Source of the DNA: Candidatus Chloroploca asiatica
Lineage (GTDB): Bacteria > Chloroflexota > Chloroflexia > Chloroflexales > Chloroflexaceae
Assembly: GCF_002532075.1 (NCBI RefSeq)
Contig: NZ_LYXE01000114.1
Span: 1-40,222 of the forward strand
Reading direction: 5' to 3'
Length of the DNA stretch: 40,222 nucleotides
The position numbers and the translations under genes are program-made. Shown here piece after piece: positions 1 to 40,222 of the stretch. Under the pieces are notes generated by a model. The model saw only the letters and a program-made list of their open reading frames with translations. It was not told the DNA's origin and searched no databases. Each line of letters starts with the position of its first letter. The first letter of the stretch is position 1.

Positions 1-97
1 TCGGGAACCGGGTCGGACAGATCCGTTGGTCGTCAAGCTCGCCACGAGGCGGGTTGGGCCAAGAAGCCGCGCGGCTTGAGCCGCTGCGGAGTGTCAC
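1..97 (+). mobile_element. IS200/IS605 (IS1341)-type right end, partial
   Basis: This is the tail of an element whose body lies left of the window. It aligns without gaps to the reverse complement of 1909-2005 and both copies stop being alike after GTGTCAC (91-97 here), which fixes the element boundary. It holds the stem-loop typical of IS605-family right ends, GCGGC-TTGA-GCCGC at 71-84, preceded by a second stem-loop around 36-53. In this family the right end overlaps the 3' end of the omegaRNA that guides TnpB, and the guide is copied from the DNA just beyond the boundary, here from 98 on. Family assignment is by recognition of the hairpin architecture; no tnpB is in view. Confidence 0.6.
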
Positions 98-140
98 GCG
101 CACTCTTCCCACTCTGGGCATAGGCATCCCCGTGACGGGT

Positions 141-149
141 TGCTATACT
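141..149 (+). promoter_or_regulatory. possible extended -10 promoter for the lipoprotein gene at 300
   Basis: TGC-TATACT at 141-149 matches an extended -10 element (TGnTATAAT) with one mismatch. No good -35 hexamer is seen 17 bases upstream. It lies about 150 bases before the start at 300 and just beyond the IS right end. The assignment is inference from a short match in a GC-rich region. Confidence 0.28.
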
Positions 150-299
150 CGCCATAGTTCGCCTCAACGTTATCCTCATGGTTGGCTTCAGCTTCGAGGT
201 CGTGGCTCAGGCTTGATGCGATGCACGCGAGGTCGTTTGACCTGGTGCTGGCGTGCCTGTGCCTGCGGCAGGCTGGCCTGGGGGCTCAGGAGGGATGGG

Positions 300-1898
300 A
301 TGGTGCGGTTCATGGATCAGGGGCGGCCCCAAGGGGCGCTGGGCGGTTGGTGGCTGGTGCTTCTGGGCAGCTTGTTGCTTGGGTTGACGGGCTGTGCCGT
401 ACCGCCCACGTATGCCGATCGCCGTGCGACGGCCCAGGTCACGGGCTGCTGGCCGGATCAGGCGCCGACACCCCCACCGGTAACCGTGACCCCTGACCAT
501 GAACCGCTGGAGGCGGGCGCACCTGACCTCTTCGCCACGGCGCTCCCCACGACGACGCCCTATCCGCGTTGTGATCCTGGCCCTGGGGCGACGCTGCCGC
601 CCTGGCCGACGCCGATCCCAGCGCCGCCGCCGTATCCTACGATGGAAGCCCGCCGTTGGCGCCACGGCAGTGAGCGCCAGACCACGCTTCAGCTGCCGGG
701 GATGATCCTGGATCTGGATCTGGCCACCCACCCGACCGAAGGCTGGCCCGTGCTCGGGGCGGCCGTCTGGTCGCCGAATGAAGACCCGGATCGGATCTTT
801 GTCATGGTGCAGCATCCCCAGACGCAGGTCTGGAGTCCGGCGCGGCAGGTCGATCTGGGGGCCGCCCAGGTCGGGCGCTTTAGTCGCACGGTCGCGGTGG
901 CGGTCGCCCCCGATCATACGCTTCACGCCGTCTGGGGCATGAGTGATCCGCATCCGGCTACGGGAACTCCGGCGGGGATCTGGGCCAGCCAGAGTCACGA
1001 TTACGGAGCCACCTGGCAGGCTCCTGAGCGCCTGGCGACCGGCTGTCGCCGGGTCAATGATCTGGCGGTGGGGGCCGATGGCCGCCTGGTGGCGATGCTT
1101 ATCTGCGAGGATGGCCCTGACACGATGCAACTCGCCATGGTCACCCGGTTGCCAGCCGAGGGCTGGCAACCGGTCACGCGCTTGCCCGTCCCGACCTGGT
1201 ATTTTAGCGAGGGGCGTCTGGTGATCCTTGGGGCTGGGGAGGCCACCCATGTGCTGGGCGTGGTCTTGACGGGCGGTGCGCAGGCGACCGCCGTGCTGGT
1301 ACACCAACACGGTGCCCCTGACGCTCCATGGCAGCTTGTGCATCAGCCCGTTGCGGTACCCGGCATCGCGGCCAGTCTGCGTATGTGGCGCGTGCAGGCG
1401 CTCGTGGCCCCGCGCCTGGCTGAGCCTGAGCGCCCCTTGATCATGTTTACTTGGACAGATGCCGAGCATCCGGCAACCGCGTATGCCTTGACCTCGCTGG
1501 ATGGCGGGGCGCACTGGCTTCCGCTTGAAGCGATCGTGCATCGTCCCGGGGCTACAGTGGGGACGGTGATCCCTGGTTATGACCCGGTTGCTGATCAGGT
1601 GGCGGCGCTCTGGACATGTTGTGACCAGATGGCGACCCATTATGCTGCCGTGACCACCCCTGGCACCGGGGCATGGCAGACGCTGATGGATCCGCTGAGC
1701 GCGGCGCCTCTCCCGTTGGCCCTGGGTTCACGGGCGGTGGGGTTGGCGGTAGGGGCCCAGGCTTTGCAGAGTCGCACGCTCTGGCTGGCCTGGGTTGAAC
1801 AGCAGCAGCGTGTGACCGTGCGGACGCTGGAACTCAATCAGATCCTGTCCGCCCAGACGCTCGCGCCAGCGGCGGCACCGCCAGGAGGGCGACCATGA
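300..1898 (+). CDS. secreted lipoprotein with BNR/Asp-box (sialidase-like propeller) repeats
   Basis: This gene encodes a 532-residue lipoprotein. The start at 300 is chosen for its AGGAGGG five bases upstream, and it places a hydrophobic stretch and the lipobox L-T-G-C (lipidated Cys32) at the N terminus; the longer open frame back to 54 has no such signal and overlaps IS sequence. Residues 35-110 are rich in Pro and Thr, a surface linker. The rest has the features of a BNR/sialidase-type beta-propeller, including Asp-box-like S-H-D-Y-G-A-T-W near residue 232 and S-L-D-G-G-A-H-W near 400. Catalytic sialidase residues are not recognisable, so a binding or structural role is likelier than an enzyme. 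It stands before the type IV secretion genes, separated from them only by an IS relic, and may be the first envelope component of that cluster. A perfect inverted repeat lies inside it at 1145-1173. Confidence 0.75.
   Translation: MVRFMDQGRPQGALGGWWLVLLGSLLLGLTGCAVPPTYADRRATAQVTGCWPDQAPTPPPVTVTPDHEPLEAGAPDLFATALPTTTPYPRCDPGPGATLPPWPTPIPAPPPYPTMEARRWRHGSERQTTLQLPGMILDLDLATHPTEGWPVLGAAVWSPNEDPDRIFVMVQHPQTQVWSPARQVDLGAAQVGRFSRTVAVAVAPDHTLHAVWGMSDPHPATGTPAGIWASQSHDYGATWQAPERLATGCRRVNDLAVGADGRLVAMLICEDGPDTMQLAMVTRLPAEGWQPVTRLPVPTWYFSEGRLVILGAGEATHVLGVVLTGGAQATAVLVHQHGAPDAPWQLVHQPVAVPGIAASLRMWRVQALVAPRLAEPERPLIMFTWTDAEHPATAYALTSLDGGAHWLPLEAIVHRPGATVGTVIPGYDPVADQVAALWTCCDQMATHYAAVTTPGTGAWQTLMDPLSAAPLPLALGSRAVGLAVGAQALQSRTLWLAWVEQQQRVTVRTLELNQILSAQTLAPAAAPPGGRP
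1145..1173. repeat. perfect inverted repeat inside the lipoprotein gene
   Basis: CCGGTTGCCAGCC at 1145-1157 and its exact reverse complement at 1161-1173 are separated by GAG, giving a 13-bp stem with a three-base loop. It lies in coding sequence and may simply encode a beta-hairpin turn. No partner copy was seen elsewhere in the window. Confidence 0.6.
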
Positions 1899-1908
1899 AG
1901 CAGACCTG

Positions 1909-2200
1909 GTGACACTCCGCACGCCCTCAAGGGCGGCGGCTTCTTGGCCCAACCCGCCTATTGGCGAGCTTAACGACCAACGGATCTGTCCGACCCGGTT
2001 CCCGAAGGAACGTATTGCACCATCCAAGGAACACCTGACATGTTTTATGTGCCGCAGGAGTTGAGCGACACAACCAGCAACATATCCTGCTCTTCAGGTG
2101 CGGCTCCCGAAGGAGCACCTGTGCAGCCCGAAGGCCCACATTACGGGCATTGTAACACAAGTGTTCAATGTCGGCAATGTTCTGGCTCAAGCCAGCGCGA
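1909..2200 (-). ncRNA. IS605-family omegaRNA-like scaffold and right end without tnpB
   Basis: Read on the minus strand, this segment ends at 1909 in the same GTGTCAC boundary as the element at 1-97. It carries several stem-loops. Three have UUCG tetraloops: about 2121-2139, 2095-2121 (an 11-bp stem with a bulge) and 1998-2011. These are followed by a GC-rich stem around 1953-1970 and the terminal CGCCC-TTGA-GGGCG hairpin at 1922-1935. This arrangement fits the guide RNA of TnpB nucleases, which overlaps the element's right end. The open frame at 1927-2190 on this strand has no RuvC or zinc-finger motif and is better read as RNA than protein. The upstream limit is uncertain. Only about 300 bases remain, so this is a tnpB-less, relic or MITE-like copy. 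Confidence 0.5.
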
Positions 2201-2212
2201 AACCCGCCTCAC

Positions 2213-2237
2213 CACACGCCCTCAAGGGCGGCGGCTT
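2213..2237 (-). mobile_element. fragment of a further IS605-type end hairpin
   Basis: On the minus strand the stretch repeats the terminal hairpin of the neighbouring element (CGCCC-TTGA-GGGCG with its AAGCCGC lead-in) but diverges before the GTGTCAC boundary and shows no scaffold upstream. It is read as the relic of an older insertion at the same site, abutting the start of the NlpC/P60 gene. Confidence 0.35.
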
Positions 2238-2276
2238 GCGGCGCGTTCCGTACTGTCAGCGACGCAGCGCCGGGTG

Positions 2277-3587
2277 ATGGTGGTGGTGCTCATCTGCAGT
2301 GTGAGTCTTCTCTTTCTGGCCTGTGGAACCGCCAGCACGGTGATCACCTCCGCGCCGCGCTGGGCTTGTCCGAGTCCAACCCCCCGTCCGTTTGGCGTGG
2401 ATGGCCCGGTGAAAGAGGTCATTACCCATACGCGCCCGATCACCGAGGGTGGCGATTGGGAGGAAGAGCTTTTCTACGAGCGCTGGGAGCAGGAGTATGG
2501 CGCGTTAGGTGGCCCGCCCTTTCCCTCACCCACGCCGTATGCCGCCGTCGGCACCGCCTATGTCTTTGGGCAGCGCGTCGAAGCCTGGCCGTTCCACATC
2601 CAGGTTACGGCGCAGGCCGGGCCAGTGGTGACGTTGCCCGGTGTGGCTGCTGAGCAGCAGCAACTCGCGTTGATCGAGTTGATCTGGCACAACCATACGG
2701 TGGCCCCCATTCCTATTCAGTATGCCGAACAACTCCGGCTACGGGCCGTGACGGAACCATCAGGGGCCGTTGTCTCAGGTGGTACCTGGAGCGTGACGCC
2801 AGTCGCACTCCACCTGGCGGGGGTTGCCAGTCTGCCTGAACTTATTCCGCCAGGCGTGAGTAGCGTGACCGTCCCTGTGCTGGGGCCGCGTGGCACGCCA
2901 AAGGTCGTCGAGCTGGCTCTCGTAGGCGATCCGAACGCGGTGCCGTTGTTGCCTTCGCCCACGGTGCCGCCAGGGATGCCGACGCTGACGCCGACCCTGG
3001 CCCCGCCGACGCCCACGCCCAACCTGGGCTTGCAGCGCCAGGAACCCAATCAACTCACCCTCCAGTGGACTGATGCCATGTGGCGGGCCCCCGGGGCCGA
3101 ACCGTGTGCTGATCCGGGCGCGTTGACCGGGTGGTCAACCGAACCAGGGCAGGCCTGGGGCCACGAGGTACCCATCCAGGGCGTGAGCGCCCCGCCGGGG
3201 CGTCCCCGAGTCGTGCAATTGGCGCTCCATCAGGTGGGCAAAAGGTATATCTGGGGGGCAAAAGGCCCTGAAGCGTTTGACTGTTCAGGCTTGATGACCT
3301 GGGTCTATGCCCAGATCGGAGTGACGATTCCGCAGGGCACGGCGGGCCAGTGGCCGCGCATGCAACCGGTTGATCTGGCCCAGCTTGCCCCAGGCGATCT
3401 CATCTTCTTTGCGATCGGCGGGCAGGGCATTGATCACGTGGGCATGCTTGTGGGCGACCTGAATGGCAATGGTCAGTGGGATATGGTGCATGCCGCGAAC
3501 GCTAGTCTGGGGGTGCGCATTGACTACGACGTCTTGCAGTCCAGTTTTTATGCGCCACGCATTCGTGGTTTTCGCACCGCCCGTTGA
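2277..3587 (+). CDS. NlpC/P60 cell-wall hydrolase lipoprotein (VirB1-like role)
   Basis: This gene encodes a 436-residue predicted lipoprotein. Residues 1-15 form a short hydrophobic signal ending L-F-L-A before Cys16, a slightly atypical lipobox. Residues 20-310 are a Pro/Thr-rich envelope portion with a beta-rich section. The C-terminal 125 residues are an NlpC/P60 domain with the catalytic Cys336 in D-C-S-G-L, His387 in D-H-V-G-M and His405 in V-H-A-A-N, as expected for peptidoglycan gamma-D-Glu-diaminopimelate endopeptidases. The start is ambiguous: GTG 2274 or ATG 2277 fit the signal, no clear ribosome binding site precedes them, and the longer frame back to 2040 reads through IS sequence. 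Insertions may have displaced the native leader. In transfer clusters such hydrolases open the wall for the secretion channel. Confidence 0.8.
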   Translation: MVVVLICSVSLLFLACGTASTVITSAPRWACPSPTPRPFGVDGPVKEVITHTRPITEGGDWEEELFYERWEQEYGALGGPPFPSPTPYAAVGTAYVFGQRVEAWPFHIQVTAQAGPVVTLPGVAAEQQQLALIELIWHNHTVAPIPIQYAEQLRLRAVTEPSGAVVSGGTWSVTPVALHLAGVASLPELIPPGVSSVTVPVLGPRGTPKVVELALVGDPNAVPLLPSPTVPPGMPTLTPTLAPPTPTPNLGLQRQEPNQLTLQWTDAMWRAPGAEPCADPGALTGWSTEPGQAWGHEVPIQGVSAPPGRPRVVQLALHQVGKRYIWGAKGPEAFDCSGLMTWVYAQIGVTIPQGTAGQWPRMQPVDLAQLAPGDLIFFAIGGQGIDHVGMLVGDLNGNGQWDMVHAANASLGVRIDYDVLQSSFYAPRIRGFRTAR

Positions 3588-3699
3588 ACGGCGCACCAGG
3601 GCGAGACATGGGGCGGTGTCGGTGATCAAGGCGGAGGAACTGCGCCACGGGAAGGATGGAGCGGTGACGAGCAAGCTGGCGTCAAGAAAGGAGCCGATC

Positions 3700-4446
3700 A
3701 TGCGGTGGTGGTGGGGCGGGAGTGTGCTGCTGGTGCTGCTGCTCGGGTTGGTCTCACGCGTAACGGCGGCGCCGCCGCTGGGGGCCGTGCTCGTGGTGAG
3801 CTTGCGTGACGAACACGGAACTGGGCTGGCCGATGTCACGGTGCTGATCCGTGATGCCGCTGGGTCGCAGTTGATCCAGCGTGCGACGACGGACGCTACG
3901 GGCATGGCAACCGTGCCGGAGCTTGCCGCAGGGCAGGTACGGGTGGCCGTCCAGGGCCGCGTGGCCGGGCTGCCCCTCTTCCTGGCTGGGGCTGAGGTCG
4001 ACGGGATCAAGTTCACGCTGCACCCAGGCACGAATCGGCTCGATCTCCGTGCGGAAGCCTCGGGCCTGGTGCGGCCTGACCCGGGCACGATGATCGCCGG
4101 CGATCAGCCCGTGCCGGTACCTGACGGGGTTGCGGCTGCGATGCAAGCGACCTTGCAGACGTTGCCGCTGCTGCCGCCTGCACCACCCGTTGCCCCCCCG
4201 CTTGCCGAAGGGTCAGCTTCGCCCACATGGTTGAGCGCGCCCTCGGCTGACCTGCGCATGGCTACCGCGCCGCCGAGCCGTGCGGAGGCCGGAGGCTCAG
4301 CGTTGTCGCCCGCGCCACGGGATGCTGGAACGGCGACGGCCCCTCGTGCGCTGCTGCACGGCTGGGTTGCCTGGCTGCTGATGGGCTGCCTCCTCGTGCT
4401 GGCCGTTGCCACCGGGCAGATCTGGTGGCGTGGGAGGAACGCATGA
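3700..4446 (+). CDS. membrane-anchored protein with carboxypeptidase-regulatory-like beta domain
   Basis: This gene encodes a 248-residue protein. The ATG at 3700 follows AAGAAAGGAG at good spacing. An N-terminal signal peptide (residues 1-24, ending V-T-A-A) is followed at about 28-110 by a beta-sandwich of the carboxypeptidase-regulatory (CnaB/transthyretin-like) type: L-R-D-E-H-G-T-G-L-A-D-V-T-V, then D-A-T-G-M-A-T-V-P. A Pro/Ala-rich linker of about 100 residues leads to a C-terminal membrane helix (residues 222-240) and a short basic tail, so the beta domain is displayed outside. Its stop overlaps the next start (ATGA at 4443-4446), which points to translational coupling with the polytopic transfer protein. 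The exact role is unknown; an envelope scaffold for the secretion channel is inferred. Confidence 0.7.
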   Translation: MRWWWGGSVLLVLLLGLVSRVTAAPPLGAVLVVSLRDEHGTGLADVTVLIRDAAGSQLIQRATTDATGMATVPELAAGQVRVAVQGRVAGLPLFLAGAEVDGIKFTLHPGTNRLDLRAEASGLVRPDPGTMIAGDQPVPVPDGVAAAMQATLQTLPLLPPAPPVAPPLAEGSASPTWLSAPSADLRMATAPPSRAEAGGSALSPAPRDAGTATAPRALLHGWVAWLLMGCLLVLAVATGQIWWRGRNA

Positions 4447-6353
4447 TCCGCCCCGGTCGACGCAGCATGCGCCCATGGCGTGGCGGCCCCCGCCGCTGGG
4501 GGCTGGCGGGGTTGATGCTCATTGGCGGCGTGGGGGCGCTGCTGCGCTGGCCGTCGCCGGTTGCGGCATGCAGTCCGATGAATGTCGGAGCCTGCATGGA
4601 CGGTGCGCAGTATGAATTCTGGCTGGGCCTCGCGTCGGTGGGCTGGATGCTCAACCGTACCCTGTTACAACTCGCCTATCAACTGACGGTGATGCGCTGG
4701 TGGCTCGTTGAGGTGGTCTTCACGACGGCCTATCAGGTGGTGACCGACCTCTTCAACCCGCTCTATGTGCCCCTCGCCGTCCTGGCCCTCATCCTGGCTT
4801 GCTTGTTGTTGATGGTGCTCCCGTTCACCGGGCGCAACGTCCCGATCACGCTGCGCCATGTGTTGCTCTGGGCCATCCTCACCCCGGTGCTGTTGACGGT
4901 AGGCGGGCAATTGATCAGCCAGGCGGAACAGGTGCGTTCCGAAGTTGCGACAACCCTGTTTCTGGAAGCCACGGCTGCGGCACCGGGCGCGATCTTTGGC
5001 GTGACTGCCGATGATATGGCCGCACCGGTGCCGCTCTATCCGGCGAATCCGTGCGGCACCGGTCAGTTGGAGCGCCGGGGGCCGCTTGGTGCAATGCAGA
5101 TGGATGACTTGGCCGCAGCGTTGCTCTATGCCAATGCCGCCGATATTCATTGCCCGAACTTGACCGGGCCGAGCAGCACCTTGCCCGACGCCTTCTTTGC
5201 CGATCCGCCCAACTTTGCCACGACTGAGGATGTCAGCCAGATTCTGCTACCCAATGACCGCAAAGTGGCGCTGGATGGGATCCAGCGCGGGGTGACCCGC
5301 TTGGCCGTCGGGCTGTTGCCGAGCATGCTGGCGGTGGCGGAAGCCATGGTGCATCTCATCTTGAGCCTCAGCATGGTCATGCTCTGGGTGGGGCTGCCCC
5401 TTGCGTTGCTCGTGGTCTGGTTCCAACAGACGTCACAGGGCATTACCAGTCTGGTGCGCCGGGCCATCACGGTGATCCAGGTCTCGTGGTCAAGTAGTTT
5501 CGTGATGGGTCTGCTCTTTGCCTGCCTGTTGGCGGCAGCCGAGATGGGCAATGCGGCAGCCTATACCGGCTTTGCGATCGGGGGCTTGCTGCTGATGGGG
5601 GTCTTGCTCGTGCTGGCCGCCAACACGTTGCAGGGGAGTCTGGTGACCGTCAGTGCGACGGTGCAAACGCTGACGGGGCTCTCGATGCTGGCCGCCTGGG
5701 AGACGACGGCGGGCGCGGCACGGGCGACCGCAGGCGCGGCGGCTGGTGGGGTGGCGCTGGCCGCCGGCGCCGCGACGGCAGGTGCGAGTACGGCGCTCAC
5801 TGGCATGGCCGCGATGGCCCAGACGGAACGCCCAAGCTATGCGATGGCCGCGATGATGGGTCGTTCCGCAACGATGATGCAGCTGGGGGAAGTCGCCGTG
5901 GCGATGGGCCACCTCGACGATCAGGATGAGTTGTATCGGGGCTTGTATGCCGGCCAGCGCCATGACCAGGGGACGCGTGCGATGCGCTTGCAAATGCGGC
6001 GCGACGCTGCGGTGCTTGCCCCACCACCGGCGGCGGCGCCGCCACCGGCGCCCCCGGCTCCGCCGCCGCCCCCGGCTCCGGCGTCTGCACCGCCCCCGGC
6101 CCCGGCTCCGGCTCCACCGCCCCCACCTCTGGTGGCTGCCCCGCCCATGGCGCCGCCGCCGCCGCCGCCCCCAGTTGCACCGCCGCCCGTGGGAACCCCG
6201 CCGCCCCCGGCGAACGCAGGGGCAGGCCCGGCTGACGTGGCGCTCGCTACGCCCGCACCGGCGGACGAAGCGCAGGCGGTGGTTCCCGCGCCGGTCGTGG
6301 CCCCAGCACCATTGCCGCCCCGGCGACGTCGCCGGCGGCGTGAGGCAGGCTAA
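4443..6353 (+). CDS. polytopic TrbL/VirB6-like transfer protein with proline-rich tail
   Basis: This gene encodes 636 residues. The start at 4443 overlaps the preceding stop and follows GGGAGG. A cleavable-looking signal ends near residue 42. Hydrophobic segments lie at roughly 75-130 (two), 137-160, 285-325 (one or two), 345-370, 372-397 and a Gly/Ala-rich stretch at 400-455. A soluble loop of about 120 residues lies between the first and second groups. The last 130 residues are almost entirely Pro/Ala and end in a run of arginines, a cytoplasmic, intrinsically disordered tail. A large polytopic protein with a Gly/Ala-rich core next to pilin and VirB4 genes fits the VirB6/TrbL channel component. 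The assignment is by topology and context, not by sequence motif. The CCG/CCC-rich tail is prone to length change. Confidence 0.65.
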   Translation: MIRPGRRSMRPWRGGPRRWGLAGLMLIGGVGALLRWPSPVAACSPMNVGACMDGAQYEFWLGLASVGWMLNRTLLQLAYQLTVMRWWLVEVVFTTAYQVVTDLFNPLYVPLAVLALILACLLLMVLPFTGRNVPITLRHVLLWAILTPVLLTVGGQLISQAEQVRSEVATTLFLEATAAAPGAIFGVTADDMAAPVPLYPANPCGTGQLERRGPLGAMQMDDLAAALLYANAADIHCPNLTGPSSTLPDAFFADPPNFATTEDVSQILLPNDRKVALDGIQRGVTRLAVGLLPSMLAVAEAMVHLILSLSMVMLWVGLPLALLVVWFQQTSQGITSLVRRAITVIQVSWSSSFVMGLLFACLLAAAEMGNAAAYTGFAIGGLLLMGVLLVLAANTLQGSLVTVSATVQTLTGLSMLAAWETTAGAARATAGAAAGGVALAAGAATAGASTALTGMAAMAQTERPSYAMAAMMGRSATMMQLGEVAVAMGHLDDQDELYRGLYAGQRHDQGTRAMRLQMRRDAAVLAPPPAAAPPPAPPAPPPPPAPASAPPPAPAPAPPPPPLVAAPPMAPPPPPPPVAPPPVGTPPPPANAGAGPADVALATPAPADEAQAVVPAPVVAPAPLPPRRRRRRREAG

Positions 6354-6432
6354 GGAACGCGTGGGTGTATGGCCTGCGCGGCGTAGTACGGATGAAGGTG
6401 GCGCACGTGAGAACGGGGAAGGAAGGAAGGTT

Positions 6433-8358
6433 ATGGCTCGTCTGGTGTGGTTGGTCATTTCAGGGCTTGTGTTCACTGGTTTGGGTCTCGTGATCGCGGT
6501 GATGGCCTGGTTTACTCCGTTGCCGACAGTGGCTGCGGCGCAGGCCATGACGCCCATCCTGGGCGAACCGACTGTGGTCACGCCGGTCTTGCCGTCCGCG
6601 ACCGCAACCCCGGGGCCAGGGGCGCCCGCGTCGCCTCCGGTCAATCCGCCCGCGCCGCCTGCGCAGGAGCAAGGATCCGCCGCTGCCGTGACCACCTGCG
6701 CAGGCCATGACGACCGGGCGCGGGCCTGTCGCCTGCGCCGCGATGACCGCACGGCGACCCTCACCGTCCGCCCAGGGACGCCGCCGCATTGGTATCAGCT
6801 TGAACTCCCCGCCACCGGCCTGGTGACCCAGATCACGCTGCACCCGAGCGCGGATCTGACCCTCGCCGTGAGCGCACGCCAGGCCGATGGCACGCTGCTG
6901 GCGAGCCTCACCCCGCCCGCGACGACCCTGACGCTGGCCCCGACGATCTCCGGCACCATCTTCCTGCAGGTGACCCCCACCCTGCGCCCGTCCGCCGCCG
7001 TCGCGAGCTACGACCTGGCGGTGCAGCAGGTGCTGCCGCCCCCGCCGCCGCCCCCGGCCCCGGCTGACTCCGCGCTGGCCCCAGACGCGCTCGAAGATAA
7101 CTGGAGTCCGGCCCACGCCGCGCCCATCGCCGTCGGCGTGATCTACGACCTCACCTTCGTCTGCCCCGTCCCTGGCGGCTGTCCGGGCGGTGATCATGAC
7201 TATCTGCGCGTGACCGTCAAAGCCGGGCTGACCTACCGCCTCGCGACGTTTGACCTGGGGCCAGGCACCGATACCGTGCTGGATCTCTTCTGGGGCGACG
7301 AGCATGTGCCGATCGCCCACAACGATGATGCCTTCCCTGGCTTCAGTCTGCACAGCCTGCTCACCTGGACGGCCCCGAACGACGGCGAAGCCGTCATCCG
7401 CATTGCCCCCCGCACGGGCGGATTGCAGCCGCTCGTTCCGGACGACGACGCGGGCCGGTATCGGTTCGCGATCACGCTCGCGGACAGCCCGCTTGGCCGC
7501 GAGATCCTGGCGCGGAGTGAGGCTCAGTCCGGGCGACTGCCGACGCCGACACCCCCACCGCTGCCTAGTCGCCCGGTCAGCCCGGCCCCGGCCCTCGCCG
7601 CCCCGCCCGCCGCCGCGCCGGCCGCGCCGGCCGCACCGGCCCCCACCGCTGCGCCCCCGAGCACCGACGCGCCAACCGGCGCGGCCCTGGTGATCGCCGA
7701 GGCCAGTGATCTCCACGATGGGCCACGCGCCAGCAGTGCCGTGCTGACCAGCCTCCCTGAAGGCCACCACGTCACCTTGCTCGGACAGGCCAGCGGCGTT
7801 TGGGTACGGGTGCAGCCGCACGACCTGGTCATGCCCGGTTGGATGCGCGGTACCGACCTGCGGATGCGGGAGGCGGCGCCTCTGCCGGACGCGCCTGCGG
7901 AAGGCTCGCCCCCGTCAGCCGAGGAGGCTGGTGCGCCACCGGCCTCGGCGGGGTCACGCGCCACCGCGACCGCCGTGCCCTCGTCTCTGCGCGTGCAGGC
8001 CATCCAGGTCGTGCCGCTCGAACCGCTTCCAGTGGCTCGTCCTGCCCCGCCCCCGGCGCGCAGTTCCCGTTCGGTGACTGTCAGCCTCCGTCGTGCTCCC
8101 ACCGCAGCGAACCTTCCGGCGGCCATGCGTACCACCGACCCGCAGGGACTCCCGCTCAGTGGTGTGCGCGTGCAGGTGCTCAATGCTTTCGACGATCTGC
8201 TGGCCGAAGCCGTGACCCCGGCGGATGGCACCCTCGTTTTCACCCGTGAGGTTGACCCGGAGCATGCCTGGCGGCTGCGTCTGCCAGCGCTCGGTATGCA
8301 CGTAGAGGTTGATCAGGCGGTGCTGATCATTGAGGTACCCGCGACAGGAGATGAGTGA
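6433..8358 (+). CDS. exported PPC-like / SH3 / carboxypeptidase-regulatory-like protein of the transfer cluster
   Basis: This gene encodes 641 residues. The ATG at 6433 follows GGAAGGAAGG. One N-terminal hydrophobic helix (residues 5-25) acts as signal or anchor. After a Pro-rich linker come two beta domains resembling pre-peptidase C-terminal (PPC) modules, at about 100-200 and 217-360; the second has the typical E-D-N-W-S-P-A opening. A second Pro/Ala linker leads to a bacterial SH3-type domain at about 416-480 (A-L-V-I-A-E-A-S-D-L-H-D-G-P through V-W-V-R-V) and then a carboxypeptidase-regulatory-like domain at about 565-641. SH3 modules often bind peptidoglycan, so this protein may fix the machine to the wall. 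The stop and next start overlap as TGATG at 8356-8360. No homologue can be named. Confidence 0.65.
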   Translation: MARLVWLVISGLVFTGLGLVIAVMAWFTPLPTVAAAQAMTPILGEPTVVTPVLPSATATPGPGAPASPPVNPPAPPAQEQGSAAAVTTCAGHDDRARACRLRRDDRTATLTVRPGTPPHWYQLELPATGLVTQITLHPSADLTLAVSARQADGTLLASLTPPATTLTLAPTISGTIFLQVTPTLRPSAAVASYDLAVQQVLPPPPPPPAPADSALAPDALEDNWSPAHAAPIAVGVIYDLTFVCPVPGGCPGGDHDYLRVTVKAGLTYRLATFDLGPGTDTVLDLFWGDEHVPIAHNDDAFPGFSLHSLLTWTAPNDGEAVIRIAPRTGGLQPLVPDDDAGRYRFAITLADSPLGREILARSEAQSGRLPTPTPPPLPSRPVSPAPALAAPPAAAPAAPAAPAPTAAPPSTDAPTGAALVIAEASDLHDGPRASSAVLTSLPEGHHVTLLGQASGVWVRVQPHDLVMPGWMRGTDLRMREAAPLPDAPAEGSPPSAEEAGAPPASAGSRATATAVPSSLRVQAIQVVPLEPLPVARPAPPPARSSRSVTVSLRRAPTAANLPAAMRTTDPQGLPLSGVRVQVLNAFDDLLAEAVTPADGTLVFTREVDPEHAWRLRLPALGMHVEVDQAVLIIEVPATGDE

Positions 8359-10025
8359 TGCCTACGTCCGCCGAACAACGTGATACCGCCCGCTTTCATG
8401 AACAGATGACGGCGACCTATCGGGCTTGGGTCGCCTATTTGCAGGCCCAGCGCACCTTGCTTGAGGTGCAGGCTGACCGCCAGCGTACCTTTGCCTTTGA
8501 GTTGACGCACAGCCGTGAACAGGAAGCCCAGGCGGCCCAGGCCACGCTCGACGGCATTGCCCCGGCACAACGGGCGCTCTTTGACGCGGTGCTCAATCAG
8601 GAGCGCGACACGATCCGGGCGAACGGGCAGCATGATCCCCGTCTGGCGGCTCAGGCGACGACGGATCCGGATCAGATCCACCGCGCCGCTTTGCAGCACC
8701 TGCTGAACGATGCCCAGGGGTTGGCGACCGAAGATGGCCGGGGCTTGTTGCCACGGGGGACACCCGACGAGCCGCGCTGGTATAGCGTCGATGTCCATGC
8801 GTTGACCATGGCTCCCACTGAGGCGCAGTATGCCCTGGGTGCCGGGGGCACGTCTGAGCGCGCCCGGCTCGCACGCACCGTGATGATCTGTGTCAGCCTG
8901 ATTCTCGTCATCCTCATCTGGATGCTCTGGCCGCGCGCCGAGGCGGTTTCGCGGGCGACACCACCCCCGCCGCTCACCGTCAATGGCACGCTCGTTACGC
9001 CGTGGCCCCTGGACACCCTGCACCTCACCGCTGCCGATGGCACGACGACGGTGTTGACCGTGACCCAGACCGCCCGCGAGGCCGGATGGCCCACGCTCCG
9101 CGAGGGTACCCAGGCGGTTTGGGCAGCGGCGACCTGGCTCCCCCTGCGCTTCTGCGTGCCGGCGCTGCTGCTGGCTGACGCCACCACGGTGACCCTGCCC
9201 GGTGGCGCTGACACCCCGACCCGCGTAGGGCACCTGACGACCGACCGCCTCAGCCAGGCCGATCTCCAGATCGACGCGTGTGAGCCGAAAAGTACTGTGA
9301 CGCCCCGGCTGGCGCTGTTGCAGATCGTTGCCCCCGCTGAGCCACGTGCGCTGGGTCAGGCGGTGACGCTCCCGGACGGAACCGCGCTTACGGTTGACCG
9401 CTTCATCTTGACCGGGCGCGGCGAAGATCCCGCCTTGCCCGCGCAGCAGGCCCGCCTCACCGTCATGGTCACGAGCTCCGCGCCGGTGGATTGGCCGCTG
9501 GTGGCCCCCACCCTGCGCTTGCCCAATGGCACGGCCCTGCTGCCCAGTGCGCTGACGAACACCCCTACCGGGAGTGCCGTGCAGTACCTGGTTCCTCACC
9601 CCCACAGCCCGCTTGACGTGACCTGGAGTCTCAGCCCCGCGCCGCCTGCTGCGCTGCTGCGCTGGCGCACCTTGCTGGAGCCACCGCTCAGTCGCGAGGA
9701 GGTGTTGCGGACGGCGTTGGTGGTCGAGGCCGTCACGGTCACCGCCACGCACCTGGCGACCTACGATCTGAGCGTGACGGTGCGGAATCAGCATCGTGAG
9801 CCTTTGTTGCTCACGGCGACCGATATCAGTCTGACCGTTCAAGAGCGCCCACTCGTGATGCCAGCCATGACCGATCTGCGCACCCCCTTGGCCCCGGGGG
9901 CAACCCGCACCCTGACCGTCACGGTACCAACCCAGGCCCAGGGTCGCATGCTCTTGCAGGTCGGGCCGACGCGCATGGAACTTCGCCCGCACCTGGCCCC
10001 TGAGCAGGGCCAGGCGTTACCGTGA
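8358..10025 (+). CDS. single-pass membrane protein of the transfer cluster, function unknown
   Basis: This gene encodes 555 residues from the ATG at 8358, seven bases after ACAGGAG; a GTG three bases earlier is possible. Residues 1-150 are hydrophilic, Gln/Ala/Glu-rich and probably helical, suited to the cytoplasm. A single membrane helix lies at about 174-192 (V-M-I-C-V-S-L-I-L-V-I-L-I-W). The remaining 360 residues are Thr/Val-rich and beta-like, with repeated L-T-V-T type strands, and would lie outside. The topology (N-in, one helix, large outer domain) resembles bitopic VirB8/TcpC or VirB10-type components, but no signature was recognised, so this is only a structural analogy. It is translationally coupled to the preceding gene. 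Confidence 0.6.
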   Translation: MPTSAEQRDTARFHEQMTATYRAWVAYLQAQRTLLEVQADRQRTFAFELTHSREQEAQAAQATLDGIAPAQRALFDAVLNQERDTIRANGQHDPRLAAQATTDPDQIHRAALQHLLNDAQGLATEDGRGLLPRGTPDEPRWYSVDVHALTMAPTEAQYALGAGGTSERARLARTVMICVSLILVILIWMLWPRAEAVSRATPPPPLTVNGTLVTPWPLDTLHLTAADGTTTVLTVTQTAREAGWPTLREGTQAVWAAATWLPLRFCVPALLLADATTVTLPGGADTPTRVGHLTTDRLSQADLQIDACEPKSTVTPRLALLQIVAPAEPRALGQAVTLPDGTALTVDRFILTGRGEDPALPAQQARLTVMVTSSAPVDWPLVAPTLRLPNGTALLPSALTNTPTGSAVQYLVPHPHSPLDVTWSLSPAPPAALLRWRTLLEPPLSREEVLRTALVVEAVTVTATHLATYDLSVTVRNQHREPLLLTATDISLTVQERPLVMPAMTDLRTPLAPGATRTLTVTVPTQAQGRMLLQVGPTRMELRPHLAPEQGQALP

Positions 10026-10048
10026 GGCAGGTAGAGGGAGGAGAAACG

Positions 10049-10417
10049 ATGAAACATACCCAACCGATGGCAGGATGGCGCCGCCACACGGGGTGTGGAC
10101 AGCCCACCCGCCAGTGCCTGGCAACGCTCGCCGCTGGGCGCTGGTATCGGCTGCGCCAGCGCCTGCGCGCCAGACCGGAGCCCCGTCCTGCGGACGCGCC
10201 GTGTCCCTGTCGGTCGCCACCTGGTGCATCAGCTCAGCCGGGGGGCAGATGGCTGCCCCCGCGACGAACGTTCGGCAAACGGTTGCCACGACGGCAGGCC
10301 CTGACCGCAAGGCGGATGCCTGCCCTAGCCCAAAGGAGACGCCGGTGGAAGCGATTACGACGATGTTCACCACGCTGCAAACGAGTTTGTTGTCGTTGGT
10401 GCTGCCCACAGCAGTGA
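10049..10417 (+). CDS. doubtful Arg-rich ORF, or 5' part of the pilin gene before a frameshift
   Basis: The ATG at 10049 has a strong ribosome binding site (GGGAGGAG at 10036-10043), yet the frame gives a 122-residue Arg/Pro-rich protein with no recognisable domain that overlaps the first 70 bases of the pilin gene. From about 10190 the coding character seems to move to the frame used by the pilin, where a plausible leader with a hydrophobic stretch (A-V-S-L-S-V-A-T-W) can be read. Either this is a small separate gene or the pilin once began at 10049 and a frameshift now splits it. The sequence alone cannot decide. Confidence 0.3.
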   Translation: MKHTQPMAGWRRHTGCGQPTRQCLATLAAGRWYRLRQRLRARPEPRPADAPCPCRSPPGASAQPGGRWLPPRRTFGKRLPRRQALTARRMPALAQRRRRWKRLRRCSPRCKRVCCRWCCPQQ

Positions 10418-10599
10418 TTGCGTTGGTCTTGTGGTTTTTGATGAACGCCCTGGCTCCGGTCATTCCCGACTGGGCCCAGGCGGCCCGGGGGCATTTGCAA
10501 CGGGTCTTGTTAGGGGTGGTGGTGGTGGGGTTTGCGACCACGATTGTGACGGCCCTCTACGGCCTCGGTGGGGCGGGTGGGGCGGTCGGCGGGGGGTAA
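10345..10599 (+). CDS. VirB2/TrbC-like pilin subunit
   Basis: This gene encodes an 84-residue protein from GTG 10345, six bases after AAAGGAG. It has two hydrophobic helices (about residues 13-35 and 53-72) separated by a short basic/polar loop (P-D-W-A-Q-A-A-R-G-H-L-Q-R) and a Gly-rich C-terminal end. This is the usual layout of small VirB2/TrbC-type transfer pilins and of related two-helix proteins encoded before PrgI/VirB3 and VirB4 genes. No long cleaved leader is present with this start; an upstream in-frame extension exists (see 10049). The gene is followed by two strong stem-loops that could raise or protect its transcript relative to the genes downstream. Confidence 0.6.
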   Translation: MEAITTMFTTLQTSLLSLVLPTAVIALVLWFLMNALAPVIPDWAQAARGHLQRVLLGVVVVGFATTIVTALYGLGGAGGAVGGG

Positions 10600-10618
10600 G
10601 TACCACGCCGGGTGGTGC

Positions 10619-10644
10619 GTCCTGCCCCCATGGGGTGGCAGGAC
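10619..10644 (+). promoter_or_regulatory. stem-loop after the pilin gene
   Basis: GTCCTGCC at 10619-10626 pairs with GGCAGGAC at 10637-10644, and the loop can add CCC/GGG pairs. No T-run follows, so it is not a classical terminator. Its place between the pilin and PrgI-like genes suggests mRNA processing, stabilisation or attenuation. Confidence 0.5.
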
Positions 10645-10695
10645 GTTCCTGACGCCCTACCGTTGCCCCGTTTGCAGGCGGTAGGCGTCAGGAAC
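10645..10695 (+). promoter_or_regulatory. long stem-loop between pilin and PrgI-like genes
   Basis: GTTCCTGACGCC(C)TACCG at 10645-10662 pairs with CGGTAGGCGTCAGGAAC at 10679-10695, about 17 bp with a single bulged C and a 16-base loop. It starts directly after the stem-loop at 10619-10644. The pair of stems likely limits read-through or protects the 3' end of the pilin message. No U-tract follows. Confidence 0.5.
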
Positions 10696-10734
10696 ATTGC
10701 TGGCTTGTGTCCTGAGCATGGGGAGGAGCGCGTT

Positions 10735-11208
10735 ATGCCGTATCGCATGTTAGAAGAGTTGCATAATCGCCGCAAAGAAAAGGTAGCGGTCTTGCTCACG
10801 TTTGAGCATCTGGTGGGCATCATTCTCGTGGTGCTCCCGTGTGTGGTGGTTTCTGCGGGCTTGCCGCTGCTGGTGCGCGCCCCGCTCATCATTGGGGCCG
10901 CGCTGTTGGGACTGGCGTTGACCCTCGATGTGGGCGGCATGGCAATCTATGAACACCTCCTCTGGCAGCTACGCGGGCAGCTACGCATGCGCATGCATGG
11001 CCGGATCATCACCCCGGAGATGCTCACCGGTACCGTGCAAAGTGAACGCCGTGAACGTCCGCTAGCGGTCGATGGGCCGGTGCAGATCGTGCGCGATCCG
11101 CGCCAGCGCCGCCGCCCGCCCGTCCCGAAGGTGAGCACGCCTGACGCGCTCACGCCCGCGCCGTTGCGTGATGACCCGCTCGCTGAGCCGCAGCCTGCGG
11201 CTGATTGA
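10735..11208 (+). CDS. PrgI/VirB3-like small membrane protein
   Basis: This gene encodes 157 residues. The start is ATG 10735 after GGGGAGGAG. A basic N terminus (L-E-E-L-H-N-R-R-K-E-K) precedes two adjacent membrane helices at about 27-46 and 48-66, then an amphipathic stretch and a hydrophilic, Arg/Pro-rich C-terminal half. Two close N-terminal helices directly upstream of a VirB4 gene fit the PrgI family of Gram-positive-type conjugation systems and its VirB3 counterpart. The Pro-rich tail is longer than usual for the family. Confidence 0.6.
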   Translation: MPYRMLEELHNRRKEKVAVLLTFEHLVGIILVVLPCVVVSAGLPLLVRAPLIIGAALLGLALTLDVGGMAIYEHLLWQLRGQLRMRMHGRIITPEMLTGTVQSERRERPLAVDGPVQIVRDPRQRRRPPVPKVSTPDALTPAPLRDDPLAEPQPAAD

Positions 11209-11214
11209 CCCGCC

Positions 11215-11238
11215 GCTGACGCCGCTGGCGGCGTCAGC
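11215..11238 (+). promoter_or_regulatory. stem-loop upstream of the VirB4-like gene
   Basis: GCTGACGCCG and CGGCGTCAGC form a perfect 10-bp stem with loop CTGG, starting six bases after the PrgI-like stop and ending 17 bases before the VirB4-like start. No T-run follows. It could set relative expression of the two genes. Confidence 0.45.
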
Positions 11239-11255
11239 TATGAGCACGGAGTGCC

Positions 11256-13616
11256 ATGGATCTCTTTCAATTGCACAGTTTCCCGCTGGAACAAGTGGCT
11301 GACCGGGAGGGCTTTGAACGTCGGGTGGGCGCCTGGTTTGCCGCCCGTCCCTATCCGGCCCGCCTGCTGGCGCTCTCTCGCGGCTTTTCGTTGCAGACCG
11401 CCACCGAGCGCATGCGGCGTGAACAGGCTCCGCTGGCCTATCTCGCCCACGGCCTGGGCCCGTTGCTGCGGGCGATTGATGCCCTGGTTGACGGAACCGA
11501 GGCCCATGACCCTGCCCAGATCCTGCGTGCTTTGCCGGAGCCCATGGTGCCAATGCTGCTAACCCACCTGGCACCGTTTCCGGTGATGCAAGCGCTGGTG
11601 CAGGCCGCCGTGCGGGGCGAACCCTTGCCGGTCACTGACGCCCTCGTCGCCTGGGCGACGCTCGCCGATACCATCGTCCAGGTCTTCTGGCGGCTCCCGT
11701 GGATGCAAGAAATGATGGCGTTCTACCGCACGATGGAACAGGCCTATGTGCGCTCGGCGACCTACCTCTTGTTGACATGGCCGCCACCCGACGTTGCGCC
11801 GACGGTGCTCAGCACAACCTTACGCCACGCCTTTGGCCGTCCGGTGACGCACCTGCCTGTCATGCCCACGTTGCTGGGCTGTGCCTACCGTGAACATGCC
11901 ACCCGCCTGGAACCGTTGGAAGCTGGACAGCCCTGGTTGGCGGCGCTTCACTCCTATGATCTGCAGGATATCTGGGATGCCAGTACGCTGCACCCTCTGC
12001 TTGCCACGAACTACGATGTCATCCTGGCCCTCGATATTCAAACCATGACCCATCGTCAGGCGCAGCGTACGGCAGAACTTGCCTTCAATGCCGCCAACCT
12101 GGTCGCACGCGATCACCGCCTGCTGGATACCCGGGCGCAGCGGGTCACTGCCGATGCCACCCATGCCCTGCACGAACTGCACCACCAGACGCTCCATCGT
12201 CTCCAATTGGCGGTCATCGTCGGTGGCCGCGACCCCGACGACCTCGAGATCAATGTCGCAGAGACCCGTGACCGCTTGGGTTCCTCGTTGCGCCTGATGC
12301 GGGCCGCCGGGGCGCAGGCCGAAGTGCTCAAATTGTGTAGCCCGCTCCCCCGTACCCATCTCGAAGCACCCTGGAAGCCACGCACGCAATTGTCGCAGGC
12401 GGTCGGCTGCATGGCCGGGATTGTCGGGCTGCATCGCCCGACCGCCACCACGGGCATCTTCCTCGGGATTGATGCGCTGCGTCGTGCACCGGTCTTTATG
12501 GATCTTTTTCAGCAGCAACAAGCCGCGCATACGATTGTGCTCGGCAAATCGGGCTATGGCAAAACCGTCTTTATCAACCTCCTGGCGGAACGCGCGGCGG
12601 CCGTGCATGGCATGCAGGTGATTGGCATTGACGCCTTTGCCAATGGTCTGCGGGTCGCGGCGGCGCTGGCCGGGGCGGTCTGTTATCGGGTTGGGCTGGA
12701 ACAGACGGTCAATCTGCTTGACGTCGTCTTCGATACCGAGACTGACGGGGGGTGGTTGCCGAATCAGGTGCTGCATGTCGTCGGGCAACTGGCCTTGCTC
12801 TTTGGCCAACCCGGCCAGACAACCGATCATCGCCAAGCGTATCAGCCGCGCATCTTTTCCGTCCGCGAACGCGGCGTGCTGGGCCGCGTGATCCAGGCGC
12901 TCTATGAAACCCATGACGTGACCCCGGAAACCCCCATTGCGCACACCCCGCTGCTCGGCGATCTGTTGACCATGCTGGAAGCGGAAGTTAGCCCGGTGGC
13001 GCACGCCCTGGCCCTCGATTTGCGCTATTTGCTCTACGGCACGGAAGATCGCCACGCCACCACGCTCACCCCCGAAGGGGCCGCCTTTCATGGAGCCACC
13101 ACGATTGATTGGAATTTTCGCCGCGATGTGGTCTACTACGATTTTGCCCAGGTGCCCGAACTCTTGCGCCCGTTCTACTACCTCCAGGCGATTGGTGCCA
13201 TCCATCGTTATTTGCGCCTGCCTGGACGCGATCGTCAGCGCAAGATTTTTCTCGAAATTGATGAGTTTGGGTATGCCTCCCAGGTTGAGGAGGTCGTACG
13301 CCTGGCGCACGCGATTAGCAAAACGGCCCGCAAGTATGGCTGCGGGATCGTGCTGGTCGATCAGAACCCCTCGACCTTCTTTGGCACCGAGACCGGACGC
13401 CAGATCTATGAACAAGCGGCGGCGCGCATCTTCTTCCACCTGGAACCGAGTGCCGCCCAGGAAGTGGCCGCAGCCTTGCCCGACGTGCCCCCCGCGTACC
13501 TCGCCTTCTTGCCACGGGCTGAACCGGGTGAATGTCTGGCCGTGCTGCGCAATGATGTCTATCAGCTGAATGTGGAACTCAATCGTCGCGAAGCCCACAG
13601 TTTTATGGGGTCGTGA
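11256..13616 (+). CDS. VirB4/TraC-family conjugation ATPase
   Basis: This gene encodes 786 residues, a usual length for VirB4-type ATPases. The start is ATG 11256 after GGAG. The N-terminal 420 residues are the less conserved VirB4 N domain. The C-terminal motor domain has Walker A G-K-S-G-Y-G-K-T at 430-437 and Walker B K-I-F-L-E-I-D-E-F-G with Asp669-Glu670, followed by K-T-A-R-K-Y-G-C-G-I-V-L-V-D-Q-N-P, the usual motif region with the conserved Gln. VirB4 proteins power pilus assembly and substrate transfer at the inner face of the membrane. Together with the PrgI-like and pilin genes just upstream it forms the core of a type IV secretion system. This is the firmest assignment in the cluster. 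Confidence 0.9.
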   Translation: MDLFQLHSFPLEQVADREGFERRVGAWFAARPYPARLLALSRGFSLQTATERMRREQAPLAYLAHGLGPLLRAIDALVDGTEAHDPAQILRALPEPMVPMLLTHLAPFPVMQALVQAAVRGEPLPVTDALVAWATLADTIVQVFWRLPWMQEMMAFYRTMEQAYVRSATYLLLTWPPPDVAPTVLSTTLRHAFGRPVTHLPVMPTLLGCAYREHATRLEPLEAGQPWLAALHSYDLQDIWDASTLHPLLATNYDVILALDIQTMTHRQAQRTAELAFNAANLVARDHRLLDTRAQRVTADATHALHELHHQTLHRLQLAVIVGGRDPDDLEINVAETRDRLGSSLRLMRAAGAQAEVLKLCSPLPRTHLEAPWKPRTQLSQAVGCMAGIVGLHRPTATTGIFLGIDALRRAPVFMDLFQQQQAAHTIVLGKSGYGKTVFINLLAERAAAVHGMQVIGIDAFANGLRVAAALAGAVCYRVGLEQTVNLLDVVFDTETDGGWLPNQVLHVVGQLALLFGQPGQTTDHRQAYQPRIFSVRERGVLGRVIQALYETHDVTPETPIAHTPLLGDLLTMLEAEVSPVAHALALDLRYLLYGTEDRHATTLTPEGAAFHGATTIDWNFRRDVVYYDFAQVPELLRPFYYLQAIGAIHRYLRLPGRDRQRKIFLEIDEFGYASQVEEVVRLAHAISKTARKYGCGIVLVDQNPSTFFGTETGRQIYEQAAARIFFHLEPSAAQEVAAALPDVPPAYLAFLPRAEPGECLAVLRNDVYQLNVELNRREAHSFMGS

Positions 13617-13662
13617 CCGCGTCGCCGTGTGACGTGGCCCGGCTCGTCGAAAGAGGAATGTT

Positions 13663-14127
13663 ATGCAATGCTTCCCACACGTACGCGGGGCGCTGCTCCT
13701 CGTCCCCTGTCTCATCGCGCTCACCTGCGCGCTTACGGGCTGTGGGGCGACCCAGTCGACCGGGTCTGCGGCTTCGGTGCATACGGCGTGGGTGACAGCG
13801 GTGCGTACCAATGACCATGCTGCGGCGCTGACCGTCGTGGCTCCGGAATGGTCGGAAGGAGCGGTCGCGCAGGTCGTGCTGACAATGCAGGATCAGCTCC
13901 ACAACCCGCGCTCACGCACCGGAGCCCTGCGCGAACTGACCATGCTTGACCCAACCGACGCCGGGGCCGGCATGACCGGTGTAAGCATCTGGGCGTTCAC
14001 GGAGGTGACCTGGTGCTACCACACCCGGATGGCGGCCAGTCCGTCCGGGTGGGTCGTGACCCACTGGGGGACGGGCGCGTGCCCGCCCGGTCTGCGACAA
14101 CCCTGGGAGGAGGAACCGAGCTCATGA
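13663..14127 (+). CDS. small predicted lipoprotein
   Basis: This gene encodes 154 residues. The ATG at 13663 follows AAGAGGA. The signal peptide ends in lipobox L-T-G-C with Cys27. The mature part begins with a helical stretch containing W-V-T-A-V-R-T-N-D-H-A-A-A-L, a pattern like the first helix of NTF2-like small lipoproteins, and ends with a Trp-rich, strand-like section. Its stop overlaps the next start (ATGA at 14124). It may be the lipoprotein of the secretion channel (VirB7-like position), but that is inference from position only. Confidence 0.6.
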   Translation: MQCFPHVRGALLLVPCLIALTCALTGCGATQSTGSAASVHTAWVTAVRTNDHAAALTVVAPEWSEGAVAQVVLTMQDQLHNPRSRTGALRELTMLDPTDAGAGMTGVSIWAFTEVTWCYHTRMAASPSGWVVTHWGTGACPPGLRQPWEEEPSS

Positions 14128-14795
14128 TCCATCCATGGATTTTGTGGCGGCTGGAAGTGCCGGCGGAGGCGTGCGTGCTGGATAGGGACGCCTGGCAGGC
14201 GGCGGTACGGCTGCATCTGCGCTATAGCGCGGTCGCGGCCATGACCCTGCGTGTCCGGGGACGGGAGCAGGCGTATGTGACGCTGGAAGGATGCGAGGGC
14301 TGCTTGCGCCAGGCCTGTCGTCCCGGCTGTCGCTCGGCCCTCTTCCGACGGGTGCTGACCAGGTCACTGCCAGGCAGTGACCTGGGCCTGGTCGCGGCCC
14401 CGCAAGGGCTGGCGACCCGCCCCACCGAGCGGGTTGTGGTGCTTTGGCCCGGGCGCACGGCCCGGCCATTTGAACTGACCCGTTGGGACGAGGCCCGGCT
14501 GATCGTCTCTTGGACGGGGTCGCGCCAGGTGCGGGTGGGGGCGTTGCTCGCGGTCGAGGACGATGGCCCCGATCCAGCCGAGGTCGCACGGGCAGCCGGG
14601 TGGTTGGTGCTGCCAGGCAGCGGGCTCTTCGGCCCCCGCCTGGCTCGTCAGCCCAAACCGACCCCGCGACGCTGGCTGGGGGCCCGCTGGCCGGGCGCGG
14701 TACCCCTTTTGTTGACTCCGTGGGTGGGCGGCCAGCCTGGCTCTGCCCTCGCAGGCGACGCTGACCTGGCCGCATCGCCCCAGGTGTGGGAGTGA
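14124..14795 (+). CDS. conserved-position protein with a Cys cluster, function unknown
   Basis: This gene encodes 223 residues, starting at the ATGA overlap with the lipoprotein gene and preceded by GGGAGGAGG. There is no signal peptide or membrane helix. A cluster C-E-G-C-L-R-Q-A-C-R-P-G-C near residues 56-68 (spacing C-x2-C-x4-C-x3-C) could bind zinc or an iron-sulphur cluster. The middle holds beta-like segments with V-V-V-L-W-P-G. The C-terminal third is Pro/Arg/Trp-rich. A 25-base palindrome lies inside the gene at 14360-14384. No family was recognised; its position between a lipoprotein and a replication-relaxation gene suggests a DNA-handling or accessory transfer role at most. Confidence 0.55.
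   Translation: MIHPWILWRLEVPAEACVLDRDAWQAAVRLHLRYSAVAAMTLRVRGREQAYVTLEGCEGCLRQACRPGCRSALFRRVLTRSLPGSDLGLVAAPQGLATRPTERVVVLWPGRTARPFELTRWDEARLIVSWTGSRQVRVGALLAVEDDGPDPAEVARAAGWLVLPGSGLFGPRLARQPKPTPRRWLGARWPGAVPLLLTPWVGGQPGSALAGDADLAASPQVWE
14360..14384. repeat. perfect 25-base palindrome inside the Cys-cluster gene
   Basis: CAGGTCACTGCC, a central A, and GGCAGTGACCTG form a perfect 12-bp inverted repeat around one base at 14360-14384. Such odd-length symmetry suits binding by a dimeric protein, or a hairpin in the transcript. It codes for S-L-P-G-S-D-L in the host gene, so it may be chance. Confidence 0.55.
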
Positions 14796-14854
14796 CAATC
14801 GCACGTGCACGGCGTGCCCGCGCTGGTGCTGCGCACCTCATCAGGAAAGGGTCT

Positions 14855-15844
14855 ATGGCTTCTTCATCTTCCGCCGTTCCGTCCACCCCGTCCGCTGCCG
14901 CGTTACCGCGCATGCGGTTGCAACCGCGCGATGTCGCGATGCTCGCCTCGCTCGCTGAGGCGCGGTATCTGACCGCCTGGGCGCTTGAATGGCTCCATTT
15001 TCCGAGTTGGCGCACCCGCTATCATGCGGCCGTGACGGCCGGTACGGTCAGTCGGTATCAGGCGAGCTCGAACCTCTATCACCGACTGGGGTTGCTGCAA
15101 GCGCATGGCTTGATCATCCGGTTGGCCCGGATCGCCGATAGTTTGACGGTACGGGTGCGGCGCAGTGCCGATGCGTATGCGCTGACCCCGCTGGGGGCCA
15201 CGATCCTGACGGAATATGGCCCCCTGGAACCAGAACAGATCTGGTGTGATGATCATCGCAGCAAAGCCCTGCAAAACTTTGAGCATCGGATCGCGATTGG
15301 CGTCTGCTACGCCGCCTTGCGGGCCGAAGCCACCTATCGTCACCGGACACTCACGCACTGGCGGGGCGATCATCAGTTGGCACGCCAGGCCTACGACCGC
15401 GTCCCGATCAGCGGCCAACGCGACCCCGAGCCGGTCTTGCCGGATGCCACCTGCCTCTTCGACGGCGAACGTCTTGTGCTCGAACTCGATCGCGGCACTC
15501 GCCCGCTCCGCTCCTGGTACCGGAAAGCTCAGGCCTACGACGCCTACCAGGGCCACCCGTTGTTGCAGCAACGCTATGGCACTGCTCACTTCCGCGTGCT
15601 TGTGGTGGCCCCGAGCATGACGCGCCTGCAGCGAATCGCCGAAGAAGTGGTCAAAGTCAACCGCCAAACGGCGGCGGACTATCTCTTTCTGCCCGAAACC
15701 CATGTGCATCCGACGACCATTCGCCGGGGTTGGTTCGGCATCGGCACCGTGGTGTGGACAACCAACCAGGTCGTCGATCGTCTTGTGGAGCAACCGCAGG
15801 TCACGCTGGCCCCGAGTCACCTCTGGGAGCCAACACCATCATGA
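14855..15844 (+). CDS. replication-relaxation family winged-helix protein
   Basis: This gene encodes 329 residues from ATG 14855 (AGGAAAGG upstream); an earlier start at 14786 would add a region without signals. After a Ser/Ala-rich leader, residues 25-130 read as a winged helix: R-D-V-A-M-L-A-S-L-A-E-A-R-Y-L-T-A, a wing region, then Y-A-L-T-P-L-G. The C-terminal half, with N-F-E-H-R-I-A-I-G, L-V-L-E-L-D-R-G-T and R-V-L-V-V-A-P-S, follows the replication-relaxation (Replic_Relax) family found on plasmids and conjugative elements. Those proteins are implicated in plasmid replication or DNA processing, with a nuclease-like fold in the C-terminal part. The gene overlaps the coupling-protein gene as ATGA at 15841-15844, which fits a role in preparing DNA for transfer. 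Confidence 0.7.
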   Translation: MASSSSAVPSTPSAAALPRMRLQPRDVAMLASLAEARYLTAWALEWLHFPSWRTRYHAAVTAGTVSRYQASSNLYHRLGLLQAHGLIIRLARIADSLTVRVRRSADAYALTPLGATILTEYGPLEPEQIWCDDHRSKALQNFEHRIAIGVCYAALRAEATYRHRTLTHWRGDHQLARQAYDRVPISGQRDPEPVLPDATCLFDGERLVLELDRGTRPLRSWYRKAQAYDAYQGHPLLQQRYGTAHFRVLVVAPSMTRLQRIAEEVVKVNRQTAADYLFLPETHVHPTTIRRGWFGIGTVVWTTNQVVDRLVEQPQVTLAPSHLWEPTPS

Positions 15845-17886
15845 GTACCCTGGCGCCACTACCCCCCAGGCCAACCCGCCGCCCCCTCGCCCCACAGACG
15901 ATCCAGGAACAACAGAGCCGCTTGGTGAGCCTGGCCCTGCTGCTCATCCTGACTGGCCCCGGGGCGCTCATGCTGGCGGGGCTTCTGGCGGCCTTCGTGC
16001 AGGCGGATCGGACGCAACGCCGCGCCCGCTGGTGTGCCCTGCTGGGCCTGGCGGGCCTGGGGGTCATCGCCTTCCGCTGGGGCCATCTGGGGGCCACGCT
16101 CGCCAGTCTGACGCGCACGACCCAGCCCTTGCTCGGCTACCTGCAACCCTCGCTGATCACCCCACCGCCCCCAGCCGCGCTGCCGGCCCTGTTCGCCCAG
16201 AGTTGGCCTGACGTGAGGCACTTCTGGCTGACCATGCTCCTGCTGGCTCCGCTGCTGGCTCTCTATCTCCAGAACACCCGCGTCAAGACGGCGGAAGATC
16301 GGGAACGCGAACGCCTGGCGCGTGATACCGCCCGCGCTCAGCGAGCGCTGCAACGGGCGCAGCACCAGTGCGCCACCGCCCCAGACGCTGCCGGTGGATC
16401 ACTGGTGCTCGGCGTTCCGTTGGGTGGCGATCTTGCCTGGAGCCACGGGGCCTGGTTTACCTACCCAGCGGCCAATCTGGGCCGCCACCTGGTGCTGATC
16501 GGCGCGAGCAACACGGGCAAGACCGAAACGAGCAAACGGCTCGCGTATGGGGCGGCCCGCACGTACGGCTGGCGCGTCTTCTATCTCGATTGCAAAGGGG
16601 ACGAAGCGACCGCTGCGGAATTCACGACCGCGATGCACACGGCGGGGATCGCCCATGTGGCGCACTTTCCGAGCACCACCTATGACGGCTGGCGGGGCGA
16701 CAGCACCGCTATCCTCAACCGGCTCTTAGCCGTGCTCGACTACACGGAACCCTACTATCGCGATATGACCAAGCTGTTGCTCAGCCTGGCCGTGGATGCC
16801 CCACCCGGGCCGCCGCGCTCGAGCGAGGAACTGCTCGCCCGCCTCCGGCTTGAGCACCTGCTCACCCTCTACCGTGGGCACCCCGAAGCCCAGGAGTTGA
16901 CGGGGTTGCGCAAGGAAGACGCCCAGGCCGCCGCCAACCGATACCGCTCCTTCTTTCGTGCGCTACGGGGCGGCCTGGATGGGAGGTGGGCGTTTGAGGA
17001 CGTGGCGGCTGGGTACTTGCTGCTCAAAGGCCTGGAATTGCGTGACCAGACCGCGAGCCTGGGGCGCTACCTGCTGGAAGATTTCGCCCACTATGTTGCG
17101 GTGCGCAAACCGCCGGACGAACGGGTCTTGCTGATCATCGACGAGTTCCCGGCGATTGCGGTGGGCGGAGCCAACGCCGCCACGCTCTTCGAAATGGTAC
17201 GCTTCCGGGGGGCGGGGGTCATCGTCACAGCGCAGAGCTATGCGGGCATGGGCAGCGACGCCGATCGCATCCTGGGGGCGGCAGGCGGGGTCATCTTGCA
17301 CCAGTGTGCCGATCCCGAACGCCTCTTGCCCCGAGCCGGGCTTCAGGTCAGCTTTCAGCGGCGGATCAGCGTCGCCGAACGGGGCATGGGGCGGGGCGTC
17401 AAAGAGTACGCGTTAGGCGAAGGCAGCCTGGCGGTTCAGGACAGCCTGAAGATCCACCCCGACATGGTCAAACGGCTGCAACCGGGGGAATGTGTCGTGA
17501 TTGCGGGCGGCGCAGCGCAACACATCCGGGTCAGTCGTGTCCGCCCACCGCGCCGCTCACCGCGCCGCTCACCGCGCCCCCCTCGGCCCGCTGCGCCTCC
17601 GGTGACACCGCCGCTGATCACCGACGGCATCGCCCTCGACGACGCCACCCGGCAGCGCTGCCGCACGGTTGCGGCCCGCCGGATGCCGCCTCGATCATCG
17701 CCCGCCGTGCCCAGTCCACCCCCCGAGGCCCCCGCTGCGCCTACCCCTGATCCGGCCCCGCCACCCCCTCGCGCTGGTGGGCCCACCCCACCGCCGGAAG
17801 CGGCTGCCCCCATATCCGGCCCGGCCGCACCGCCTTCCTTGCCCCGCCCCGCCGACCCTGGGGGCAGCGACATCGCTGAATACTGA
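15841..17886 (+). CDS. VirD4/TraG-like coupling ATPase with proline-rich tail
   Basis: This gene encodes 681 residues, starting in the overlap with the preceding stop. Membrane segments lie at about 29-50, 62-76 and 127-141. A P-loop NTPase domain follows, with Walker A G-A-S-N-T-G-K-T at 221-228 and Walker B V-L-L-I-I-D-E-F-P (Asp434, Glu435), and the T-A-Q-S motif near 461. This fits type IV coupling proteins or FtsK/HerA-like DNA pumps that bring DNA to the VirB4 channel. The last 130 residues are Pro/Arg/Ala-rich and disordered, like the tail of the TrbL-like protein. It is the final gene of the transfer module; a non-coding leader with repeat structure follows. Confidence 0.8.
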   Translation: MSTLAPLPPRPTRRPLAPQTIQEQQSRLVSLALLLILTGPGALMLAGLLAAFVQADRTQRRARWCALLGLAGLGVIAFRWGHLGATLASLTRTTQPLLGYLQPSLITPPPPAALPALFAQSWPDVRHFWLTMLLLAPLLALYLQNTRVKTAEDRERERLARDTARAQRALQRAQHQCATAPDAAGGSLVLGVPLGGDLAWSHGAWFTYPAANLGRHLVLIGASNTGKTETSKRLAYGAARTYGWRVFYLDCKGDEATAAEFTTAMHTAGIAHVAHFPSTTYDGWRGDSTAILNRLLAVLDYTEPYYRDMTKLLLSLAVDAPPGPPRSSEELLARLRLEHLLTLYRGHPEAQELTGLRKEDAQAAANRYRSFFRALRGGLDGRWAFEDVAAGYLLLKGLELRDQTASLGRYLLEDFAHYVAVRKPPDERVLLIIDEFPAIAVGGANAATLFEMVRFRGAGVIVTAQSYAGMGSDADRILGAAGGVILHQCADPERLLPRAGLQVSFQRRISVAERGMGRGVKEYALGEGSLAVQDSLKIHPDMVKRLQPGECVVIAGGAAQHIRVSRVRPPRRSPRRSPRPPRPAAPPVTPPLITDGIALDDATRQRCRTVAARRMPPRSSPAVPSPPPEAPAAPTPDPAPPPPRAGGPTPPPEAAAPISGPAAPPSLPRPADPGGSDIAEY

Positions 17887-18589
17887 CGGCACGGTGGGGG
17901 TGGTGTTGGCAATGCGGAGACAGCGATCCGTGCAACGCTCCGCCTCAAGGGCAGCGTCAGCCTCAGCGTCAACCTCGTGTTCAACCCCAACGTCGAGCCC
18001 TGCAACCCCGGCGTTGGCCCCAAAGCCAGCTCCTGCGCCCGTGACGCAGGGGTACCACGCAGGGGCCAACGCTGCGGCTCGCGCAGCCCAGCGAAGCGTT
18101 GTCTCGCATCAGGACGCGGTGCAGGGGTGGGCGAGCGACCGTACACTTCCGCACGTAGCGTCATCCAGCCCCGCCCCGGTGGCGCGTGCGGTGGGCGGGG
18201 TGGTGATCACCGGGTTATCCCGTCGCCTGCGCTGATGACGGTGCTCGGCGTCGCCTGCGCTGACGGTGGCCCCGGGTCAGCGGCGCGTGGCCGTGGTCGC
18301 GATGATCACTCGTTGCCTGTCAAGGCGCTGCGTCAGGGTGCAAGCGACGCGATCATAGAGCACGCACCAGGCCAGGACGTGGTGGGTGCAGGGCGCACGA
18401 CATGGACAGGGCCGGGCCACACCCGTGGTTGGCGTGGTCGCTGCCTTGGTGGTAATCCCACAACCATGCGCTAAAAGCCAAGAGTCAAACGGGGCGGATG
18501 GGTACTAACAGACTAAGTGGATTGTCTATACGCGTGGTCGCGGCGGCGGCACGGGGCTGACCGGGCGGCCTGGGGAAGGGGAGGTTGTC
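17887..18589 (+). other. long leader upstream of the first RCC1 gene, duplicated at 23440-24102
   Basis: These 703 bases hold no convincing gene. From about 17950 they align with 23460-24102, upstream of the paralogous RCC1 gene, with many blocks of near identity, for example GCATCAGGACGCGGTGCA (18106-18123) and GCGACGCGATCATAGAGCAC (18343-18362). The open frames differ between the copies in length and frame. Stem-loops are possible: GCGTTGGCCCC at 18012-18022 pairs with GGGGCCAACGC at 18061-18071. A conserved GCGCTAAAAGxCAAGAGTCAAACGGG block lies about 120 bases before each start codon. It is best read as a shared 5' regulatory leader or as a duplicated decayed gene. Confidence 0.5.
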
Positions 18590-21500
18590 ATGGCTCACCG
18601 TCGTTGCCTGTCGCTCGTGCTGGTTATCCTGTTTGCTCTGGGGTTACCGATGCTGGTGCCCCAGGCTGCGTCGATGGCTGTGCCACCGGTGCTGGAAGAA
18701 GCACCACCTCGCTCGTTGCCCATCGTGCCGGAGCCACTGAGCTTCGATCTGCGCCCGCCGACCGCGCTCGGGCACAGCACCACCGCGTTGCCGCAGGTGA
18801 TTGCTGGTGGTAATACGACCTGTGTGATCAATGCCGCTGGGCAATTGTACTGTTGGGGGGCATGGTCAGGGATACCAGAGGATCTCGGGTTGGTCAGCCA
18901 GGTCAGCGTGGGACGCTTGCACACCTGTGCGGTGACGGAGGCGGGGGCGGTGCGCTGCTGGGGGGACAACAAAAACGGCCAGGCGACGGTGCCAGCCGAC
19001 CTCGGCGCGGTCAGCCAGGTCAGCGCAGGTGATAAGCACACCTGTGCGGTGACGGCGGGCGGCACCCTACGCTGCTGGGGGTGGAACGACTACGGCCAGG
19101 TGACGGTGCCGGACGACCTCGGCGCGGTCAGCCAGGTCAGCGCGGGTGGGTCTCACACCTGTGCGCTGACGGCGGGCGGCACCCTGCGCTGCTGGGGGCG
19201 GAATGACGACGGCCAGGCGACGGTGCCAGCCGACCTCGGCGCGGTCAGCCAGGTCAGCGCGGGTGGGTCTCACACCTGTGCGGTGACAACGGATGGGGCG
19301 CTGCGCTGTTGGGGCTGGAACGAGTATGACCAGGCGACGGTGCCGGGGGGCCTCGGCTTGGTGCGCCAGGTGAGCGCAGGTACGTGGCACACCTGCGCGG
19401 TGACGGTGGCCGGGGCGTTGCGCTGCTGGGAAAGCAACAGGGCTGGCGACCAGGCAGTGGTGCCGGACAACCTGGGCGTGGTGAGCGAGGTGAGCGCAGG
19501 TGAGAGGCACACCTGCGCGGTGACGACGGGGGGAAGTGTGCGCTGCTGGGGGTACAACGGGAACGGCCAGGCGACGGTGCCGGGCGACCTTGGTCTGCTG
19601 GGTGAGTTCGGCACGGGTTCGTATCACACGTGTGCGGTGATGACGACTGGGGCGCTGTCCTGCTGGGGGAACAACTGGTATGGTCAGGCGGTGGTGCCGG
19701 GCGATCTCGGCACGGTGGCTCAGGTCAGCCTGGGTTATTATCACACCTGCGCGGTGACGACGGGGGGAAGCGTGCGCTGCTGGGGGGACAACCAGTACGG
19801 TCAGGCGAACGTGCCAAGCGGCCTTGGCGTGGTGCGTCAGGTGAGCGCAGGTACGTGGCATACCTGTGTGGTGACAACGGGGGGAAGCGTGCGCTGTTGG
19901 GGGGATAACCGGTACGGTCAGGCGGTGGTACCGGATGATCTTGGCACGGTGGTTCAGGTCAGCCTGGGTTATTATCACACCTGCGCGGTGACGACGGGGG
20001 GAAGCGTGCGCTGCTGGGGGGACAACCAGTACGGTCAGGGGAACGTGCCAAGCGGCCTTGGCGCGGTCAGCCAGGTCAGTGCGGGTGCGTATCACACCTG
20101 TGCGGTGACGACGGGGGGAAGCGTGCGTTGCTGGGGGCATAACGGGTGCGGTCAGACGATGGTGCCGCACGATCTCGGCATGGTCAGTCACGTTAGCCTG
20201 GGTTGGGCTCACACCTGTGCGGTGACGGACAATGGAACCTTGCGTTGCTGGGGGCAGAACATTGACGGTCAGGCGATGGTGCCGGTTGACCTCGGCATGG
20301 TCAGTCACGTCAGCCTGGGTTGGCTTCACACCTGTGCGGTGACGGCGAGTGGGATGCCGCGCTGCTGGGGGCAGAACATTTACGGTCAGACGACGGTGCC
20401 ACGTGATCCTATGACGGTGCGGATGGCGACTGTCACTGGTCGGGTTACGTTGCCTGGCGGTGGCCTCGCAGGAGTAGAACTGTCCGAAGGTGTCCAGACC
20501 ACCGTGACTGATGCCAGTGGATTCTATACGCTCACGGATGTACTCCAACGTCCGATTACGCTTACTCCCTCGCTCGCAGGGTATCGCTTTACCCCGGAGG
20601 CCCGCACCCTGGTGTTGAAGAGTGATCGGAGCGGTCAGGATTTTGTGGCTGAACAGGGCGAGGGTTTTACGATTCAAGGGCGCGTTATCCTGGATCACCG
20701 GGGCCTCCCTGAGGTGCGTATCACGGATGGCATTCGCAGCGCAGGAACGGATGCGACGGGGGCGTATACGCTGACGGATGTTCCGTCAGGTACCTGGACG
20801 CTGACGCCGACCCTCGCAGGCTACACCTTTACCCCGACGACCCAGACGATCACCGTGACCGGGGATCTCGATGGGCAGGACTTCACGGCGACGCTGCTGA
20901 CCTTCCCGGTGATGGGCCGGGTGACAGTGGACGGCGTGGGCCTGGCTGATGTCGTGATCAGTGATGGGACGCGCAGTGCGACCACCGACAGCACGGGCGC
21001 GTACACGTTGACCGACGTGCCCTATGGCACGCATGTGCTGACGCCGACGCTGGCGGGGTACACCTTTACCCCGGCCACCCGGTCAGTAACAGTGACGGCA
21101 GCGCTGACAGGCCAGGATTTTCTGGCGCAGGCGGCGACGCTGCTGACCTTCCCCGTGACAGGCCGGGTGACGGTGGATGGGGTGGCATTGGCGGATGTCG
21201 TCATCACGGATGGCACGCGCAGTGCGACCACCGACAGCACGGGCGCGTACACGTTGACCGACGTGCCCTGTGGCACGCATGTGCTGACGCCGACGCTGGC
21301 GGGGTACACCTTTACCCCGGCCACCCGGTCAGTAACAGTGACGGCAGCGCTGACAGGCCAGGATTTTCTGGCGCAGGCGGCGACGCTGCTGACCTTCCCC
21401 GTGACAGGCCGGGTGACGGTGGATGGGGTGGCATTGGCGGATGTCGTCATCACGGATGGCACGCGCAATGCGACCACCGACAGCACGGGCGCGTACACGT

Positions 21501-22999
21501 TGACCGACGTGTCCTATGGCACGCATGTGCTGACGCCGACCTTGGCAGGGTACATCTTTACCCCGACGACGCGGACGATCTCCGTGACCGAGGCGCTACG
21601 CGATCAGGACTTCGCGGCGACGCTGCGCACCTTCCCGGTGACGGGGCGGGTGACGGTGGATGGCGTGGGGTTGGCGGAGGTGGTCATTACGGACGGCACG
21701 CGCACCGTGACGACCACGGATACCGGCTTCTATGTCTTGATGAGCGTGCCGTATGGGACGCACATGCTGACCCCGACGTTGGCGAGGTACACCTTTAGCC
21801 CGGCGACGCGCATGATCTCCGTGACCGAGGCGTTAAGCGATCAGAACTTCGCGGCGACGTTGCGCACCTTCCCAGTAACGGGCCGCGTGACGGTGGATGG
21901 CGTCGGCCTGGCGGATGTGCTCATCACGGACGGCACGCGCAGGGCCACGACCGACAGCACGGGGGCGTACACCCTCACGGACGTACCCTATGGGACGCAC
22001 GTGCTGACGCCGACGTTGGCGGGGTACACCTTCACCCCGACGACGCGGACGATCTCCGTGACCGAGGCGCTACGCGATCAGGACTTCGCGGCGACCCTGC
22101 TGACCTTCCCGGTGACGGGGCGGGTGACGGTGGATGGCGTGGGGTTGGCGGAGGTGGTCATTACGGACGGCACGCGCAATGCCACGTCCGATAGCACCGG
22201 GGCCTACACGCTGACCGACGTGCCGTATGGGACGCACGTGCTGACGCCGACCTTGGCGGGGTACACCTTCACGCCGACGACGCGGACGATCTCCGTGACC
22301 GAGGCGCTGATGGGCCAGGACTTCACTGCCAGCGCGACGACGGGGCAGATCCGTGGGCGGGTATTCACCCACCGCGGTGGCCTGGCGGGGGTGGTGATCA
22401 CGGATGGCACGCGGAGCGCGACGACGGACAGCACGGGGGTCTATACCCTGACGGGCGTGCCGCAAGGGACGTGGACGCTCACGCCGACGCGGGAGGGGTA
22501 TGCCTTTACCCCCGCGACGCGGACGGTGACGGTGACGGGTGACCTGGAGGGGCAGGACTTTGTCGCAATTCCGGTGGTGACGGTTGACCCGCTCCTCCAT
22601 GTCAACTACCTGGACGGGGCGCCGGGGAGTACCTTCGTGCTCAGCGGGTTGCACTTCCCGGCCGGGGCGCGGCTCCAGGTGCAGGTCAACGGGGTCGTCC
22701 TCGATCCGCCCTTCATGGCCGATGCTGCGGGGCGCTTCACGCTGCTGTTGACGACGCCACCCGAGGCGGCGGCAGGCCAGTATGTCGTGGTGGTGAGCAC
22801 TGTCCCGGTGGCGCAAGAACGGCAGGTGCAACCGAGCCGTGTGGTACGCCAAACCGCGTACGAACTGGTCACGAGTGGCCCAGCGGCGGTGGTACGCTTG
22901 CCGCTGGACGAGGTGGTTGCCCCTGAACGGACGGTACCGGCGAGCGTTGAGCCGTTGGCCGAGGTGCCACGGGTCTATCTCCCGCTCGTGCGCCGCTAA
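18590..22999 (+). CDS. giant secreted RCC1-repeat / carboxypeptidase-regulatory-repeat protein
   Basis: This gene encodes 1469 residues. The ATG at 18590 follows AGGGGAGG. A signal peptide (1 to about 29) precedes 14 RCC1-type repeats (about 66-610; pattern V-S-A-G-x2-H-T-C-A-V-T, then L-R-C-W-G-x-N). Nine carboxypeptidase-regulatory-like beta domains of about 80 residues follow (about 612-1329; G-R-V-T-V-D-G, D-S-T-G-A-Y-T-L-T-D-V, L-A-G-Y-T-F-T-P). An IPT/filamin-like beta domain (about 1330-1408) and a tail ending R-V-Y-L-P-L-V-R-R complete it. RCC1 repeats form beta-propellers that bind other molecules, and the regulatory domains act as stalks. No catalytic domain is seen, so an adhesive or recognition role on the surface is likely. 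It shares leader, signal and block design with the gene at 24103. Confidence 0.85.
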   Translation: MAHRRCLSLVLVILFALGLPMLVPQAASMAVPPVLEEAPPRSLPIVPEPLSFDLRPPTALGHSTTALPQVIAGGNTTCVINAAGQLYCWGAWSGIPEDLGLVSQVSVGRLHTCAVTEAGAVRCWGDNKNGQATVPADLGAVSQVSAGDKHTCAVTAGGTLRCWGWNDYGQVTVPDDLGAVSQVSAGGSHTCALTAGGTLRCWGRNDDGQATVPADLGAVSQVSAGGSHTCAVTTDGALRCWGWNEYDQATVPGGLGLVRQVSAGTWHTCAVTVAGALRCWESNRAGDQAVVPDNLGVVSEVSAGERHTCAVTTGGSVRCWGYNGNGQATVPGDLGLLGEFGTGSYHTCAVMTTGALSCWGNNWYGQAVVPGDLGTVAQVSLGYYHTCAVTTGGSVRCWGDNQYGQANVPSGLGVVRQVSAGTWHTCVVTTGGSVRCWGDNRYGQAVVPDDLGTVVQVSLGYYHTCAVTTGGSVRCWGDNQYGQGNVPSGLGAVSQVSAGAYHTCAVTTGGSVRCWGHNGCGQTMVPHDLGMVSHVSLGWAHTCAVTDNGTLRCWGQNIDGQAMVPVDLGMVSHVSLGWLHTCAVTASGMPRCWGQNIYGQTTVPRDPMTVRMATVTGRVTLPGGGLAGVELSEGVQTTVTDASGFYTLTDVLQRPITLTPSLAGYRFTPEARTLVLKSDRSGQDFVAEQGEGFTIQGRVILDHRGLPEVRITDGIRSAGTDATGAYTLTDVPSGTWTLTPTLAGYTFTPTTQTITVTGDLDGQDFTATLLTFPVMGRVTVDGVGLADVVISDGTRSATTDSTGAYTLTDVPYGTHVLTPTLAGYTFTPATRSVTVTAALTGQDFLAQAATLLTFPVTGRVTVDGVALADVVITDGTRSATTDSTGAYTLTDVPCGTHVLTPTLAGYTFTPATRSVTVTAALTGQDFLAQAATLLTFPVTGRVTVDGVALADVVITDGTRNATTDSTGAYTLTDVSYGTHVLTPTLAGYIFTPTTRTISVTEALRDQDFAATLRTFPVTGRVTVDGVGLAEVVITDGTRTVTTTDTGFYVLMSVPYGTHMLTPTLARYTFSPATRMISVTEALSDQNFAATLRTFPVTGRVTVDGVGLADVLITDGTRRATTDSTGAYTLTDVPYGTHVLTPTLAGYTFTPTTRTISVTEALRDQDFAATLLTFPVTGRVTVDGVGLAEVVITDGTRNATSDSTGAYTLTDVPYGTHVLTPTLAGYTFTPTTRTISVTEALMGQDFTASATTGQIRGRVFTHRGGLAGVVITDGTRSATTDSTGVYTLTGVPQGTWTLTPTREGYAFTPATRTVTVTGDLEGQDFVAIPVVTVDPLLHVNYLDGAPGSTFVLSGLHFPAGARLQVQVNGVVLDPPFMADAAGRFTLLLTTPPEAAAGQYVVVVSTVPVAQERQVQPSRVVRQTAYELVTSGPAAVVRLPLDEVVAPERTVPASVEPLAEVPRVYLPLVRR
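18788..20420 (+). repeat. 14 RCC1-type repeats (first block)
   Basis: Fourteen repeats of roughly 38 residues are counted by the C-W motif. The first repeat is atypical (T-T-C-V-I-N ... Q-L-Y-C-W-G) and the last ends T-T-V-P-R-D-P, the same start and end as the two blocks in the next gene. Fourteen is twice seven, the blade number of an RCC1 propeller. Confidence 0.85.
20995..21486 (+). repeat. two near-identical 246-bp tandem units
   Basis: Units 20995-21240 and 21241-21486 differ at two positions by eye, one giving Tyr to Cys in the Y-G-T-H motif and one Ser to Asn. Each unit encodes one 82-residue carboxypeptidase-regulatory-like domain. Neighbouring domains in the same gene are clearly more diverged, so this is a recent duplication. 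Confidence 0.9.
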
Positions 23000-23000
23000 G

Positions 23001-23163
23001 CGGGCCGCTGCGGATGCGAGCCGGGCGACCTGCGCCTGGCCCGCATCCACGGCCCCGCCGGGGCTACCTTGTGTGAAAAGCCGCCCCCGATATGCAGAGG
23101 CCGGTCAACGAAAGTCCCTGCTGGGTTCTCGCTCCGGTGGCTCGTCGAGCCACGCGGGGGGGA
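23001..23163 (+). repeat. dispersed hairpin repeat, copy 1
   Basis: The copy starts two bases after the stop of the first RCC1 gene. It contains GGATGCG ... CGCATCC arms, GCCCCGCCGGGGC, and a GGCTCGTCGAGCC palindrome next to CACGCGGGG. The same blocks in the same order and orientation lie at 39689-39805, where the stem is perfect. It may double as a transcript end for this gene, though there is no T-run. Confidence 0.5.
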
Positions 23164-23436
23164 TCTGGTGTGCCCAGGCGACCAGGCTGGCCGCTGTTGG
23201 CGGGGTGAGCGCCAGGATCGCCGGGCCATTGGCGACGGTGCCGTAGACGGGCAAGGGGACGCCAGCGTGTTGCCGGGGTTCCTGGGTCGCATCGTGATCA
23301 TCAGGGGTGCAAGCCACGACAGCGAGCTAGCCTTGGGGCGAGACGTTCTCCAGGTCGTGCGCCGGGGTCTGGATCAAGCCGGGGTATCGGTGGACGGGTG
23401 CGGGTTTATCCGTATGCGCTGAGCTGCTGGCGGCAT

Positions 23437-23462
23437 GCGTCTGCGGGCTTGCCCGCAGACGC
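23437..23462. repeat. perfect 11-bp stem-loop in the intergenic region
   Basis: GCGTCTGCGGG, loop CTTG, CCCGCAGACGC. It stands at the point where similarity to the first leader begins. No T-run follows on the plus strand. Confidence 0.55.
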
Positions 23463-24102
23463 CCTCAGCCCCAGCGTCAACCTCGTACGTAACCCCAACG
23501 TTGAGCCCTGCAACCCCGGCGTTACCCCCAACGCCAGCCTCTGCGCCCGTGACGCAGGGGTGTCACGCAGAGGCCAACGCTGCGGCTCGCGTAGCCCAGC
23601 GAGGCGTTGCATTGCATCAGGACGCGGTGCAAGGGTGGGCGAGCGCCGATGTGTCTGCGCCCGCAACGTCATCTAGCCCCTCCCCGGCGGCGCGTGCGGT
23701 GGGTGGGGTAGGTAGGCGATCATCAGCGGGTTGGTCTAACGCCTGCGCTGATGACGGTGCTCGCCATCGCCTGCGCTGACGGTGCCCCTGGGTCAGCGGC
23801 GCGTGGCTGTGGTCGCGATGATCACTCGCTGCCTGCCGAGGCGCTGCGTCAGGGTGCAAGCGACGCGATCATAGAGCACGCACCAGTCCAGGACGTGGTG
23901 GGGGAAGCGTGTACGGTAAGGACACGGCCGGGCCACGCCCGTGGTTGGCGTGGTCGCTGCCTTGGTGGTGATGCCGCAACTATGCGCTAAAAGTCAAGAG
24001 TCAAACGGGAAAGATGGGTACTCATAGGATGAAAGATATGTAATGCATGGTCGCGGTGTCGGCGTGGGGCTGACCGGGCGACCCGTGAATATGGAGGCCG
24101 TC

Positions 24103-27100
24103 ATGCTCTATCGTCGTTGCCTGCCGCTCGTACTGGTCATCCTGGTTGCCCTGGGGTTGCCCCTGCTAGTGCCCCAGGCTGCGTCGATGGCTGTGCCACC
24201 GGTGCTGAATAAATCACTGGTTCTCTCGTTGCCTGTTGTGCCGGAGTCGATCAGTTTGGATCTGCGTTCACCGACGGCGCTCGGGCTCAGCACCACCGCG
24301 CTGCCGCAGGTGGTTGCTGGTGGCAATACGACCTGTGTGATCAATCTCGCTGGGCAATTGTACTGTTGGGGTGCCTCTTCTAATGTGCCAGCCGACCTTG
24401 GTGTGATCAGCCAGGTTAGTATCGGACGTAGTAAGAACGATAGGAGTAGTTCTTTTCATATCTGTGCAGTTACGCTGGCAGGCGAGGTGCGCTGCTGGGG
24501 GGGTAACGGTTCGGGCCAGGCAACGGTACCGGACGACCTTGGCGCAGTGCGCCAGGTCAGTGCGGGTGGACATCACACGTGTGTGGTGAGGGCGGACGGG
24601 ATACTGCGCTGCTGGGGGGCGAACACTGATTTGAATGGCACCTATGTTGCTCAGGCGACGGTGCCGAGCGACCTCGGCGTGGTCAGTCAGGTTAGCGCAG
24701 GTGAATATCACACGTGTGTGGTGAGGGTAGACGGTACGGTGCGCTGCTGGGGGTTGACTAAGTACGGCCAGGCGATGGTACCGAGCAACCTTGGCACGGT
24801 GCGCCAGGTCAGTGCGGGTTGGTTTCACACCTGTGCGGTGACGACTGCTGGGGCGCTGCGCTGCTGGGGGGCGAACACTGATTTGAATGGCACCTATGTT
24901 GGTCAGGCGACGGTGCCCGGCGATCTTGGTGCAGTCAGCCATGTTAGCGCGGGTGCTGGTCATACGTGTGCGGTGACGACTGCTGGGGCGCTGCGCTGTT
25001 GGGGGTCGAACATTGATACTGATTGGGTTACGCGCAAGTATGTTGGTCAGGCAACGGTGCCGAGTGATCTCGGCGCAGTCAGCCATGTTAGCGCGGGTGA
25101 AGATCACACCTGTGCGGTGACGGTGGACGGGGCGCTGCGCTGCTGGGGAGGAAACTTGTATGGTCAGGCGACCGTGCCGGGCGACCTCGATGCGGTCAGC
25201 CAGGTCACCACGCGTTGGGGTGGCACCTGTGCGGTGACCGCAGGGGCGCTGCGCTGCTGGGGGGCGAATTGGTATGGACAGGCGGAGGTGCCGGCTGACC
25301 TCGGTGCGGTGCGCCAGGTGAGCGAAGGTGGCGAACACACGTGTGCAGTGACGACGGATGGGGCGTTGCGCTGCTGGGGGTACAACCGGTATGGTCAAGC
25401 GACGGTACCGGACGACCTTGGTGCAGTCAGCCAGGTCAGCGCGAGGGAATATCACACCTGTGCGGTGACGGCGGATGGGGCGGTGCGCTGCTGGGGGGAT
25501 AACGGTTCGGGCCAGGCAATGGTACCGGACGACCTTGGCGCGGTGCGCCAAGTCAGCACGAGTTCGTCACACACGTGTGGGGTGACGACGGATGGGGTGC
25601 TGCGCTGCTGGGGGTACAATCAGTACGGCGAGGCGACGGTGCCGGGCGACCTTGGCGCAGTCAGCCAAGTCAGCGCAGGCAAGTCGTACACCTGTGCGGT
25701 GACGACGGATGGGGTGCTGCGCTGCTGGGGGCACAACCAGTACGGCGAGGCGACGGTGCCGGGCGACCTTGGCGCAGTCAGCCAAGTCAGCGCGGGGGAA
25801 TATCACACCTGTGCGGTGACGACGAGTGGGACGCTGCGCTGCTGGGGGTGGAATGACTATTTTCAAGCGACGGTGCCAGGCGCTCTCGGTGCGGTCAACC
25901 AGGTCAGCGTGGGTGGGTATCACACCTGTGCGGTGACGGCGGATGGGGCGGTGCGCTGCTGGGGGAACAACTGGTACGGCCAGACGACGATTCCCCGCGA
26001 TCCGTTGAAGGTACGCGGCGCGGCGCTCCTGACTGGTCAGGTGACCCTGCATGGGCTCGGGTTGGCCGATGTCCGCATCACGGACGGGACGCGCACGGTA
26101 ACGACCACCGCGACGGGAGCCTACACGCTCACGGACGTACCCTATGGCACGTATGTCTTGACGCCGACCCTGGCAGGCTACACCTTTACCCCGGCGACCC
26201 GGATGATCACCGTGACCGGGGATCTCGATGGGCAAGACTTTGTCGCCACCCTGCAGACCTTCCCGGTTCGTGGGCACGTCACGGTGGATGGGGTCGGCCT
26301 GGCGGAGGTGGTGATCACGGATGGTACGCGCAGTGCCACGACCGATAGCACCGGGGCGTACACGCTCACGGACGTGCCGTATGGGACGCATGTGCTCACG
26401 CCGACGTTGGCGGGCTATACGTTCAGCCCGGTGACGCGGACGATCACGGTGACGGCAGCCCTGGCAGGCCAGGACTTCGCGGCGACGCTTCGCAATGTTG
26501 CACTGCCGCAGGTGATCGCTGGTGGCTATCGAACCTGTGTGATCAACCGCGCCGGGCAATTGTCCTGCTGGGGTCACAATTCTGATGTGCCGAGCGACCT
26601 CGGCGCGGTGCGCCAGGTCAGTCTGGGTTGGGGTCACATGTGTGCGGTGATGATGGACGGCGTGCTGCGCTGTTGGGGAAGGGACGACGACGGCCAAGCG
26701 ATAGTGCCGGATGAGCTCGGTGCGGTCAGCCAGGTCAGTGCGGGGAGCTATCACACCTGTGCGGTGACGACAGACCGGACATTGCGCTGCTGGGGGCGGA
26801 ACACTCAGAATGGCATCTTCATAGGCCAAGCGACGGTGCCGAGCGACCTCGGCGCGGTCAGCCAGGTCATCGCGGGCGATGCGCACACCTGTGCGGTGAC
26901 GGTGGACGGGGCGCTGCGCTGCTGGGGGAACAACGGCAACGGCCAGGCGACGGTGCCGGGCGGCCTCGGCCCAGTCAGCCAGGTGAGTGCAGGTACGTGG
27001 CACACCTGCGCGGTGACGACGGACGGGGCGCTGCGCTGCTGGGGGTACAACGGGAACGGCCAGGCGACGGTGCCGGACGACCTCGGCGTCGTCAGTCACG

Positions 27101-30100
27101 TCAGCCTGGGTTCGGATCACACCTGCGCAGTGATGGCGGGTGGGGCGCTACACTGCTGGGGGAGCAACCAGTATGGCCAGGCGACGGTGCCGGGCGACCT
27201 TGGCGCGGTGGATCAGGTGAGCTCGGGTAAGGAACACACCTGTGCGGTGACGGTGGCCGGGGTGCTGCACTGCTGGGGGAATAATAACCTCATGGGCGAG
27301 GTGACGGTACCAGGCGACCTCGGCGCGGTGGATCAGGTGAGCGCGGGTAAGGAACACACCTGTGCGGTGACGGTGTCTGGGGTGTTGCACTGCTGGGGGA
27401 GCAACGGAAATCGTCTGTACACAACTCGCCAGGCGACGGTGCCAGCCGACCTTGGTGCGGTGGATCAGGTGAGCGCGGGTGATGCGCATACCTGTGCGGT
27501 GACGACGGACGGGGTACTGCACTGCTGGGGGCAGTACCGAACGGTGCCGAGCGACCTCGGCGCCGTCAGTCAGGTCAGTGCGGGGAGCGCGCACACCTGT
27601 GCGTTGACGACGGATGGGGTGCTGCGCTGCTGGCCGGAGAACATCCACGACGGGGCAACGGTACCAGCCGACCTTGGTGCGGTGAGCCAGGTCAGCGTGG
27701 GTGGCTCGCACACCTGTGCGTTGACGACGGACGGGGTGTTGCGCTGCTGGGGGTGGAACCTGCCCGGACAGACAGACGTGCCAGACGTGCCGGGCGACCT
27801 CGGCGCGGTACGCCAAGTCAGCGTGGGGAATTCATACGCGTGTGCGGTGACGGCGGACGGGGCGCTGCGTTGCTGGGGATCCAACGCATACGGCAAGACG
27901 GATGTGCCGGGCGACCTCGGCGCAGTGGATCTGGTGAGTGCGGGTAGGGAACACACCTGTGCGGTGACGGTAAATGGTGTGCTGCGCTGCTGGGGATCTA
28001 ATGGGGCAAGCCAGGCAACGGTGCCGGGCGACCTCGGCGCAGTGACCCAGGTTAGCTTGGGTGAGATGCACACCTGTGCGGTGACGGTCGACGGGGTGCT
28101 GCGCTGTTGGGGATCGAACGAATACGGCCAGACGACGGTGCCACGTGATCCGTTGAAGGTACGCGGCATTGCGCTCCTGACTGGTCAGGTGACCGTGAAT
28201 GGGCTTGGGTTGGCCGATGTCCGTATCACGGACGGGACGCGCACGGTGACGACCACCGCAATGGGGGCCTACACCCTCACAGATGTCCCCTATGGGACGC
28301 ACGTGTTGACGCCAACCCTGGCGGGCTACACCTTTATCCCGGCGAACCGGACGATCACCGTGAGCGGCGATCTCGATGGACAAGACTTCGCCGCCACCTT
28401 GCTCACCTTCCCCGTGACGGGGCGGGTGACGCTGGACGGCGTAGGCTTGGCCGATGTGGTCATCACGGATGGCACCCGGAGTGCCACGACAGATAGCACG
28501 GGGGTATACACGCTCGCCGATGTGCCGTATGGCACGCACGTACTGACACCAACCCTGGCGGGGTACACCTTTACCCCGACGACGCGGACGATCTCCGTGA
28601 CCGAGGCGTTACGCAATCAGAACTTCGCGGCGACGCGGCTGACCTTCCCGGTGACGGGGCGGGTGACGGTGGATGGCGTCGGCCTGGCGGATGTCGTCAT
28701 CACCGATGGCACCCGGAGTGCGACCACCGACAGCACAGGGGCCTACACGCTCGCCGATGTGCCGTATGGCACGCATGGGTTGAGCGCAATGCGGGCGGGC
28801 TACACCTTCACGCCAGCGATCCGCACGGTGATGGTCACGGAAGCCCTGGCAGGCCAGAACTTTGCGGCGACGCGGCTGACCTTCCCGGTGACGGGGCGGG
28901 TGACGGTGGACGGCGTAGGCTTGGCCGATGTGGTGATCACGGATGGTACGCGCACCGCCACGACCGATAGCACGGGGGCGTACACGCTCGCCGAGTTGCC
29001 GTATGGTTCGTATGTGCTGACCCCAACGTTGGCGGGGTACACCTTCACACCAGCGCAGCGCACGGTGCTGGTGAGGCAAGCGTTGGGAGGCCAGGACTTC
29101 GCCGCGACGCAGCAGACCTTCTCGGTGACGGGCCGGGTGACAGTGGAGGGTGTGGGCCTCGCCAGTGTGAGCATCTCAGATGGGACGCGCACTGCCGCGA
29201 CCGACGCCAACGGCTACTATACTCTCAGCAGTGTTCCGGCGGGCATCTACACCCTCACGCCCTCGCGCAGCGGCTACAGCTTCAGCCCTACCAGCCTGAG
29301 TGTCACTGTCAGCAGCAGCCTCACCAACCAAGACTTCACGGCCACACTTTTGACCTATAGCGTGAGCGGGCGGATTACCAGCGGCGGCGTGGGGCTCGCC
29401 GACGTCACGGTCTCGAACGGCACTTACAGTGCTATCAGTGACGGTAGCGGGAACTACAACCTTAGTACTCTGCAAGCAGGAAGCTATACCCTGACCGCCA
29501 CCAAAGCCGGTTGTTCGTTTATCCCATCCTCAGTGCAGATCACGCTGCCACCGACGACGAGCGATCATAACTTCACGGCCATGTGCAGCACACCTGAAGC
29601 CACCTGGACGATGCTGCTGTATCTGGCGGGCGATATAGAAGATGGCGGGAAGCAGATAAATGCGTTTACCCTTGTACGAAACCGCTTGCGCCAACACTTC
29701 CGCAACTCCTCTGTGCGTATCGCCATTCAAATTGATGGCCCAGGCAGCAATGACACGCGGCGCTACCTCATCAGCCCGGGTACAGAAACGACTGCCCCTC
29801 AGGAAACAGAGATCCTTATTGATGAACAGGCAATGGATACGCCCCAATCCCTTGAGGCGTTCCTTCTCTGGGGACAGGAGCAACTCCCTGCGCAGTACTA
29901 CTACCTGGCAATTGCCAATCATGGCCAGGCCATTCAGGGGATCGCCTGGGATCATACCAGCGACCATCGCGATGGATCGCTCGACAACAATGCCTACCTT
30001 ACTCCGGTGGAGATCCGTCAGGCTCTGAGTGCCCCAGGAGTGGAGCCGATCGCAGTGTTGCACCTAGACGCATGCTCGATGAATCTGATCGAGGTGGCGT

Positions 30101-30876
30101 ATGAGGTGAGAAACCAAGCACGCCTGCTCATTGCATCGCAGTACATTAGCTGGAGCTACTATGCATATGACGAATATCAGCGCCTCATTACCTCAGCGAC
30201 GACCCCCGCCGATCTCGCCCGCGGGATCACCATATCCTATGCCAGCCGGGCTCGCGCTGACAAAAACCCATTTACGATCTCAGCCCTGGATTTACAGCGG
30301 GTTGAACCAGTAGCAGCGGCGGTAAATGCTCTCGCTGCCGAGTTGAAGGGGTTGGTCGATGCAGATCAGGGCTATGCAGTGCTCCTGGATGAGGTCTGGC
30401 GAGCAAGTCGCAAGTTTACCAGCAATCAGGACTATTTCAATAACGAAGACGACGAGTATATCGATCTGCTCGATTGGACCACGCGTATTCGGGCAACGAT
30501 CAGCACTCCTGGAGTGCAGACTCACGCGACCACGCTGATCACGGAGTTAACGGGGCCTCAGCCATTTATTCTGAAAGACGCAGCGTTTGCTCAGAGCAAT
30601 GCGTTGCGGCCCCAATGGGGTGGCGGGGCTTACATTGATTTGACGAATAGCTCTGGGGTCTCCATTTTTTACCCGCAACGCCACGATAGTGTCGCCTTTG
30701 ACCACTACATCAACGATCGCCTCTTTACCTTCAGCAAGGAGACTCGCTGGAAAGATTTCTTGCTCGCTGGGGTAGGGCCGCTGCCCCCGCCAGGGGAAAA
30801 CCTTCGGCCGCTTCCCGGCCCACTCGCGCCACTGGATGTAGAGTATCGGGTGTTCTTGCCGCTGACGATACGCTGA
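24103..30876 (+). CDS. giant secreted double RCC1-block protein with C11 clostripain-like protease domain
   Basis: This gene encodes 2257 residues. The ATG at 24103 follows GGAGG. The order is: signal peptide (1-30); RCC1 block of 14 repeats (about 67-636); two carboxypeptidase-regulatory-like domains (about 640-798); a second block of 14 RCC1 repeats (about 801-1353); six regulatory-like domains (about 1356-1827); a C11 peptidase domain (about 1833-2213); and a tail ending R-V-F-L-P-L-T-I-R. The protease has M-L-L-Y-L-A-G-D, His1940 in A-N-H-G and Cys1991 in L-D-A-C-S-M, the clostripain dyad. Such enzymes cut after Arg or Lys and are often secreted and self-processed. The next gene starts 37 bases downstream, suggesting an operon. 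The protease portion has less extreme GC than the repeats. Confidence 0.85.
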   Translation: MLYRRCLPLVLVILVALGLPLLVPQAASMAVPPVLNKSLVLSLPVVPESISLDLRSPTALGLSTTALPQVVAGGNTTCVINLAGQLYCWGASSNVPADLGVISQVSIGRSKNDRSSSFHICAVTLAGEVRCWGGNGSGQATVPDDLGAVRQVSAGGHHTCVVRADGILRCWGANTDLNGTYVAQATVPSDLGVVSQVSAGEYHTCVVRVDGTVRCWGLTKYGQAMVPSNLGTVRQVSAGWFHTCAVTTAGALRCWGANTDLNGTYVGQATVPGDLGAVSHVSAGAGHTCAVTTAGALRCWGSNIDTDWVTRKYVGQATVPSDLGAVSHVSAGEDHTCAVTVDGALRCWGGNLYGQATVPGDLDAVSQVTTRWGGTCAVTAGALRCWGANWYGQAEVPADLGAVRQVSEGGEHTCAVTTDGALRCWGYNRYGQATVPDDLGAVSQVSAREYHTCAVTADGAVRCWGDNGSGQAMVPDDLGAVRQVSTSSSHTCGVTTDGVLRCWGYNQYGEATVPGDLGAVSQVSAGKSYTCAVTTDGVLRCWGHNQYGEATVPGDLGAVSQVSAGEYHTCAVTTSGTLRCWGWNDYFQATVPGALGAVNQVSVGGYHTCAVTADGAVRCWGNNWYGQTTIPRDPLKVRGAALLTGQVTLHGLGLADVRITDGTRTVTTTATGAYTLTDVPYGTYVLTPTLAGYTFTPATRMITVTGDLDGQDFVATLQTFPVRGHVTVDGVGLAEVVITDGTRSATTDSTGAYTLTDVPYGTHVLTPTLAGYTFSPVTRTITVTAALAGQDFAATLRNVALPQVIAGGYRTCVINRAGQLSCWGHNSDVPSDLGAVRQVSLGWGHMCAVMMDGVLRCWGRDDDGQAIVPDELGAVSQVSAGSYHTCAVTTDRTLRCWGRNTQNGIFIGQATVPSDLGAVSQVIAGDAHTCAVTVDGALRCWGNNGNGQATVPGGLGPVSQVSAGTWHTCAVTTDGALRCWGYNGNGQATVPDDLGVVSHVSLGSDHTCAVMAGGALHCWGSNQYGQATVPGDLGAVDQVSSGKEHTCAVTVAGVLHCWGNNNLMGEVTVPGDLGAVDQVSAGKEHTCAVTVSGVLHCWGSNGNRLYTTRQATVPADLGAVDQVSAGDAHTCAVTTDGVLHCWGQYRTVPSDLGAVSQVSAGSAHTCALTTDGVLRCWPENIHDGATVPADLGAVSQVSVGGSHTCALTTDGVLRCWGWNLPGQTDVPDVPGDLGAVRQVSVGNSYACAVTADGALRCWGSNAYGKTDVPGDLGAVDLVSAGREHTCAVTVNGVLRCWGSNGASQATVPGDLGAVTQVSLGEMHTCAVTVDGVLRCWGSNEYGQTTVPRDPLKVRGIALLTGQVTVNGLGLADVRITDGTRTVTTTAMGAYTLTDVPYGTHVLTPTLAGYTFIPANRTITVSGDLDGQDFAATLLTFPVTGRVTLDGVGLADVVITDGTRSATTDSTGVYTLADVPYGTHVLTPTLAGYTFTPTTRTISVTEALRNQNFAATRLTFPVTGRVTVDGVGLADVVITDGTRSATTDSTGAYTLADVPYGTHGLSAMRAGYTFTPAIRTVMVTEALAGQNFAATRLTFPVTGRVTVDGVGLADVVITDGTRTATTDSTGAYTLAELPYGSYVLTPTLAGYTFTPAQRTVLVRQALGGQDFAATQQTFSVTGRVTVEGVGLASVSISDGTRTAATDANGYYTLSSVPAGIYTLTPSRSGYSFSPTSLSVTVSSSLTNQDFTATLLTYSVSGRITSGGVGLADVTVSNGTYSAISDGSGNYNLSTLQAGSYTLTATKAGCSFIPSSVQITLPPTTSDHNFTAMCSTPEATWTMLLYLAGDIEDGGKQINAFTLVRNRLRQHFRNSSVRIAIQIDGPGSNDTRRYLISPGTETTAPQETEILIDEQAMDTPQSLEAFLLWGQEQLPAQYYYLAIANHGQAIQGIAWDHTSDHRDGSLDNNAYLTPVEIRQALSAPGVEPIAVLHLDACSMNLIEVAYEVRNQARLLIASQYISWSYYAYDEYQRLITSATTPADLARGITISYASRARADKNPFTISALDLQRVEPVAAAVNALAAELKGLVDADQGYAVLLDEVWRASRKFTSNQDYFNNEDDEYIDLLDWTTRIRATISTPGVQTHATTLITELTGPQPFILKDAAFAQSNALRPQWGGGAYIDLTNSSGVSIFYPQRHDSVAFDHYINDRLFTFSKETRWKDFLLAGVGPLPPPGENLRPLPGPLAPLDVEYRVFLPLTIR
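24310..26010 (+). repeat. 14 RCC1-type repeats (second block)
   Basis: Fourteen C-W repeats start with T-T-C-V-I-N-L-A-G-Q-L-Y-C-W-G and end with T-T-I-P-R-D-P-L-K-V-R. Some blades carry insertions, for example N-T-D-L-N-G-T-Y-V. Confidence 0.85.
26510..28160 (+). repeat. 14 RCC1-type repeats (third block)
   Basis: Fourteen C-W repeats start with R-T-C-V-I-N-R-A-G-Q-L-S-C-W-G and end with T-T-V-P-R-D-P-L-K-V-R. Repeat 10 has C-W-P in place of C-W-G and several blades have L-H-C-W. It is a separate copy of the block design, joined to the previous block by two regulatory-like domains. Confidence 0.85.
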
Positions 30877-30913
30877 CGGTCACACATGTTCGATTGGTGC
30901 CCTGGAGGGAGTA

Positions 30914-33900
30914 ATGCATCTATTCCGTCGCTCACAGCTCTATCTCATGGCAGCCCTGCTGCTTACGCTGCTGCCGATCACGGGGCTACCGGCGCAGGCT
31001 GCCGCCGAGGCTCCCTGGCAGCCCGCTGCGCCTGTGGCCCGTCGCGATCACACCATAGCGGCCGCTGCGAATCGTGTCTTTCTCTTTGGGGGCTTCGCGG
31101 CCAGCGGCACCCAACGCCACCTCAATGATCTCTGGAGCTGGGACGGCAGCACATGGAGGCTGATTGCCCAGGAAGGGCCTCCCCCACGACGACGGGCCGC
31201 CATCGCCTACGATGCAGCCCGGGGCGAGTTGGTGCTCTTTGGCGGATGGAATGGCAACAGCGAGCTTGGCGACACCTGGATCTGGAATGGGGCAAGCTGG
31301 AGCCAGCGCATCCTGACGCCAGCCCCCCCGGCACGTCAGTACCATGCGATGGCCTACGATGCGGCCCGTCAGCAGGTAGTGCTCTTTGGGGGCAGCGGTG
31401 GCGGTGAACTGAGCGACACCTGGATCTGGAATGGGGCAAGCTGGACCAAGCATACCCAGACGCAACTTCCTTTGGCTCGCCAGCAACACGCTTTGGCCTA
31501 TGATGCCGTGCATGCACAGGTAGTGCTCTTTGGGGGTCTGAGCGGGAGCACACGCCTGGAAGACACGTGGGTGTGGGACGGCACGAGTTGGGGTTTGCAA
31601 GCATCAGTAGCGGGCCCCGCAGCCCGCACTGGGCTTGTGTTGGCGACCAGTGCGCGTGGCGTGCTCCTGTTCAGCGGCGATGATGGCACTAATCTGCGGA
31701 ACGACCTCTGGGAGTGGGATGGGGAGGCGTGGAGACAGGCGACAGACAGCCCTGGGCCTGCGGCCCGCGTCGGAAGTGCTGGGGCTTTTCTCGCCGATAA
31801 CCAACAGGTTATCCTCTTTGGAGGCAGCGGGATGAGCAGCCTCCTTGCCGATACCTGGGCCTGGGATGGCGTGACATGGTCGATCAAACCAGGCCAGCTT
31901 ACCCCCTCCGTACGCAGCCAGCATGCACTTGTCGATGATACCGCGCGCGGGCAGATCATGCTCTTTGGCGGGACTGACGGGAACAACGCCCTCGCCGACA
32001 CCTGGACTTGGGAGGCGGCGGCTGGCTGGCAGCAGCGCACCCCCGGGCAGGCCCCCAGCCCCCGCTTCGGCCACGCCCTGGCGTATGACCCACTGCGTGA
32101 ACGCGTGATCTTCTTTGGAGGGTTCAATACGACCAGCCGTAATGACACCTGGGAGTGGGATGGACTGACCTGGATCCAGCGAGCACCACCCCGATCACCG
32201 CCACCACGCTGGGGCCACACGCTGACGTATGACACGGCGCGCGGGCGGCTCCTGCTGTTCGGCGGTGCCTCCAGCACGACTGGCTTTTACAGTGATCTCT
32301 GGGAGTGGGACGGCACGACATGGACGCAGCTTACCACATCCCAACCGCCTCCCGCTCGCCGCAATCACGCGGCGACCTATGACAGTCTGCGCAGCCGCCT
32401 GATCATCGTTGGCGGCTACCAACTTAGTGGCAGCACGCCCACCTACTTTGATGACACCTGGGAGTGGGATGGCGCGACCTGGATCGAGCGGAACCCCCTT
32501 ACTAGACCACCGGGCCGCTTCGGGCACACCTTGGTCTATCAGCGGGCCCAGCGGCGCACGATCCTGGTCGGCGGGAGCGGGGCTACGACTATCCCTGATA
32601 CCGTGTGGGCGTGGGATGGCATCAACTGGCAGCCGCTCAATGCGGGCTCCGTCCCCCAGGCCCGCTCATTCCACGCTAGCACCTACCAGTCCGCGACATG
32701 CCGAACGCTGCTCTTTGGCGGCATGGGCAGCGAGGCACTGGCTGATACGTGGCAGCAGACAGCAGCTGTCTGTACGCCGGCCCCGACAGCACAGATCGAT
32801 AGTCTCGACCCCAACCCCGCCAACCGCAGCGAGGACACGATCACTCTGATCGGGAGCGGTACTGTGGCCCTGGGCACTGGGCTGAGCATCACTAGCTATC
32901 GCTGGCTACTCGATGGGCGCACTATGCTAGGCAGTACCGCCATGATTACCGTAAGCGGCTCCACCCTGGCTGTTGGCAACTACACCGTATCAATGGAAAT
33001 CCAAGATAGCGCTGGCGTGTGGTCATCGCCCGTGACACGTACCCTGCAGATTATCGACCACCCAAATCTAACGGTAAGCCTGGAGGATATCTCGGCCACA
33101 CTGGTTAGCGGGGAACAGACTGAACGAACGCTGACGATCGGCAATACAGGTGGGAGTCCACTCAACGTCCAACTCAGCCTCATGGTGGGCGCCGCTGCAA
33201 CAGCAAGTATGGGTGAGTACCCGACACCGGAGCGCACGACGATCAGCCTCCCGCGCGTCTCTAGTTTGACTCCAGGGCTCGACCCGCGACTGCGCCCCTT
33301 TGTGACAGCGCAAAGCTCGGGCCATGCAACCTTTCTCATCTTTATGGATCGGGTCGCCGATTTGGCACCGGCCTACCAAATCACAAACTGGCGTGATCGG
33401 GGTCGCTTCGTAGTTCAGCGACTCCAGCAGGTCGCCACCGAGAGTCAGACCAGCATACTCGCCTACCTCCAACATCAGCAGGAGTTAGGTGCCGTAAGTA
33501 GCTATCGCTCGTTCTACAGCCTGAATGCCGTCGCGGTCACTGGCGATGCAGAGACTCTCCGTCATCTGCTGACCGAACCCACCATCATTGCAATCACTAT
33601 CAGTGAGGTGTTTTCACTCCCAACAGCCGCACTTGCACCAGCCCAGGTCGTGGCTCAGACGAGTGGTGTGCGCTGGAACATTAGCCGCATCGGTGCTGAT
33701 CGAGTCTGGACCGAACTGGGACTGCGGGGCGAAGGAGTGGTTGTCGGTGGGCTCGACACGGGGGTGGCCTATGAGCACCCGCTCTTGCGCCAGAATTATC
33801 GGGGTCTCCAGCCTGACGGCAGCTACGACCACACGTATAGTTGGTTCGACCCTACTGATACGTTTCCGAATAGTCCTGGCGACAACCAGGGGCATGGTAC

Positions 33901-35146
33901 GCATACGATGGGCACCATCGTTGGATCCGATGGCATTGGAGTAGCGCCAGCTGCCCGTTGGATTGCGGCCAAAGGCTGCGCTGGAACCGGATGTCAGGAT
34001 ATTGATCTGCTTGCCAGTGCCGAATGGTTGCTTGCCCCCTATCCAGCGTTCACTGGCCCGGCGGCCGCAAACCCTGACATGCGCCCAAGGGTGGTCAATA
34101 ACTCCTGGGGTGGTGCAGGCGGACGTCCACTCTTTGAGCACATTGTTTCAGTCTGGCGTGCAGCCGGAATCTTTCCGGCCTTTGCGGCAGGCAACTGTGG
34201 TGTTGCTGCGCGGGGCTGTCAACGTATTGGTGACGGAAGCATCGGCTCACCGGGCGACTATGCCGAGAGTTTCGCCTCGGGCGCAACCTATGCCAACGAT
34301 GCGCTCGCTGATTTCAGCAGCCGGGGTCCATCGTTACTGACCCCCAACACCAAACCCGATCTTTGTGCGCCCGGGCATGATATCGAGTCGAGTATCCCGG
34401 GTGGAAGCACACTACGCTTGTCAGGCACATCAATGGCTAGCCCCCACACCGCCGGGACGGTGGCGCTCATCCTCGCTACGCGGCCGGGGTTGGACGTTGA
34501 CCAGATCGAAGCGATCTTACGGGGTACGGCCACCGACCTCGGCCCAAGTGGGCCAGATCCATCTTTTGGCTATGGCTTGCTCAATGCCTATGCGGCAGTG
34601 CGAGCAGCCCAGAACGGTATGGCATGGGTTCGTCTTCCGCAGACCTCTGCGCTGATTTACCCAGGTTATGAGCTTAGCCTGCCTATTACCTTTGACGCCC
34701 GTGGGCTCCCCGCAGGGCGGTACCAGGCGACCCTTCTGGTACACAGTGATGACCCCAGTCAGTCCGAAAGTCGGATCCAGTTACAACTCTCAGTCCAGGC
34801 CTCTGCCCAGAAACAACGGGTGTTGATCTCGCATGTGACAGCCTCTGGGATGTTGGTGCGCTGGAGCGCCCCGGATGGGAAGATCGCCCGCCTGGAATAT
34901 GCTCTAGACGCAGACGGACCATGGAACCATCTGGCTGGCGTAAGTGGATCCGTCGCCGGCGAAACGTTCCTAGTTTTGCGAGGGCTGCAATCCGACACAA
35001 CCTACTACCTTCGGTTGATTGCCGTTGATGGAAGGGTCGAAGATAACCGAGGTCGCTACTACCAGGTCACTACGAGCCCGCCGTTACCGTTTGGAGTCAT
35101 CAAGGAGTCGTCATACGCCGTCTATCTGCCACTGATGCAGCGCTGA
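30914..35146 (+). CDS. secreted Kelch-repeat / subtilase (S8) fusion protein
   Basis: This gene encodes 1410 residues. The ATG at 30914 follows GGAGGGA. A signal peptide (1-30) is followed by 12 Kelch-type repeats (about 33-616; L-F-G-G ... D-T-W-x-W-D-G), enough for two six-bladed propellers. Then come a PKD-like domain (about 626-715), a second beta domain (about 720-760), an I9-like propeptide (about 803-905) and a peptidase S8 domain with Asp948 (G-L-D-T-G-V), His994 (G-H-G-T-H-T-M-G) and Ser1173 (G-T-S-M-A-S-P-H). A fibronectin-III-like domain (about 1297-1390) and a tail ending A-V-Y-L-P-L-M-Q-R follow. The triad looks intact, so this should be an active secreted serine protease with an inhibitory propeptide. 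An internal propeptide-protease behind propellers is an unusual order. It is probably co-transcribed with both neighbours. Confidence 0.85.
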   Translation: MHLFRRSQLYLMAALLLTLLPITGLPAQAAAEAPWQPAAPVARRDHTIAAAANRVFLFGGFAASGTQRHLNDLWSWDGSTWRLIAQEGPPPRRRAAIAYDAARGELVLFGGWNGNSELGDTWIWNGASWSQRILTPAPPARQYHAMAYDAARQQVVLFGGSGGGELSDTWIWNGASWTKHTQTQLPLARQQHALAYDAVHAQVVLFGGLSGSTRLEDTWVWDGTSWGLQASVAGPAARTGLVLATSARGVLLFSGDDGTNLRNDLWEWDGEAWRQATDSPGPAARVGSAGAFLADNQQVILFGGSGMSSLLADTWAWDGVTWSIKPGQLTPSVRSQHALVDDTARGQIMLFGGTDGNNALADTWTWEAAAGWQQRTPGQAPSPRFGHALAYDPLRERVIFFGGFNTTSRNDTWEWDGLTWIQRAPPRSPPPRWGHTLTYDTARGRLLLFGGASSTTGFYSDLWEWDGTTWTQLTTSQPPPARRNHAATYDSLRSRLIIVGGYQLSGSTPTYFDDTWEWDGATWIERNPLTRPPGRFGHTLVYQRAQRRTILVGGSGATTIPDTVWAWDGINWQPLNAGSVPQARSFHASTYQSATCRTLLFGGMGSEALADTWQQTAAVCTPAPTAQIDSLDPNPANRSEDTITLIGSGTVALGTGLSITSYRWLLDGRTMLGSTAMITVSGSTLAVGNYTVSMEIQDSAGVWSSPVTRTLQIIDHPNLTVSLEDISATLVSGEQTERTLTIGNTGGSPLNVQLSLMVGAAATASMGEYPTPERTTISLPRVSSLTPGLDPRLRPFVTAQSSGHATFLIFMDRVADLAPAYQITNWRDRGRFVVQRLQQVATESQTSILAYLQHQQELGAVSSYRSFYSLNAVAVTGDAETLRHLLTEPTIIAITISEVFSLPTAALAPAQVVAQTSGVRWNISRIGADRVWTELGLRGEGVVVGGLDTGVAYEHPLLRQNYRGLQPDGSYDHTYSWFDPTDTFPNSPGDNQGHGTHTMGTIVGSDGIGVAPAARWIAAKGCAGTGCQDIDLLASAEWLLAPYPAFTGPAAANPDMRPRVVNNSWGGAGGRPLFEHIVSVWRAAGIFPAFAAGNCGVAARGCQRIGDGSIGSPGDYAESFASGATYANDALADFSSRGPSLLTPNTKPDLCAPGHDIESSIPGGSTLRLSGTSMASPHTAGTVALILATRPGLDVDQIEAILRGTATDLGPSGPDPSFGYGLLNAYAAVRAAQNGMAWVRLPQTSALIYPGYELSLPITFDARGLPAGRYQATLLVHSDDPSQSESRIQLQLSVQASAQKQRVLISHVTASGMLVRWSAPDGKIARLEYALDADGPWNHLAGVSGSVAGETFLVLRGLQSDTTYYLRLIAVDGRVEDNRGRYYQVTTSPPLPFGVIKESSYAVYLPLMQR

Positions 35147-35178
35147 ATGTTGCCGAGAGACAATCCAAGGAGAACACC

Positions 35179-38100
35179 ATGTCATCCACTTCTTCGCACG
35201 CTCACTGGTTCATATGTCTATTGATCGTGGTCATGTTCGCAGGTGGGGCTCTCGGAAGCGCCCCGCAGGTAGTGGCACAGAATCCAAAGCCCGCCGACAC
35301 CAACTTGATCCTGTCTGGCCAGATCAACCTCGCCCCAAGCGTATACGTCTTCGCCCAGAGCAGCACCGCTTTTGGGATCTACTATCTCAACGGCAGCGAT
35401 TGGCAGTTGATTACCTCGATTCCAGTCAGTGCGGTCACCGTGGACAGCGTACATGCCAAACTCTCGCCAAACGGGGCCAACGTCGCATACATGGTGACAG
35501 ATGGCGATACGGGTAATAGTGCACTCTACACCTCAAACCGCTTCGGCATCGGGATCACGCTGGTCTACAGTAGCGTCGAGCCCAGCATGGCCGTGACGTC
35601 ATTTGCTTGGCGCGGGGACGACCAGGTCGCTTACACCCTCAAGCGCGGGCCGTTCGCCGCCGAAGCCAGCAATGGCACCGCCGCCAATCCTGCGGAACAG
35701 GCCGCCGATAGCCCCTACGCGGGTGAAGTCTGGCTGAGTAGCTTGGATGGGATCGAGCAAACCCAAGTCGTGAGCCAAACGGCTGGCCTGGTCATCGGCA
35801 GCCTCGATGCGAACGCGCCGATCTACTACACGGCGGTCAATACCCAGACCGAGACGTTGATCGGCCTCAACAGCATCGCCGCTGACGGGAGCATCGCCGA
35901 ACTCTTCCGCACCCAGGTGGACGAGCAAGGGCAAGGCACGGTGTACCACTCCTTCGATCTCGTCCAGACCGCACCAGGGGTGAGCAAGCTTGCGATGGTT
36001 CACACCGCAAGCGCAGGTGATAGCCCCTTCATGGTTGCGAGTACCTTGAGTACGGCCAATCTGGATGGCTCGAATGTACAGTCAGTGCTTAACTCTGACG
36101 GGCTTATTCAATCTGCGCAATGGTCGCCTAAGGGCAGCAAAGTCGCCTATGTGACTGCTCAGGCTCAACTCTTCACGTTTGATCTAGCCACAACCAGCGA
36201 CACCCTGGTTGGTAGCGGAGTTCAAAGCGCAATTCAGTGGGCATCTGACGAAGTGGGTATCGTAACAGTTGCTGCGCTTGATAGTGCGACCACACCCTTT
36301 GTGCATGGCGCATCAATGCTGGCCTTAAATGGGCAGGAACTTGGCACCCTCTCAACCAATGCCACGATTCAATCTACGCGCACCCAGGAATTTCGTATTC
36401 CAAGCACCGTACCCTTCATTCATCAAGTCTACGATACGATGGATAACGTTGGCGGCTATTGGTCGTGTGGGCCGACATCAGCGGCAATGGTTCTCGCCTA
36501 CGCTGGGTTGCTGCCAGCACGATCTGATACGGTCAATCCACAGAGCCAAATGGTCAACGGAAGGATGATCAAGGGACCAGTAGGGCAGCGTACCAGTCCG
36601 TATGGGTGGTACATCTCTGAAGATTTTACGAATGCCAGAGGTCATCGATTCAACAACCCTGGAAATGACAGTGATTCTCGATGGTTCTACAAGCAGGATA
36701 TCAAAGGGTTACACGGTGCTGCTACGCGTGGTGGATTGGCAAGCATTGAGTGGATACGGGCTAATATCATGATCCCGTTCGGTGTGGATTATTTTGTCCC
36801 CCAGAATGCCAATTTAAACACTGTGGTTGCGGCGCTTGATCGCGGCAATCCGGTAGTTATACATTCCACGAACAAGGGACATCTGATGGTCGCCGTTGGC
36901 TATAATCGCTATAGTAACGGCGATGTTCGTCTCGTAGTAAACGACCCCTTTGGTCGCGAGATAAACGGGAATTACTATACCAATGGGGGGTATCCGAACA
37001 CAGAAGGATCGTATATCGAGTACACATGGGCGCAGTTCCCGGTGACTCATATGCTAGAGGCAAGAGTCAGTGAGCGGATTATTCGTCCTGACCAGTGGCG
37101 GGGAGAGTATTATAACAACACGAACCTCTCTGGCACGCCTGCACTGGTGCGTGGTGACGACGCCATCAACTTCGACTGGGGCAGCGGCAGCCCGCAGGCC
37201 GGTGTGGTCAACGCCGACAACTTCTCGGTACGTTGGACCAGGGAAATCGATCTTCACTCTCACGCCGTCTACCGTTTCTCAACCTTCTCAGACGATGGCA
37301 TCCGACTGTTCATCAATGATCGTCCGGTGCTCAACCGCTGGGATAACCACGCACGTCTAGCAGTCCAGACCGACGTCTATCTCCGCGCAGGCAAGCACAA
37401 AATTAGGGTGGAGTACTACGAGGCATGGGGCGGGGCTACCGCTATCGTTAACTGGTGGATGGCTGGTTCCTCGCCCGATAATTGGACTGGCAGTTACTTC
37501 AACAACACGACGCTCAGTGGCGACCCGGTCTTTCTGCGCCAGGATCCCAGCATTAACTTTAACTGGGGCCGGGGCAGCCCCGGATCGGGCGTGAATAGCG
37601 ATAACTTCTCGGTACGCTGGACGCGCAGCCTGTACCTGCCCGGTGGTGCGTGGCGGTTCTATACGAGCAGTGACGATGGCAGTCGGGTCTTCCTGAACAA
37701 TAGCAGTCAGCCAGTCGTCAACCAGTGGTGGGATCATGGCGCACGAACCGAATACTCAGGCTACCAATACCTCAATGCTGGCAACCACGATGTGCGCGTT
37801 GAGTTCTACGAGCGTTGGGGCGACGCTTCAATGGCCTTCGGTTACCAGCCCAAGATCTGGGCCGAGTATTACGACCAGCCGAACCACCGTGGCACCAAGC
37901 GGACTGCCGTCCTCAGTTCTGTAGACCAAAACTGGTGGTGGGGCGGGCCGCATAGTGCGTGGTGGCAGACTCAGGATAGATTCTCGACGCGCTATACCTG
38001 GCCAGTCAACTTAGCAGGGGGGGAATATAAGATCTGCGTCGACTCAGACGATGGCTTCCGGTTCTTTGTTGACGGACAGGTGAAGATTGACTATTGGCAA

Positions 38101-38439
38101 GATAATAATTCGCAGATCTGCCGAGTTGTGTCGATCAACGCAGGGTGGCGTACCTTCCGCATTGACCACTATGAGAACCAGGGTGGCGCACGCATACGGA
38201 TGACCTGGGGACGCAATAACGGAGTTTGGTACGGCGTTGCCCAACCATCGCTGCAGAACACTGACGAGGTGGTGTACATCACCGACGATCAGGCAGCGCT
38301 CGCGATAGTGACCCCGGCTACAGTAAACACAATGGAAGAATACTTCCAGTTGATGCATGAGCAGGGCACCCTAGGCCCGGGCATTGAAGCCACGGAGCAG
38401 TCATTTACCCAGATCTGGCTACCGCTAATTCAGCGCTAG
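35179..38439 (+). CDS. secreted propeller-like / C39-like peptidase / triple PA14 protein
   Basis: This gene encodes 1086 residues. The ATG at 35179 follows AAGGAG, 32 bases after the subtilase gene. A signal peptide (1-34) precedes a TolB/WD40-like beta-propeller portion (about 40-390; A-Q-W-S-P-K-G-S-K-V-A-Y). A C39-like cysteine peptidase domain (about 410-630) has Cys430 in S-C-G-P-T-S-A-A-M-V-L, His568 in G-H-L-M-V-A-V-G-Y and Asn588-Asp589 in N-D-P-F-G. Three PA14-type domains follow (about 635-764, 765-890 and 894-1015; W-R-G-E-Y-Y-N-N, F-S-V-R-W-T-R, S-D-D-G-I-R-L-F-I-N). The tail ends Q-I-W-L-P-L-I-Q-R. PA14 domains commonly bind glycans. The peptidase section has noticeably more A/T than its flanks, suggesting a transferred module. 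It is the last gene of the apparent operon. Confidence 0.85.
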   Translation: MSSTSSHAHWFICLLIVVMFAGGALGSAPQVVAQNPKPADTNLILSGQINLAPSVYVFAQSSTAFGIYYLNGSDWQLITSIPVSAVTVDSVHAKLSPNGANVAYMVTDGDTGNSALYTSNRFGIGITLVYSSVEPSMAVTSFAWRGDDQVAYTLKRGPFAAEASNGTAANPAEQAADSPYAGEVWLSSLDGIEQTQVVSQTAGLVIGSLDANAPIYYTAVNTQTETLIGLNSIAADGSIAELFRTQVDEQGQGTVYHSFDLVQTAPGVSKLAMVHTASAGDSPFMVASTLSTANLDGSNVQSVLNSDGLIQSAQWSPKGSKVAYVTAQAQLFTFDLATTSDTLVGSGVQSAIQWASDEVGIVTVAALDSATTPFVHGASMLALNGQELGTLSTNATIQSTRTQEFRIPSTVPFIHQVYDTMDNVGGYWSCGPTSAAMVLAYAGLLPARSDTVNPQSQMVNGRMIKGPVGQRTSPYGWYISEDFTNARGHRFNNPGNDSDSRWFYKQDIKGLHGAATRGGLASIEWIRANIMIPFGVDYFVPQNANLNTVVAALDRGNPVVIHSTNKGHLMVAVGYNRYSNGDVRLVVNDPFGREINGNYYTNGGYPNTEGSYIEYTWAQFPVTHMLEARVSERIIRPDQWRGEYYNNTNLSGTPALVRGDDAINFDWGSGSPQAGVVNADNFSVRWTREIDLHSHAVYRFSTFSDDGIRLFINDRPVLNRWDNHARLAVQTDVYLRAGKHKIRVEYYEAWGGATAIVNWWMAGSSPDNWTGSYFNNTTLSGDPVFLRQDPSINFNWGRGSPGSGVNSDNFSVRWTRSLYLPGGAWRFYTSSDDGSRVFLNNSSQPVVNQWWDHGARTEYSGYQYLNAGNHDVRVEFYERWGDASMAFGYQPKIWAEYYDQPNHRGTKRTAVLSSVDQNWWWGGPHSAWWQTQDRFSTRYTWPVNLAGGEYKICVDSDDGFRFFVDGQVKIDYWQDNNSQICRVVSINAGWRTFRIDHYENQGGARIRMTWGRNNGVWYGVAQPSLQNTDEVVYITDDQAALAIVTPATVNTMEEYFQLMHEQGTLGPGIEATEQSFTQIWLPLIQR

Positions 38440-38480
38440 CAGTCTGTCAAACCTCGTTTGATGAATAGGAAGAGTCTTTT

Positions 38481-38504
38481 TCGGGGAGGGCTTGTCCTCC
38501 CCGA
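38481..38504 (+). terminator. possible terminator hairpin after the PA14 protein gene
   Basis: CGGGGAGG and CCTCCCCG pair around GCTTGT, about 40 bases after the stop. A T-run (38477-38481) precedes rather than follows the stem, so it is not a textbook intrinsic terminator. A smaller TCAAAC-CTC-GTTTGA stem lies at 38447-38461. Confidence 0.35.
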
Positions 38505-38560
38505 AACCGTGGTACTTCACGCGAAGGTTCGAACAGAAAGTGGATCCCCTGAGTGGATTC

Positions 38561-38599
38561 GGGGCTCCCGGTCGAATCGGAACGGAAAACCCCAATAAG
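38561..38599 (+). repeat. Tn3-family terminal inverted repeat
   Basis: The sequence opens with GGGG, has GGAACGGAAAACCCC inside and ends in ATAAG, the form of Tn3-family 38-bp ends, with the GGGG side outward. It lies 15 bases beyond the 3' end of tnpA, as usual. The transposon therefore extends to the right. GATTC (38556-38560) would be the 5-bp target duplication; the other end is outside the window. Confidence 0.75.
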
Positions 38600-38613
38600 C
38601 GAAATCATGTACC

Positions 38614-39690
38614 TCAACCCTGACTCGTCGTCGTGGTGTTGAGCGGATGCCATGCGTTCTGGGTGATGGGTTCTTGGAGGGCGAAGGTGGAGCGGCCCAG
38701 GACATAGGTGAGCAGCGCGAGACGAGCTACGTCGCTGCCCAGTACCGCGTGGCCAGTGGCGCGAAGATGATCCAGGGCTTGCTCCATGGAGAGGGTGTTC
38801 CAGACAATGATCGCGTTCACCACGAGACCGAGCACCATAAACTGATCTTCTTGCCCTTCACGGTAGCGTTGGCGCAATTCACCCCGGTGCCCGTGGAAGA
38901 CCACCCGGACCAAGCGATGGCGGCCCTCGCCGCAGTTGCGTTGGGTCAAAATCCGTCGGCGGTACGCTTCGTCGTTGAGGTAGTTCAGGAGGAAGAGGGT
39001 CTTGATCACCTGCCCGAAATTATGGAACGTGCGTGCGATTTTTGTGGACTGATTGCCGCGCTGGAGGGTGCGCATCAGCGTTTCGATGTGGCAGGATCCC
39101 ATCGTCAGCGAACCAGCAATGCGCAGCATGTCGTCCCAGTGCTCGACGATGTGCTGAGGTCGGATACGATGGGTCGCCAGGTCGTTTAGCACGCCGTCGT
39201 CAGCTTCGCGGTCGATGCGCCAGAAGCGCACGCCGCCAATGTCGCGTAGCCGGGGCTGAACTGGAAGCCAAGCAGCCAGAGCAGTCCAAAGATGATATCG
39301 GTGTACGCTCTGGTGTCGGTCATAATCTCGCGGGCATGCAGTGGGGTCTGCTAGCCGAGCAGGACGCTGAGTAACACCAGGGGGTCACGTAGGTTGCCGG
39401 TGACAACCATGCCGTGCAGCCCACTATACTGATCGGCGGTAAGGTCGTAGAAGGTGATACCACGCTCCTTCCCGAAATACTCCGGGTTTGAGGCGGCATG
39501 CACGGTGCGCAAGGGCACCACGAAGCGTACCCCATCGGCGGAAGCGACCTCACCATTCCCCCACTGTGCTGGGTGAGCGGGAGCTGACGGTGGGCCTCAA
39601 CGAGTTGGGCATTGGCCTGCTGGAGCGTCTCGCTGCGCACAAAGTGCTGCTGCACCCAACGGAGCCGATCATCGTCGTGCGGCGGTAACC
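38614..39690 (-). pseudogene. tnpA: Tn3-family transposase, 3' part, broken
   Basis: The minus strand encodes about 360 C-terminal residues of a Tn3-type DDE transposase, which is normally near 1000 long. Recognisable parts are R-L-R-W-V-Q-Q-H-F, L-P-L-T-Q-H, E-Y-F-G-K-E-R-G-I-T-F-Y-D, E-I-M-T-D-T, F-Q-F-S-P, R-F-W-R-I-D-R and C-G-E-G-R-H with the catalytic Glu, then V-V-N-A-I-I-V-W-N-T. Three lesions break it: a two-base insertion near 39557-39572, an amber TAG at 39351-39353 where Gln is expected, and loss of one base in the G-run near 39252-39255. The 5' part is missing beyond about 39690, where a hairpin repeat begins. The enzyme cannot be made whole. Confidence 0.85.
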
Positions 39691-39805
39691 GGGCCGCCGT
39701 GGATGCGGGCAGGGCCGAATGATCACTGCCCGCATCCACGGTCCCGCCGGGCCTATCCGCCGCCCCCGCGTTCGAGCGGCTCGTCGCGCCACGCGGCGGG
39801 GTGTC
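39689..39805 (+). repeat. dispersed hairpin repeat, copy 2
   Basis: A perfect 16-bp stem is formed by CCGTGGATGCGGGCAG (39697-39712) and CTGCCCGCATCCACGG (39726-39741). CCCGCCGGG and the GGCTCGTCGCGCC / CACGCGGCGGGG blocks follow, matching 23001-23163 in order and orientation. It lies between the truncated tnpA and the DUF2726 gene, and may mark the joint where tnpA was lost. Confidence 0.55.
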
Positions 39806-39859
39806 AGCCAGTGGGTGCGCCCGGCTCATCGGGGTGCCTGGGCCTGATGGCACATGGGG

Positions 39860-40222
39860 CTACGCCTCGCCCGCTTCCACGCATGTCCCACACCTTGGGC
39901 AAAAGCGTGCGTCTGCGGTGAGTTCAGTATGACAGCCAGGACAGACGGGGTACGGTGGGGTACGTTGTGGTCGATCAGGCTGCGCCTGACTGGGCGCTCC
40001 ATGGGGGTGAGGCGCTCCGTTCCCGGTCGTGCTCGTGGACGCGGCATGGTGGGCACGGGGCGGCGCTGGCATCCGGGCGGTCGCCATGATCTGGGCGGCA
40101 AGCTGCGCGCGATCATAGGTGCGTTGCCAACGGACACGCAAGAGCGGCAACCCGATCGCGGCAAAGGTCGTGTCCACAAAGGCGTCCCGTTCCTGGCGAT
40201 CGCGACGCTGATGCGACGCATC
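39860..40222 (-). CDS. DUF2726-family protein, 3' part, with C-terminal zinc ribbon
   Basis: The minus strand frame is open to the window edge and gives the last 120 residues; the 5' part is outside. It opens with D-A-S-H-Q-R-R-D-R-Q-E-R-D-A-F-V-D and A-I-G-L-P-L-L-R-V-R, the core signature of DUF2726 proteins, which resemble restriction-endonuclease-like nucleases and are common in mobile and defence regions. A Pro/His-rich linker leads to a C-terminal zinc ribbon C-P-G-C ... C-P-R-C-G. The function is not established for the family. It sits beside the broken transposase and could be cargo of the Tn3 element or older flanking DNA. Confidence 0.65.
   Translation of the reverse strand, partial: DASHQRRDRQERDAFVDTTFAAIGLPLLRVRWQRTYDRAQLAAQIMATARMPAPPRAHHAASTSTTGNGAPHPHGAPSQAQPDRPQRTPPYPVCPGCHTELTADARFCPRCGTCVEAGEA

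Follow-up and report, generated by a model that had tools for sequence, protein, structure and literature searches.

Four giant exported proteins are encoded in the window, by which we mean the whole stretch of 40,222 nucleotides from Candidatus Chloroploca asiatica that was analyzed (Table 1). Protein 1 carries RCC1 repeats, carboxypeptidase-regulatory-like repeats and a PGS Ig-like domain. Protein 2 has RCC1 repeats, carboxypeptidase-regulatory-like repeats and a peptidase C11 (clostripain) domain, protein 3 combines Kelch repeats and an S8 subtilase with Ig-like and fn3 domains, and protein 4 contains a C39-like peptidase and PA14 domains; each of the four ends in a YLP-like tail. The translated ORF ends confirm that [VI][YFW]LPLxxR stands at the stop codon in all four cases, as an earlier note on this DNA had described, and that no membrane helix follows. 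The same note called the carriers otherwise unrelated, which does not hold for proteins 1 and 2. These two are paralogous in part, with RCC1 repeats and carboxypeptidase-regulatory-like domains in common and nearly identical signal peptides, although the last domains of the pair do differ.

Table 1. Giant exported proteins of the window and their C-terminal tails
Feature	Position	Strand	Description
Exported giant protein 1	18590..22999	+	1469 aa, signal peptide
Protein 1 tail VYLPLVRR + stop	22973..22999	+	ORF end RVYLPLVRR*
Exported giant protein 2	24043..30876	+	2277 aa
Protein 2 tail VFLPLTIR + stop	30850..30876	+	ORF end RVFLPLTIR*
Exported giant protein 3	30914..35146	+	1410 aa
Protein 3 tail VYLPLMQR + stop	35120..35146	+	ORF end AVYLPLMQR*
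Exported giant protein 4	35179..38439	+	1086 aa
Protein 4 tail IWLPLIQR + stop	38413..38439	+	ORF end QIWLPLIQR*

At least 48 ORFs in this genome end in the [VI][YFW]LPLxxR tail or a close variant; 33 of these come from a set of ORFs at least 120 aa in length, another 10 were recovered with relaxed last positions and a further 5 were encountered incidentally. At the DNA level, the strict pattern of tail plus stop codon has 29 genome matches versus 4 for the reversed control pattern, which places the tail above chance level. A looser pattern with the last residue left free is barely above its own control (76 versus 67 matches), and we therefore restricted the count to frame-checked ORFs. Inside proteins the strict motif is rare, with one internal occurrence in the 57,332 residues of 43 tail-bearing ORFs. 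A sample selected independently of the tail consisted of 14 ORFs with DUF11 domains (C139 and C126 among them), of which 9 have a readable C-terminus, 4 are truncated by a contig end and 1 was left out. Four of the nine readable ends are YLP-like, two of them as the variants VFLPLIVRR and VVLPLIMR, three have an LPXTG-like motif plus helix, and two have neither. Across the phylum of the window's genome, to which the whole-genome searches were confined, the strict tail pattern is patchy.

The carriers look exported and differ widely in their C-terminal domains. A signal-peptide-like N-terminus is present in 37 of the 38 tail-bearing ORFs with a readable start, compared with 88 of 223 control ORFs. 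Neither of the outcomes that the earlier note had named as fatal to its proposal, a motif equally common in cytoplasmic proteins or an absence of C-terminal enrichment, was found. The partial paralogy of proteins 1 and 2 might suggest that the tail is a functionless relic of a shared last domain. However, the last 1,000 residues of the 43 carriers contain 102 Pfam families, none of them in more than eight carriers, and an alignment of 33 ORF ends yields a consensus that is essentially the tail alone. This diversity contradicts common ancestry of the last domain as the cause, and we give the relic explanation almost no credence. The tail is also retained in two orthologues of protein 3 (62–63% identity), where it reads RIYVPLIQR and QVYLPLVQR and the linker preceding it is mostly different. 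With exported carriers, diverse C-terminal domains and a tail kept in orthologues, the best reading is a signal for sorting, assembly or anchoring, much as the note had put forward. We consider it very probable that the tail acts after export, in sorting or anchoring. An alternative is that the tail does not anchor but serves the release, folding or quality control of large exported proteins, for example as they cross the outer layer. Many carriers are indeed very long, multi-domain and exported, but short carriers exist as well (ORFs of 91 and 155 aa in genome G160 and of 203 and 225 aa in genome G191), and other exported DUF11 proteins of the genome bear the LPXTG-like motif and helix instead, which makes this alternative improbable.

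The tail is real, but it is not new to the databases, since NCBIfam already catalogues a "YLP-box putative sorting motif" with the models NF050076 (sort_motif_YLP) and NF053834 (ultrashort_CTERM). Going by the name, which we read as a short Y-L-P motif at the extreme C-terminus of exported proteins, the window tails belong to this type, and they share both its motif and its C-terminal position. By cut-off (15 bits for NF050076 and 10 bits for NF053834, applied to whole proteins), none of the four window proteins qualifies. Whole protein 1 scores 9.9 and 9.7 bits, respectively, under both cut-offs, and its last 60 residues alone score 13.7 and 13.8 bits. Whole proteins 2–4 have no match to either model at E ≤ 1. 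When the last 60 residues are scanned alone, protein 3 reaches 14.0 bits with NF050076, for which the cut-off is 15, and proteins 2 and 4 again have no match. Among 33 tail ends scanned at E ≤ 10, NF050076 matches 22 and NF053834 matches 18; among the genome's other carriers, 10 were scanned as whole ORFs, and the cut-off is reached by 1 with NF050076 and by 4 with NF053834. No paper was found under the name "YLP-box". The matches listed for Chloroflexota with sorting or sortase have nothing on the tail in their titles or abstracts, and those listed for the text "YLPL" are unrelated by title and abstract.

Other C-terminal sorting signals resemble the tail only in part. Like LPXTG, it includes L-P, lies at the C-terminus and marks exported proteins rich in repeats, and the two coexist in one genome. 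It differs from LPXTG, where the motif is followed by a membrane helix and a basic tail, in having neither T-G nor a helix and in being present where sortase is undetectable. LPXTG-like proteins with a helix form a separate class in the window's genome, parallel to the YLP-like tails, and those at C72 and C126 adjoin sortase genes. The PEP-CTERM, GlyGly-CTERM and MYXO-CTERM systems likewise place a common tail on otherwise unrelated exported proteins, and are served by exosortase, rhombosortase and myxosortase, respectively. These signals include a membrane helix, which the YLP-like tail lacks, and the order of the window's genome has no exosortase match. Rhomboid proteins are widespread. Abstracts describe GlyGly-CTERM and MYXO-CTERM as tripartite, and the available text of GlyGly-CTERM and PEP-CTERM papers, searched for Chloroflexus, Herpetosiphon and Roseiflexus, has a single table mention, of Chloroflexus aurantiacus.

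Sortases match in all 20 genomes of the order, with five copies in the window's genome, and the tail could in principle be a degenerate classical sortase substrate whose L-P is read as in LPXTG. Genome G160, which is 97% complete, argues strongly against this. It has at least 19 tail matches, 13 of the 16 examined being frame-checked tails, and yet no sortase (PF04203) at E ≤ 10 and no exosortase match, so that the tail needs neither enzyme. G191 is likewise without a sortase and has three looser tails. Sortase as the reader is therefore ruled out by G160, barring one outside PF04203 or in the missing part of that genome. Because the tail also lacks T-G and a membrane helix, and the proteins linked to sortase genes (C72, C126) bear LPXTG-like motifs with a helix, we regard the degenerate-substrate explanation as highly improbable. 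Exosortase was rejected as the reader because it has no match anywhere in the order (0 of 20 genomes, compared with 16 of 201 in a phylum sample). SLH domains, one known non-covalent anchor, have no match in any of the nine tail-bearing genomes, and SLH-type anchoring was rejected on this basis.

The earlier note had suggested finding a co-occurring peptidase or receptor. No receptor candidate emerged, but a peptidase did: a C25 peptidase is present in nine of nine tail-bearing genomes tested, a figure that lacks a base rate and comes from genomes picked for their tail matches. One copy, at C98, lies in the window's own genome. The PorU model NF033707 matches all 11 scanned C25 proteins with 89–290 bits, in every case below the equivalog cut-off of 420 bits, and the best match ends at model position 728–736 of 1095 in each. 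By these scores the 11 proteins are homologues, not equivalogs, of PorU. For one C25 copy the best match among solved structures is PorU (6za2), and the His and Cys columns are invariant in all seven aligned sequences. A YLP-like tail is found on 8 of the 11 C25 copies with readable ends, with the aromatic residue replaced in four of the eight; the PorU-like enzyme Haur_5106 of Herpetosiphon aurantiacus also ends in such a tail. Two of the nine genomes are sortase-free, and in one of these, G191, the copy has no YLP tail; one copy in G080 has none either. The C25 copy of G160 has an unreadable end and lay outside the PorU-model scan. In about half of the loci seen, the C25 gene adjoins a gene for a proline-rich membrane-stalk protein.

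We propose that the tail is an ultrashort, YLP-box-like C-terminal sorting signal, laid out as a hydrophobic residue, an aromatic residue, L-P, two hydrophobic residues, any residue and, in most cases, a final basic residue. Cargo would leave the cell by means of its N-terminal signal peptide, and the tail, sitting behind the last folded domain, would be read after export at the envelope. The reader would belong neither to the PF04203 sortases nor to the exosortases. The strongest candidate is the PorU homologue of the C25 cysteine peptidase family, PorU being the sortase of type IX secretion; this enzyme may cleave at the tail or immediately ahead of it and attach the cargo to the outer layer of the envelope. 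We infer this scheme as regards recognition, cleavage and transfer and the layer that receives the cargo. That the tail is a sorting signal is well supported. The PorU-like enzyme as its reader, which seems quite possible though short of probable, is a lead, because the C25 search covered only tail-bearing genomes. The available portion of the NCBIfam listing gives no machinery for the YLP-box, whereas we propose this enzyme. As in type IX secretion, a PorU-related C25 enzyme is present and in many cases itself ends in the signal borne by the proteins that it presumably sorts. The signals differ in length, with 8–9 residues here and an Ig-like C-terminal domain of roughly 70–100 residues in type IX secretion, and no T9SS sorting-domain family is among the domain matches of the four window proteins.

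A different explanation is that the tail is an uncleaved docking peptide that binds an envelope or outer-layer receptor, perhaps by contributing a beta strand, with the C25 protein as one more cargo. The tail is too short to anchor in a membrane, and no cleavage site is evident at the tails. Members of one subtilase group within the order can lack the proline and still keep a hydrophobic stretch and the C-terminal R (VIIVMVYR, IYLLVVFR), which fits a strand better than a protease site. Moreover, several carriers are peptidases (subtilase, C11, C39 and C25), so C25 is not special in carrying the tail and could be mere cargo. Against docking, neither a receptor nor an SLH domain was found, as noted above, and an AlphaFold2 model covering the C-terminal 484 aa of protein 4, built on an alignment of nine sequences, places a helix rather than a strand near the tail, albeit weakly (pLDDT 40–48). 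In this model the PA14 part is confident and the last 74 residues, tail included, have block-mean pLDDT values of 32–53, which shows only that no stable fold is predicted there. We consider docking possible, if rather doubtful. Of 30 S8 loci, 23 have a readable end, and none of these shows a swap between YLP and LPXTG tails within one homologous family.

These results bear on how proteins are held on the outer layers of Chloroflexota filaments. The available portions of a 2026 study describe the identity of these layers as unclear, with outer-membrane markers lacking, and report BAM and LPS genes as absent in Chloroflexota (PMC13319060). The YLP-box and the PorU-like C25 enzyme, acting as a transpeptidase, might together constitute a PorU-type sorting system of separate origin, the second of its kind, that decorates this unexplained outer layer and in which a tail of 8–9 residues would take the place of the Ig-like C-terminal domain as the enzyme's partner; we regard this reading as somewhat unlikely. 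The motif itself was already known from NCBIfam, and the PorU-like C25 reader is a proposal of this analysis and a lead. Dozens of exported proteins bear a tail that depends on neither sortase nor exosortase, which points to a sorting route not described before, and through the PorU-like enzyme this route can be tested directly.

Translation of the four giant open reading frames (ORFs) in the window gave C-terminal ends exactly as the earlier note had read them: RVYLPLVRR, RVFLPLTIR, AVYLPLMQR and QIWLPLIQR for proteins 1–4, each a YLP-like tail of the form [VI][YFW]LPLxxR at the stop codon. Close to its N-terminus, each protein has a hydrophobic, signal-peptide-like segment. The earlier description of the carriers as otherwise unrelated holds for their last domains but not for all four proteins, because proteins 1 and 2 have a common domain architecture and are partly paralogous. 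The signal peptides of these two are near-identical and resemble those of tail-bearing ORFs at two other loci (L050 and L051), which suggests a recent duplication within the YLP protein family. AlphaFold2 modelling gave no stable fold at the end of protein 4.

Features of the window, with strand given for the giant ORFs
Feature	Position	Strand	Genes or domains	Remark
Conjugation-like element genes	2040-18474		NlpC/P60 protein, TrwB/VirB4-like ATPase, AAA protein, Replic_Relax protein	
Protein 1	18590-22999	+	RCC1, carboxypeptidase-regulatory-like repeats	
Signal peptide, protein 1	18590-18690			
Protein 2	24043-30876	+	RCC1, carboxypeptidase-regulatory-like repeats, C11 peptidase	
Signal peptide, protein 2	24100-24230			
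Protein 3	30914-35146	+	Kelch, subtilase, fn3	
Protein 4	35179-38439	+	C39-like peptidase, PA14	
Tn3-type transposase pieces	38614-39853			two ORFs on the minus strand, directly after protein 4

Across the whole genome, a strict DNA pattern for the tail gave 29 matches against 4 for a reversed control pattern; the loosest pattern was scarcely above its control by count (76 vs 67), and counts were therefore restricted to frame-checked ORFs. At least 48 of these carry the tail: 33, a further 10 with relaxed ends, and 5 others (giants on contigs C187, C59 and C98, a peptidase C25 protein on C49, and one ORF ending in LYLPAMMR). In the first 43, L is preceded by Y in 30, F in 8, W in 3 and L in 2; L-P was fixed by the search pattern, and the final R in 36 of the 43 is a figure inflated by a first pattern that nearly demanded it. 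One ORF, at locus L045, also has a single internal copy, VWLPLIQR, about 93 residues in. Within their final 1,000 residues, the 43 carriers contain 102 Pfam families, each in at most 8 carriers, so the tail is placed after many different last domains. By a crude rule, an export-like N-terminus is present in 37 of the 38 tail-bearing ORFs with a readable start (the start being unreadable in 5 of the 43), compared with 88 of 223 control ORFs taken from the surrounding stretches, controls that are simply the longest non-overlapping frames, may include non-genes and still hold 4 YLP-like ORFs.

NCBIfam release 20 has two models titled "YLP-box putative sorting motif-containing protein", NF050076 and NF053834, with whole-protein cut-offs, the curated test, of 15 and 10 bits, respectively. 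Protein 1 scored 9.9 and 9.7 bits as a whole, below both cut-offs, and proteins 2–4 matched neither model at E ≤ 1. When only the final 60 residues were scored, a departure from the curated test, tail 1 rose to 13.7 and 13.8 bits and tail 3 reached 14.0 bits with NF050076; neither model matched tails 2 and 4, and all six other ends from the same genome scored in this form exceeded 15 bits with NF050076. Among 33 tail-bearing ends, NF050076 matched 22 and NF053834 matched 18 at E ≤ 10. When ten complete tail-bearing ORFs encoded outside the window were scored, one passed NF050076 and four passed NF053834, with neither model seen in five. Because such carriers pass the cut-offs, the genome encodes proteins that NCBIfam would class as YLP-box. 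Judged by sequence and place, the window tails are the same motif, but the four proteins are not counted here as formal members. The term "YLP-box" occurred nowhere in the literature searched. We conclude that the tail is real, is borne by exported proteins and is essentially a motif already named, with machinery not described in that literature.

In a sample of 201 genomes from the phylum, with strict-pattern and control matches summed by family, the excess was clear in the window's own family (96 vs 18 in 11 genomes, with none in genome G078), weaker in families f2 (28 vs 17, 6 genomes) and f20 (29 vs 20, 13 genomes), and about at control level in f14 (3 vs 2, 15 genomes), f11 (6 vs 5, 9 genomes) and f23 (2 vs 3, 12 genomes). 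Among 20 selected matches from 17 other genomes, 18 form the ends of ORFs 331 aa or longer, whereas 2 are short frames. On Herpetosiphon aurantiacus plasmid pHAU01 (locus L253, 23903-25561 and 34312-36897), tails extend past the strict motif (AYLPLTTRGE, VWLPLVGWE), so strict-pattern counts are too low in that lineage.

Proteins with an LPXTG-like motif and a helix coexist with the YLP class in the window's genome, which has five sortase genes; the copies on contigs C126 and C72 adjoin such a protein. Nine DUF11-bearing proteins with readable ends comprise 4 with the YLP-like tail, 3 with an LPXTG-like motif and helix, and 2 with neither. A sortase or exosortase was rejected as the reader of the tail, and the decisive case is genome G160, where 13 tails occur with neither enzyme detectable. 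The tail pattern matched 19 times there (control, 5), 13 of the 16 matches examined are real ORF ends, and all 10 tail-bearing ORFs with a readable start have a hydrophobic N-terminal segment; no sortase was found at E ≤ 10, and exosortase likewise had no match. An overlooked gene is possible but unlikely because G160 is 97% complete. Exosortase had no match in any of 20 genomes of the window's order. The sister genome G191 likewise lacks sortase but gives weaker support, with 6 matches against 4 in the control; of four matches examined, three are looser tails on plausible ORFs.

The tail varies in form. Two orthologues of protein 3 (62–63% identity) end in RIYVPLIQR and QVYLPLVQR, with the preceding ten or so residues mostly changed. 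A homologue search for its S8 subtilase gave 30 loci, 23 with a readable end: the query and the two orthologues, 10 from the window's order whose tails are looser and in some cases proline-less (VIIVMVYR, IYLLVVFR), one ending in LFLPTISR, and 9 that lack the tail, including all five of genus g5. One subtilase group of about 980-1060 aa (L163-L178), found across the window's order, runs from near-consensus to proline-less tails, with none in g5, and forms a naturally occurring series of variants. All 13 tails of G160 close with K, R or H. The core common to these ends is thus a short run of hydrophobic residues, usually containing L-P, together with a carboxyl end that is usually basic.

Peptidase C25 (PF01364) was present in all nine genomes picked for tail matches and in none of 14 control genomes from other groups. 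The search gave 20 matches, and analysis covered the 12 strong ones. The model for PorU, the type IX secretion sortase (NF033707), matched all 11 C25 proteins scanned (one each from G191 and Herpetosiphon, plus nine from seven genomes, the window's own among them, with the G160 copy left out) at 89-290 bits, all short of the 420-bit cut-off; in every case the best match ended at profile position 728-736 of 1095. Compared with solved structures, one copy was closest to PorU (6za2, E 3.8e-9) and then gingipain R (1cvr, E 6.3e-4). A His and a Cys, which we take to be the C25 catalytic pair, are invariant in all seven aligned proteins. Eight of the 11 readable C25 ends have a YLP-like tail, the aromatic residue being replaced in 4, and both copies in the window's genome are tailed (IFLPVVGR, LFLPVVNR); the remainder are one FLPVIFAP and two without a tail, G191 among them. 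The PorU-like Haur_5106 ends in VWLPLVGWE. In type IX secretion, PorU itself bears the sorting signal of its cargo, and the tailed PorU-like enzymes resemble it in this respect. The C25 proteins may instead be cargo themselves, as the subtilase, C11 and C39 peptidases that bear the tail would be. Directly upstream of the PorU-like gene, 6 of 12 readable loci (L243, L246, L248, L249, L250 and L251) encode an exported, proline/threonine-rich stalk protein with a terminal helix; three of the six contain DUF11, and one has a classical LPETG motif, the others having looser or doubtful relatives. Three consecutive genes on contig C98 encode a tail-bearing DUF11 giant, a stalk protein of this kind and the PorU-like enzyme. 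The PorU-like enzyme is the best candidate reader and is a lead; the full mechanism, a post-export sorting signal read by this enzyme, is a tentative proposal to which we give somewhat less than even chances.

The four giants stand just after conjugation-like genes, so the YLP cargo probably belongs to a mobile element or plasmid. Among plasmid sequences, those closest to the window's VirB4/TrwB-like ATPase come from two plasmids of H. aurantiacus, itself in Chloroflexota (the best match is 29.6% identical over 97%), and on pHAU01 Haur_5106 lies three genes from a VirB4-like gene. Placement of the window's genome in Chloroflexota is based on matches of this kind together with the label in the earlier note. 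Work published in 2026 on a filamentous Chloroflexota member describes a multilayered envelope, with BAM and LPS genes absent and the identity of the layers called unclear (PMC13319060). The YLP tail may be a sorting signal for that outer layer.
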